Assembly (NCBI GenBank): GCA_004335835.1
Contig: RWJK01001552.1
Location: forward strand, 31,836-95,835
DNA: 64,000 bases
Source: Scenedesmus sp. ARA3
Lineage: Eukaryota > Chlorophyta > Chlorophyceae > Sphaeropleales > Scenedesmaceae
Direction of reading: 5' to 3'
The notes under the pieces are model-generated. The model was not told the DNA's origin, did not search any database, and saw nothing but the letters and a program-made list of their open reading frames with translations. The position numbers and the translations under genes were made by a program. The stretch's first letter is position 1; each line of letters opens with the position of its first letter. Below are positions 1-64,000 of this stretch, one piece after another.

Positions 1-627
1 CCGTGTACTGCTGCTGCTGCTGCCTGCGAGCTGCTGCTCTTGACTGCTGCTGCTGCCGCTGCCCAGCAGCGGCGCCCGCTCCAGCAGCGCTGCTGCTGAA
101 TCTGGTTGGCTGGAGAAGAGCTGCCGCCGCTCCTTGTGCACTTTGAGGTTCTCAGTGCGCATGGTGAGCACGTCCTTGAACTCCTGCGTGGCATCTTTTA
201 GCCGTGTGCGTAGGCTGTTCACCACTGTGTGCGAATGGTCCTGGCTCTGCTTGTTTTCGTCTGGCTTTTTGCTGCTGACGCGCTGCAGGTCTGCAATTGC
301 CATGTTCAGGCCTTGGATGTCCTGCTTGATGATGCCTGTCATTTCATCTATTTCCCGTGAGGGATCATCAAACATGGAGGTGCGTTTAGCTAGCTGAGCC
401 AGCTTCTGCAGCCTCATGGAGGTGGTGTGGATGCTGAGCCCAATCTGCGAGGCCTTTCTAGCAAACTCCGACTGCTGCTGCACCGTTGATTTTGTTTGCT
501 GATGTAATGAGCTGGTTCCAGCATCTTGCACGCCTGCTTGCTTCTGCAACCGCTGTGCAATGGCCTGGAAGTCCCCCGTTCTGTCTCTGAGGGACAAGTG
601 GCCTGCAGCAGGGCCCATACGGCTCAT
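1..627 (-). CDS. SED5: Syntaxin-5/Sed5-type Qa-SNARE (SYP3 class), 3' part outside window
   Basis: The N-terminal 209 codons read without an intron from an ATG at 625-627 to the window edge. Residues about 7-20 (LSLRDRTGDFQAIAQRL) match the Sed5 N-terminal peptide region (DRTxxF), which in this family binds the SM protein Sly1. The Habc bundle follows, with the diagnostic LAQLAKRTSMFDDP stretch near residues 75-90, then SREIDEMTGIIKQDIQ and VLTMRTENLKVHKERRQ, all hallmarks of syntaxin-5/SYP31. A Ser/Gln-rich linker is being read when the window ends, so the SNARE motif and C-terminal anchor lie to the left. The family works in ER-to-Golgi and intra-Golgi vesicle fusion. A second ATG three codons downstream (616-618) is an equally possible start. 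Assignment is confident from the N-terminal motifs; only the missing SNARE helix prevents full proof. Confidence 0.92.
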   Translation of the reverse strand, partial: MSRMGPAAGHLSLRDRTGDFQAIAQRLQKQAGVQDAGTSSLHQQTKSTVQQQSEFARKASQIGLSIHTTSMRLQKLAQLAKRTSMFDDPSREIDEMTGIIKQDIQGLNMAIADLQRVSSKKPDENKQSQDHSHTVVNSLRTRLKDATQEFKDVLTMRTENLKVHKERRQLFSSQPDSAAALLERAPLLGSGSSSSQEQQLAGSSSSSTR

Positions 628-2050
628 CGCTGCTGCCGTATATCCCGTTCAACGTTTTAAACGTTCAAGGACAAATGCAACAAGCAGCAAGCAAGCAACA
701 CAGGAAGTGCGTGCACTGGGGTGAAGCAGTTGGAGGTCACTTCGCAGAATGCAAGTCGACTTGCAGCACTGTTGGATCAGTAAGCCCTATGCTTGTTCCA
801 CTGTACACGGACTATCGTGTAGAAGTGGCATACGGTCATGTTAGCCAGGGTTTGGGGGTCTGAACTGCGTGTCACCTGCCTGCATTTCCTGCAACCATGC
901 TTGCTGCATTTGTGTTCTGCTAGGCACACCTCAATGACCCATGTCTGCACATTGTTACCAGGACCACCGTGCCTGTTCATGCAGATGCTCTCCTCCGCAC
1001 TATTAAACACTTGCGCTCTGCTGGAGCCAGTTGGCCTGACCCAACCCATCACGTCACGCCGGCGGTGCCCGCAGACCTACAGACTCAAGTCCTAATATCC
1101 TTACATGTACCTGTCAATAAGTCAGCCATACACTCCTGAATGAACCATGCGGTGCAGCAGCTGAGACCTACCAGCAAACTATGACCTAAAACCCGTGCAC
1201 AACCAGAAGCCTGGTTGCACAAGCTCAGGCTGCAGCCTGCAAATGCCATGCCGCTCACTGCATTCAACAGCCCAAGCCGCAAGCACGCCAGCTTGGCCGC
1301 TGTCGCCAGCACAAGTCGGGCGCACAGCAAGCTACACCAGCTAATGCCACGCAGCAAGTGCCTGTTCATGGTCCAACAGGGAGCACAGCGTGACACGCAC
1401 AGCTGGAAACAGCCAACGGTCCCTCAGCCGCACCCCGCTCCAGCCCCCCCACAAGTTGTAGCATCATAAACTGCAACAAACGCTTCCCGACGCATGCTTC
1501 AGCTGACGGTGCACTACAGGCAGTACCATGGCAGCAACTCTCCAGGCCCTGAAACACCAGCAATTGCGGCAAACTCAGATTTGAAACCGCACAATGCGCC
1601 ATCCTCTGCCATCATCGGCTTCACACACGTCCTGTACCTATCCTGCAAAGCACATGCCCACCGTCCTACTAGACGCAATCACTAGATGGCACAAACTGCG
1701 CAGCAACAGCTGCACCTGCTTGCCGGTGCTGCCACCAACAAACAGTCCTGCTGCACCTACAGCTCCGCACGACAACTGCAGCAGATATTGAACAAGATAC
1801 AGCTTCACAGCGTGGAGGCACAGCAATCTCACTCAGCGCCTCACACTTATCCCCTGCACAGCAAACATCGCAGCCTGCAGCAGCTCGACACGCCCTGCAA
1901 AGCACACATGCCCGTAGCAGCTCAAACTGCCAGCGGTGCCACACTGCCATTGCACGCTGACCACACCACCACCACCACCCTCAAGTCAAAATCTCCAAAA
2001 CACCAAGCGGCACACCTGCACCGAGCCCATAGTCTGCACTACGTTCAAGT

Positions 2051-2086
<36 letters not shown>

Positions 2087-2097
2087 CGTGCCCCTGC
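628..2097. other. Intergenic stretch, no gene seen
   Basis: This is the 5' flank of the syntaxin gene and the 3' flank of the next minus-strand gene. All open frames are short, lack codon-level resemblance to any family I know, and have no matching splice structure. The only clear structure is a (CAG)n tract at 2051-2085, probably in the 3' UTR of the gene at 2098. Confidence 0.6.
2051..2085. repeat. (CAG)n microsatellite
   Basis: About 35 bases of uninterrupted CAG/GCA triplets, just past the stop codon of the minus-strand gene ending at 2098, so probably in its 3' UTR. Confidence 0.95.
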
Positions 2098-5000
2098 TCA
2101 GCGCCACACGGGGCGGCCGGCTGGCGCCGGCACGGGCCGCCCCTCCTCGTCAAAGTAGGTGTGGCGCGGCGCCTGGCGCAACTTGCTGCAGGGTGTCTCC
2201 TTGGGCTTGCAGTCCTCGTCAAACACCAGGTGCCGGCCCTTGGGCGCAGCCACTCCGCGCAGCGGGCCCTCAGGCACGCCCACACGCAGGCCTGCCAGGG
2301 AGTCCGCCAGCTCGCCAGCAGCGTCCTGAGGGGAGGAAGGGGAAGCAGCGCGAGGGGCAGGTCGCAGCAGCACAGGCACGGGTTCAGCTTTGGGTGTGCA
2401 ACGGCGGCACAGTCATAGTTGCAATGCACGCGCATTGTCAGCAAGGAGGCGCAGCAGCTAGTCCAGGGCAGCTGAGAGCGTACATACAAACATGAACTGC
2501 TCTGCAGTGAGCGTCACCTGTATATGTATGACGGTTCTACGCATCAAGCGTCGAGAACATGCCGCTTGCTCAGCCGCTGCATACAGCACACGCTCACCAT
2601 CCCTGTTCACAACGTGCACACACCACCCAGCAAAGACCTGCGTGCCAGCAGGCCGACAAGCAAGCACAAGCGAGTGCACACTGGCAACGACCACCTGCCG
2701 GCACTTCCCGGCGCCTTACTTACCTCGCCCCACCTGGCGACTGCCACACACACAAACACATCAACAGCTGCACCACACAGGAGCAGCGCAGCACACACAC
2801 CTGGTCGTCATAGGCCTGGTAGTCCTCATCCTCATAGTCCTCCTCATCATCAAAGTCCAGCTCGGGCTCAGCGGCAGGGGCCGGCTTGGCCTTGGCTGCC
2901 TTGGGCTTGGTGCCGCGCACCTCGCGCACGTCACTCACCTGGCGTAGCAACAGCAGCAGCAGCAGCAGGAGAACAGCAGGCAAGCATGAGTTTATGACCA
3001 ATATTTGTTGTGCTGGCACGTGCTGATGCTATTCAAGGCACACTCTGGGCAGGGTACGGTAGAGCATCATGCTGCCAGGTCCTGGAATCAGGCAAATTCA
3101 GGGTACATGCGGCTGCAGCTGCACAGCCAGCCAGCCGACACATGGCGGGTACTGCGCCTGAAAAGTGTTGCAAGTTGCATGCAGAGACAGCAGAAGCAAG
3201 CACACGTGGTAGCCTGGCACACGCACAGGATCTGCGCAGAGAGCAGCGTCCCCGCAGGTGCAATGCCAACATAGACGCATCACACAGACTACATCCATAC
3301 ACACATACAGTAGCGCACCTGGCCAGCGCTGCTGCTGCCATGCTCCTGCACCGTCGCCTGCGCCTTGGCGGCCATCTTCTCCTTGATGCTGCGCTTCAGC
3401 GCCGCCATGCTGGGCTCACGCCCGGCCTTAGAGCCAGCAGCAGGGCTGGGCACCACCACCTTGCTGGCCAGGCGCGGCCTGCTGGCCGCAGCGCCAGCAG
3501 CAGCAGCGCTGCTGCCGCCCTGGGATGCTGCAGCGTCGCTGGCCTCAGGGGTGAGCGGGGGCGACCACACCAGCGGGTCTGCATCTGCTGCTGCTGCGGC
3601 CTTGGTCTTGGCCGTGTAGGAGGCGGTGGGCTGCAGCAGGCGGCTGCTGACGCCAGGCGATGCCGCAGCTGCCTTCTTGGCAGAGGCGCCAGGCGTGCTG
3701 CCAGACTGCTGCTGCTCTGCTGTGGCGGACTTGCTGGCGTACTGCTTCAGCGCGCTGTGGGCACGTGCATAGCCCACCTCCTTCTTGTGGCTGACGCTGC
3801 TGCTGGTGCCGGCCGCTGTGCCGGCCTTGCTGCCTGCAGCAGCAGATGCTGCCGCCGCGCTGCAGCTGCGGTCTGCTGCTGCCGTTGCTGCCTTCACCTT
3901 GGCCTTGCTGGGGTAGGGGGTGTGGCCAGGGCTGCTGCCATCATCTGCACCCTGCCTGCTGCTGCTGCTGCCAGCCTTGGCAGAGCTCTTGGGACTGGGG
4001 CCAGGCACCACCACGTGCGCAGACTTGCGCGCGCTAGCACCAGCTGAGCCCATGCGCGGCTTTGCCAGCGCAGACTTGGGCGGCGCAGTGGTGGTGGTGG
4101 TGCTGCCTGCAGTGCGGCTGGGGGAGGTCACCACTGGCAGCGCCGCCTCCTCAGGGCTCATCACTGCCAGGTCAGCAGCAGCAGCAGCAGCGGGAGTGGC
4201 TGCTGCTGCTGCTGGCGTTGCTGGCTTGGCACTGGCAGGCGTGGGGCAGGCCGCCGCTGGCTCCTCTGCTGCCACTGCTGCTGCTGCTGGGCTGTCACAG
4301 CCCTCCATGGCTGCGTCCTCAGGCTCCAGCTCATCTGCTGCTGCTGGCTCTTCCGCTGCATCCTCCAGCTGCTGCTGCTGCAGCGCTGCCGTTGCCTCTG
4401 CCACCTCAGCATCAAGCTCTGCCTCCACCTCTGCCAGCTCAGCCAGCGCACCCTCTCCGTCATCAGTGGGAGGCAGCTCCTCGCTCTCACCCAGGTCCAG
4501 ATGCTCCTCGCTGAGCTCCTCCTCCATTGCTGCTGCTGCTGCTGCATCCACCTCTGCAGCCGCCTGCTGCTGCTGCTCCTCTGCAACAGGCTGCTGCTGC
4601 TCGCTGTCCACTGCCATGGCGCCCTCACTGGCAGCAGCAGCAGTAAATGCTGCAGGGGAGGCAGCGATGGGCACAGGGCTGCACAGCAGCAGCCCCTCAG
4701 CCAGGGCCTCCTCCCTGAGTGCCACCTCATCAGGGTACTCCTCCTCTGCAGGAGGCAGGTCATCATCATCCTCAGGGAAGGGGCTGCCGGGGAAGGGGCT
4801 GCCAGCTGCAGCAGGCGAAGGCACAGGAGAGCGCTGCGCTGCTGCTGCTGCCACTGCAGGCGAGGGTGCCGGGGAGCGGGCAGCTGCTGCGCGGCGCGGC
4901 GTGGTGCGGCGGGCGCGCGCAGGGCTGGCGGCTGGCAGCACTGCAGGGCTGATGGGCAGCAGCGGTGCTGATGGCTCTGTTGCATCGTCCAGCTCTGTGA

Positions 5001-6242
5001 CAGTAGCATCCTCCACTGCTGCCACTGCTGCTGGGCTGCCAAAGCCAGAGGCCTGCTCTGCACCTGCTGCCTCCTCCTGCATGTGGGCGTCAGCATCTGG
5101 TGCTGCTGCCGCTGCTGCTGCGCCAGCAAAGCCGCCAAACGGCTGCTCAGCAAACGCCTCCTCCTCCTCCTGCTGCTGCTGTGCTGCGCTGTCGGCCACC
5201 AGGCCCTCCACAGGGCTGGCAGCTGCTGCTGGCGCTGCTGTGTCTGGCGCAGGCGTGCTGATGAACATTGCTGCCAGGTCCACGCCGCCAGCAGATGGGG
5301 TGCTGCTGGCAGCAGCGCCACCAAAGCCAGCCGCGGCAGCACCGCTGCTGATGGCGCTGCGCTGCTGCTGCTGCTCGCTGATGGCTGGCACTGCGGGTGT
5401 CCACAGGCTCTCCAGCTTGATGGGCATCACAGGCGAGGCGCCGACAGTGCCTGGCGTGGGCCCTGGGTAGTCGCCTGGGGTGGCGCTGTGTGCGGGCAGC
5501 GGGGTGAGGCCTGCAAGCGGGGCTGCATCTGCTGCTGCCACAGTGGCAGGCACGTCTTGGTCTTCACTGGCTGCTGCGCTGCTGCTGTACTGCTGCTGCG
5601 CTGCTGCAGAGGACTCGGCGACGTCAGCCCTGTTGATGGTGTCATCTGGCTCCTGCTCAACAGAAGGGTTTGCAGGACAGGGCAGCATGAGCCAGCCAGC
5701 CACAGGTCAGGATGCAGATCAGCCAGTTGCCATATCAGCAGCTTGTGGCTAGTGAAAAGCATGTTCCACACTTGGGTAGGCTGGCAGCAGGATCCCACTG
5801 CATCAAATGCTGATGCATCTGGCACCTGCTGCTGCTCCAAACGGTTCATGCAGGTGGTCCCTGCGCGTCCGCATGTACACTCGCGATGCACTAATTGCAA
5901 AAACCGCGTTACTATCGTCGACTCCCGATCGTTACCGGTCCAAAAGCGATGCTGCCACACCAGAGCTGCCTAGTTCGTGAACCCCTCTGATGTCTCCCAC
6001 TCACAGCAACAGTCAGATCCTTCGCCTGCGCTGCAGGTTTGCGTGTGGAGCGTGTGGTAGTGGCCTTCTTGCGGGTGCTGGGCCCGGTAGACGCCACCGC
6101 GGCTGCAGAAGAAACGAGCAGCTGTTTCCAGTGAGTCCCTGCTCATGCTTGGATCAGTGCATGGCCTGAGCTGTGTCGATACAGGTAAACACGCACCTCC
6201 TGACTTCATCCTGCTGCGTGTCATGGGGCCAGTAGACTCCAT
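2098..6242 (-). CDS. Large acidic low-complexity protein, probably nuclear, function unknown
   Basis: Five exons in phase: 6242-6197, 6102-6005, 5652-3319, 2938-2801, 2325-2098 (947 aa). The N-terminus is basic and contains two echoing motifs (STGPMTRSR, then STGPSTRKK) followed by Lys/Arg/Thr-rich sequence that could be a nuclear localisation or DNA-contact segment. The central 778 residues come from one exon and are rich in Ala, Ser, Pro, Gln and Glu, with scattered SP/TP sites of the kind used by proline-directed kinases. The fourth exon is very acidic (DFDDEEDYEDEDYQ). The last 76 residues look ordered and most likely conserved: GRHLVFDEDCKPKETPCSKL, then RHTYFDEEGRPVPAP. I do not recognise a family. 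The long open frames on the opposite strand across the big exon are by-products of GCT/CAG triplets. Exon structure is well supported; function is not. Confidence 0.8.
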
Positions 6243-7055
6243 GGCTGCTCGAGCTTGCTGCTTGTCCTCTGCCTGCGACTGGGATCGCCCACTGCTTGCT
6301 GTGATCCTTGATAGGAACTGCCAGTAGCCTAATGATTTCCGAATCCTTGCTGGTGCTATCTGTGGACGCGATGAACGAGATATATGGTGCGAGCACACAC
6401 ACGGGATTTCAAGTTTGTAACTGACTGTTACATGCTGTCAGCTGCGCAGCCGCTTGTTGGTTCAACATAAAACAATGCTCATCGTGATTGTAAGAGCTTG
6501 CACCGCATATTGACCCTTTCACCTGGCCACCCTCCTCCCTGTGTCAATCATCTGCCATCCGGGTGTCCACGAGAACATGGATCACCGCAGCTTTCGCAAT
6601 GTCGCCTGGAATAAGTACTCAAAGACATCATAAACTTATGATAGTTGCAAATGAGATGTTGGCGGGCTGGAGTTACAGTAAAAGAATACCGTATGCTGTA
6701 TATGCAAACGTTGCACATGCAATGCATTGCATCAGCTGATTGACTGACTCAGTTTGGGATGGCCGCCTCAGCAGTCATGTATTGTCAATTCCTTTCTTGA
6801 ATGTGACGTTTCATGCTTAAATTAATTCGTCGACACCGCTTACTACCCCTCTTCTGAACTAGAGGGAGCATGCATTGCAATGCAAGCACAGTTGTTGCTG
6901 TGTCACCATGCAGTGACGTCATGTCCCACCTCATCTGCCAGTCACTAGCACAGAGCGGCATTGTCTACCTGAGTCACGCCACATATACTCACTGCATATG
7001 ATCTAGCAGCTTGGATGCTGCATCTCTCCCTGCTGTTATCCTGGCAATCAACATT
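6243..7055. other. Intergenic stretch between two minus-strand genes
   Basis: It holds the likely promoter of the gene starting at 6242 and the 3' UTR of the BTB gene ending at 7056. It is noticeably more AT-rich than the coding regions, as expected for algal intergenic DNA. No RNA gene or repeat was seen. Confidence 0.6.
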
Positions 7056-7604
7056 TCACCACACCTTTGTGAGTGTGGCCCTGATATGCAGCTCCCCAGC
7101 TGCCACACTCATCAAGTGCTGCCTCGCCAGCCCTGCCCGCACTTGCTCCCAGCTGCACACCTCCCCAAGCCCAAAGAAGTCTGCCCAGCGCCGCCCCTTG
7201 CCAGCCACAAGGCTCCTGGGCTTGTCAGCCTTCCTGCAAGCCTCCTGAACCCCAAACCGCACAGCACACAGCGAGCACTGCACTGCTGCCAGCTGCTGTG
7301 GCACAAGGTGCTGCTGCCCAGCTGATAGCTGCTGCCCTTCCGTCTGGTCGACGTCTGTACAGCTTGTCAGGATTGGTGCTTGCATGCTCTCCATTGATGG
7401 CAGCATCAGCAGCACAACCGCTAGCTTGCGGCTGCTGCCAAACTCCAGCTGCAGCTGGAACCTCTTCCCACACCACACTGCCACAGGAGACGAAACACTG
7501 TGGGTGCTCTCACCGCTGCTGCTGCAGTCAAAGCTGCTGCTTGTCGCAGCGGCGCCTGAGCCCTGGCAGCTGCGGGCAGCCAGCAGGCTGCCTGGTACTG
7601 GCAC

Positions 7605-7641
<37 letters not shown>

Positions 7642-8123
7642 TGCAGCCCCTGCTCCACCAGCTGCCTCACTTGTGCCACCGGCATCCTCAAGTCCAGCTG
7701 CAGGTTGCGCACTGCAGAGGCAGGCCGCGTGGGCAGCTGCCACGCCGGCAGTGCTGCCAGCACTTGGCTGTGGCCTGTGATGGCCTGCCTGGCTGGCCCC
7801 AAGCTGGGCAGCACTGCCAGGCTGGTTGCCAGGGGCAGCTGCTGTGGTGGCACGTGGCGCAGCAGCCATGGCGTGCTGGGGAGCACAGTTGTCAGGAAGA
7901 GGGCAGAGCACCTGCAGTGAAGGCATGATAGCAAATGTCATGCATTGGCAAGGTACTTTGTAATAAAAGTCCACTGTCAGGTCTCCTGGATGTTGACGTG
8001 CATGATATATAGTCGTTGCTGGAAGCAGCAGCACCAGCAGTCTGTGTGAGGCCATCGCCCGCACCTGGGCATACGGATGTGCTGTACCAGCTGCGCAAGC
8101 TGCTCCTCTGTGACCAACACCAC

Positions 8124-8166
<43 letters not shown>

Positions 8167-9230
8167 GCTGCCAGCCATTGGTCCAACGTGTACACCACCG
8201 TGTCCTCGCTGGCAGCACGCGTCTGCGGGTCTGACAGCAGCCGCAGCAGCAGCGCGAAAGGCAGCTGCCGCAGCGCCTGCGCTGACTCCTCCACCTGCCA
8301 GGCAGCCTCCAGGTCCCCAAGCACTGCTTGCAGCTTGACTGCCCCAGCTGCCAGGGCAGCAGCATAACCTGGCAGCAGCGCCAGCCCATGCGCTGTGTGG
8401 TGCTGCAGCTCAAAGAGCTGCACCACCACCTGCCACTCCAGCTGCTCTGCTGGCTTGCTGCCAAGCTCTGCAGCTGCTGCTGCAGCGACTGCCGACGCAC
8501 CATACTTGTCAGCCAGCAGAAGCAGCTCCAGGAGCTGCTGCTGGGGCACCTGCTGCAGCTGAAAATTGGGACTGTCGTACATGCACTGCAGCAGCAGCTG
8601 GCCTGCCTTCAGCTGGCCAGGCGGCACCTCCAGCTGGATGCTGTCATCACTGCTCTTCCAATTGTCCAGCTGCAGTCACTCAGGGACAAACGGAATCAAG
8701 ACAAGTTAACATGTGATTCAGGTTATTTGTGATAGGTGCTGCAGTGTAGCACTGTGCTGTTGCTGACAGGCAGCTGACAGGGCAGCATGATGCCCTATCA
8801 GGCTACACCCCTGAGCATCAGGTGCAAAGATTCGTCAGCAGGCAGCGGTGAAATCAGGAAGCTTTTAACCAACTTTAGTGGCTGCATAAGATTGTCAAGC
8901 TGCTGTAGTCTGCCAGACTGGCAGGCGATTCTATCTGCAGCAGGGCTGCTGTGCACATAGCTGCCTCGAGCAACACATGAAGCTCAGAAGAGCACACAAA
9001 GCTGCGTAAAGCGACTTGTTGTGTACATGAAATGTTAAATGTAGCGGAGTAGCGATAATCACCTTCGCCTGGAGGAATGTGCTCTGTTCGTACAGCACGA
9101 GGCGGTGTGCTGGCACGATGTCAAGGACTTCTACGATATCATTACCAGAATCGTGGATCTCAATGATAACTACTTTTACATCCGCAAACTTCTGCCTTCT
9201 GTACCAGCAAGACAGTGTGGCTGGTGCCAT
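7056..9230 (-). CDS. BTB/POZ-BACK domain protein
   Basis: Three exons in phase: 9230-9063, 8669-8065, 7911-7056 (542 aa). Residues about 14-110 form a BTB domain: FADVKVV, then the typical PAHRLVLYEQSTFLQAK, then QLLLQCMYD and LLELLLLADKYGA. A BACK-type helical region follows (VVQLFELQHH, LPFALLLRLLSD, EDTVVYTLDQWL), interrupted by a poly-Gln run. The C-terminal exon contains a poly-Ala run and a beta-rich segment ending in HIRATLTKVW, reminiscent of plant POB1-like proteins. BTB-BACK proteins usually act as substrate adaptors for Cullin-3 ubiquitin ligases; that role is inferred from the family. The ATG at 9228-9230 is the first in frame after a stop, but an additional upstream exon cannot be excluded. 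Confidence 0.88.
7606..7640. repeat. (GCT)n tract coding poly-Ala in the BTB gene
   Basis: Uninterrupted triplet tract inside the last exon; on the coding strand it reads GCA/GCAGCA as Ala. Confidence 0.9.
8125..8166. repeat. (CTG)n tract coding poly-Gln in the BTB gene
   Basis: About 14 triplets that read CAG on the coding strand, giving a Gln run between the BACK-like helices. Confidence 0.95.
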
Positions 9231-10069
9231 CAAAACGATTACTGCTTTAACGTCCAGCTCTAACAGGAGCAGCTAATCGGCTGTGAAGGGTAGCGAAGGT
9301 CATGCCATGATTACATGTTTCAAAATAGGCGAGGCACGGTTTATCCTGGCACCTGACAAGGGTTCACCATGACATTGTTGCTGATCCTTTTCTGCGTCAG
9401 GTGGGGGGCAGCAAGTCACAAGTGTAACACGAGGGTGTAGTTGCCGCTCCATTGGGGCGCGGGGCCGATGGCGTTGATGCTATGGCTTGATGAGTAACAT
9501 GATGATGATGATGCCAAGTGTAACACATCAAGGCCAACAAGGCATCAACTTCACAGACTAAGGATGCAAACTTCAAACACATCAGCGTCGCAAACCAGGT
9601 ATGCGCACAGTAGGCCATGCAGAAGGTATGCAAAAGTGCCACCTGGATGCTGCCAGCTGGACGCCTGTAGGTGCCGGCTGGATTCGACTCTGCAGTGCAG
9701 AGCACAACCACTGCACATGGCACGCTGATCTGCAGTCATCAACACATCTGATCTATCAAATGAGTTGATAAAGACCTATCAATGAAATCACCACCCTCGC
9801 TATTGTGCCAGCAACAGGTGCAGCATTCAATAATAACAAGACACCAGAGAAAGATGTTTAGCATGGCTGACCTTGCAAGCGTCATCACACGGCACCGCAG
9901 GCATGTTTGCTGTACAGTGTCTGGTGCCTTGATCAAATGAACTTCATCAAACTAGCGCATCCAATACTGTCTGAGTATGACATGCTGAAGCTGGCATTGC
10001 GAGGAAGCAATGCATTGGCAGCACTTCGTGCACTGTCTACAGTACATCATTCTGCAAGTGGCAAAATGT
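9231..10069. other. Intergenic stretch with one dispersed repeat copy
   Basis: Between the start of the BTB gene and the stop of the kinesin-like gene, both on the minus strand. Apart from the dispersed element at 9454-9513 I see no gene or RNA. Confidence 0.6.
9454..9513 (+). repeat. Short dispersed element, copy 1
   Basis: GGGGCGCGGGGCCGATGGCG followed by a TTGATGCTATGGCTTGATG core and an ATGATG tail. It closely matches segments at 42844, 59242 and, inverted, 43391. Confidence 0.75.
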
Positions 10070-10715
10070 TTAATACAAGCAAGGTGCCTCCCACCCCCCG
10101 TCACCAGCATCAGCATGGCCAACGGCGTTAGCAGCCCCACCACCAGCACCTGCGCTGCTGCCGCCACCTTGCGATGCCTGCCTGCCACCTGAGCTGTTGC
10201 CCCTGCTACTGCTGGCTGAGCGCCCTTGCCCTGGCTGCATCATCGACTGCCGCACCCTGCCCGCCAGCCCAGACACCCGTCCATCCTCAGCTGCCTCCCC
10301 AGCAACAGCAGGCTGGCTGCCGCCACACCTGGCACTGGACATTGGCTGAACCAACGAGTCGTATGAGGTTGCAGCTGCTGCTTCACCCAGCAGGTTCACC
10401 ACCCCACCGTCATCTAACTGCCATGGCGCCTGTTGCTGTTGCTGCTGTTGCTGCGGATGTGTGTGTAATGCGCCTGGAGTGCATTGCAGCGTGTGCAGGC
10501 ACTAGAGTGGATAACAAGCATGTTGAAACAAGTGCGCACTATCAAATCTACCTCTGTGCCACATCCAACTGGGCTGTGTGCTAACAATGCGAACCCATAT
10601 GCACAGCGCCCTGGAAAGACACTCAAGTTACAGGCAGCTCATAATTTGATCACACCTGTGGGGCTCCTCGAGGCACCTCCTGCACCACCCCTGCCAGCCC
10701 CTTCATGCAGCACGC

Positions 10716-10749
<34 letters not shown>

Positions 10750-13700
10750 AGTCTGCGATGCTGCCAGCTGTGCACGCAGGGTATCACGCTCTGCCTGCAC
10801 TGCCGCCAGCTGCCTGCTGGCCTCCTGCAGCTGCACTCCCGTCTCTGCCACCTGCAGCACGCCTCCCTCTGCAGCAGCTCGCTGAGCAGCAGCCTCAGCC
10901 TTGCTACGGGCCAGCTGCGCAGCTGTCACACTCAGCTGCCCTCCCAGCTCATCTGCTGTAGCCTCATCCTCCCCCTGCTGCTGCTGCAGCTCAGCAAGTG
11001 CTCGCTCGGCGGCGGCCAGCTTCCGCGCAAGCTGCGCTGCATGGTCCTCTGCCTCCCTGCGCATGACCTGCGCTGCAGCAAGCCTTGCTGCCATGCCTTC
11101 ACTGCAGGCAGCTGCACCGCTGGCAGCAGCAGCATCATCAGGACCCAAGCCAGCCAGGCCAGGTGCTGCCAGCTCAGAGCCTTTGCACAGCAGGGCCTGC
11201 AGCTGCTGCGCATCCAGTGCACGCGTGATTGCTGCCAGCTGATCCCTGGCTGACAGCAGCTCGGCGCGTGCACGCGTCAGCTCAGCAATCTTTGCCTCTG
11301 CTGTTGCCCTGGACTGTTCAGCTTCTGCCTCTGCACGCTTGGCGGCGTCCTGCAGCACAACATCAGCGTCCGACTATGAGCATTGGGTAGCCCAGACAGA
11401 GCATGCACACCTTCAAGCATGCAGCGTTGCTGATGTTGCTGCTGCTTCACCATCAATTGCACCCCATTACACAAAGCACGTCACTCTGTCTGCCGTGGGC
11501 TCATCGCTGCTGCAAGCTGCTGTTGCCTGCATTTCCATTAGTGCTGTGGCAGCATCCAACACACATCATCCATCTGGTTAAGGAGAAGCAGCACAGCCTC
11601 ACCCGCCAGGTGTCCCTGCTGGTGCCTGTCAGTGACAGCTCCTCCCGCAGCGCAGCAGCAGCCTTGCGCTCAGCCAGCAGCTGCCCATGCAGCTCAACAG
11701 AGTCCGCCTGCAGGCCAGCCATGCGCTGCAGCAGCTGCTGCCGCCCAGCCTCTACATCCTGTGCTGCCAGCCGCGCTGCCTTTTCACTGTGCAGCGCTGC
11801 AGAAACCTCTTGCAGGGCTGCCTTGGCCTCTGCTAGCTGCCGTCTGCAGTCCGCCAGTTGCCACTCAGCTTGAGCTTGTGCAAGTGTAGGAGTGTTGGGC
11901 ATGGCCGGGTCGCTGAACCGTGGCTGCTGCTGCTGGTTCTGCTGCTGCTGGCTTGGTGGCTGAGGCCTGGGCTGTTGCTGCTGCTCATGCAGGTGGTGCT
12001 GCACCTGCTTGAGGGATGACAGTAGGTGCTGACATTGGTCCTGCAAGAAGCAACAAAAAGCAGTCGGAAGCGCATTATGCGTATGCTGCTACACTGCAGC
12101 GGGCAGATAGCAGTTAGCACCTACAATACGCCACCATGCCCAACATATTACTTCCGTTGCCAACACAGCCTGGACATCCTTGCTGGGATTGGACCAAAAG
12201 GAACATCTGCTGGCATGTGATGCATTGCATGTCTGCCGATGCATCCCATTTTGACATGCTGGCAGTGAAAAAACTATACCTGCGCCTGCTCCAGCTCCTG
12301 CTCTTTCTCTTGCAGCTGCAGGCTTAGCTGCCGGCACCGGCTTGTCAACTGCTTCTTCTCATGCTGCAACTGCTCATTGGCATCCACCAGCTGATCATGC
12401 TGCTCCCCTAGCTCAGCCAGCCGCTGCCGCAGCCTGCTGGCGTTTGCATCCATGTCTCTGCTGCCGGCATCCGCCTCTGCCACCTGCTGCTGCAGGGTCT
12501 CAACCTGGTTGCGCAGCCGCCGCACAGCTGCCACCACCAGTGGCTGCACCTTCTGCTGGCCTGCGGCGCTGATGCCAGACTCCCCAGTGCCTTTGCGGCT
12601 GCGGAAGGAGCCCTGCCTGGCAGCAGGTGGCGTGCCTGGTGCATATGCACCGTAGCCATTCAACCGCCGGCTGGCCTGCCCGCCAGCAGTGGTGCTGGTT
12701 ACTGCTGCTGCTGCTGCTCTTGTCCCTGCAGGCCGTTGGCTGTGATCCACAGCAGCTCCAGTGCCCTGGTCATCGCAGCTGGCCCTTGCAGAGCATTGCG
12801 AGCTGCGCCTCCTGGCAGCCTGCAGTGCTTGCTGCGCCAGCGCAGCACCAGCGCCACTGCCAGCAGACAGAATGCCACTGCGCTGCGAGCTCAAGCGCCG
12901 TGCAGCATACTGCTGCTGTTGCTGCTGCCTGGATTGCTGCTGCTGCAGTCGCTCCAGCGCTGCTGACTTGAACGAAGGCTGCTGCAGCAGCTGCTGCCAG
13001 CTGCTGTCAGTGGACAGGGTGCCACTTGCTGCTGCGCTATTTGATCTTCCAGGGCTGCCGAGTCCGTCGCCCGCAGCTGCACCAGATGCCTCTGTGTACT
13101 GCGGCAGGCCCTTGAGCTGGCTCCACACCTGGTCCAGCACTTGGTCCCGCACAGACAGCTGCAGCAGCGCCTCCTCCAGCTCAGCTGCCAGAGCCATCAC
13201 CTGCCGGATGCAGCAGCCGCAGCAGAAGCAGCCGCAGCAATGCAGCATCAGTCAGCGGCAGCTCATACACTAACTGGGCACTAAGCGTTCCACGAGACGG
13301 TCCTTGCACACGCAGACAGCGCAACTCTAAGCTTCGTGCAGTACAGGTGAGGAGTGTTCCAGCCAGCAGCTGAGTAGTGATCGTGCAGCAGCGCAGCAGG
13401 TTGCAGCCGCACCTGCTCCTCTGCCTGCTGGTGTGTCGCCTCCGCCTCCTCCAAGCCTGCGTTGACCTCCACCAGCTCATCAGCTAGAGCATCAAGCGCT
13501 TCATCCCTGTCAGCGCTGCCCTGCTGCGCGGCTTGCAGCGCGGCCTGGCCCTCCTGCACACCCAAAGCACAGCCCGGAGCCAACACCGCATGTTATGAAC
13601 AGCCAACCATGCCAATGCCTGGAAATAAGCAAAAGCAGCGTGCTTTCAACTTTTGAAAGCAACACATTGAATTGAGCAAGGATCCATCCCTGGCGCTGCG

Positions 13701-16700
13701 TAGGGCAACACGAAGTCGCTGCCGTGAATGAAGGAGCTGTGTCAATCCACATTTACGCAGCACTGGTACATGCACAGCCACAAGCCTGATCATGTGCTTG
13801 GTGAACCTGATGCATGCATTGGCAAGTGTTACAGTAGGGAGGGCAAAATAGCAGCACTAGCCGCCCACCTTGATCTCATCTGCCAGCGCTGCCACCGCTG
13901 ATTGTGCCTCATTTAGTTGCTGCTGCAGCTGTGCCTGCTGGGCGGCGGCTGCCTCTGCCGCAGCATCAGACTCAGCCTGGCAGGTACCCAGCTGTGCTGC
14001 CAGCTGCTCCTGCAGGTCCTCTTGCGTAGCCACCAGCTTGCGCAGCTGCGGCAGAAAGTCACACCAGCACGGCAATAAAAGCTCCGTCAGGCAGATGACG
14101 GCAATATGTGCGCTGAGGCTAACTGGTGGTCCCTGACAACACTGCACATGCAACACTATTCCTACGCGCCACTTGCCGCAGAGCATCTCCTGCCTCACCA
14201 GCAGGAAGCAGCACACAAGCATTGCAGCCTCAGCCACCAGCACCACACGCCGAGCTGCATCATGCTATGCCACCAATATCCCGTTAGCGCACCTCTTCCA
14301 CATTGCTCTCAAGCAGCTCAGCTCGCGTGCCAGTGTTGTGCATGCCGTCTGTCGCCCGGCCCCACTCTTCCACCGCCAGCCGCAGCACCGCCAGCACAGC
14401 ATCAAGCTTGTGCGCCCACACCACAGGCAGTGCTGCACTCGCCCCTGCGCTCACAGCGCCACCACCTGCAGCAAACGAGGCTGCTCTGCTGCTGCTTGTC
14501 AAGTTTGCAAGCCTGCTGCGTAGCTTGCCACGTGCCGCCAGCGCAGCTTCTGTTGTGTAGCTGCTGCCATCGACTCCTTGCTGTTCATGAGCACTGCCAA
14601 TCATGTGCTTCCATTGGCTGGGGACTACTGCCTCAAGATCCTGCTCAAAGTCACCCAGCAGCTGCTGCAGGTCTGCGAAACAAACATGCACAGGCAGCAG
14701 TGTTTTTAGCCTTTCAGCAAAAGATGAGGCAGCAGGATGTGGGTATGTGATTGAGCCGCAGACCCATGTAGGGTACAGCATGAGTTGAGGTCAGGATGTC
14801 TCACAGGACAGCAAGCAGGAACATATGAGTAGCCCAATACCCCATGGCAAACCACACCCAAAGACCACCCACCCTGCATCACCACTTGAAGCATGCCAGC
14901 TTGCTGCGTCTGCATGTTGGCGCCATCTGCTGCAAGCTGCTGTTGTTGGTGCAGTTGCTGAGTCATCTCCTCGAGGGCTCCGACCTGAGCCTGCAGGGCA
15001 GACAGCTGCAGCACAAGTGCAGCCCCCCACAACAGCGCACAGGCATCGCAGGCTGAGAACTTTAAGCTCATATCCACAGGGCCAGTGCATGCTCATGGTT
15101 GAACTGGGTGCATGCACTGTACGCTCACTTGGCGCATCAAACTAACCTGCATGCCATACAATCATAGAGCATTGCACCTTATGTGTAGTACAGCAGGCCC
15201 ATGCATGTGTGCCTGCCCATACCTGTTGCTGCGCCAGGCTGCAAGCCTGCTCTGACTCCTGCAGCTGCGCCTCCAGCTCTGCAGCCTTCGCCTCGCCTGC
15301 CTGTGCCTTGTCCACGGTCTCCTGCAGCTCTGTTGCCAGCGCGTCAATGCTTAGCTGCGCCTGGTCAAGCTCATTGCGCAGCGCTGACCTGTCGCCTGTC
15401 ACCGAGGCAAGCTCATCTGCTGTTGCCTCGCAAGCACGGCGCAGCTGCGAGGCGACGCAGGCAGAGTGGTGCGGCAGGAATGCGCACATATTTTCGAACA
15501 GCAGCAAGGCAGGCAACGTAGCTGGACGCAAGCGCACCTCATACAGCTTGAGCAGCGACCAGAGCAAGCAAGTAATGGCAGGTCATCCAGCTGCTGCTGG
15601 CAGTTGCGTAGGCTTCTGCACTTGCTGCCAGCAGCTGTGCCACAGCAGCATCACTGCACATGTTTGTCACCATATGATACGCCGCCGCGCTCCCCTGACC
15701 CTTTGACACACCTGCGATAGCGAGGCCTCCAGCTCCCTCCGTATGTCTGCATCAATCTCTGATGTCGAGCGCAGCACATCTAGCTCTTGCTGCAGTCGCT
15801 CGCTGGCATCTGCAGCAGCCTCCTGCGCTGCCAGCTTGTCTGCGCTGGCCTTGCTGAGCTGCGACACAGTAACATCAAGCTGGCTGCGCAGCTGCTGGTT
15901 GCTGGCAGCCAGCGCAGCTAGCTCGGACTCCATCATGCGCAACTGCAGGGCAGCAGTGGAGCAGCGCATGCAGCAGGGCAGCTTGAGCTTGCAGGAAGCA
16001 TGCGTGCAGGCATGCTTTGCTTTAACAGCTCAACCCCACCAAGAACGCAAAGTATACTGTATGTGCGGTGCTTTGCAGCTTCAGGGCAACTCACCTGTGC
16101 TGCATGTGCCTTCTGCCGCTGTGCCTCCAGCCTGCTCATGGGCCTGGGCACTGTTGGGTCCTCCTGCTGCTGGGCCTGCTCCTGCTCCAGCTGCTGCAGC
16201 CGCCGCAGGAACATGTCCCTGTCTGAGGAGGCGTCCTTGAGACTGGCCTGGCAGGACTCCAGCTGCGCCTGCGCCTCCTGCAGCTGGCTCTGCAGGACAG
16301 CAACACAGGCCACAATGTGGTTGAGGCAAGCTGCGTGTGTGGTTGCACATACATAACGAGTGATGAATGTTGAACATGTCCATGGCTGCCCAAAAGCTTT
16401 CAGCTGCTGCTTGATCACAGCAACCAAAGCTACTCACAGCTGACCAACCTGCCCACCGCAAACCCACCTGCATCACGTGCTTTCCAGCCTGGCACTGCCT
16501 GTGCTCCTCCTGCAGTGCAGCCAGCGTGCCGCGCAGCACGCGCACCTCCCCATGCTCGCTGCTGAGCCCTGCACGCGCAGCACCCAGCTCCTGCAGCAGC
16601 TGCTCCAGTATGGCCTCTGCGCGCAGCCCTCCCCCTGCCCGCCTCAGCGCACACATCAGCTCCCCATACAGCAGCACCTCATCTGTCAGTGCATCAGCAA

Positions 16701-19517
16701 CACCGTCATCTCCAGTGCAGCCAAGGCCAGCAGTATGCTGCTGGTCTGCCACTGCTGCCGCCGGCTCAGGGGTGCTGCTCCTTCCAAGCGGGTCCAAGCT
16801 GCTGCATTGCAACCCCTGCAAGTGCTGGTGATGCTGGTGCTGCAGCAACTCCTGCTGCTGCTGCCATTGCTGCACATGCCGCATCACAGGTGTGCTGTCA
16901 GGCGACTGCTGCAGCTGCTGCTGCCAGCGCCCTGGCTGCCTGCGCGTGTTGAACACTGATGCTGACGAGTGCGGCCGCAGAATGCTGCCTGGGGAGCGTG
17001 GCCTGTCCATGCCCCTGCCCAGGTTGGGTGAGCACTGGTTGACCATGGGGGAGCTGCAGGCTGGCTCACAGAAGCTGCTCTGAGCTGCTGCTCGCAGTGG
17101 GCTGCTGCTGCCTTGCTGCTGTCTGTCTTGCTGCAGCCCAGCCTGCGGCGCTTGCACCACATCCTGCTCCGGCTGGAAGCGGATGTATGACCTGCAGCAC
17201 CAGGAGCCAGCAGCAGGGTTGCCATTGTGTCAAGACCTGGCCTGCAACAACTGCTACGCGCTGCAGTTCCCACCAAAGTCAGCCTTTATCCAACCGCAGC
17301 TCCCCATGCTATATCTGACGCACACAACGCATCCATCGATGCAGTGCAGCAGTTTTAATTATGCCTGTGGGTGCGGTGGCCTGCTCTCACCCGGAAGCTT
17401 CCGGGTCTGCCGCCACCTCCCAGCTGAAGCTGACCAGCACGCCGCCAGCCCCCGACTTGGTGGCTGTGGAGAAGCGGCTGACCCAGCTGATGGTGGCCAG
17501 CGTGTCGGCTGCAGCCTGCACGCACACATTGCAGGCAGGCAGCAGCAGCAGCAGCAGCAGCATGTGGGCCATGCTCCGCGCAGCTGCCTACCCATTGTCA
17601 AGCAGTGCTGCACTGCGTAGCGTGCAGCAGAAGCCTGAGCATCCACTACCTCAGGCCCCTGCCCATCAAGCCAGCAGGCAGCTGTGCATGCTGCAGCCTG
17701 TTTGCTGCCGCCCACCTCGGTTGAAGCTGAGACTGTCCCGAGCATTGTGATGGCGCTTGCTGCATGCAACCGCTCCTGCAGCCAGCGGGTGAGTGGACTG
17801 TCCCGCCATGGCACATGCTGCTGCTGTCCTGCTGCAAGGCCGCCAGCTGCCAGTGCTGCTGATGCACCTAGTCCACCTGCTGCTGCGTGAGCGCCCGCTG
17901 TACCCGCTGCTGCACTGTGGCGCAGCGCTGCAAGCACCATGGCGAGGCTGTTGTAAGCCATTGCCAGGCTGCGTGCATTAGCGTTGTCATTGCTGCTCCT
18001 GCCAATGCCTAGCGGGTCCTGCAATGGGTGCAAGCAACCCACCATCAGTGCGGTTGCTTGACAGTCAATGTTTACTTGGCTGTTGTTGCTGTTGCTACAG
18101 CTGTTGAAGGCATCTAACTAGAAGCAAAACACTTCCGCTGCGAGAGTAGCAGTGCGACTCTTGTGCTGCCACGGCTTGCACAACTCCAGCCGCTGCTGTT
18201 CCTGCGGCACATGCGAGCTTGGTGCAAGCTTGCCCTCGCTGTTGCACCCCACCTTGGGCTCTGGTGCAGCCAGCTCCACAAATGACAGCGTAGTGGAGGT
18301 CAGCGGGGCCCCATCTGCTGAGAAGCTGTCCAGCTGCAGCGTCACCATGCTGTGCAGGCCCTTTGCTGCCCTGGCTGCTGAAGCTGGCGCTGACGCATGC
18401 AGCCGCCTGCAGCGCAGCACCTGCAGCCGGGCAATTAACAAACAGTGCATGGGTTGAGGTTCGCAGGAGCTGGAGTGTTGGCAGCACAAAGTCTGGCTGA
18501 CCGTGCATAATCATAACGAACTCCGTGCTGCCGGTGGGCGGTTAGCATTCATGGCATGCAAGCTTAAACTTGATTGGCAGGTATGAAGGGTTGCAGATCA
18601 CTGCTCTGCAGCACGCAAAGGCTGTCACCAGTAACACTGCTGATATACAGCCACCAGCCCCCCTATTGACAGAACATCAACATTGTTGCTGCAAACACAC
18701 ACACTCACACACCTCAAGTATGTCGGAAGGGTCCTCCAGCGTCCAGCTAGCGAGACCCGCCAGTGCAGCTGCAGCAGAGCCATCACGCAGCGACGCTGTC
18801 GCTGCTGCTGGGCTGGGTGCCAACAGGTCCAGCAGCTGCGCGTCATGCCCCACGCTGAGGCCGCAGTGTGTCACGCTCAGCCTGTACCTGTGCCTGGGCA
18901 CAATAGACAAGCCGCGCAGCACTGCCTGCACTGCCTGGGGGATGATGCCAGCATGCTGCCCATGGCCACAGCCCTGGATGAGCAGAGAACCACGCACACA
19001 TCAAGTGCTCAATTGTGGCATGTTGCGCCTGAACAAGTCTTGTGGAACAGGCGTTAATGCTCGCTGTGATGCTGCTCCCTCATGTCAGCTGCTGCTGGAG
19101 GGACAAGCATTGTCGGGTAGCAAAGAGTAGCTCACAAGCAACAATCACCAAGTGCTTGCGCTGCTCTGATTGAAACTATGCTGTTGATGTCGTCTTGAGC
19201 TGTGTTGGCTTGTATCTAGTGGCTCTGCTGCTGCTCACCTGCAGGGTGTGGGTTTTGCCGGTGCCTGCAGCACCATACACCAGCAGGACTGCACTCTCGC
19301 CATGGATGAAGCTGTCTACCAGCGGAGCTACAAGATGCTGGTAAACCTGCTGCTGCTGGCAGGTGTCTCCAAGTGCCACATCTACAACATATGACCCTGC
19401 TTGGCCCCTGACTGGGCAAGTGCGCCGCCTGCCTGGCCCAGAGCAAGGACGCACACGCACAGCACTGCGCACTGTGGGCATGCCCTGCACGGCTGCGAAG
19501 GTGCCTTTGGTACGCAT
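10070..19517 (-). CDS. Kinesin-like protein with divergent N-terminal motor and long coiled coil
   Basis: Seventeen exons in phase: 19517-19239, 18973-18713, 18420-18253, 18018-17716, 17515-17391, 17191-16468, 16289-16095, 15942-15712, 15444-15223, 15005-14873, 14672-14293, 14045-13869, 13553-13413, 13200-12280, 12040-11603, 11349-10656, 10473-10070 (1931 aa). The first ~380 residues follow the kinesin motor order: VRVRP, P-loop GAAGTGKT at 82-89, GIIPQAV, the VPWRDSPLTRWLQ helix, and ADTLATISWVSRF. Switch I (normally SSRSH) has become AKGLH and switch II (normally DLAGSE) reads ELAAPE, so ATP hydrolysis is doubtful. The remaining ~1500 residues are mostly heptad-type coiled coil (for example AELEAQLQESEQ, EQLAAQL) with Gln runs and a Ser/Gly-rich tail. 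An upstream exon before the ATG at 19515-19517 is possible, since an acceptor-like CCCCTCAG precedes it. The kinesin subfamily cannot be assigned. Confidence 0.85.
10717..10746. repeat. (CTG)n tract coding poly-Gln in the kinesin-like gene
   Basis: Ten triplets near the end of exon 16, read as CAG (Gln) on the coding strand. Confidence 0.9.
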
Positions 19518-21570
19518 GGACTCAACTAGGTGGTGTCTACATACTAGCGCTTGCTGTCGCCACAATTTCTGAGGGGAAAGGTATGCAGCTGTTGGCAGCA
19601 CTTCCTTCCAACAGATGTTGCTCAGCAGCTGCTGTCGCGAAACACACTAGCTGATGCAGCCGGCATATTTGCTTTCTTGGATAAGTTTTGCAAAGTTAAC
19701 TTTAGCAGGTACTGCAAAATCGGTCGAAACAGGCAGCAGTTTGGCTTCACACTTGCTCGTTGAGTTCGACCAATTCCGTACGCCATGCCATGCTACTGCA
19801 CTGGTTCACAACTAAATACAATTTCAAGCGAGAAACTTTTTGGGCGGGACAGCTTGTGTAGAGCTCACGTCAGGGTTGTAGCTGTGATGCAAGTCAAATG
19901 ATGTTGGTAACAGACGAGACCAGAACCCAGCACATGACACACTTCCGCTGTTACAGCCCACATTGGTGTCGCACGATCATAAAGCTAGGGCAGTGCAGCT
20001 GTAGTGACCACAACATGGGTGAAACACCAATGCTCCACACGCATTGGTCACCACAGCTGGGTGCAGTCACTGGCAGTGACCATCAGCCAACCGCCAGCCT
20101 GTCTGCTGCTGACAACAATACACATAAGCTTATCAGCCAGGCACGCAACTGCGACTGCTGCTGCATATTCAGCAAGACATTGCCTGTCACGGCGAGGCAG
20201 CCTGCATGCACACTGTGTCTGTGACAAACATGAAGCAGCACAAAGCGGCATTGCAGGGTTCCTCTGGCACAGTGCATCACCCAACTCCTATGCACGCACG
20301 CGCACAGTGTGATGGATGGAGCCCTGTACTGTTGTTGAAGCAACCCTATACGCCCCAAGATGCATAATCTGCGGTGCATGGCCCATGCTACACAGGCGCC
20401 AGAACGTCAAGTGAGGTGCTGATCTCTGCACAGACACCGTGCAGCATCTGCATCAACAACAAAACAAACAGAAAATCACACAAGTATAATGCGTATAGTA
20501 TAGCGTAATGCACTGCTGCACCTGAGATAACAGCTAGGATGTCCAACGTTGCCCCTAAAGGGCGTCAGATAATGTCCACACCAGATGGTAACCCCCAAAC
20601 CTCAGCACGTGCAGCACAGCAAACATTGCAGCCAGCCAGATGGGCGACGGGAACATCACCCCCTGCTATGAAGTGTGCACATGCTTACATACATCAAGTG
20701 AATATTGCAAAAATAAAATGCCACGATGTGCCCAGCGCTGGACTGCATGCTCCATGTAAGTAACCATTGAGCTGAGAAGCAGCTACTCAGTGTGTAGTGG
20801 TGTGCATCGCGGAAGCACATGCAGATGATATACGCGTGGCACACACACGTGGCAACCCCTGGTTATCAGGTCCGTCAAAGATTGGGTGCTTGGCTTGATG
20901 GCATGGCTACATATATGAGCTACTTGGCTCCTATTACAACTCACAAGCAGCAGCCTGCTTGTCAGTTGTAAAAGGAGCTAAGCATAGCTCATATATGTAG
21001 CCATGCCATCAAGCCAAGCACCCAAGCTTTGACGGCTGGGCAGCTAGTCGACCCCCACAACACACCAGCCGTGTTAAGCGCACATGGTGCACAGTGTGTG
21101 ATGTGCGTATTCTACAAACCCGATTACTACTGTCAGCTTTGTATAGCATGTCAAGTTCTACGCTCCTCTGTCAACAACTTGCAGACAGCAGGCTGCTTCA
21201 CATGCAGCAGCTGCAAGGCGCAACAAGCACATCAGTCACTGCAGAGGCACAGCCGGCATGCCATCATGCTGACAGGCGCCTCCCCATCCTGCATGAAACC
21301 CAGTTCATCCGCGCACAGCTGCTGAGCCACACCAGCAGCAGGAAACCCATTGCAGCTCCAACAGCGTCCAACATGCTAGCGGCCTCAGCTGCTCCTCCCT
21401 GTGCTGCTACAGCGCCACACCAGCACCAGCAGGAACACCCATTGCAGCTCCCAATACCAGCGCTTGACAACCAGGTGCCATGGGGACTGCCCAATGCAGC
21501 CACAGCCAGCAACCGCTGCAGGTGCAACCCAAGCAGGGGCTGCACATGCGCTCCTGCAGCTGCTGCTGGC
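19518..21570. other. Intergenic stretch of about 2 kb containing a large hairpin
   Basis: It contains the probable promoter of the kinesin-like gene and the 3' flank of the NudC-domain gene. Composition is closer to 50% GC than in the coding regions. No convincing protein-coding exon was found. The inverted repeat at 20872-21036 is described separately. Confidence 0.6.
20872..21036. repeat. Long near-perfect inverted repeat (hairpin), miRNA-precursor-like or foldback element
   Basis: The left arm 20872-20950 and right arm 20955-21036 are reverse complements over about 80 bases with only a few mismatches and small bulges, separated by a four-base loop (CAGC). Internal blocks such as TTGGGTGCTTGGCTTGATGG and CATGGCTACATATATGAGCT pair exactly. 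The transcript of either strand would fold into a single long stem, as plant and Chlamydomonas miRNA precursors do. A foldback transposon remnant is the main alternative; I could not find clear target-site duplications. Confidence 0.85.
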
Positions 21571-22977
21571 TCAGCTGCGCAGCTGGTCCTGCTGCAGCCT
21601 GCTGTCGTCTTGCGCCAGCAGCAGGCTAGGCCACATGGCAAAGCGCTGCTCAGAGCACGGCGGCGGCGCCTTGCACAGCGTGATGGACAGCACGCGGCTG
21701 CTGCCCTTGCCCTCTGCAGCCACGGCAGCACAGCAGCAATGAGCAGAGGCACGAGTGAGACATTTTCCAAGATTGATTTATGCTGGTACGCCCCCATCAC
21801 AGCAACAGCAGGCTGCATGCACGTCTGTCACAGGCACCTGTTCTCCTGAGTGTTAGAAGTGCCGAGGGGACAGTGCTTGTTCAAATGACTGGCGCCCCAT
21901 GCATGCAGGCTCCATGCAAACGGTTGCCGGTGCCTGGCAATCGCGCCGAAGCAGGTGCTGCTGGTGCTGCTGCTGCTGCTGCAGGTATCGCTGGTGCAGC
22001 ATGCGCAATCCTGGTGGCGCCTGGTCCAACTCCTCGCTGGCACTCACCTAGCTGCCACGAGCTGCACTGCGGCAGCACCAGCCCAGCCAGCGGCGCATCC
22101 AGCACAGCCACCTGCTGCACAGCCACGAGCAAGTGCTGCTGGCTGATCTGCACTGTGACGTCCTGCTGCAGCGTGGTGCCTGGCACCTGCACCTCTACCA
22201 GCAGCTCCTCAAGCGATTGTGCATAGTCCCAGCACACTGTAGCAGGGGCAGCAGCAGCACCAGTGCAACAGCATACATGCAGCTGCTGTCAGCTAGTTCA
22301 CAGGGATGTGTGGCTAGGTGCATGGGCCTGTTGTGCTGCCGAAGTTTGTGGCGCAGGCACTACACGTGTGAGATGTCGAATGTGAGCACCAAAGATGCAG
22401 GTTGGGGCAAAGCACATGTGACAGCACAGTTCTCAGGCAAGTTATGCAGGTGCTGACTCACCGCACGTAGCAGCACAGCCAGCAAGAGCATGCTGTCAAC
22501 GTCAGCCACTACACATGTAATGTGCATTAACTTGACTGCAGGGATTGCTGTGTATGTCTGACACACTCTCTCACACACACTCTCACACACACTCTCACCT
22601 GCTTGCTGCACATCAGGCTTGCTGCCAGCTGCTGCCTGAGCAGCTATGCTGCTGCCCCCAAACCCACGGCTCAGCTGCTGCAGTGACTTGTTGTTACTGC
22701 CTCTTGGTCCTTGCAGCAGAGCCGTCTGCAGCACCCCACAGTGAGTGGCAGGGAGAGCAACAATTCAGCATGGCCAGCTCAGCTGTAAGGTGCTTGGGAA
22801 GTTGGACTTGAGCAAGCGCATGATCTGCACAGCTGCTGGAAACCTCACCTGCAAACTGTAATGTCGTGACAACAGGTGGCATGCTGCAGCCACAGTCGTG
22901 GCTGTGAGAGCTGCAGCGACCAAGGCATGCTTCTGCTCCACCATGTTCTGCTGGTAGCCCATGGAGCAGAGGTGCAT
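21571..22977 (-). CDS. NudC-type CS-domain protein with N-terminal hydrophobic segment
   Basis: Four exons in phase: 22977-22849, 22725-22599, 22236-22048, 21713-21571 (195 aa). Residues about 87-165 form a CS/p23-like domain of NudC type: WDYAQSLEELLVEVQVPG, the beta strands DVTVQIS and HLLVAV, then SSWQLEGKGSSRVLSITL and LCKAPP. NudC-domain proteins are Hsp90 co-chaperones that help fold client proteins, including dynein-pathway factors. The N-terminus has an uncharged Ala/Thr-rich stretch (ALVAAALTATTVAAA) that could be a membrane or organelle-targeting segment, unusual for short NUDCD2-like proteins. Start codons at 22975-22977 and 22960-22962 are in frame five codons apart. The 5' end faces RPB4 across 396 bases. 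Confidence 0.82.
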
Positions 22978-23373
22978 AAAAAACAAAACAAGGTCACTAA
23001 AGATACCGTCACTGGCTATCAAGCAAACGGACGAGACGCTGAAGAACCGCAACAACATGACAAGTGCCACGGCGGAGTGAGACACATGCGCTTGCTCCCT
23101 ATCAACTCCTGCAAGATGGTGGACCATATCTTGTTTAGCGTGCATAGTTTATACAAGGTTGGCAACTTTGACAGATAGCATTCGATCGCTATCAGCAGTC
23201 CAGTTCAATAGACTGTACAACAGCAGTCCTATTGTTTGCGGATTGCACCGCTCAGAAGGCATCTACACTGGTGATAAAACTTGTTTGAAAAGCAGATCTT
23301 GTCTGCTTAGCTATCCAGGCAGCAGCTGGGCCGCTCTGCCGCAGCAGGAACAGCAGCACCGGCAGCAGCTGCC
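22978..23373. promoter_or_regulatory. Divergent intergenic region, probable shared promoter (NudC-domain gene / RPB4)
   Basis: 396 bases separate two head-to-head start codons. Promoter function is inferred from arrangement; I see no unambiguous TATA element. Confidence 0.5.
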
Positions 23374-24967
23374 ATGGCGGATGAGCGGCCTCACAAGGCC
23401 TTCCCTGATGGGGAATTCAATGCTGCTGAACTGAGAGGTACTGTATTTTCAAAGCATACAGCAAGAATATGCTTTGAGTGAATTGTCTGGGCTGCCTTTC
23501 GTAACATGGCAGCGCACAGCTTCACAACCCAGCACACTGCAATCAAGTCCCAACAACAGGGCTTTAATGCTCACTGCGGCACATATATCACATCCACAGT
23601 AGTTGCTACCAGCCTCTGACATCGCAAGCATCAGTTTCGGCAAGTGTCAGTGCGCAGCTGCACACTGCCCGCCGCTTCTGCGCCGTACCGCTGCCGCAGA
23701 TTTGGGCCAGTGCAACGCCCTCAGCAACCAGGAGGCCAAGATCGTGCTCAAGCGCTTCATGGACAGTTCGTCAGCCGCCAGCAAGACCTGGGTGGCGCCT
23801 CCGCTAGCACAGAAGGCCATGGACTACCTAGAAAAAGTGGAGGCCAAGACAGACACCAGTCACAGCAGGACCGTGGAGCAGCTGCGAGAGTGAGTGGCAC
23901 GCAGCAGCACTGGCAGGCATGGAGCATCATGCAGTGGCATAGGTGGCAGCCATGGAGGTCTGCCAAGCTGCCAGCTGCGGAGCAGCAGTGCCTGCTTGGC
24001 AATTTGCCACAGTAGTTGTGAGCTGGCCCTGCAAAGCACCAACTTGTGCTTGCACTGCTGGCTGTCTGTTACCAGTCCTTTACAGAGCTTGCAGGAGCAA
24101 AACAGCATCTGCAGGCGTGGCTGCTGAACGGCTGTGGCCACGCAAGTGCCTGTGTAGTGTCTGTAGCAGCAACATCATGCCAGCTGTGTGCTACTTCATG
24201 TCACAGTAAGGGTGTAGAACCAGCCGCTACATGCTCTCCTCGCACTTGTGCTGCTGCACTTGCAGCAGGAGCTCCAGGCGTGCTGTGGTCCATCTCATGC
24301 CTCACCGCGCAGAACTGCGAGCTCACCACTTCCTGCTGCACGCTCTGTGCTTGCACCCAACACCTGTTGCAGCGCACACAAGCACACTGATGCCTGCATC
24401 CATGTCTGCGCCTGTGCCAACCCTTTTTCGCTCCACATGCAGTACCGTGACGCGCGCCCAGGTGGATGAGTTTGAGATGGCGCTGCTGGCAAACCTCACA
24501 CCTGAAACCGTGGATGAGGCACTGTCCATAGTCCCCAGCCTCAAGGTGTGCTGCCAGCATCTATGCCCTGTGCCTTCTTATCCGTGAGAGGCTCTAGTTG
24601 TAGCATGGATTCTGCCAGGTGCTGCTGCTGCTGCTAGGGCGAGTGCTTGCAGGTATTGCACCGGTTGCATGCAGTGCTCTGCATGAACAGAGTGGTACAA
24701 CAGCAGTAGCACATTCACGCCTGAGGCATGCAGTGCTGGCTGGCATATTTGTCGATTGCTAATTGCTGATTGCTGACTTGCGTTTAATGATCATGCATGT
24801 CAGTCTAGGAAATCATGAAACTACTAGCATGGGAGCTTACCGCTAGACAGCATGCTCACAACAGCCGCTACTATATGCTCCTGATGCCGCAGGACCGGTT
24901 CGAAGAGAACAAGGAACAGCTGCAAGATGTTCTGAACGAGATTGTGACGCTCAAGCAGTTGCAGTAG
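23374..24967 (+). CDS. RPB4: DNA-directed RNA polymerase II subunit RPB4
   Basis: Four exons in phase: 23374-23437, 23700-23889, 24443-24545, 24893-24967 (143 aa, matching the usual ~140 aa). The N-terminus MADERPHKAFPDGEF and the helix CNALSNQEAKIVLKR correspond to the tip-associated part that pairs with RPB7. The HRDC-like C-terminal half is clear: AMDYLEKVEAKTDTSHSRTV, QVDEFEMALLANLTPETVDE, ALSIVPSLK, and the final RFEENKEQLQDVLNEI. RPB4 with RPB7 forms the stalk of RNA polymerase II, which acts in initiation, termination and mRNA export. Introns 2 and 3 are 350-550 bases with no other genes inside. Assignment is firm. Confidence 0.93.
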
Positions 24968-25522
24968 CTGCATTGATGGGAGCAGAAGCAGCAGCAGGAG
25001 GAGGAGCAGGAGCAGCAGCAGCAGGAGCAGCAGCAGAAGCACTGTTGATGCCGAGCACCACTCCTGGCAAAGGGCTGACTTCCAAGTGCTGCAGGTCACC
25101 TTGGACTTGACATTTCCACGAAGGCAGGAACTGGCCTGGTGGCAAGCCAAGGTAGCAGTTATGGCGACGTGCACGACATGATTGCCAGCGATTGTTGTGC
25201 TTTGCTGGCTTAGCTCGTGTTCTTTCGACTTTTTTGGCGCCCACTTGGTATCCTTGCACAGTGAAAGCTGCGCGCGAATCTGTCTCACAGCGTGCAGAGC
25301 CAGTTGTTGTTCGTGAAAGCATGTTTGTTGCTGAACCTTGCTCAAGGTCGCAGCCTTCTTTCTCTTTGGTGACCTTGGATCGGGGTTTCGGGCTGACCTG
25401 CCGGTAGGCTGCAACCGGCCCGCCAAGCTCACTTCAGTCACAGCCGGCCAAGGTGTATGTACTCATTTTAAGTCATCAAGCCTGCAACCCTCCCCGCCTT
25501 CACCTCCTCGACAAACACCAAC
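24968..25522. other. Intergenic stretch between two plus-strand genes
   Basis: 3' UTR of RPB4, with an AGC/GGA-rich repeat at about 24982-25040, and the promoter of the following gene. Nothing else is seen. Confidence 0.55.
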
Positions 25523-26976
25523 ATGCAGCTCGTCCGTGCACCGTTCCAGCAAGGCGCCTGCGCCCGCAAGGCCCCGGTCAGGGCATCTGTGGTCCGCTGC
25601 AATGTGTCATTCAAGCCAGAGCAGGCGATGGCTGCAGTGCTGGCAGCTGGTGTGCTGCTGGTGAGTGAGCTGCACTGAAGCTGTGTAGCGCTGCTGCTCA
25701 GTTCAAGATGTCAACTTGTAAAATCTATGCCATCTGCGTTCAGTAACAGTTTGCAGCGGACACAGCTATGTTCGGTTGGGAGATCGTTGCCGAGGGGGAT
25801 CAAATAAAGGCGATGCCTGACCCCGGCCGAGGCTTTCGCTACTCTGGCACAGCAGTCATTGGTTTATTCGCGCGTATTGCTACTAGTCTCGACGACAGCA
25901 GTGTTACACCAGCAGCTGCGCTCTTGAACTGTCTCCCCATGTGCCTCGCACTGCAGCTGCATGACAGACATGTCTGGCACGGGCATCTCATCGTATGCCT
26001 CTGTTGCTGACGACGTGTCAACGCTTACTTGGGCCCTCTCTGAATGTGTGCACTGCCTGCAGACCCCGCCAGCGCTGGCACTGGAGAACCCGCAGGGCAG
26101 CAACAGCGCTGCAGTTGAGGCACAGCTGGAGGCCCTCATTGAGGCACGCACCGGCAAGGCAGCAGCCCTGCCCATCCTGGACGAGGTGCCACAGGTGATT
26201 GCTGAAGGCTGCTGCTGCGAGCTGCATTTGCACAAGATAGCAGGCTTGCTGCTGTGCTGTGCCTGGGCTGAGCGTTTTTGGCGCAAAAGCGTGTTGCTTG
26301 CAGTGGGCTATCAGCAGCAGCAATGCTTGCGCGCGAGCGTGGGGCAGCAATAGCAGTGGCAGTGTGACAAAAGCTGCTAAACCTGCAGACTAGCACACAA
26401 CTCAGAATCCAAGCATTGGTGCCGCTGGATGCACTGCAGTGGTCTTTTTGCTCGCGAGCTGTGCCAGCAACACCCTGCGACAGGCAAACACTCCTGAAAC
26501 CACGACAGCGCAAACGTCACTTTGAGCCTCACACGCTTGCTAACCTCGCGCTGAAACAACACGCGCTGCATCCTGTGCAGGCGCCAGCACCCAAGAAGGC
26601 TGCAGCAGTTGTGGAGGCTCCCGTGGTGCCAGCTGTGCCCATGGCCCCTGCAGTGGTGGAGCCGCCGCTGCCTGCACCAGTGGCAGCACCCACACCTGCG
26701 CCTGCCCCTGCACCAGCACGCCCCACAGGCCTGCAGGTCAGGGAGACAGCCCAGCCAGCAGCACCAGCCGGCAACAACGGCCTGATCATTGGAGGGGGTG
26801 TGGCAGTGCTGGGCGTTGCAGCAGCAGCAGCAATGGCTGGCAACAGTGGCCAAACTGTGGAGCAGGCTGCGGCAGCGTCTGCTGCACCACCTGCTGCTGC
26901 GGCAGCTGCACCGCCAGCTGATGCTGCAGCTGCGCCTGCTGAGGCTGCTGCAGAGGGAGATGGCGCATCCGCCTGA
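25523..26976 (+). CDS. Probable chloroplast protein with C-terminal membrane segment, function unknown
   Basis: Four exons are proposed: 25523-25660, 25750 to about 25992, 26063-26194, 26581-26976 (about 302 aa). The first exon looks like an algal plastid transit peptide (MQLVRAPFQQGACARKAPVR, then ASVVRCNVS) followed by a hydrophobic Ala/Val/Leu helix (AMAAVLAAGVLL). Exon 2 opens with FAADTAMFGWEIVAEGDQIK and MPDPGRGFRYSG, which look folded. Exons 3-4 are Ala/Pro-rich (APAPAPARP) with one strong membrane-type helix (GLIIGGGVAVLGVAAAAAM) and an acidic Ala-rich tail. This could be a thylakoid protein, but I do not recognise a family. The 3' border of exon 2 is uncertain: the chosen donor leaves an intron of only 70 bases, and an earlier donor near 25855 is possible. 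Confidence 0.62.
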
Positions 26977-28084
26977 AATACTTGAACAGCTGTGTTACAG
27001 GGAGTACGTGCTGTGTGGCCTTGGCTGGCTGACTAGTTGCAGGCAGCACTGGGGGCAAGGTGTGGCAGCAGCACAAGCCCTTCATCTGTTGCAGCGTGAC
27101 AATAACAGGCAGCGCGACGTACGAGTTGCTGCTGCCCAGTTTTGACTTTGATTGTGCTGTGCTGTGGTGCTGCAGAGTGCCTGGGTCAGCTGAGCAGTAC
27201 CTCGCTGATGCAGTGTTGGTTTGGCAGTACGGGCTGTTTGTTGTGTTGCTGTGCATAGCCCTTGATATGGGCTTACATGCATGTTGCAGCACGGCAGGTG
27301 TGGCAACAGCTGCAGCTGCTTGCAGGGAAGCTGCTCAGGTGCTGCCAACAGCAGCAAGAAGGCGCTGGGTGAAGGTTATGTGTGTGTGTGTTGTATGGCT
27401 ATACAAGCTGATGGAACCTTGGTTGGACAACAGCAGAGCAAGGTTGAAGCACACTGAATGGGAAATGTTCAGTAGTTGAGCACATATGTTGCAGTCGGTG
27501 CTTTGGGAGTGTTCTTGTACTGCACCAGGTGATTTCACCATAAACAATTACGCAACAATCGTATACATCACCGTCTTGTTGGTTCTGTTCTGGCTGGCCA
27601 CACACCCGAAACTGGTCAGGAGTATTTACGCACGTGCGTGTCTGGAAGTTTGTGAGTCCAGGTTGTGAGGTTGAGGTCACTTCAACCGTTGAACCGTTGA
27701 TACGGGCCGTATTGAATGTTGTCGTTTGGGGCCCCCGGGCGGCGGCTGAACGCCGCAACGTTTGTCTGTGTCACACAGTACGCGGTGTAGTATGCTTCTG
27801 AACACTGCTTGTGCTTGCCAACATATTCTCATCAACTTTTTGAACCTCTGCGTGTACACACATGTGTGTAACTCTTCAAAAACCAATTTCAACCAAGCGC
27901 TGAAGGCAATGATCCCACCGTCTGGATGGACAGCGACAGCAACACACACAGTTGCCAACACACTCAGTGTGAAGCAGTGCTTCAAGATCCCAGAATCATC
28001 TCTATAGCTTGGGTTAACTTAACGCAAATGTAGTTACAAGACATACTGCTTTGTTTGCCTAGCATTGCCCCCGTGCCAGTACTG
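26977..28084. other. Convergent 3' flanks, no gene seen
   Basis: Between the stop of the plastid-type gene (+) and the stop of the DUF218 gene (-). Short frames here lack coding character. A GC-rich patch near 27715-27765 (GGGGCCCCCGGGCGGCGGC) can form a small hairpin, but nothing ties it to a function. Confidence 0.55.
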
Positions 28085-28648
28085 CTACAGCCAGCTGCGC
28101 AGGCGGTAGTAGCCCAGCGCCCCCACATCCCTCCAGAAGTCCACCTGGTCCATGGCAGCATCCAGCAGCCAGTGGCCGTAGCCGCAGTGGCCGGCAAATG
28201 GCGCGGCAGCGACGTACAGCTGCATGCAGAGCAGCGGCGGCGGCAGCAGAGCAGCGGCAAAGCGATCACTGCTGGCTCGGTTTCAGCAGCACGTGAGGGC
28301 TCGCTGTTTCTGCGCAGCATGTGCTGGCTGCCACACCAGCGACTGGAAGTTCAACATACTTGTACCATGACGCACTCAGAAAGTCAGTGCTGCTTGAGTT
28401 GCACAGGCTTGCACACAATGCGCGGCAGTGACTGTTGATAAGGTTCTAGCGCAGTCGTGCATTGTTGCCAAACGCAGCTGAGACCATCAGCCATAAGCCT
28501 GCTATCAAACATTGCTGGCCCCTCACTTGTGCGTCCATGCATGCTTGCTGCGCAGCCTTGCGGAGCGTGAAATAGCTGCGCAACTGGTGGAAGGGGTTGG
28601 TGATGAGCACCACACTGGGCGGTGGCTGCGCTGTGTGTAGTTGCCCTG

Positions 28649-28681
<33 letters not shown>

Positions 28682-30121
28682 TGATCATGGCCAGGCTGAA
28701 AAGTGCATTGGTCCTTGTTGATGTCGACTTCTCCTCTAGCAGCCACCTGCAACAGCAGCCAGCAGCAGCAGCCAGCAGCAGCAGCAGCAGCAGTGTCAAC
28801 GCACCGCCACGTCAACACTATAGGTGCGTGCACGCAAGATATGCTGCTGCGCAATGGCGACAATAATGTCAGGTAGCAAAAGGTAGCAGCCCCGACATGC
28901 AACTTACAGCATGCCGTGCACTGCATGCAACGGATGCACTGGCAGAAGCTGCATGCATGTCTGCGCTGCAGCCAGGTCATGCTTCAAACCAGGCCCCAGC
29001 TCATCCAGGCTGCTGTGCTGTTCAGCACATCCTTATCATTTGACCACCAGCCTCAGCCGCACCTGCCAGCTGGCGGCGGCTGCTCAACCAGGCTCAGCGC
29101 AACATCCACCATGGCATGCGCCTCCGACACGTTGCGCAAGCCGCCGCCGGGGTGCGCGCCACTGAAGATGAGCCGCGACACTGCCCCCTGCAGCGCAGCA
29201 GAGAGTGAACTGCTTGGTGACTGTTGCAGCAGCTGGCAACTTGCAGATAGCAACAGCGAGGGCACCAATGGTGTGCAGACGAACCAAACCACTGCACCAG
29301 CTGCTGCGGTGCAGCGTGCCACAAGCACTGTCGATCTGACTGCGTTCCTTTGTGCCCTGCATACAGTGCTGGTTGGTGGCCTAGCTAGCCCAACTGCATT
29401 GGTGGGGGCTGCATGCAACAGCACTGCTGGCAGCTGTTGTAAGGCTGGCCATGGTTGCCAGGCATTGAGTGACATCGAGTGACTGATTCAGCGCACCTGC
29501 TGGTACAGCTGCACTGCAACCTCCACTCTGCTGCGCAGGGGCTGCGTGCAACTGCCATTCCTGCAATCAGGGCCAGGACAGGGGTGGCGCAGGGCGCGGG
29601 AGGGCTTCAAGGTGTTTGTGCCACCAATGCAGCACTGTGCATGGCAAGCGCACTACGTTGCAAGTGCTGGGGTGCTGGTTAAGCAGCCTGCAGCTTGCAT
29701 GCAAGCAAACTAGTCACCATCAGCAGAGTAGAAGCTGTGTGCTGCGTACTACTAGTAGCTGTTTGTTGTTGGTTGCTGACCAAGCGCACCTGTGCAGCGC
29801 ATAGCCGAGCACCACTCCATAGTCCAGCTGCTGCCCCTGTGGCAGTGGATGTCTTCTACTGCAGAACGGTAGGTTGAGGGCACGAATAATCCAAGAGCCA
29901 GACGACAGCCCAACAGACAGGCGTGCTGCCCAGACTGACATCTGCAGCAGAGCCCAGGAGGCTGCCCACCTGTAGGAAAGCAGGCCATGCATCCAGGGTG
30001 TAACTTGCCATAATGCTGCCATGCTTAAGCACACAGCAACACCCGCTGCACCTGCTGCATACAGCATTCGTTCATTGCTGGTGCTGCTGCTGCTGCTGCT
30101 GCTGGCCCACGAGGCGCCCAT
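28085..30121 (-). CDS. DUF218 (YdcF/ElyC-like) membrane protein
   Basis: Six exons in phase: 30121-29970, 29858-29790, 29560-29497, 29187-29063, 28746-28527, 28219-28085 (254 aa). A Ser-rich N-terminus is followed by one membrane-type helix (MLYAAGAAGVAVCLSMAALW, residues about 18-37). The DUF218 fold then appears in order: LDYGVVLGYAL, PLRSRVEVAVQLYQQG, LIFSGAHPGGG, NVSEAHAM, LLEEKSTSTRTNALFSL, and VVLITNPFHQLRSYFTLRKA. These correspond to the conserved Gly, SGG-like, Glu-Ala, Glu/Ser-Thr-Asn and Ser/Thr-x-x-His-x-x-Arg motifs of the family. Bacterial relatives act on envelope lipid carriers; the role in algae is unknown. A Gln run interrupts the domain before VVLITNP. Confidence 0.88.
28651..28683. 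repeat. (CTG)n tract coding poly-Gln in the DUF218 gene
   Basis: Eleven triplets inside exon 5, read as CAG on the coding strand. Confidence 0.9.
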
Positions 30122-30814
30122 AGCTCTGTCAATCACAGCAACCAGTTTTCAAGACGGTATGTGTCACCCATTCCACTTCTGCAAGGCAGCTGACGCGTGG
30201 ACAAGCGCGTATTACGCCGGTAGAAGGTTAAAGGCAGGGGCTGTGTAGTGGTCATGTTAGTGACCTGGTTATGCCATGGCAGTGCCCCTTCTTGGCGCGA
30301 TGCGGGTGAAACCAAGATGCTTTACCAGGATGTCTAGGCTGTTCCGCGTGTTGCTTATGCTCGCTGCCTCGCTGGCAGCTTGAAGTGCATCGAGCTCCTG
30401 CAACAATAAAATTAGTTGTGAACGCTTCCGCTGGTCTAACACCGCTCATATACGTGTTGTGATTTGCATCAACGCATGCCCATCTTAGAGACTAGGCGAA
30501 GCATTCAATCACGAAGGTGGGCTTCCAGCTTCTGCTCTCGTTTGGTCGACGACACTGGTGTTCATCACAGCTGCACCGACCGCAATCTCATTACCCGTAT
30601 CATTGTCATACTTTATGGGCATAGCTTGGGTTATGCAGCAGCAGACTCCGCAATGTCCACTGTCACTGCTGCTGCAGGGTTGCTGACTGGAACAGCTGTT
30701 CAGTCTGCAGTGCCTAGCACCTGAGCGCCGTTCTACAGCACTATACGAAGCAGGACATACCGCCAGCAGGATACCTTGCCCACCCAAGCAGAACCTTGCA
30801 CACAGCAGTATGCC
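30122..30814. promoter_or_regulatory. Divergent intergenic region, probable promoters of DUF218 and GT92 genes
   Basis: 693 bases between two head-to-head start codons. Promoter role is inferred from orientation only. Confidence 0.45.
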
Positions 30815-33471
30815 ATGCCAGCACCGTCAGCTCGCAGCGCGCTTGTAGCGTGGGCACCTGTGCTGCTGCTTTGGGTGCTTGCCTTGCTGCTGCTGCACAC
30901 CTACGTGCCAAGCACCCACTTGGCTGGAGCAGCTAGCCAGCAGGCTGTCCAACCCCAGCAGCTGCAGCAAGAAGCCAACCAACATGGCGTCGACGGCAGA
31001 ACCAAGCCCGCACTGCAGCAGACGCAGCAGCGGCACCAGGCACTGCAGCAGCGTGTGCGGCAGCTAGCGGCACAAGCTGCTGCTGGAGGCTCAGCTGGCA
31101 GCCGCATGGGGCTGCGACCCGAGCGCCTCTTGCAGCAGCAGCAGCAGCAGCAGCAGCAACCAGCAGCTGGCTCTAGATCAGGCTTGCAGGAAGCTGCCAC
31201 GCCGGCGGCAGCAGCAGTGGCAGCGCCGCTGCCGAGCAGCTTCAGCATACCTGTGCCGCCGCCGGGCCAGAATGTGCCGGCAGAGCCACTGGTGCCGCTG
31301 TACTCCCCGGATCAGCTGCGTCTGCGGCTGCCGCTGCTGGATGATGTTCCGCTTGAAGGCCAGATCATCAGCCTCATGGAGCAAATGCAGCAGGCAGCGC
31401 ATTTGCACCGCACACTGACAAATGAGCAGCTGCAGAATGCAAATCCTCTGCTAGGCAAGCACGGTATCCTGAAGATCCCGGACCGCAAGGATCCAAAGCA
31501 GTACCCGGATGGGTATGTGGCGATCTGCGCGATTGTGAAGAACCAGCACCAGGACCTGCGCGAGTGGCTGGAGTATCACAAGTGGATCGGCGTAGGCAAG
31601 GTGTACGTGTATGACAACAACAGCACGGTGAGGCACTTGATTGGCAGCGTACAAACACGCCTGTTGCTTGTGCTGCGTTGCCGGTTCAGCAGCAGCAGCA
31701 CCGGCAGCAGTGAGCCAAATCAACTGGCAGCTGGCACTGACAGTAGCCGGGGCACGGGTAGCTGCTGGACGACTGTACAGCACTGGCTGTGCGGCATGCG
31801 CAGTCACTGCTGTAGCTGACGTTTGACTGCAGCACTGCGATCAGTGCGGGGTGCATTGTCAGCGGCTCAGTGCCTGAGGCAGTCTGTTTTGCGCGCTGTG
31901 GTGGATGCCTTGCCTTAGCTTTCACCTTGCTTAGATGTCTACGCCCCTGCCCTGCAGGTGCCGCTGCTGCCCGACATCATCGACATGGTGCAGGCGGGCT
32001 TTGTGGAGTACTCCTACTTCACAGGCATGCCGCGCTACAGGGACCTGTTCCGCACCAGCAGCCAGTGGTGGGCCTACAACGACTGCGTCACGCGCTTCAG
32101 GCACAGACATAGGTGCGGCCGGTGGCAGCTGCAGATGCGTTCTGCCGGGCTTTTGCAGGATGTTACTGTGCAGGTCGCTGGTTGTACACCAGCCCTCCCT
32201 GTCATTCAGTTATGCCATGCACAAGAGCTGTTGCTGGCTGTTGCTGCGACGCCTCTCGATCATGTCGTCTAGCCGCGCCATGCAGCTGCAACCAGCAGCA
32301 TGTCTTGCAGCTGTGCAGCATGCCTCACACAGTGCACAGTGCAACTGCCTTCTGACGGCCCCACTCACTTGTGCTCTGCGCAACAAACACCCCCTTTCGC
32401 TGTGCCTGCCTATGTGCCTGCCCGAATCTCTACTCCCAACCATCTCCCTGGCACGTGCCGCAGGTGGCTCGCCTTCATCGATGCAGACGAGTTCATCGTG
32501 CTGCATGATGCAGCCGGCACCAACAACATCAACGACTTCATGCGCGGCTACGACCAGTACGGCGGCCTGGCGCTTAACTGGGTGGTGTTTGGCAGCAGCG
32601 GCCACAAGCAGCGGCCACATGGCGGCGTGCTGGTCAACTACCGGCAGTGCCTGCCATTGCAGCAGGAGCAGAACCAGCACGTGAAGGTCATTGCGAATAC
32701 AGCACACCTGATGACGGTGGGCGATGACCCGCACCGCGTGTACTACCACGACATGAAGCGCTACAGCACAGTCAACGAGCTGGGCGTACCAGTGAGCGCT
32801 GCTGCTGACTGCTGCTGCTGCTGCTGCTGCTGCTGCTTCTAGGCCTGAAATTGTTGCTCCTTTGCATGATGATGGTGTGTGCAGCAGCAAGCTGCTGGCA
32901 CCTGCAACAGGTGCCTGCATGCTTTTCGTGCCTTACGTCACCCCCCTGCTGATATGGACTGCGCAGCGGTTGGCAAGTTCGCCTTCCAATTCACCTGCTT
33001 ATAGATTGCCCTGCGCACTGCGCCTCGCACCGCACCGCCTGGCTTCCGGCTGCCGCCGTCTGCATGCCCTGCCGACCTGCTGATCTTTATCTGTATCTTT
33101 ATTTCGCACCACAGGTGCCCGGCCCCAAGTCGCCGCCCAGCCACAGCAAGGTGGCGCTGTACCACTACCTCACCAAGAGCGAGGGCGAGTACATGCAGAA
33201 GATGCGGCGCGGCAGCGCGGCAGGCAACTACAAGGCCCCCGAGTTCTTCACAGCCATCAATGGCCTCGCCACGGAGCGCTGCACGCGAGCTGTGCCGCTA
33301 GGCCTCAGGTGCTGCCCTAGTGTGACTGCTGAGCTGGGGGAAGATGGTGTTGCGAGGGTGCGCGCAGCCATTGCTGCTGACCAGGCTGCGGCTGCTGCTG
33401 CTGCTGGCATTGGTGCTGCTCCGGGTACGGTTGCTGCAGATCAGGGTGCTGCTGTTGCTGCTGCCGGTTAG
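30815..33471 (+). CDS. Glycosyltransferase family 92 (DUF23) type II membrane protein
   Basis: Four exons in phase: 30815-31627, 31958-32112, 32464-32791, 33115-33471 (550 aa). The N-terminus is a short basic-side tail followed by a signal-anchor helix (LVAWAPVLLLWVLALLLL, residues about 9-26), as in Golgi type II enzymes, then a Gln/Ala-rich stem. The GT92 domain starts near residue 237: YVAICAIVKNQHQDLREWLE, HKWIGVGKVYVYDNNS, PRYRDLF, then the DxD-like catalytic motif LAFIDADEFIV, and HVKVIANTAH followed by SKVALYHYLTKSEGEY. Family members transfer sugars (for example galactose) onto glycans or cell-wall polymers; the substrate here is unknown. The C-terminus after TERCTRAVPL is Ala-rich and poorly conserved. 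A longer frame extends upstream without an ATG. Confidence 0.9.
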
Positions 33472-35190
33472 CCAGCGCGGCTGACAGGAGGTAGTGTCTG
33501 TGCGTGTGGCCTGCCTGCACAGGTGGTGCAGGGTGGCAACACTCCTAGTACCCTGTACGGCGCTTGGCGTGTGTTGTGTGTGCTGTGGATGGCGCGTGTC
33601 CACATGTGCAGACTGTGATGACCACCCCTACCTGCCGCTTTGGAATCACTGCACGGAATTGCGGTGATGTGATTTATGCTGCAGCAGTTACTTGGCAAGG
33701 AACTGGCCAGCTGACTGCCTTGTGTTATTCTGCTGGAAGGGGTGACAGTGTTTCTTGGTCATGCTTGGCTTGCTTGCTGTGATCGGTGCTGGTTTGGCTC
33801 CTGTGGATGGTATGCGCAAGATTTGGGGTAGGTGTGGACCTGCAAGTAGGCATGACTGTCAGTCATGATGCACCTGATGCTGCTGCACCAAGCAGCCAGT
33901 GCATGCATTGAACGTCTGCTAGCTGCAAGTGTAGTTGCAAGCTAGTCGGAGCATGAACTTCCTGTAGGCAGGCACATGCAGGCCACTTCCGTTCTGGCGT
34001 CGAGCTTCAAGCACCACCAGCTCTAGTTGTGTTATGGTGAGTTGTGTGCAATGTGTTTTTGTCAGCCGACGCCTCTAGGTGACTGTTCAGGTTTCAAGCC
34101 GCGAGATTGGCAGTGTGATTTTGGTGGCTGACTGCCGGCTGTGCCAGGTTAGTTTTACACACCGCTTGACCACATGGCACACGCCGGGGTGTATTCGTGA
34201 TCACGCTCATCAGCTACAAAAGTTAGCCATTGGCTGCAATGCGATGAAGATTGTGGGGTGCTAGCCCTGCCGTGCTGCAGCTGGTAACTCCCTTCCAAGA
34301 CTTCTGCACCCGACCAGCTGGGCAAAGCCAGGCGCCACCAAGAGTGTGCATGAAACATGTGCCTAAACGTCATCAGGTTACCATTCATGCCATTTAGCCA
34401 TAGCAACATGCCCAATCGATTCATGATATCATGAAATGTTCATGAAATGACCAAGGCTTGCAACTGCTTGCCCCATACACATGCTGCCTGTAAATTTGGT
34501 GTGTTCACATGCTGCCACAGTGCGCCAGCATGATCGTACACACAATCATCTGGTAATGCCCAACAGAGCATCCCTTGCTTGCAAACATGTTTGCACACTG
34601 TACAGTGTGTGCTCAACATGTGTGTGTACACGTGTGCTGCATGCACCTGGCAAGAGCACCTGGCTGCAAGACAGCCGCCAGGACCCAACAATGTCTACCT
34701 ACAACACAGCAGATGAAAACCAGGCATTGCCTCTACACACGCCCCACGGCAGCACCCACACAGCGGCAGCACCAGGCGGTTGCAGCTGGCACACATCAAA
34801 GCTGCAATGCCAGTGCTGCATATAGGTGCCACAGGCGTGCACAGTAGAGGCAAGTCTGTTCCACTGCTGCCACTGCTGCAATTACATGTAATGCCACTGA
34901 CTACACTCTTGCTGAAATTGCGTTTAAAGCAGCACAGGCATGTAGCAAGTGTCATTTTAGAACGGAAGTTGCGGTCCTACAGATGCACCTAAGCACGATG
35001 AAACAACTCGTGTTGGTTGCAGTGCATGCCATGCATACAAAAATCATATCAGCATCCTCCTGAACACATGCTATGTCATGCCGGCTGCATCTGCAATTGC
35101 AGCAGCACGCAAGCTGCACATGCTGCAGTGAATGCAGCAGCCCATGGAGCAAGGCATGCAAGAGAACCCTGGGACCAAAGCCACGCCTGC
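33472..35190. other. Convergent 3' flanks, about 1.7 kb, no gene seen
   Basis: Between the GT92 stop (+) and the UBE2S stop (-). Frames are short and not coding-like, and composition drops toward 52% GC. Long UTRs are the simplest explanation. Confidence 0.55.
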
Positions 35191-36272
35191 TCACAAGCGC
35201 TTGAGGCTCTTCTTCACCTTGCTAGCTGCTGCCTTGAGCTCCGGCTTGGGCTTCTTAAGCGCAGGCGAGCCCGACCCGCTGGGCCCAGCCTCGCCGGCTG
35301 CGCTGCTGCTTGCGTTGGCGCCTGTTGATGTGGTGAGCGGCATGTGCCGCTTGGCTGCTGCTGGCTGCTGCGCGTGCAGGCTGGTCATCAGCCGCGCGTA
35401 CTTTTCGTACTCTGCGTAGTCCTCCAGCAGCGCCTTGCCTGCCTCCTCGTTGAGCGCCGACTCGGGGTAGGGCTCGATCAGCAGGCAGCGGATGACCTGC
35501 AGCACGTGGCGGATGCCTGCAGGAGCAGGACACGCGGGACCAGCGCACAGCAGAGGTCGGCAGACAAGTCGTGCCAGGATGGTGCATGGCAGGATGCATG
35601 GGCATTTCACATTGGGAGCCTTTTGAATGACAGCTTTGTTGGTACTGCACGTCAACAGTGACAATTGCCAATGGCAGAAGTGCACTGCTTGTGCAGCAAC
35701 AGCACCAAGCCTGATAGTGTCTGGAGGCGCTGATAGTGTCCAGGGTTGATAGTGCCTGGAGCCAATCGCAACGCGCTGGTGGTCTGGTGTGCGATGCATA
35801 TGGTAGATGCTTGACAACAGCGAAAACACAAGGACCGCAGCATTTACTGACTGTGAGGCTGTGTACTGCCAAGCATGTCCTATGGTGCTGCTGCAGCAGC
35901 AGTAGTGTCGCCGACTCAGGAACCCTTCCTACATGCAGCCTACTGCTGGCCGTGGTACGCACCTAGCTCTGGCTTCCAGTCCCTCTTGAGCACGTTGACA
36001 CAGATTTCTCCAGACTTGCTGACGTTTGGGTGCCATATCTTAGTTGTGAAGAAGCCCTTGGGAGGGCTGGCAGGGAAATCTGCTGGCAGCGACAACCGCA
36101 TGCGGAACATTCCTCCCTCGAAGGGAGTACCAGGTGGTCCATCTATTTCTGCCTGAATGTCTGTGACATCTGCTTCGTTGATGGTAACCCGAATGCCCAG
36201 GTCGCGCAGCTCGTCGCTTTGCAGCTCTTGCAGCTGCTTGGCCAATGCCTTGACGGCTGTTGACCCCAGCAT
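35191..36272 (-). CDS. UBE2S: Ubiquitin-conjugating enzyme E2 S (UBE2S/UBC22)
   Basis: Two exons in phase: 36272-35963 and 35516-35191 (211 aa; human UBE2S has 222). The UBC fold is complete: [37 protein letters not shown], and the active-site segment [18 protein letters not shown] with the catalytic Cys at residue 91. [20 protein letters not shown] and [11 protein letters not shown] follow. A Ser/Lys-rich tail ends in KKSLKRL, resembling the Leu-Arg tail with which UBE2S docks on the anaphase-promoting complex. UBE2S extends Lys11-linked ubiquitin chains on APC/C substrates during mitosis. The ATG at 36270-36272 is the first after an in-frame stop; the N-terminus is a little shorter than in animals. 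Confidence 0.93.
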
Positions 36273-36771
36273 ATCGTCCTCAGACGTGTGCGAGCACAGC
36301 TGTAGCCGGTCCTGGTTTTGCGCGCAGCGTTAGCACAGACAAGTAGCACTACGCGACTTTACTAAGTATTATTATAGATAACTTGGACACGTTGTTGCGT
36401 TGGTAAAATTTCTTGTGTCGGTGGTGCTGCAAATCAAGCAGTGAAGTTTGAAGCATAACACATGACAGTAACATGCTAAGCCACAAGCCTCATGTCCATT
36501 GAGCATGTGACTTCTTGCATCAAGAACCGCGCCTGGTAATACCTTTGTTGCCAGTGTGTCACCTGTACTGTGGATCATGGCTAGCTCTCTGTGCTTGCGC
36601 CTCAGTAACCCCAAGGCAGAAAGGTCACGCTGCTTGTCGACCCACAGCAAACCCCTGCACATGGTCTGTGCTCTCACTTCACCCCAGGCCACTGCCTGCA
36701 CAGCTATAGACGCAAGGACATCACAGCAGTGCTTGCTGCTGTAGCAGCGCTGCTGACAGTACCAGCAGAGC
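36273..36771. promoter_or_regulatory. Divergent intergenic region, probable shared promoter (UBE2S / epsilon-tubulin)
   Basis: 499 bases between the head-to-head start codons of a mitotic E2 enzyme and a centriole tubulin. An AT-rich patch (TATTATTATAGATAAC, near 36366-36381) lies about 95 bases from the UBE2S start. Co-regulation is inference. Confidence 0.5.
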
Positions 36772-37342
36772 ATGCCTCGGGAGCTCATCACAGTGCAAGT
36801 GGGCCAATGTGGCAACCAGATCGGTTGCCGCTTCTGGGAGCTGGCGCTGCGCGAGCATGCAGCTTACAACCCCTCTGGCTTATACGATGATGCCCTCAGC
36901 AGCTTCTTCAGGAATGTGGACCAGCGCCAGCAGCCTCCTTTGTGAGTAGGCCATTGCACATACAAATGTAGCAGCTGAGCAACTAGCGCAGCTGGGAAAA
37001 TTTGGGCAAGCGAGGGGAGCACAGCCTAGCAGCCTTGCTAAAACCTGCTTGCACTGCCTCTGGTTTCTGGTGCTACAGGCATGTGTTTAGATCTGTGATG
37101 GCAAACAGCAGCATGCGTGCACAGCTTACGGCGGAGGCTCTCACACCGATACACACAGTTGTTGCTGTGCCTGATGTGGTGCAATCAGCAACTGCTGAGG
37201 TTGCTGAACCAGCTCTGCTTGCCTGCCACTGCAGGAACCTGCCTGTGGGCAATGGCATGGGCGCCATCCAAAACCTCAAGGTGTGCAGCTGCGCCGTAGC
37301 GCAGCTGCACCAGGCTAATGCATGGGGCACCCTTGCGCAGAT

Positions 37343-37373
<31 letters not shown>

Positions 37374-39118
37374 AGGACATGCGCACCTGAGCACGCATCA
37401 GCTGCTCCTGGCCAACAATCACAGCTCTACTCATGCTTGTGTACCTGGGCATGGGGTGATCATATGTGTGCCGGAAGCACACCAAAGCAATACCAGCAGC
37501 ACTGCGCCCAGTGCAGCTGGTGGCAGTGACACGGTCCTCCTACCTGCTGTTGTTGTCCTGCAGGCGCGGGCAGTTGTCGTGGACATGGAGGAAGGCGTCA
37601 TCCAGCACATGCTCAAGGTGCGGCATGGCTGCTGCTGCTGCCGCTGCTGCTGCTGTGCCTGGCTGGCACAGCTGCGCTGCCTGCAGGGCCAACTGCTGCA
37701 CATGGCTGGCCAGACGCCGCCACTTGCCAGCTTGCTGGGTGCATCAGGACATCAGCTCTGCGCTCTTCTGCTCACCTCAAACCTCGGCTGATTGTCTGTG
37801 TGCCGCTGCTCACACTGGTAGCCTGTCTCATTCTCTGTCCTCACCCCTCCTTTCTCACACCTACCTTGTTGCGCGCTGTCGTCTTGCAGGGCCCGCTTTC
37901 GCAGCTGTTTGACTCGCAGCAGCTGCTGTACGACGTCAGCGGCGCCGGCAACAACTGGGCGCACGGCCACCACGGCTACGGCCCGCAGTACCGCGAGGCG
38001 CTGCTGGGCCGGCTGCAGGCAGCTGCTGAGGCTGCCGACAGCCTGCAGGGCTTCCTGCTGCTGCACAGCCTGGGCGGGGGCACCGGCAGCGGGCTGGGCA
38101 CGTACCTGCTGGGACTGCTCGAGGTGCGGTAGTGTAGGGGTTTGCATGGCTGATGCCAGCGCATAACAGCCGTTGATGTGGTTGTACGCAGTTTAGTACA
38201 ACACAACTGCGCCTGTGTGTGCAGTGCTCCGTGGCAAGTGTGGTTGCAGGCTGGGTTTGTACCTGGAGGGGCTGCTGGAGGTGCGGTGGACTTGGAGGTA
38301 TCTGCATCGCTGCATGTGGGCGTGTGTATTTGCTGATGTGTGGTGGCACCGGCAGCGGGCTGGGCACGTACCTGCTGGGGCTGCTGCAGGTGCGGCGATC
38401 TTAGAGGTGCTTACAGAGCTGCATTCATGTAGGTGTGCATGCATGTGTGTGCGGCTATGTGGTGATGTGTGGTGGCACCAGCAGCGGGCTGGGCACGTAC
38501 CTGCTGGGGCTGCTGGAGGTGCGGCGCAGCTGGCGCATTGAGGCTGCTTTCGGCTGTTTAGATGGTATGTATGTGAGTGTGCCTGGTGCGGTTGCAGACT
38601 GGAGTTGGCTTGCAATGCTGGGGCTGCTGGAGGTGATCACTGAGCTGCCTTCATGTGTGTAGGTGTGCATGTGGGCGTGTGTATTTGCTGATGTGTGGTG
38701 GCACCGGCAGCGGGCTGGGCACGTACCTNNNNNNNNNNNNNNNNNNNNNNNNNNNNNNNNNNNNNNNNNNNNNNNNNNTGCAATGCTGGGGCTGCTGGAG
38801 GTGATCACTGAGCTGCCTTCATGTGTGTAGGTGTGCATGTGTGTGCGGCTATGTGGTGATGTGTGGTGGCACCGGCAGCGGGCTGGGCACGTACCTGCTG
38901 GGGCTGCTGGAGGTGCGGTAGTGGTGGCGCTGCTTGCGTGCAGGGCAGCGTGTGCATGTGCGAATGTGTTGATGCAGGGCATGCATGATGTGGCAGGTAA
39001 ACAGGGCAGCAACATATCGTATGTGTGGTATGTATGGATGTGTGCTTGTCTTGGCTCCATGCTGCTGCGTCACAGTGCCTGTTGCCTTGGGTTGCTGCTG
39101 GCACGGTCTTTGCTGAGC

Positions 39119-39152
<34 letters not shown>

Positions 39153-42143
39153 CACGCCTATTGCAGGATGACTTCCCTAAGGCGCTCCGCGTCTCTGCAA
39201 ACGTTTAATGCTGCATGCATGGCACGGCCTGTGCTGAGCCCTGCTGCTGCTGCTGCCGCCGCATGCCTCTTGCAGGATGAGTTCCCGGAGGTGTTCCGCT
39301 TCTCTGCCCCCGTGTTCCCCTCAGAGGATGATCATGTGGTGACCAGCCCATACAATGCAGCGCTGGCGGCAACTTGTTTAGTAGAGAGTGCCAGCTGCGT
39401 GCTGCCAGTGGAGAACCAAGCCTTAGGCGCTATTGCCGGCAGGTGCGTGGGCAGGCAGGGCGGTGAGATGTCAACAGAGTGCTGTGCATGAGCAGCTGAT
39501 GAAGCGCCAGCTGCGTGCTGCCAGTGGAGAACCACGCCCTAAGCTCTATTGCTGGCAGGTAGGTGAACAGGGTAGTTGAAGATGTCAACATAGTGGTGTC
39601 AGTTTGGTGCAACAGCAGCGGGCGAGGCGGTAGGTGGAGTGCTGGCTGTGTGCTGCCAGTGGACAGCCAAGCCCTGGGGGCTATTGCCGGCAGGTGAGCG
39701 GGCAGGGTGGTGCAGCGTCAGTAGGGTGGCGTATTTGGTGGCTCAAGTGGGTGAGGCGCCAACTGCGTGCTGCCCCCGGGGAGCCAACCCCTCGGGGGCA
39801 TTTTTGGCAGGTGGGCTGGGCAGGGTGCGGGGACAGCAGATGGAGCGCAGTTGCATCCAAGGAAGCCACTGCTGTGTGCTGCTGGTGGTGCTGCCAGGGT
39901 AAGTCAGCAGGTGGTTCCATCAACAATAACAATTACTGTTTGCGCACGTGTGCGTGCTTGCTGGATCATACACGAGCAAGACAACCAACCACCGACTTGT
40001 TTTGCTTCAATGCCACCCACGTATGCTACCGCTGCTGTTGCTGTTGCCCTGCAGGCTGGAGGCTGCCACTGCCAAGGGCACCGCAGCAGCAGGCAGCAGC
40101 CTGGGGGGCCCTGGCGCAGCTCAGGCCGGCAGCAGCGGCAAGCCAGCTGGCGGCAACGCAGCAGCGTGGGACGCCATGAACGGCATTGCTGCCAACCTGC
40201 TGCTGCACCTCACCAGCAGTGTGCGGTTTGAGGGCACCCTGAACACAGACCTGAATGACATCACAATGAACTTGGTGAGGCGGGGCTGGCAGCCACAGGT
40301 GCAGAAAGCTTGGTGTGCACGCGCTGCCGTCCGCAGGGTCATGCGGCCTAGTAAGCTGCGGCTGGTGGCTGCAGGTACAGGAAGCACAGCAGCTGACTGC
40401 AGCAGCACTGCCCACCGGCGGTGACGCCTCTGACAGCACGTGCAGCAGCAGCTGCTGCCAACTGATCTTGTCCAACATCCCCCGCCCGCAAGTTGTAAGC
40501 AATTGCAACGGCTAAGGTTCAACGTGGTGTCCGGATTGTGTTGCTGCTGGCGGCAGGTGCCCTTCCCGCGCATGCACTTCCTGCTGTCATCGCTGGCACC
40601 CCTGGCAGCGCCAAAAGACATGGCACAGCTGGCAGCACCCCGCAACGTGGACCAGGTGGGCGCTTTTGCAACACAGTAATATGATAGGACTTGTTGCAAG
40701 CTGCTTGACGTTTAGGTTTGATGTTCCTACTGGTTCGAGTCTGAAATTGTTTACCCGCAATGTGGACCAGGTGGGACACATTCGCTGCACGGCAGCAAGC
40801 TGTACACGCAGCCACTATCACACAAGAAGCGCACAAATTGGCGTCAACGCTAGGACTGCTGCGTGGTGTTTTGCTCCTCCCCGCATGAGTGCATTGCTGC
40901 TGCTGGCGCCTTCGTCAGGCTGCATGCCTTTGAAATCATGCATCAGGCTGCCGGTTCGACGCTGCACTACACTTGCCACGTCTCATCTCCCTGTGCACCC
41001 TGCTATTTTTAAACCCTGCAGCTGTTCAGTGACGCCTTCTCGCGTGAGAGCCAGCTGCTGGCCGCTGACCCTCGCAGCGCCACCTGCCTGGCCACCGCGC
41101 TGATGATGCGGGGGCGGCTGTCGCTGAGCGACGCGCAGCGCAACATTGCGCGGCTGCGGCCCTCCCTCAAGATGGCGCACTGGAACACAGAGGTGGGCGC
41201 ATGCCTGGCGGGCTGATTTGTTGCTGTTACAGAGTCCAGTTGTGTGCATGTGCAGCATAGCTTGTGCTGCAACATGGTATGTATGCTTAGCAGTGCAATT
41301 TATGATGCACATGTATGCTCCGATGGTGTTGTTGAACAGGCGTGGGCCATGTCCCGGCAGGCGCATGCCGCACGCTGCAGCCACAACACATCGTAGCAAT
41401 CAGCGCGCATGGCTTGCAGGAGCAACTTTGGAAACGCTGCGCTCACCGCTGCTGCTGCCGCTCACTGCTGCTGCTGCTGGTGCTGCTGCTGCTGGTGCTG
41501 CTGCTGCTGCTGCTGCCCCTGCAGGGCTTCAAGCTGGGCCTGTGCAGCCAGCCGCCTGTGGGGCTGCCCTACTCGCTGCTGTGCCTCAGCAACAACTGCT
41601 GCATCGCCGACACCTTCTCAGCACTCATGGCGCGCTTCGACAAGCTGTACAAGCGCAAGTGAGCCGCCTGCTGCCGAGTGCTGGCATAGTATCACATACC
41701 CACACATTTTGTTGTGTCGTGGCTTGGCCAGCTGGCAGCTATGCGGTAGCATGCCGTCTGTGCACAGCACTTGCAGCCAGCAGGGCAACGCGTCCCACAC
41801 CTCAAGGCATAGGCACAGCATGCACAGCAGCGCTACCAGCACTGCCAGCACTGGCATCTATGACTAGCACTTCCTGCAACCAATGCACCGGTGAGTAACT
41901 CTACATATGTTCATCACGTGCTGTCATTTCAAAATCCCTAACCCCTTCCCTGGACCATCTTGCCCGGCTGCTGCGTCTGCTGTCAGGATCTTTGTACACC
42001 ACTACACAGAGTATATGGAGGCCTCCGGCTTCGAAGCAGCAGCAGAGTGCCTCAACGGCCTCATTGCAGACTACAGGCAGGCAGATGGTGCAGGCCCAGC
42101 CCCCGTCACCCGCATGCGCCCGCGCGGGTTGAGCTTCCTGTGA
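36772..42143 (+). CDS. TUBE1: Epsilon-tubulin
   Basis: Ten exons in phase: 36772-36941, 37235-37280, 37564-37617, 37890-38123, 39276-39442, 40055-40274, 40557-40655, 41022-41192, 41525-41658, 41987-42143 (483 aa; human has 475). Tubulin landmarks are in order: [41 protein letters not shown], the nucleotide-binding loop [67 protein letters not shown] and [12 protein letters not shown]. The Asn-Pro-Ser-Gly-Leu-Tyr-Asp N-terminal loop and the insert before [13 protein letters not shown] fit epsilon rather than gamma or beta tubulin. Epsilon-tubulin (BLD2 in Chlamydomonas) is needed for triplet microtubules in centrioles and basal bodies. Introns 4, 5 and 7 carry tandem copies of adjacent exon edges, and intron 4 contains a 50-base assembly gap. 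Confidence 0.95.
38236..38925 (+). repeat. Tandem copies of the epsilon-tubulin exon 4 end plus donor site (intron 4)
   Basis: At least four copies of a ~55-base block coding [16 protein letters not shown] followed by the donor GTGCGG. Full copies have donors at 38390, 38519 and 38913; one is cut by the gap at 38729, and a weaker partial lies near 38250-38286. The true exon ends at 38123. Spacer sequence between copies (GTGTGCATGTGTGTGCGG and similar) is also repeated. Confidence 0.9.
38729..38778. other. Assembly gap (50 N)
   Basis: A run of 50 N inside the intron 4 array. A round number of N usually marks a gap of unknown size, so the copy number of the array is unresolved. Confidence 0.98.
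39098..39210 (+). repeat. Decayed copy of the epsilon-tubulin exon 5 start with its acceptor
   Basis: GGATGACTTCCCTAAGG after TTGCA, coding [13 protein letters not shown] then a stop, echoes the true start [13 protein letters not shown] at 39276. The preceding (CTG)n and GCTGAGCCCTGCTGC context is duplicated as well. Confidence 0.8.
39500..39815 (+). repeat. Three copies of the epsilon-tubulin exon 5 end plus donor (intron 5)
   Basis: Blocks at about 39507-39561, 39640-39695 and 39757-39812 repeat the exon 5 end coding [18 protein letters not shown], each followed by GTAGGT, GTGAGC or GTGGGC. The copies diverge progressively; the last reads [13 protein letters not shown]. Confidence 0.85.
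40757..40776 (+). repeat. Copy of the epsilon-tubulin exon 7 end plus donor (intron 7)
   Basis: CGCAATGTGGACCAG followed by GTGGG repeats the true exon 7 end (CGCAACGTGGACCAG, ending at 40655) about 120 bases further on. Confidence 0.7.
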
Positions 42144-42843
42144 ACTTCACACGCCTGATCGGTTGCTGCTACACCTATACACCCCCCAGGTGGGTTGTTG
42201 CACAGTTGTCCCAAAGCAGCAGTTCAGCTAGCCTTGGCCACTGTTGCCGTAGCATTGCCTGTGGCTTACAGGAGGCAGCAACTGGCCGCTGCAAGCAGCT
42301 GCTTACTGCTGAGCATGTGGAATGCATTGTAAGGTCAGCCCCAGAAGTACCGCAGTTGGACCCTTTGTGGCGCGGCACACTATGTTGTTCGCAGCCCCGC
42401 CCCGTTCGCTGCGTATGGAGGTATGGGTATGCTGTCGAGCACTTTACGGCTGCCAGCCGGCGGATCAGTGACTCAGCAGCCTGCTACCTGTGCTTCATTA
42501 ATATTCCATCAATAGGCAGCAGCTGTGCAGTTCTGACAAGCAGCATGCAGAGCGCATGGGCCACAGCGTGTCTTTGCACCGCCTTGCTGGCATCTTCATT
42601 CTTTGTGCACGCATAAGGCCATCGCTGCATCCATCGCTGCCTGCTGCCGCCTGCAGACCTCGCTGTGCTGCATCCAGCGCTACGGCCGCATGCCCGACAT
42701 GCAGCGCACAGCAAGACAGTCCGCGCTGTGCTGCGTCGCTACGGCCGCATGCGGCAGCGAGGCAGTCCTCGCCAAGCAGTGGCCTGGAGGCAGTGGCTGG
42801 CAGCCAGTCCTCCCCCTCCTCCTGTTCTTTCAGCCGCTCCTGT

Positions 42844-42892
42844 GGGGCGCGGGGCCGATGGCAACGTTGCCATGGCTCTAATGGTAACATGA
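42844..42892 (+). repeat. Short dispersed element, copy 2 (diverged)
   Basis: GGGGCGCGGGGCCGATGGC, then a rearranged middle, then ATGGTAACATGAT. Shares the GCCGCTCC-x-x flank with the copy at 9454. Confidence 0.6.
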
Positions 42893-43390
42893 TTACCCCT
42901 ACAGGCAGTGGCGGGGCTGCTGCCGCGCATCGCTGCAAGCTGCCGGGCGCACTGCTGGGCCTTTTGTGTCGTTATCGGTGATCACCAATGCTGCCTGCTC
43001 TGCCAAGCCGGTGTGCATACGTGTGGTGTGTTGCGGCACGCGAGGGGTCATCCTGACTTCGCCAGATCCCATGGGTTCTTGTGTTTATACCAGCAGTGTC
43101 GATATGTAACTAGACGACCTGAGACTTTGGCTGTCTGAACCTGCAGTGTCTCTGTAGCTCAGCGTCAGTCATGGGTGCCATACCGCACATCATGTGTGTG
43201 CACAGTGTGCAAGCCGTGGCATCACTCCATGCAGGCTTCCACTGCTCTGCTATGATCCTAGCTGCTACTAGTAGGACATGGCAGCATGTGCCGCTGCAGC
43301 GGCTGCAGGGGCAGGGCTGCATTGTGAAGTGTGCTTCCTGCAACTCTCTAGAGAGTTAGATCTAGACACGGCTGCAGAGCGACGCACTTT

Positions 43391-43434
43391 CGTCATCATC
43401 ATCTTCATGTTACCCATCAAGCCATAGCATCAAC
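43391..43434 (-). repeat. Short dispersed element, copy 3 (inverted, 3' part only)
   Basis: The reverse complement reads GTTGATGCTATGGCTTGATG then GGTAACATGAAGATGATG, matching the right half of the copies at 9454 and 59242. Confidence 0.7.
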
Positions 43435-44074
43435 TCAGGTTAATTTGCTGCCAGCGTGCGCAGTGCCACTGCGCGCAGTGCTCGCTGAACATGGCAGCAT
43501 GTGCCTGTCGTGCCATACCATTAGGCCTGCACGCCACCGGCCTTGTTTACAGTGCTTGGAACAACCAACGTCAGTCGCCAATCATCACCGATCAGCTGGC
43601 CTAATACAGCAGAGTAAATCGTCCCCCATCTCGTACAAAGCCTGCAGCAACATGCTGTAATGAATACAGCCGTTGCTTTCCAGCACACCCATCAGCTACG
43701 TGCCAGCTGCTGCCAAAACAAAACAAAAGCATGCTGTGGCACTGGCCATTGACTGGCAGCGCCTGCATGCTACTGGCAACACATATTGAGTTCTTTCTCT
43801 CAAAGACAGCTGCATACAGCCTGAGCTGCCTGCAAGTGCCTTTGCCACCAGCTGCAGCTGCTCACCCTACACACACAACCTCGCTGCTGCTCCTGCACAG
43901 CACTCAGCGCTGCTGCACCTGCAGCATCCTGCCTCGCGGGCAAGCTGCATGTCTATGCATCATCACATTTCAAGCAGCGCAGTAGCATGAAGTCCATCAC
44001 CCCATGCCAGCTGCTGCAGTGACAGTGTTGCAAGACAGCTAGACACACGGGCCACTGCCACAGCAGCGTCCGCT

Positions 44075-46009
44075 TTATAGGGCCGCCTCTTCAAGCACTG
44101 GCACAGCAGCTGCACCCTCTGCTGCACCCTCTGCTGCTTCAGGCTGCTGCAGCGACTTCCAGCTGTGGCTGCTGCTGCACCACGTGTAGTGTGCAGCGCT
44201 GCTGGCTGCGTGGCGCTCCTGGGAGTGTGGCTCCTGCGCTGCTATGAGGAACTGCAGCATGGCCCGCATGTCTGGCGGTGGGGGCAGGCAGCAGCAGCAG
44301 ATGGAGAGGCAGCATGGGTTCAGGAGGGCGTGGCCTCGTGCAGTTGAAATTTGCATCATTGCTGACAGCAACAAATGCACTGCAGCACTGTGGAGGTGGT
44401 GCTTGTATAACCCAGCCAATCGCTTGCAGCAGTGCCACAGGCAACCACACGCAAACTGCTTGCAGCAGTGCAACAGGCAACCACCCCGCATCGAGACAGC
44501 CAGGGTATTGACGCTGATAACGTTTCAGGGCGATAAGAAGTCTCACCAGGCGGTTAAACTCCGCGCAACGCTGATTGCCTTGCAGTACGTGTGCTGCGCC
44601 CAAACAACAGCTACGCGCTGTCACTTCATGCCCGCACCTTGCACAAACCAGGCGGGCTCGTGGTCGGGGCTGGTGCTCATGAGCTGCAAGAACTGCTGCT
44701 CAGGCAGCAGCAGCAGCCGCTCGTACTGCATGACGTGCCAGCTGTCCAGCACAGTGGGGTCGAAGGCAGGCAGCGCCAGCACATGTTGCTGCGGGCACCA
44801 CACGTTGATCAGCACTTGGTCGCTGTGCCACCTGCAGGCAGCAATCCGCGTTTGCAGCATCGTAGCGGCCACGCAGCTCCCGCACCAGGTGAAGCACAGG
44901 CGGCTGCATTTCATAGTGCCTTGCCAGCCCCAAATGCTGTACACCGCCAACAGCACCTTGGGTAACCAAAACTATCCACGCAATTCTGCTGCACGGCAGC
45001 CCTGCAAGACCACAAATGGTTGCATTGCCCTGCACCCGTCCCTCTGCTGCAGCTTCCAAAGCATGCGGGACACGCACAGCCGCACAGTGGGCCTGGTGAG
45101 TGCAGCATCTGCACGTTTTGCTTGCCTTCGCCTCACCTGCAGTGCTGCGCTGCTAGCCTGCGAGGTACCTCAGGCCCTCTGTTCGCAAACACCCATGGGT
45201 GAGGTGTCTGGCTGGCAGTCTCAAGCACCAGGCAGCAGCAGTATGGGCTGCCGTCTGGTGCTGTGTTGGCTGCCGCAACACACGCCAGCTGCAGGTGGAT
45301 CGCCGGCTGTAAGCTGTGCAGCAGCTGCAGGAAGGCTTGTGCAGTTTTGGGCCCCCTCCCTTTGGCATCGCAGTAGGCTCCTGCAAGGTACAGCTGTGGC
45401 TGCTGCATGCTGGCGAGGCTGTGCAGCAGCAGCGCAATGTCTGTTTGCCCTAGCAGCTCCTGGTCGAGGTGTGCACACCACACACGCTGCGTGGCGGGGC
45501 AGCTGAGGATGGCTACCATGCAGGTGGTGGCGTCCTGCAAGCAAAAGCAGAAGCACTGTCCATATTTCTGCTGGTGTGCATCCCAGCGTGCTGTGACACT
45601 GTATGTAGACATGACATAACACACTAATGACACTGTATGTAGACATGACATAACACACTAATGACGCAGCCACAGGCCAGTGACGTTGCTGTCAAGTCTG
45701 CCATACCAGCATGCTATGCGCCAGCAGCTGGCAGCGGCGCTGCTGTCTTGGGTGACGTGTCACCTGCTCACGGGGCAGCAGACGCACCTGCGAACCGATC
45801 ATGAGACCTGGCAGCTGCTCGACATCAACAGATGCCTCTTCACCCTGCATCACGCACAGGTATGGCCCACTGTTGTCTGGGACTGTGCTGGTGCTGCTGC
45901 TGCCCTCCAGCTGCTGTAGGAAGCTAGACGTGGCCTGCTGTATGCATGCAAGCCCAAGAACCTCCGTAAGGCTGATATCGGACAATGGTTCACCGTTTAC
46001 GTACAGCAT
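44075..46009 (-). CDS. NTAN1: Protein N-terminal asparagine amidohydrolase
   Basis: Five exons in phase: 46009-45764, 45534-45137, 45092-45036, 44831-44638, 44271-44075 (363 aa; human about 310). The start MLYVNGEPLSDISL and the active-site motif DATTC (Cys at residue 87, preceded by the exon 1/2 junction) match NTAN1, where this Cys is the nucleophile that converts N-terminal Asn to Asp. Further landmarks are LYLAGAYCDAKGRGPKTAQ, ANRGPEVPRRLAAQHC, PAFDPTVLDSWHVMQYERLL, STSPDHEPAWFVQ and MRAMLQFLIAAQEPHS. The enzyme feeds proteins into the Arg/N-degron pathway of ubiquitin-dependent degradation. The small third exon (57 bases) has a weaker donor and is the least certain part. A run of Ala/Glu closes the protein. 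Confidence 0.9.
45591..45664. repeat. 34-base tandem duplication in NTAN1 intron 1
   Basis: GACACTGTATGTAGACATGA followed by CATAACACACTAAT occurs twice in direct tandem, identical, inside the first intron. Confidence 0.9.
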
Positions 46010-47275
46010 GCCGCTAAAAGCGTATGTGAGCGGAGAGCTACACAAGACAGCAGCACAGTTGCTTGGTCGAAAGGGCTGGCCGTGTGAAGCAGCTGCTTAG
46101 CGACTAAGAATGCACTCGTTGCTAAGGGTGTAAGGTAGTTGCTGGACCTGTACGAGAACTTCATCCGAATTCACGGGTCGATGAGGTCTACTATGTGCCA
46201 AGGTTTTACTTCCCGCCAGCCCAGCATGGCCAGGCCCGTGATCGCCTATAGCTGATCACAAGATGCTGCACAAGGGTCAGGCCAGCATATTGAAATTTGC
46301 CGATTGCATTCATTTCAAGCATAAGCAAGCATGTCAGGTGGCAGGTGACACTGAATGACTGTTACAGACAACACGAGAAGTGCAATATCTCAGCCGCGAC
46401 TACCATGATCGTGCTGCAGGCAGTGCCTGTAGTACAGCCATGTGATGAGCACCACCGGACAGCATCTGCCGTTGCTCTTCACCCTAACCATCCGAGAACC
46501 AAAACCACGACCCACGGGACCAAATTGTTAAGCCACAAAGCCTGTGCAGCGCCAGCGCTGCCAAACGTCATCACCATCTCCCCTCCACACACGCACACAC
46601 GCTGACAAGGTGGCACAGGTGTAACTCGTGGCACGCATGCAGGGCGCACCCCTTAGAGGCACAGGGCACTCTTGGGCACTGCTGCACGAATGATGCACAA
46701 CTGCCACCACACCTGCCACACACTTGCCCACACAGTTTTCACACGATGGCTCAGCAACAGTAACAATCACAGTGCTAGGACGCCTGCCTGCAAACCAGGC
46801 AGGGTCCCTGAAATAGGCCCCACACAGACCCGCACACACTGCACATACTCAAGCTGCTGCTGCGGCGTGTTGAGGTAGGCATGGTCTCCAGGCATGCACA
46901 GCCGCCAGGCAACGCAGGCACAGGAGTTGCCTTCTGCTGTTGCTGTTGCTTGGTCTTCATTCTCACAGCTCAGCTCCTGAAAACATCTCCTGAACAACAC
47001 GACATGCACAAAGAGCTACTCAAGGACACACATTCTCACACTCCTGCCACCTGTACTACACACATGGCAATGCCACACTGCTTCAGCACACACTGCCTGA
47101 AGGCAACTGGCACGGTGCCCACAACAGCATCAACCATCAGGCCGCAGCAGCAGCAGCTGCTGCCGGCCCACCATCTGCCTCACACAGCACAATCTGCTGC
47201 TGCTGGTGGTGTGCTGCCAGTGAGCTGTTGCCAGCTGCTGTGCTGGTGGCCTGCGCAGCTTTGAAGACAAGCTGT
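46010..47275. other. Intergenic stretch between NTAN1 and the phosphate carrier
   Basis: Promoter side of NTAN1 and 3' flank of the phosphate carrier gene, both on the minus strand. No gene or repeat is recognised. Confidence 0.55.
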
Positions 47276-48897
47276 TTACTTGGCGGGCGTGGGCACCTTG
47301 GCGCCTGTGGTGGGCAGGCCTGCTGCCACCTTGAAGGAGTCGTAGATGCCCCACTGCAGAAGAAAGCAGAAACAGCAGGCAGGCAGAACACAGCAAAAAG
47401 AGCAGCAATTGTCAGAAGCCGTAGCAGCAGAAGAGCCCTGCATGCAAGCATGTGAGTAGGTGGGAGGGCAGCGAGCCATGTGCGTGCATGGACGCCCACA
47501 CTGGCATGGCGATGCACGCCTCGACTTTGCTGGTCCGCTGCACTCAGGCTGCAGAACTGCAGACCCCACTCTGCAGCACTTGCAGGCCTGCGAGCGTGCC
47601 GATCATGATGATGCGCAGCTCCTCCCACACCACTACACTCCATACCATGCCTAAAGCAGCACACCATGATGCAAACAAACGCAATTGGTCCCTCGCCACA
47701 CCTGCAGGCCTGTGAGTGTGGCCGATCATGATGATGCGCAGGCCCACACCTCTGAACACTGCAAACACCTAAAAGATAGCGCGACACACTCCACACCAAA
47801 CCGCCGCACCTGCAGGCCTGTGAGCGTGCCGATCGTGATGATGCATAGCTCCCCTGCTTTTCAAAACCACAACACTTTATACCATGCCTAAGGCAGCACA
47901 CCATGATGCAAACAAACGCAATCGGTCCCTTGCCGCACCTGCAGGCCAGTGAGTGTGCCGATCATGATGATGCGGAGGCCCACACCTCTACACACTGCAA
48001 ACGCATTTAAAAAGCGCAACAAAATCCAAACCACACCGCCGCACCTGCAGGCCTGTGAGCGTGCCGATTATGATTATGCATAGCTCTCCTTCTTTTCAAA
48101 ACCCTACACTCTATACCATGCCTAAGGCAGCACACCATGATGCAAACAAACGCAATCGGTCCCTTGCCGCACCTGCAGGCCTGCGAGCGTGCCGATCATG
48201 ATGATGCGCAGGCCCACACCTCTAGACACTACAACCAACATATAATATAGCGCGACACAATCCACACCACACCGCCGCACCTGCAGGCCAGTGAGTGTGC
48301 CGATCATGATGATGCGCAGGCCCAGGCCGCGCGTGAACAGCGCGTACCAGCCCATCTGCTTGATGATGTCGCCCGCGGTGGAGCCCTTCTGCGCGTTCAG
48401 CTTTGACACCAAGTTGTCTGCCGGGTGGGACACCACGGCGCAGAACACGCCCGCGATGTAGCCGGCAGCAAAGGACACGGTCAGCTGCTCGGCCTTGCTG
48501 CACTCCTCGCGCGGCTTGGGCACTGCGTACTTGTACAGCAGCTGCACCACGTTCTCAAACGCGCCTGCGAGGGGCGGAAGAAGCAGCAGACGAGGGTGGT
48601 GTGAGGCGCGATGGTGTCAGACAGGGAAAGAAGAATCCGGGGCACGTGTGTGGTTGTGATGGCATGGCAGTGTGCAGGCATGGCTGCAAGAGCTTTGGGT
48701 GTGCGTGCGAAGATACGCAATGACGAAGGAGCCGTGGAACGCCAATAATTTGCTCGACATGCTGCCACATGCCGCAACAAGCAACAACATATAAAGCATG
48801 CGCGTCTGCAGGCCAGCCAGCGCTGCTGCTCACCGAACTTCATCATGGTGTAGGGGATCTGGCGACCCCACAGCGGCACCAGCGACTTGAACAGGCT

Positions 48898-48939
<42 letters not shown>

Positions 48940-51900
48940 ATACGTCAGGCGAGTCGCCACGCAAAGCATGCATGACGCACTGCTCCGTGCCAGGCACTGC
49001 AGGCACTTGGCATCAAGGATCTGTTGCAGTGCCAGCCGCAACACACATGATGCTGCTGCTGCCACACCCCGCCGCACCGTTCACAAACTACTGCCATGCA
49101 CTGCTGCAGCAGCCACTGCAGAGGCCCATCCTGGCGTGCGCCATGCCCCCAGCTGAACATGCAGCACAGCCAGCATCAGGCTGCTGCTGGGTGTGCACTC
49201 GTGTCACTGACATACATCTGTGTACGCAAGTCTGTTTGTGACGTCAAGTACTAGCGCCATTACTCACACGCCGGCTCCCTCCTGCTGGATGAGCTTTGGC
49301 ATGCCATCACTCAAGCCCTTGGCAAAGCCCGGCCGAGTCTGCACAGCAACCTGCAGCAGCAGCAGCAGCAGCAGCAGCAGGACACGGTGCAGCAGGCAAG
49401 CAACCGCATTCATCACGCCAAACATCCGTGGATAGGTTTGCATGCACCAGCTGTGCGGTTCAAGTGGCCTGCCACCTCCTGTGAGTGTCTGATTAGCGAG
49501 TGTTGCCCATTTTGCAAGTGTAGTTCTGGTTCGACAGCTGAGTTGTGCAGTGTGGTGTACAATGTGGGAGACCACGTGTTTCGCCAGCCTGTAACGTTAC
49601 ATAGACAATGGTAGAATGTGCCATCCCATCCCAATGCAGCCACTCACTTTGGAGTGAGTCGCTGCATCAAGTTGGAGAGCACCGTCTCCCAGTGTCTGCG
49701 CAACGTCACAGACTGGCACAACGTGTGGTCGTGTTGTCCAATATAAATGGAGCCACAGCACCAACAAAGAAGCCCCCATGAATGCTGACACCTGCATGGC
49801 CCATCTGCACCAGATCCCCAATGACCAGAAAACCCTAAAGAAAACCCTCGTCCACTGGACACTGGACTTGTGGCTGCATGCAACGAGTGTGCCGAGTCGT
49901 GTTGCTGTCCTGCAAGCCATGCCCCAGGCCGCTCCTTTGGCTCCAGCACTTCCTCTTCCACCTGTGTCTCTTGCCTCCTGTTCGCATCACCTGTCGCCTG
50001 CCAAAATGCCAACCACAGCACTAACGCCATGCATGCACCGCGTCGCTGCCCAACTCAACAATCACCCAGAGCACTGATGCTCAGCAACATACATATGCAT
50101 CCAGAGCAGCCGCCCGAGCCCTGCTGCCCCTGCTGCCGCTGCTGCCGCATCCCTTCGCCACACTACACGCCACACCACACGTCCCCACACATCGCCAGAC
50201 TCTGCACCTTACCTTGACTGCCTTGAAGGGCAACAGCGCCTTGTCAGCAACATGCATGTGCATCCTGACACATTCAACTACGCCCTCCATGCACTGCTGC
50301 CCCTGCTGTCACATTGCCACACATCGCCACCCACATTGCATGCCACAACCTGCGCCGCACCTTGACTGCCTCGAAGGGCGACAGCGCCATGTCAGCAACA
50401 TGCATGTGCATCCTGACACAATCAATTACACCCTCCATGCACTGCTGCACCTGGTGTCACTTTGCCACAGGCTGCGCCGCACCTTGACTGCCTCAAAGGG
50501 TGACAGCGCCATCTCATGCAGCCCTGTGTGCACTAATGTCACACTCCCACACCACACATGCGTGCTGCTGCCCCTAATGTCGCACTCCCACACCACACAT
50601 GCGTGCTGTTGCCCCTAATGTCACACTCCCACACCACACATGCGTGCTGCTGCCCCTAATGTCACACTCCCACACCACACATGCGTGCTGCTGCCCCTGG
50701 CGCCATGCCACCAAGCGAAACCACGCCACATTGCATGATAATCACACGCTGCATGCCGCACCTTGACTGCCTCGAAGGGTGACAGCGCCATGTCAGCGAA
50801 AAACTCAGCGGAGGCGGAGCCCGCCAGGAAGATGAGCGTCTGGTACTTGGCCACCAGCTCCTCACCCGCCATGTCAGCATACGTCCTGCAGCACGACACC
50901 ACACACGGCACACAGAACAGCAGCATGATGACTGTCAGTACACCTCACAGCCGGTGCAGCGTCTGGTACTTGGCCACCAGCTCCTCACCAGCCACGTCAG
51001 CATACGTCCTGGCAGCGGGACAAACAGCAGCAGCAGCATGGTGAGTACTGAGCACAAGGTCTTTGCAGTGCCAGCTCCACGCAGCAACGCCGCCCGTCGC
51101 AAACTGGGCCATCCGTCCTTCAGGCCATGCAGTTCCTGCAAGCACGCGCTAGATGCGCTGCAAATTCATGTACGTGCTCATTCATAGCGTAGCTCCAGGG
51201 CTGCTGGGCAGGCGCAAGCGCCTTGCGGCCAACAGTGAGCATGCCCCCAACAGCCGAGTCCACACAGCAGCTGCTCCTCACTCCTTGAGATACTCGCACA
51301 TCTGCAACTCCAGGCACCGCACTTGCATGCAACAGCACAACCCATCAGCACCAGCACCAAAATCAGCAGCAGCCGCGCCTCACTTCTTGAAGTACTCGTA
51401 CAGCCCGAACTTGAACGCGCCCTGCGCGGAGTAGCCCATGAGCGTGGGCAGCCAGCCCCTGAAGAGCCCCGCGGGGCCCTGCTCCTTGAGCAGGATGGAG
51501 AAGCCGCTGCTGATGCCCTTGTACTTGGCGGGGTCGGTCTGGATGTTGCACTTGACCACGTCTGCGTGATGGTGAAGCAGAAAGAGATGCGGCAAAGGGG
51601 GTTAGAATGGCAAACCTGGGTGGGACACTTTTTGCATTGAGAGTCATCAGCAGAAGCGTATGCTGCAGTCTGGATGTTGCATTTAATAATGCGTCTGCAG
51701 AGGTGGGCAACGCCAGGCAGCAAGGGATGCAAACCAGCACAGGCGATGAAGTGATGGTGGTGAGACACAAGGGAATGTACAGGTTGAAGCTGAAAAGAAT
51801 GCACCACCTGAAGCACAGTTGTTGTTAAAACTGCATAATTGCGCATGTTACTGGCGTCGCGGCAGCGTGGACAGCACTGCATGCAGGTGGCGTGTGTTGC

Positions 51901-52462
51901 TGTCCCACCTAGCCTGGCTACACATGTGCGACAGAATTTGAAATCAGGCAGCAGTGCGCAGCACACTGCAGCACAGACAGCTTCTTCAACGAACAATGCA
52001 GGTGATTGAAGCACAGCAATGTTGTGCAGCAAGGCCAGGACTACACAAAAGCAGCTGATTCCCCTGCGCTGACAGCTGGAACCATTCTGTTACACCAGGA
52101 CCTGATCTAGGGAGCTGCATGCGATCTGCGCCCGATCACGTGCATGTTGACAGCGTAAGACACCATTAATGCTTACCCAGGGGCGTCACAGCTGTGTGCG
52201 TTGCTCCGCATGAGACGATTCCGCCCAGGGCGCAAGTCATGTAGTACTCTTGGCTGTACATCTTGATGCCGCCCTCTGCTGGCGCTGCAGGGACCACCTT
52301 GCTGCTGTTGTTGCCTCCCATGAGTGCTGCCACGGCGTGCTTGACGCTGGGGTTGCTGGCTGCATCTTCCTGGCGTTGGTTGCCAGCGTTCATGGAGCGC
52401 ACAGCGCAACCGAAGGGTGAAGCGGCGCCAAACAGGCCAGATATGTGTGGAAACGGAGCCAT
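47276..52462 (-). CDS. Mitochondrial phosphate carrier (SLC25A3/PiC type)
   Basis: Seven exons in phase: 52462-52177, 51561-51384, 50885-50762, 49350-49268, 48895-48834, 48564-48281, 47353-47276 (364 aa). Three carrier repeats are visible, each with the Px[DE]xx[KR] signature: TPLDVVKCN, SPFEAVKV and SHPADNLVSK. Diagnostic phosphate-carrier segments include KMYSQEYYMTCALGGIVSCG, GWLPTLMGYSAQGAFKFGLY, SASAEFFADMALSPFEAVKV, TRPGFAKGLSDGMPKLIQQE, LVPLWGRQIPYTMMKFGAFE and RGLGLRIIMIGTLTGLQWGI. The ~60 N-terminal residues precede the first helix and probably serve in import. The protein carries phosphate with protons across the inner membrane for ATP synthesis. The frame extends upstream without an ATG, so I use 52460-52462. 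Its introns are full of exon-edge copies. Confidence 0.95.
47570..48230 (-). repeat. Six tandem copies of the phosphate-carrier exon 6 end plus donor (intron 6)
   Basis: Copies of the exon end coding GLRIIMIGTLTGLQ, each followed by a GTGCGG-like donor, have their CCTGCAGGCC borders near 47578, 47701, 47810, 47938, 48044 and 48172; the true border is at 48280. Spacing alternates between about 107 and 128 bases. Alternate units share the flank CAAACAAACGCAATCGGTCC, so the array is a dimer of ~235 bases repeated about three times. Confidence 0.92.
48896..48937. repeat. (AGC)n tract directly before the exon 5 acceptor of the phosphate carrier
   Basis: On the gene's strand it reads (CTG)14 followed by the acceptor CAG, taking the place of a normal pyrimidine tract. 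Confidence 0.9.
49353..49380. repeat. (AGC)n tract directly before the exon 4 acceptor of the phosphate carrier
   Basis: On the gene's strand it reads (CTG)9-10 then CAG, immediately followed by the exon 4 codons for VAVQTRPG. Confidence 0.9.
50205..50520 (-). repeat. Three copies of the phosphate-carrier exon 3 end plus donor (intron 3)
   Basis: Blocks near 50213-50250, 50358-50397 and 50482-50515 repeat the exon end coding MALSPFEAVK followed by GTGCGG or GTAAGG. The true exon 3 ends at 50762. The copy nearest exon 4 is most diverged. Confidence 0.88.
50534..50699. repeat. 41-base tandem repeat, four units (phosphate-carrier intron 3)
   Basis: AATGTCACACTCCCACACCA then CACATGCGTGCTGCTGCCCCT repeated four times with few changes, between the exon 3 end copies and the true exon 3. 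Confidence 0.92.
50955..51015 (-). repeat. Copy of the phosphate-carrier exon 3 start with acceptor (intron 2)
   Basis: On the minus strand a CCAGGACGTATGCTGAC block codes TYADVAGEELVAKYQTL, one residue different from the true exon 3 start (TYADMAGEELVAKYQTL) at 50885. The copy lies about 120 bases upstream in the intron. Confidence 0.88.
51275..51310 (-). repeat. Decayed copy of the phosphate-carrier exon 2 end plus donor (intron 2)
   Basis: CGAGTATCTCAAGGAGTGAG on the minus strand mirrors the true exon end CGAGTACTTCAAGAAGTGAG at 51384. Confidence 0.7.
51660..51700 (-). repeat. Decayed copy of the phosphate-carrier exon 2 start with acceptor (intron 1)
   Basis: CTGCAGACGCATTATTAAAT then GCAACATCCAGACTGCA parallels the true exon 2 start (CGCAGACGTGGTCAAGTGCA then ACATCCAGACC) at 51561. 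Confidence 0.7.
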
Positions 52463-52884
52463 GGCGCGATCACGTAGCAGCGGGCACTCCGTTGCTCGGG
52501 AGCTGAAGGGAGGGCGGGCGCGAGATCGGCTTGCAGAAGTGCAACACGCCACCTCAGCAGCGGTTCTTGAGCACACACTCGACTTAGCTGTCGCTACTGT
52601 CGGCGACCTGGGCCTAGATAGCTGCTGGGTTGTTATCTTTACCAAAGCTGACAGAGCTGACACCCGAAAAGTTTAGTCATCCGCCTTGTGAGTGCGCAAA
52701 CCGCAAACGAAACGATGTTGGTGTTAGTAATGCATTAGCTTGACATGGAGCTTGCCGCCGTCATCATCCAGATCAAAAGCCCCAGTCGCGTGCGGCCTGT
52801 CTTCAGCGCGTTTGTCAGAAGTTATAGAAAAGTTTCACGTTTAGAAGACTTGCCGGAATCATACCTGCTACCTACGGTGTGTGC
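52463..52884. promoter_or_regulatory. Divergent intergenic region, probable shared promoter (phosphate carrier / Der)
   Basis: 422 bases between head-to-head start codons of two probable organelle proteins. Promoter role inferred from arrangement. Confidence 0.45.
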
Positions 52885-53770
52885 ATGTCGGTGACCATTC
52901 GGTTGACCGGGCGGGCAGCAGTAGCAGCAGCAGCAGCACTAGCAGTTAGACCTCGCTTGCGGAGTTGTCCACTGTGGTGACTCTGGTGCTGTGACAGGTG
53001 GCCATTGTTGGAAGACCCAATGTAGGCAAATCTGCGCTGTTCAATCGGCTGGTCAGGAAGCGCGATGCACTGGTGAGCAGCAGGCAGGCCACAGCGCCTG
53101 CAGGCACTCGCTGCATCGCGGCGAGTTACCTATTCGCTGCCTGCAATCTTCGTGTTAGGCATGCCAGGTCAGCTTCTGCAGCAGTTGTGTATGTGTTTTA
53201 GTGCAAACGGGTCATCAAACATGTGCTGATTGACCACTCTGCCTCACCCCACAGTGCATGCTTGCGCGCATACAACAAGCCACACACCGCACAACTGTTG
53301 CAATCTCTTCATGCACAGCGCAAAAAAACCCATGCTGTGCCTCTCATACCTGCAGGTGTTTGACACGCCAGGCGGCCACGTCACGCGTGACTACCGTGAG
53401 GGCCTGGGGCAGCTGGCTGACCTGTCCTTCAGGCTGCTGGACACCTCGGGGCTAGAGCCGACAGCTCACCCCACCAGCCTGCAGGTGGGGCTGGGCTGTG
53501 TGGATGGGGTGTTGCCGACATAAACATTGCGTCAGTTGCATGCAAGCAGGCTGATGAATCATCCAAGAAACCACGTGGCAACAGAGTACAGATTGCTCTG
53601 TTGTGATGGGCGCAGTGGCAGTTGTGCTGGTGTGGTGGTGTGGCAGGGGATGGAGCCGGGCGCACACCACCAGCCTGCAGGTGGGGTGCGGCCGCATGAT
53701 TGGGCTGCTGTTGTCCAGCCAGCCCAGCCCAGCGTTTGTGTGATCTGTGCTGGCGCAGCATCAGTTTCAG

Positions 53771-53808
<38 letters not shown>

Positions 53809-54354
53809 TGCTTTGCAGCAACTGCAGCAGATGCTCGCAGTGTATGGCGGGATGCAGTGTCCTTGTTTGGTCTTTGCAGTACAATGTCCTGCAGCAGATG
53901 TGCTGCTTATGTGCCCAATGGGAATCATGTACTGCATCTCGTGGCTGGCAACACCCTCATATTCTGTCAAGCACTACAACACCACCCTGTTGCTCTGCTG
54001 CTCTGCTGCGCTGCTGCTGTGCAACCGCGCCCCAGGGCCGTGCAGCAGCGCTGACTCGGGGTGTGCTGCAGCACAGCCATGGCGTGCTGATGCTGCTGGA
54101 TGCAAGGTGAGTGCTTCACTGCAGGCCGCAGCCAACACAGCAGCAGCTGCCTCAACCTACCTGCAGGTATTATGGCTTGTATCTCTTGTCACAACCTGTT
54201 GGGAAGCGTTTTGAACAACACTGCAACCGTGCTCGAGTGTGCTGGGCCTTGCAAGGCCACCAGCACAGCTTGTGTGCGATCCCATGCAATGCACTAGTGT
54301 GATGACATCACACCTCACAGCCGCCACTGCCCCTGCCGCCCCTGCCGCCGCTGC

Positions 54355-54409
<55 letters not shown>

Positions 54410-54847
54410 CGGCTCCCCGCCTGCCAGGCAGGGCCTGGTGCCGTCTGACGAGGAGCTGCTGGGCTGGCTGCGGCGGCACTGCAGGGCGCCGCTGCTGCTG
54501 CTGGCCAACAAGGCAGACACGGCAGCAGGACGCAACAGTGAGCAGCTGGCCGTGCCTGGCAATGCTCAGCTAGGCACTGTGCAGTGCTGTCTGCTGCACT
54601 GCTTTTCTTCGTTGCCAGCATGTGTGTTGTCCAACTTTCTGCCATGCCATGCCAAGGTGCCCATTTACTCAACAACTGCCCTACATGTCATAGTTTTGAG
54701 TTGTCCTGCAGCCACAGCGCAGATGCGTGTGTGTGGCTGAAGCCGCGTGGTGAGTGCTGCTCCTGTATTTCCTGTGCATCCCGTGCTGCAGACCTGGACC
54801 AGCTGCAGGCTGACCTGGCAGGGGTGGGCTGGGAGCCCGCCAAACTC

Positions 54848-54902
<55 letters not shown>

Positions 54903-55036
54903 ATGCAGACCTAGACCAGCTGCAGGCTGACCTGGCAGGGGTGGGCTGGGAGCCCGCCACCCCAATCAGCGCCACCAGTGGGGAGGGCATGGCAGACCTG
55001 TACCAACTGCTGCAGCCACTGGTGGACGGCGCAGCA

Positions 55037-55068
<32 letters not shown>

Positions 55069-58000
55069 TGAAGCTGGCTCGCGGAAGAGCAGTAGCATCA
55101 GTAGCAGTACGCATGTACCGGGTGACTTCCGCTTTTCAGGTCAAGGCCTGCTGCAGCAGCAGCCGGACGAGCTGCAGCAGCAGCAGGAGCTACAGCAGGA
55201 TGGTGAGCTAGCAGGTGATGCAGCAGTAGCAAGAGACGCAGCGCAGGCGCAGCAGCAGGAGGCCGCGGAGCAGGCAGCAGCAGCTGCAGCAACAGCAGCG
55301 GAGGAGGCAGAAGTCGACCGCCTAGTGCAGCAGCAGCCAGCAGCAGCAACAGGCTCCGACAGCGACTCAGAAGATGCTGCTGCTGCTGCCGGTGGTGGTG
55401 CTCTACAATCAAACAGCAGCAGCAGCAGCGCATTTGAAGAAGAAGCAGAGGAGGACGAGGCTGCTGCTGCTGCTGCCGAAGGCCCTGCTGCTGCTGCTGC
55501 TGCTGCTGCTGGCCCGCTGAGAATGGCTATCTTGGGGCTGCCCAATGCTGGCAAATCCACGCTGATGAACACACTGCTGGGCTATGAGCGCAGCCTCACG
55601 GGTGCGGCCTGCTTATGTTGTCAATGCGTTGATTGCAGCATCAAGTTCAGTACTGCTCAGCATATGGTTGGTGCAGGCCTCTCGCACACCCTCGCCGCAG
55701 CGTGCTTTGCCGTGCTTTCAATGCGCATGCGCTGCGGCAGTCTGCGTTCACGCCATGCTACCAACCATAAGCAGCACCAGCCACACCATTGGGGCCCTCT
55801 GCCTGCATCCCATTGCTCTGCATTGCATCCCATTGCTCTGCCGACCTGCTGCTGCTGCTGCTGCAGGGCCTGAGCCCGGCCTGACCCGTGACCCCACCTC
55901 AGGTTGGCTGCAGCACGCAGGGCTCACCCTGCAGCTGGTGGACACAGCAGGCTGGAAGCGGCCCAACGCAGCAGCACCCACACAGTCACCCACCGCAGCC
56001 CCACTCAAAGGATCCCCTGCAGCAGCAGCAGCAGGCAGCAGAGACAGCAGCAGAGACAGTGATTTGGATAGTGGTAGTATAAAGGCAGGGGCGAAAGGGG
56101 GCGTGCCGACGCCCAAGGTGCTGGCTGATGCGTCGCTGCTGCAGGCCAGGCGGGCGCTGAGCGCGGTGCATGTGGCGGTGCTGCTGCTGGATGCGCCTCG
56201 GCTGCTCACCATCGGCCAGGTGCGCTGCTGCGCTGCACACTGCATATGATACACGGCGGTGAACGCATGCACTGTGCTGTGGTGAGCAGCAACGTGGAGC
56301 CAGGGTCTCTGCAAGGGTTACTCTTGGCCACAGCTTGCTGCTGCAGCTCAGCTTTGCCAGCAGAGTGCTGCTTCCCTGTAGACTGTAGCAGCGGACTGCA
56401 GCAACACTGCTAGCTCTCAACACATGGCATCACTGCACCCTGACCTCACCCACAGCGCTGCAGCTGGCTTGAAGATAAGACTGTCTGGTGAGGCAAGGCC
56501 CTTGCGGCTTGCCGCACCTACACATACTCACAACACCCCCCAGGTGCACACACACCTGATATCTGCACTTGGACTCCTGCGCTGCTGCTGCTGCTGCTGA
56601 TGCCAGGCCATCACCCGCCTAGAGCTGCAGCTAGCCGGCCTGGCCCTGCAGCAGGGCAAGGCCCTGGTCATAGGCCTCAACAAGGCAGACGCAGTGCCGG
56701 GGGGAGCAGCAGCAGCAGAGGCGCTGCGAGAGCAGGTGGCTGAGGCGCTGGAGGCTCGCTTCCTGCAGGCTGGGCGGCTGCCTGTGGTGGCGCTGAGTGC
56801 GCTGCAGGGGCAGGGCAGTGAGGCGCTGCTGGGGGCCGTGGGCGAAGCGTACAGCAAGTGGAACAAGCGGTGGGTTTTGTGTGCTGTACGTTGCGGCGCT
56901 GAGTGTGCGGGTTGCTGCAGGGGCAGGGCAGTGAGGCGCTGCTGGAGGCTGTGGGCGACGCGTACGGCAAGTGGAACAAGCGGTGGGTTGGGGTTTGGTG
57001 CAGTGATGGGGTTCAATTGTGTTATGAGTGTGCTACTCCATGGGATGAGGGAGCTGGATGATGCAGCATGCAGCTGAACATGTGTGTTTGGCCCACGCAC
57101 CCGTAAGTGGAAGAAGCTGTGGGTCCGGGTGCTGTACAGTGCGGCGCTGGGTGTGGGGGTTGCTGCAGGGGCAGGGGCAGCAAGGCGCTGCTGGAGGCCG
57201 TGGCTGACGCGTACAGCAAGTGGAACAAGCGGTGGGTTGGGGTAGGGGTGCGGTGCTGGGGTTTGATCGTGTTTTTAGTATGCCGCTCCATGCAAGGAGG
57301 GAGCTGGATGATGCAGCATGCAGCTGAACACATGTGTTTGGCCCACGCACCAATACTTGGAACGTGCGGTGCGTTGGGGTGCTGTACGGTGCGGCGCTGG
57401 GTGTGCGGGCTTGATGCAGGGTAAAGGGGCAGTGGGGCGCTGCTGGAGGCGGTGGCTGACGCGTACAGCAAGTGGAACAAGCGGTGGTTTGGGGTTTGGT
57501 GCAGTGATGGGGTTTAATTGTGTTTTAATTGTGCCACCCCATGTGAAGATTGAGCTGGATGATGCAGCATGCAGCTGAACACGTTTGTTTGGCCCACGCA
57601 CCATTACTTGGAACAGGAGGTGGGTTGGGGTGCTTTACAATGCGGCGCTGAGTGTTGGGTTGATGCAGGAGCAGGGGCAGGGGCAGCTGCTGGAGGCGGT
57701 GGGCGACGCGTACAGCAAGTGGAACAAGCGGTGGGTTGGGCTGGTGTGCGGTGCTGGGCGTGGATTTGAGTGATGTGACCTCAAGCTGTGCTGGCAATTG
57801 TGGGTTGCCTTGTTTGCTGCATTGCGTACGTGTTGCATGGAAGCACGCTGTGTGCTGCTTTCCCTGCAGTGTATCCCCGACCCTTGCAAGCATCAAGACT
57901 AGGCACACAAATATCGTCTGTCTGCTCCTCCTGCTGCAGTGTGTCTGCCTACAAGCTGCGAGCCAGCCTGGCCAAGCACGCGCTGCGCTCCTGTGCTCAA

Positions 58001-59144
58001 CGCCTTCGTATCGCTGCCCTTCTTGCAGTCGACGGCCTTGCACTGGTTTATATGTGCGCACAAACACCAAACACCTTCCTCTGCTCCCCTTCATGCAGTG
58101 TGTCGGCCAACAAGCTGCGCGCCAGCCTCAGGCGGCGAAGCACGCGCTGCGCTTCTGTGTTCAGAGCAAACACTGCTGCCATGCGCCCTTGCTCCTTCTC
58201 CTGCAGTGTGTCTGCTGTCCTAGCAGAGGCAACCAAACACCGTGCTTCTGTCTTCTTTGCCTGCAGTGTATCTTCCCACAAGCTGCGCGCCAGCCTGGCC
58301 AAGCACGCGCTGCGCTTCTACGGCACAGGCGGCACCGCGGGCCTGCTGCAGCGCGTCAAGTGGGCCACCCAGCTCAAGCCTCGCCCGCCCACCTTTGTGC
58401 TGCTGCTGCGCGGGGCCGAGGAGGTGGACGAGGGCGGGCAGCGCTTCCTGGCCAACCTGCTGCGGCAGAGCGTGGGGCTGCAGGGCGTGCCGCTGCGCCT
58501 GTACTTGCGGTGAGTATGGGTGGGGCTGCAGCGTATGTGTGAGTGGCGGCTGGCGCTCTGGATGCAGTGCGGTGGTTGTAAAAGGACAAATTCCAGACTA
58601 AGCCAGGATCCCGAAGGACGCTGGTGATGCACAGCTGCGCACCTTCCAGCAAAGCTGGACCAGAAGAATGCAGTGCGGCCGTTGTGCTGTCACTACTGGG
58701 CATTGTCGTCTTTTCACGGCTTACAGCGTTCGTGCTATACATGCGGCTGGTGGTGATATCCTGCGGTTGCCAGTTTGATGCTGTGATACCTGTCTTTGTG
58801 GGCTGTACATGTGCTGGCTTGGTAGCTGAGGGTGACCTGTGCACAGCTGCTTTGCAGAGTTTTGTGCGCATGTGAATTGACCAATTCAAGCAAGGTAAAT
58901 GCACAGCTGCGCAACAATGCTGGACCAGGAGAGTCTTCGCCATACTCCCGATGCTCCAAGTTTTTTGTGCACAGTTGCTGTGCAGGTTTGTTCTGTGTGC
59001 ATGTGGCTTACTACCGCATGCACTCCTGCCTGCCTGTGTGCTGCTGCTGGTAGGTACAACAAGCGGCCGCCGGCACAGCGCCAGCAGCAAAGCAGGGGCA
59101 GAGGCAGGGGCACAGGTAGAGGTAGAGGCACAGCCAGGCGTTGA
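52885..59144 (+). CDS. DER: Double-GTPase ribosome-assembly factor of the Der/EngA family
   Basis: Eleven exons are proposed: 52885-52920, 52998-53072, 53356-53484, 53759-53839, 54072-54106, 54428-54537, 54909-55601, 55867-56219, 56607-56869, 58267-58509, 59054-59144 (702 aa). GTPase domain 1 has G1 [16 protein letters not shown] and G4 ANKAD. Domain 2 has G1 [18 protein letters not shown] and G4 LNKAD. The C-terminal KH-like domain ([46 protein letters not shown]) completes the Der order. A ~180-residue Gln/Ala/Glu-rich insert separates the two GTPases, far longer than the bacterial linker, and the protein ends in an RG-rich tail. Der matures large ribosomal subunits; an organelle role is likely but inferred. 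Exons 1, 4 and 5 are the least certain. Introns 3, 6 and 9 carry exon-edge copies. Confidence 0.87.
53655..53692 (+). repeat. Copy of the Der exon 3 end plus donor (intron 3)
   Basis: GGAGCCGGGCGCACACCACC then AGCCTGCAG|GTGGGG repeats the true exon 3 end (AGAGCCGACAGCTCACCCCA then CCAGCCTGCAG|GTGGGG, ending 53484). Confidence 0.8.
54357..54407. repeat. (CTG)n tract before the exon 6 acceptor of Der
   Basis: Seventeen CTG triplets followed by CCCGGCTCCCCGCCTGCCAG, the exon 6 acceptor. Confidence 0.92.
54792..54959 (+). repeat. Direct duplication of the Der exon 7 start separated by (CTG)18
   Basis: A 51-base block coding [16 protein letters not shown] with its GCAG acceptor occurs at 54792-54842 and again at 54909-54959, with one base difference. 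The (CTG)n tract at 54850-54901 lies between, and the frame stays open through it as poly-Leu, so both acceptors would give an in-frame protein. Confidence 0.93.
56912..57740 (+). repeat. Four extra copies of the Der exon 9 end plus donor (intron 9)
   Basis: Blocks coding A-V-x-D-A-Y-x-K-W-N-K-R followed by GTGGGT or GTGGTT have donors at 56983, 57232, 57484 and 57731; the chosen true donor is 56870. Spacing is 113, then about 250 bases three times. GGGGCAGGGGCAG upstream of each copy and the CACGCACC/AGCTGGATGATGCAGCATG spacer are also repeated. Confidence 0.92.
57925..58266 (+). repeat. Three copies of the Der exon 10 start with acceptor (intron 9)
   Basis: CTGCAG|TGTGTCTGCC and similar acceptors at 57939, 58098 and 58206 precede the true one at 58266. 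The first two copies continue with AAGCTGCG-GCCAGCCT and CACGCGCTGCGCT, coding KLRASL and ALR as in the true exon. The third copy is short and decayed. Confidence 0.88.
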
Positions 59145-60477
59145 GCTTAGCGCTTAACTAGGGCCGGTAGCGTCATTGCTGTTGCCTCAATACTAGTAGT
59201 GCGATGGTGCAGTGTTGACAGCTGCAAAGCCTCATCGGGCCCGATGGGCGCGGGGTCGATGGCGTTGATGCTATGGCTTGATGGGTGACATGACGATGAT
59301 GAGAGCTGCAGAGGCAGTACTAGCAGCCTGTCGCAGTGCAGGAGCATCTCGTTGGCTGCGGCTGCAGCAGTGACTGCTAATCGCTGCCAGGGCGAGTTGC
59401 GTGTCACGCGACGGGGGCACAGCCCATTGTCACGCGACGGGGGCACAGCCCATTGTCGAGCAGCAGTGCGTGGTGTGTTGACACAGAGGTTGCGTCTGGA
59501 AGCATGCAAGCAGGGTAGCCACATGTGTGCTACTGCATATGCCTAGGCATGCATACTGCATATGCCTATGCATAGGCATGCAGAATGGCCTGCTGTGCTC
59601 ATACCGCACACAGGCTCTAAAACTTCTGCTGGAAACCCAGCAGGGACCTGAGGTGATTCACCGTTGATGAGCTGCACTTTGTGTGCTGGTGCTCCTGGAG
59701 CTAGGCTCACACACTTACACGTGTAACAGTACTGATGTCGGCATATATACAAGGACAGCGCGAGTTTCAGTGGCACTCGATGCGCGGCGGCGCTGCCTTC
59801 CATAAGAGCAGCTCTGCCTTTTACAACTACTATCACAACTGCAGCGTCAGACTGGTACAGCACGCAACCATCACAATTGTTATTGTGTTACACGACGGGG
59901 CCACAGCCCGTTTCCCAATCCTCACGCTGCCGCTGCCCCATCCAGGCCCATCCCCTTGTCCCTGCCGCTGCCGCGCCCCAGCCAGAGCAGCACCAGCAGT
60001 GCGCACGTGTGCATGCCACGTGATGCACCTCACGCTGCCGCCGCTCCATCCAGCCCCATCCCCTTGTCCCTTTTGCTGCTGCTGACGCGCCCCAGCCCCA
60101 GCCACAGCCACAACAGCAGTACAGCAGTGCGCGCCACGTGGTGCACCTCAGGCTGGCTGCACCCCATTCAGGCCCAGCCCCTTGCTGCTGTCCCTGCTGC
60201 TGCTGCTGCTGCCGCGCCCCAGCCACAGCAGCCTCCCCAGGCTCTGGCAGCAGCGCAGCACAAAGAACAGCACCAGCAGTGCAGCAGTGCGCACACGTGC
60301 GCGCCACATGATGCACCTCAGGCTGGCTGCACCCCATCCAGGCCCATCCCTGCCGCTGCTGCTGCTGCTGCCGCGCCCCAGCCACAGCAGCCTCCCAAAG
60401 CTCTGGCAGCACCTCAGCGATAAGAACAGCACCAGCAGCCACAGCAGTGCGCACGCGCGCACGCCACATGATGCACC
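59145..60477. other. Convergent 3' flanks with repeats, no separate gene
   Basis: Between the Der stop (+) and the MATE stop (-). It contains the dispersed element at 59242-59302, a CACGCGACGGGGGCACAGCC direct duplication at 59404-59452, a palindromic patch at 59535-59583 and the tandem array at 59925-60600. Confidence 0.6.
59242..59302 (+). repeat. Short dispersed element, copy 4
   Basis: GATGGGCGCGGGGTCGATGG then CGTTGATGCTATGGCTTGATG and GGTGACATGACGATGATGAG, nearly the same as the copy at 9454. Confidence 0.75.
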
Positions 60478-60600
60478 TCATGCTGGCTGCACCCCATCAA
60501 CGCCCAGCCCCTTGCTGCCGCGCCCCAGCCACAGCAGCCTGCCCAGGCTCTGGCAGCAGCGCAGCGAAAAGAACAGCACCAGCCCCGCCCACACGCCCTG
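59925..60600 (-). repeat. Tandem copies of the MATE last-exon end
   Basis: Four to five units of about 130-145 bases. On the minus strand each contains a block coding VLFFxLRCCQSLGRLLWLGRG or a decayed form, followed by GATGGGGTGCAGCCAGCCTG. The rightmost unit belongs to the gene's own last exon (stop at 60478); units at about 60325-60420 and 60215-60290 are close copies, and those near 60080 and 59950 are more decayed. Confidence 0.85.
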
Positions 60601-62257
60601 CAGGCCCCAGCCGGGCTGCTTGGCCCCCAGCCACATGAACAGCCACAGGCTGCTGAGCGTGACGCAGTAGGCGCGCGCAATGTAGGCCAGGTCGCGCCGC
60701 GCAAGCAGCACACCGCTGGCACCTGCAGGCATGGTGAAATGACAGCATGTGTGTGTGAGGCAGGCCAGGCGAGAGCAGCACACCGCTAGCTCCTGCAGGC
60801 TTGGAGGTGATGCGCATTCGCCCAATTTAGCCGCCGCCAAGCCAGACAGAAGCGGTCGGCTCAGTGGGTAAGCTGGCACAACATTTGCTGCAGCATGCGC
60901 CAAATGCTGCAATGAAGTCCACCCAAAGCCTGCCAAACAGGTGCGTATGGCGTTGCATGTTTCCTCGACCGATGCAAGCGCCACATCACACGCCACTCAC
61001 CAACATCAGCAGCAGTCAGCAGCATGTTTGTTGATGCATCACTTTACATTGCATTACATGCTTCACTCAAACTGATGCAATCGATGCAAGCAACAGCCCA
61101 TCCCCACTCACCAACATCAGCAGCCGTCAGCAGCATGTCTGTTGATGCATCACTTTACATTGCATTACATGCTCCACTCAAACTTATGCAATCGATGCAA
61201 GCAACAGCCCATCCCCACTCACCAACAACAGCAGCCGTCAGCAGCATGTTTGTTGATGCATCACATTACATTGCATTACATGCTCCATTCAAACTGACGC
61301 AATGGATGCAAGCAACAGCCCATCCCCACTCACCAACAACAGCAGCCGTCAGCAGCATGTTTGTTGATGCATCACATTACATTGCATTATAAGCTCCACT
61401 CAAACTTATGCAATCGATGCAAGCAACAGCCCATCCCCACTCACCAACAACAGCAGCCGTCAGCAGCATGTTTGTTGATGCATCACATTACATTGCATCA
61501 CATGCTCCACTCAAACTGATGCAATCGATGCAAGCAACAGCCCATCCCCACTCACCAACATCTGCGGCAGTCAGCAGCATTGCCACCAGCGCCAGCGGCG
61601 CCACGCTCGCCATGTGCTGCCACACCGCAGGGTCCCTCGTCAGCAGCTGCGGCGCCAGCAGTGGCACCCCTGTGGCCAGCAGCCCACATGCTATGCCAAT
61701 CACAACAGCGATGCTCAGCAGCAGCTGCACGGTGGCGCGCTGCTGCCAGCCGGGCGCTGCTGCGGGCACGAATGCGAGTGCTGCTTGCTCCAGGGGCGTG
61801 GTGGTGAAGGCAAGCAGGTTCCACACGGAAAACACCGCCTGGGGCAGCACAGAGCAAGCAGTGCAAGCGATGCAGAGATGCGGCAGCAGAAGGATTGAGT
61901 GCTTGCGAGGCAAGGTCACCTGAGGTGGCAGGGTGCCAGCAGAGGTGCACACGGCGGGTTTGTTTGCAGGATGAAGAGACATCTAGCAGTGTAAGGAGCT
62001 GGAAGCTCATGCTGCATCAGTGACGCGCCACATATGTCATGTCCACATGTGAAGTGTACACACAGTGCTGACGTATGTCGATTGGACAGATTGTTGTCCC
62101 ATCGAACTTGCTGCACATGGGGTTTCATGTGGCTGTATGGTCACCCACCTGGTGTGCTGCCAGCTGCACCCAGCTCAAGCTGGCGGCAGCAGCCTGCAGC
62201 AGCAGTAAAGCGCAGACGGCAGCGCACAGCAGCAAACACGGCGTCATGGAAACATGC
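60478..62257 (-). CDS. MATE-family efflux transporter, C-terminal part
   Basis: Three exons in phase: 62257-62149, 61838-61556, 60722-60478 (about 212 codons); the N-terminal half lies upstream and was not found. The fragment contains successive membrane helices: TPCLLLCAAVCALLLLQAAA, then WVQLAAHQ (the AAHQ-type motif of plant MATE proteins), AVFSVWNLLAFTTTPLEQAA, LLLSIAVVIGIACGLLATG, VAPLALVAMLLTAADVG, YIARAYCVTLSSLWLFMWLG and GLQGVWAGLVLFFSLRCCQS. Relatives (EDS5/DTX type) export organic acids, flavonoids or drugs by Na+ or H+ exchange; the substrate here cannot be told. The intron between the last two exons is filled with copies of the MLLTAADVG exon end. Most upstream sequence in the window is tandem repeat, so the 5' exons probably lie beyond the right edge. 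Confidence 0.83.
60985..61551 (-). repeat. 111-base tandem array carrying copies of the MATE exon end plus donor
   Basis: Five units with CACCAACA borders at 60998, 61109, 61220, 61330 and 61442; the true exon border is at 61552. On the minus strand each unit has an ATG CTG CTG ACx GCx GCx GxT GTT G block followed by GTGAGTGG, coding MLLTAADV or MLLTAAVV. The rest of the unit (TTGATGCATCACATTACATT and following) is intronic and shared among units. Confidence 0.95.
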
Positions 62258-62334
62258 CTGGCAGCCAGTTGAGCGGTGAGAAAAAGGCAGAAAAGATCAA
62301 AGTGGTGCCGCTGCTGCACCCGCAGCAAGGTGCA

Positions 62335-63110
62335 GCGATTGCTTTTCTGTAACATGGTGCAGCAGTTGCCTGCTTGTCACTTCAACAGGACATGCTGTTG
62401 GGCAGTCAGCCGTCAGCACAGCAACCAAACCCAATGCCATGGTGCATACTAGCCTGCAAATACAACCGCAGAGAGTGCAGGTGTAAACCCATGAAGCTGG
62501 CTTCAGCGGCACCACTGCTGCAGCGCAGCAGCACTGCATGGTGCAGCGCTTGCCTGCCCGTAACTTCAACAGGACATGCTGTTGGGCAGTCAACCGACAG
62601 CACAGCAACAAAAGCCATTGCCATAATGCATACTAGCCTGCAAATACAACCGCAGAGAGTGCAGCTGTAAACCCATGAAGCTGGCTTCAGCGGCACCACT
62701 TTTGCAGCGCAGCAGCACTGCATGGTGCAGCAGTTGCCTGCTTGTAACTTCAACAGGACATGCTGTTGGGCAGTCAGCCGGCAGCACAGCAACAAATCTG
62801 ATTGTCATAATGCATACTAGCCTGCAAAAACAACCGCAGAGAGTGCAGGTGTAAACCCAGGAAGCTGGCTTCAACGGCACCACTGCTACAGCGCAGCAGC
62901 ACTGCATGGTGCAGCAATTGCCTGCCCATAACTTCAACAGGACATAATGTTGGGCAGTCAGCCGTCAGCACAGCAACCAAACCCATGCCATGGTGCATAC
63001 AAGCCTGCAAAAACAACCGCAGAGAGGGCAGCTAGAAATCCAGGTAGCTGGCTTCAATAGCACCACTGCTACAGCGCATCAGCACTGCATGGTGCAGCAA
63101 TTGCCTGCCC
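62335..63110. repeat. 184-base tandem repeat, about four units
   Basis: Units begin with ATGGTGCAGCARTTGCCTGC near 62352, 62537, 62721, 62905 and 63089. Each contains AACTTCAACAGGACATGCTG and, on the minus strand, an acceptor-like GTTGTATTTGCAG. It lies upstream of the MATE exon at 62257; whether it contains copies of an upstream exon edge is unclear. Confidence 0.92.
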
Positions 63111-63119
63111 GTAACCTTA

Positions 63120-64000
63120 ACAGCGCACCACCCTGCTATTTACCCCACAATCTGCCCCGCAATTTACCCCATAATTACCCTGCGCCCCAGACTTCCACGC
63201 AGCACACTACCCCGCAATATGCCCCAAACACCCCCACTCCACCTAGCATACTACCCTGCAAACCACCACGTATGTTACCCTGCAAGATATCCCGCAAAAA
63301 CCCTCGCACACCACCCCAACCCCCATCCAGCACACTACCGCTCGAATTACCCCGCATTTTACCCCGCAATTTACCCCGCAAGTTTCCCCGCATTACACCT
63401 GGCTCTACCCTGCAATCACCCACGCACACCACCCCAGTGCCCACGCAGCACCGTGCTACGGGGTGGTGTGACACCCCCCAATTTATTCTGCAATGTCCCC
63501 CACAAACCACCCCGTAAGACACCCGGTAATCTATCCCGCAATTTATACTGCAGCTTACCCCCGGAAAACCCCGACAGCACCCCAAACCCCACCCAGCACT
63601 ACCCCACAAACTGCCCGGCAACGCACACAAATGCCTGCAGCTTGACCAGGGCAAGGTGCATCAGCAAATGGATGCTGACAGTGAACAAGCCTTTTCAGTA
63701 TGCCCTAAGCCCTGCTCGCTGAAGTAACAGCCCTGGAAGACAGCCATCAGCATAGTTGCAGCCGCAACATGGCATGGCCACAGCTGCCATGCACTCTACG
63801 CGCCACACATTTTCTGTAAAGTTACCCCGTAGACAAGCCTGCACACCCACCCCACCCATTTGGCACACTACCTCGCACACTACCCCGCATCTACCCTGCA
63901 AACTACGCCACCCCTATCCCGCATGTTACCCCGCAATTTACCCCGCATGGTGCCCCGCAAATACCCTGCATGTTACCCCGCATGTTACCCCGCATGTTAC
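63120..64000. repeat. Degenerate minisatellite rich in TACCCCGCA
   Basis: Short units such as TTACCCCGCAATTTACCCCG and CATGTTACCCCGCATGTTAC are scattered and then dense to the window end, broken at 63640-63810 by unique-looking sequence. No gene is seen here. Confidence 0.88.

What the first reader, a model, noticed from the sequence alone, without database searches (positions are those of the whole stretch)
36772..62257. Introns of four neighbouring, unrelated genes are built from tandem copies of the adjacent exon edge with its splice site
In epsilon-tubulin, the phosphate carrier, Der and MATE, I count about ten introns or flanks where the last (or first) 25-60 exon bases plus the donor (or acceptor) are repeated one to six times inside the intron. 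Copies of exon ends carry GTGCGG, GTGGGT or GTGAGT; copies of exon starts carry CAG. The same never appears in the kinesin, BTB, NudC, RPB4, DUF218, GT92 or UBE2S introns. Tandem duplications across an exon-intron junction would be tolerated because splicing can ignore the extra copies, so this could be a simple route to longer introns. It could also create banks of alternative splice sites or mini-exons. The clustering in one 25-kb block suggests a regional process (replication slippage, break repair) and would be new as a systematic phenomenon.
Basis: partly seen in the sequence, partly recalled or inferred. Interest (0 to 1): 0.88.

Follow-up and report, generated by a model that had tools for sequence, protein, structure and literature searches.

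The report
Exon-edge tandem repeats in algal introns
In this green-alga genome some introns have been lengthened by tandem copies of the neighbouring exon end together with its splice site; the pattern is real, recurs on other contigs, and is the same kind of repeat that was named "mirage" in amphioxus.

Summary
Confirmed. In epsilon-tubulin, phosphate carrier, Der and a MATE-like gene, 13 of 50 tested exon edges have copies (1-6 each) in the adjoining intron; 0 of 85 edges in the window's other gene models do. The copies are direct, adjacent tandem duplications, 47 of 71 spaced 99-136 bp. Proteins of close relatives pass the junctions without insertion, so the exon-proximal splice sites are used. 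The genome is Scenedesmaceae-like.

The "one block" reading is half right: distribution is patchy, but edge copies occur on 6 of 13 other sampled contigs (44 of 504 edges overall). Edges beat exon interiors (38/470 vs 5/291) but not clearly mid-introns (10/219). Array by array, 30 of 38 intronic arrays cross an exon edge under the rule matched to the null, 34 under a laxer one; random placement predicts about half; only 2 are purely intronic. Intronic copies carry a coding signature, strong over all loci, weak in the window alone. Best model: exon-anchored tandem arrays that keep exchanging sequence with the live exon and lengthen introns.

Amphioxus "mirages" are the same kind; the algal case and its prevalence look new.

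The parts
38071..38976 (+). epsilon-tubulin donor array: last ~53 bases of exon 37,890-38,123 plus GTGCGG, copies ending at 38,280, 38,389, 38,518, (38,744, in the N gap) and 38,912
   Evidence: exon end fixed by ungapped alignment to transcript-derived protein P0001
39132..39307 (+). epsilon-tubulin acceptor copy: TTGCAG plus first 32 bases of exon 39,276-39,442, copy starting at 39,167
39386..39888 (+). epsilon-tubulin donor array of exon 39,276-39,442, copies ending at 39,558 and 39,693 and a weaker one near 39,810 (read by eye)
40639..40775 (+). epsilon-tubulin short donor copy: last 17 bases of exon 40,557-40,655 repeated, ending at 40,770
47563..48324 (-). phosphate carrier donor array of exon 48,281-48,564; six copies ending (as last exon-like base) at 48,173, 48,045, 47,939, 47,810, 47,702, 47,580; two alternating spacer types
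   Evidence: exon end by relatives' proteins
50081..50797 (-). phosphate carrier donor array of exon 50,762-50,885; copies ending at 50,483, 50,361, 50,213; contains a 41-bp intronic minisatellite at 50,533-50,698
50835..51022 (-). phosphate carrier acceptor copy: first 51 bases of exon 50,762-50,885 repeated 123 bp upstream, starting at 51,008
53448..53710 (+). Der donor copy: last 37 bases of exon 53,356-53,484 plus GTGGGG repeated, ending at 53,680
   Evidence: Tetradesmus proteins P0241, P0242
54755..54959 (+). Der acceptor copy: TGCAG plus start of the exon that begins at 54,909, repeated 117 bp upstream at 54,792
56801..57775 (+). Der donor array of exon 56,607-56,869, four copies ending at 56,982, 57,231, 57,483, 57,730
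57901..58319 (+). Der acceptor array of exon 58,267-58,509, copies starting at 57,940 and 58,099 (a third partial one near 58,208, read by eye)
60970..61580 (-). MATE-like gene donor array of exon 61,556-61,838, five copies of a 111-bp unit ending at 61,445, 61,334, 61,223, 61,112, 61,001
   Evidence: exon by open frame only, weak matE match
60699..60804 (-). MATE-like gene acceptor copy: CTGCAG plus first 24 bases of exon 60,481-60,722 repeated 70 bp upstream, starting at 60,792

Best explanation
These are exon-anchored tandem arrays. A segment with one end about 25-60 bases inside an exon and the other in the adjoining intron is duplicated in tandem, once or repeatedly. The spliceosome keeps using the splice site nearest the true exon, so the protein is unchanged and the intron grows by one unit (most often 99-136 bp) per event. 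Because the true exon edge is a member of the array, later exchange between members (unequal crossing-over, slippage or gene conversion) passes exon-compatible sequence back and forth, while the intronic part of the unit drifts freely. This keeps the exon-derived part recognisable and gives even untranslated copies a coding-like substitution pattern. Shown: the copies, their adjacency, orientation and spacing, the unchanged proteins of close relatives, the scarcity of purely intronic arrays, and faster divergence of the intronic part. Inferred: the duplicating mechanism, continuing exchange with the exon, and actual splice-site use in this species.
For: Adjacent and direct: 44/504 own intron, 2/504 inverted, 6/416 far-side intron, 1/492 other intron. 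Exon-proximal sites used: the epsilon-tubulin model aligns without a gap over its whole length to a transcript-derived 483-aa protein, 92% identical; carrier relatives (6 of 6) and both Tetradesmus Der proteins pass the array-bearing junctions without insertion. Anchoring: of 38 single-intron arrays with unit 70-300 bp, 2 are purely intronic; 30 cross an edge under the rule matched to the null (window 12 of 12), 34 under the rule used first; uniform placement over 213 array-free introns predicts 0.45-0.50 for units of 115-130 bp. Spacing: 47 of 71 between 99 and 136 bp. Spacers are homologous in several arrays, so whole units were duplicated, but diverge more: among intronic copies the exon side is more alike than the intron side at 14 of 15 edges. 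Coding signature between neighbouring intronic copies: 60 nonsynonymous to 58 synonymous changes, fraction 0.508 against 0.728+-0.036 simulated, 0 of 500; in-frame stops in 1 of 72 copies against 7.4+-2.5 simulated; base context does not explain it. Mosaic: the carrier copy at offset 342 is 33/33 identical to the live exon end but carries the spacer of the copy at offset 108, not the exon's own.
Against: Base-level tests show no junction targeting: junctions lie in duplicated intervals 60 times against 56.5 expected under rotation (window 12 against 15.2; with small duplicated exons dropped 37 against 47.9), and edges (38/470) are not clearly above mid-introns (10/219; p 0.11). The array count depends on rules: 28 of 37 against 15 expected; 34 of 38 with 6 exon and 4 intron bases; 30 of 38 with the null's 10 intron bases, binomial tail without L017 (mostly a coding repeat) 3.8e-4 at 0.5, 0.015 at 0.6, 0.4 at 0.75; long units of 200-250 bp have a null of 0.69-0.78. 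The two loci fetched after the idea arose, on contigs already known to hold copies, give 6 of 6 under the lax rule, 4 of 6 under the matched one. Scarcity of intronic arrays may be better survival or detection of the exon part. In the curated window alone the copy-copy signature is weak (0.60 against 0.697+-0.06, 33 of 400; stops 0 of 26 against 2.2, 36 of 400). Outside the window exons are ab initio predictions, so some copies may be real exons. Pairs are not independent. Scenedesmus PABB004 Der has an insertion of about 35 residues at the junction before 54,909.
Confidence: 0.65

Rival explanations
1. Random local tandem duplication plus a tolerance filter. Duplications fall anywhere; those in exon interiors are removed by selection, those in introns or across one junction are tolerated. 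No anchoring or exchange with the exon is needed.
For: Edges well above exon interiors, not clearly above mid-introns; rotation test without excess; for units of 200-250 bp random placement already predicts 0.69-0.78, at which 29 of 37 is unremarkable.
Against: Only 2 of 38 arrays purely intronic where about half is expected for the usual unit size; exon part more conserved than intron part among intronic copies; coding signature in copies.
Confidence: 0.22
2. The copies are used: alternative exon ends or mini-exons kept by selection on protein or on regulated splicing.
For: Splice dinucleotide intact in 65 of 74 copies (one of the nine misses is due to my misplaced Der boundary); few nonsynonymous changes and stops; L018 2301-2874 repeats a small exon with both sites; my gene finder called some Der and carrier copies exons.
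Against: Intactness is only slightly above what ~12% divergence predicts; 53 of 85 copy offsets break the frame and 24 of the other 32 hit a stop; indels of 1-2 bases occur in copies; most relatives' proteins have no insertion at these junctions.
Confidence: 0.09
3. Assembly artefact: repeats collapsed or inflated by misassembly.
For: One array contains an N gap and the array-rich zone is the end of a contig.
Against: Window duplicate pairs are 61-98% identical with distinct spacers, which misassembly of one locus does not create; the pattern recurs inside contigs of 112 and 237 kb.
Confidence: 0.03

Closest known systems
'Mirage' minisatellites of amphioxus (globin genes BflGb6 and BflGb9, Adh3; PMC3087553, section 16 and search passages read; the original Adh3 paper, Nucl Acids Res 2002;30:2871, seen only in its reference list)
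   Same: Minisatellite-like tandem duplications that span an exon-intron boundary, at either the 5' or 3' boundary, many copies with AG/GT, units of 150-160 bp in the globins, concerted evolution within arrays, no interference with regular splicing by RT-PCR.
   Different: Other kingdom; here 13 edges in about 25 kb and 44 of 504 sampled edges, spacing most often 99-136 bp, placement and coding signature measured; length instability and RNA not tested here.
Intron gain by tandem genomic duplication of an AGGT-containing exon segment (reviewed in PMC3443670, passages read; potato case PMC4974935, start of abstract in the search listing only)
   Same: Tandem duplication including splice signals inside genes.
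   Different: No new intron is seen here: copies lie inside an intron with its usual ends rather than forming its two ends.
Tandem exon duplication / mutually exclusive exons (recalled, no paper read)
   Same: Tandem copies of exon sequence with splice sites.
   Different: Most copies here look like one exon edge, not a whole exon; L018 2301-2874 may be a real whole-exon case.
Introners (PMC9860276, start of abstract in the search listing only)
   Same: Repeated sequence in introns of many genes.
   Different: Arrays of different genes share no sequence beyond 7 short outside matches for 13 arrays in 277 kb.

Membership tests
Mirage minisatellites | tandem repeats whose unit spans an exon-intron boundary | tested here: met
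   12 of 12 window arrays and 30 of 38 overall with unit 70-300 bp under the strict rule; window edges
Mirage minisatellites | occurs at both donor and acceptor boundaries | tested here: met
   donors 26/251, acceptors 18/253
Mirage minisatellites | regular splicing not disturbed | tested here: inconclusive
   relatives' proteins, one of them transcript-derived, pass the junctions without insertion, except one Der protein; no RNA of this species
Mirage minisatellites | concerted evolution within the array | tested here: inconclusive
   alike spacers of some members and one mosaic copy; no formal phylogenetic test
Mirage minisatellites | length instability between haplotypes | not testable with these tools
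   one haplotype, no reads
Intron gain by tandem genomic duplication | a new intron between the two duplicate AGGT sites | tested here: not met
   for the window edges copies lie inside an intron whose ends are the usual sites
Introners | similar elements inserted in unrelated genes | tested here: not met
   7 short outside matches for 13 arrays in 277 kb
Mutually exclusive / tandem duplicated exons | whole exons with both splice sites repeated | tested here: inconclusive
   in the window the matched exon part is mostly 17-57 bases of exons of 99-698 bases; Der 56,869 copies extend further and were called exons by the gene finder

The most novel reading that the evidence does not exclude
In this algal lineage the ends of exons act as renewable seeds: the live exon repeatedly rewrites the copies in its flanking introns (gene conversion or recurrent re-duplication), so that untranslated intronic repeats evolve with a coding signature, and exon-anchored duplication with a characteristic period near 115 bp is a main route of intron lengthening across the genome.
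Probability: 0.3. Interest if true: 0.75.

Novelty: new member of a known kind. Interest (0 to 1): 0.5.

Why it matters
Intron lengthening is usually put down to transposons and small insertions (recalled, no paper read). Here a simple route, tandem duplication of the exon-intron junction, affects about one in eleven sampled exon edges (44/504), and introns with local duplicates are about twice as long as those without. It also supplies near-identical competing splice sites at known places, which makes splice-site choice testable, and it is a trap for gene prediction: my own gene finder called several copies exons.

Tried and rejected
Spaced templated insertion of the exon edge alone was considered because many pairwise matches fade a few bases into the intron; multiple alignment showed homologous though strongly diverged spacers in several arrays, so whole-unit duplication was kept. 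Introners were rejected. Hypermutable bases do not explain the third-position bias. Alternative isoforms by use of copy sites look unlikely by frame. The first gene-finder setting over-split exons and was replaced. A megablast of one array in the plasmid collection found nothing. The identity figures come from a permissive aligner that gives 0.75-0.77 for unrelated flanks, so only the ranking is used.

Rows dropped before counts: the copy in the N gap; pairs with more than 11 of 33 differences (3 copy-copy and 12 exon-copy); L018 2301 as the same exon as 2874 (not in 43-46); arrays that touch no intron, more than one, or one over 2,000 bp, and two purely intronic arrays outside unit 70-300 bp (L008 unit 65, L017 unit 883); introns under 80 or over 2,000 bp and edges of exons under 30 bp. 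L004, L005, L006 and L026 are from the window's own contig; L006 overlaps the window by 164 bases.
Full report
Where it lies. The window is G000:C1165:31836-95835, the right end of a 95,835-base contig in an 87.3-Mb, 1,567-contig genome. Its epsilon-tubulin is 92% identical to a transcript-derived protein (P0001) and 75% to Scenedesmus sp. PABB004; the phosphate carrier is 95% identical to Scenedesmus sp. NREL 46B-D3 and Der 91-92% to Tetradesmus obliquus. I infer a Scenedesmaceae green alga.

Is the observation there? Self-alignment of the window gives 64 local duplicate pairs, all between 38,071 and 64,000. A self-trained gene finder, corrected by hand for the carrier and Der, gives exon models. 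At the array-bearing junctions the compared relatives show no insertion in epsilon-tubulin (8 proteins; P0001 ungapped throughout) and the carrier (6 proteins); in Der the two Tetradesmus proteins show none, while Scenedesmus PABB004 has about 35 extra residues at one junction, which could be retained intron or a real insertion. The MATE-like gene was not checked by a homologue. With these models 13 of 135 tested window edges have a copy in their own flanking intron: epsilon-tubulin 4/18, carrier 3/12, Der 4/16, MATE-like 2/4, others 0/85. Over all loci 65 of 74 copies keep the splice dinucleotide.

More than chance? Unrelated introns did not reach the score used (three draws per query). Over window and sampled loci, edges score 38/470, exon interiors 70-106 bases from the edge 5/291, intron middles 10/219; Fisher p is 1.4e-4 for edges against interiors and 0.11 for edges against middles. 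A base-level rotation test finds no excess of junctions in duplicated intervals (60 against 56.5; window 12 against 15.2), which speaks against simple targeting of the junction.

Tandem duplication. The copies are direct and adjacent: own intron 44/504, inverted 2/504, far side of the exon 6/416, another intron of the gene 1/492. Spacing between members is 99-136 bp in 47 of 71 cases. Spacers are homologous in several arrays but more diverged than the exon part. Arrays of different genes share no sequence beyond 7 short matches.

Regional or general? 276,997 bases were held, 64,000 of them the window. Edge copies occur on 6 of 13 other contigs with tested edges (C400, C500, C600, C800, C900, C1100) and were not found in the stretches of C1, C100, C200, C300, C700, C1000 and C1200. 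Local-duplicate coverage is about the same in the window (7,517 of 64,000) and in the first 190,997 bases elsewhere (22,157). Distribution is far from even (locus-level statistic 75.8, about 21 degrees of freedom, 0 of 2,000 permutations as large). So the clustering is real, but this block is one patch of several. What makes a patch is unexplained.

Anchoring at exon edges. Array by array, a first count gave 28 of 37 single-intron arrays that cross an edge against 15 expected from placement (window 12 of 12). With units of 70-300 bp, 34 of 38 cross by at least 6 exon and 4 intron bases, 2 touch an exon without crossing and 2 are purely intronic; uniform placement over 213 array-free introns predicts 0.45 for a 115-bp unit, 0.50 for 130, 0.69 for 200 and 0.78 for 250. 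That null asked for 10 intron bases; with the same rule the count is 30 of 38, or 29 of 37 without L017, which is mainly a coding repeat. The binomial tail is then 3.8e-4 at 0.5, 0.015 at 0.6 and 0.4 at 0.75. Loci L024 and L025, fetched after the idea arose but from contigs already known to hold copies, give 6 of 6 (lax) or 4 of 6 (matched). The rules were chosen during the work, so these tails are guides. The plainest form of the result is that purely intronic arrays are scarce (2 of 38).

Do copies evolve like intron? Not over all loci. Among intronic copies compared with each other, the exon side is more alike than the intron side at 14 of 15 edges. Differences fall on codon positions 55/58/123, where base context predicts about 78/82/77; summing the rows by edge, 13 of 15 edges show the third-position excess (two of the 15 belong to one exon). 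Between neighbouring intronic copies, 60 changes are nonsynonymous and 58 synonymous (0.508 against 0.728+-0.036 simulated; 0 of 500), and 1 of 72 copies has an in-frame stop in 11 codons against 7.4 simulated. In the window alone the effect is weak (0.60 against 0.697+-0.06, 33 of 400; 0 of 26 stops against 2.2, 36 of 400); in L024 and L025 it is 5 to 12 from 4 pairs. Since the copies mostly cannot be read through (53 of 85 offsets out of frame, 24 of the other 32 blocked by stops), I infer that sequence keeps flowing between the live exon and the copies. One carrier copy fits this: its exon part is identical to the live exon end (33/33) while its spacer is that of another copy. Selection on copies as occasional exons is not excluded, and wrong gene models outside the window could add to the signal.

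What is known. The kind has a name. In amphioxus globin and Adh3 genes, minisatellite-like tandem duplications of exon-intron boundaries are called "mirages", with units of 150-160 bp in the globins, AG/GT signals in many copies, undisturbed regular splicing and concerted evolution (PMC3087553, section 16 read; passages). I recalled the name before searching for it; the phrase "mirage minisatellite" gave no paper. In searches for such repeats in green algae or more widely no listed title or abstract start names an algal case, but I did not open those papers and only open-licence papers are searched. Tandem duplication is also an accepted route of intron gain (PMC3443670, passages), which is a different outcome.

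Verdict. Real, ordinary in mechanism at its base, named before in another kingdom, but common in this sample and with two features worth following: purely intronic arrays are scarce beside edge arrays, and the copies look, over all loci, as if they were being refreshed from the exon.

Noticed in passing
window 62,353-63,123: 184-bp unit repeated 4.2 times upstream of the MATE-like gene; no exon identified there, so it could not be classed as edge array or spacer repeat.
   Followed up: partly
window 63,121-64,000: Degenerate 12/23-bp minisatellite (CTACCCCGCAT-like) running into the contig end.
   Followed up: no
window 59,920-60,583: Tandem repeats of about 108-170 bp reaching the 3' part of the MATE-like gene and the stretch beyond it.
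   Followed up: no
window 38,729-38,778: 50-N assembly gap inside the epsilon-tubulin donor array.
   Followed up: partly
window 53,003-59,146: Der carries a long Gln/Ala-rich insert between its GTPase domains coded by CAG/GCA runs; T. obliquus proteins have a similar insert.
   Followed up: no
L018 2245-3035: A small exon with both splice sites is repeated about five times at 124-134 bp spacing; may be a genuine tandem-exon gene rather than an edge array.
   Followed up: partly
L017 3321-9164: Large coding tandem repeat region (126 duplicate pairs).
   Followed up: no
loci with edge copies: Spacing of edge copies peaks at 99-136 bp (47 of 71); no reason found.
   Followed up: partly
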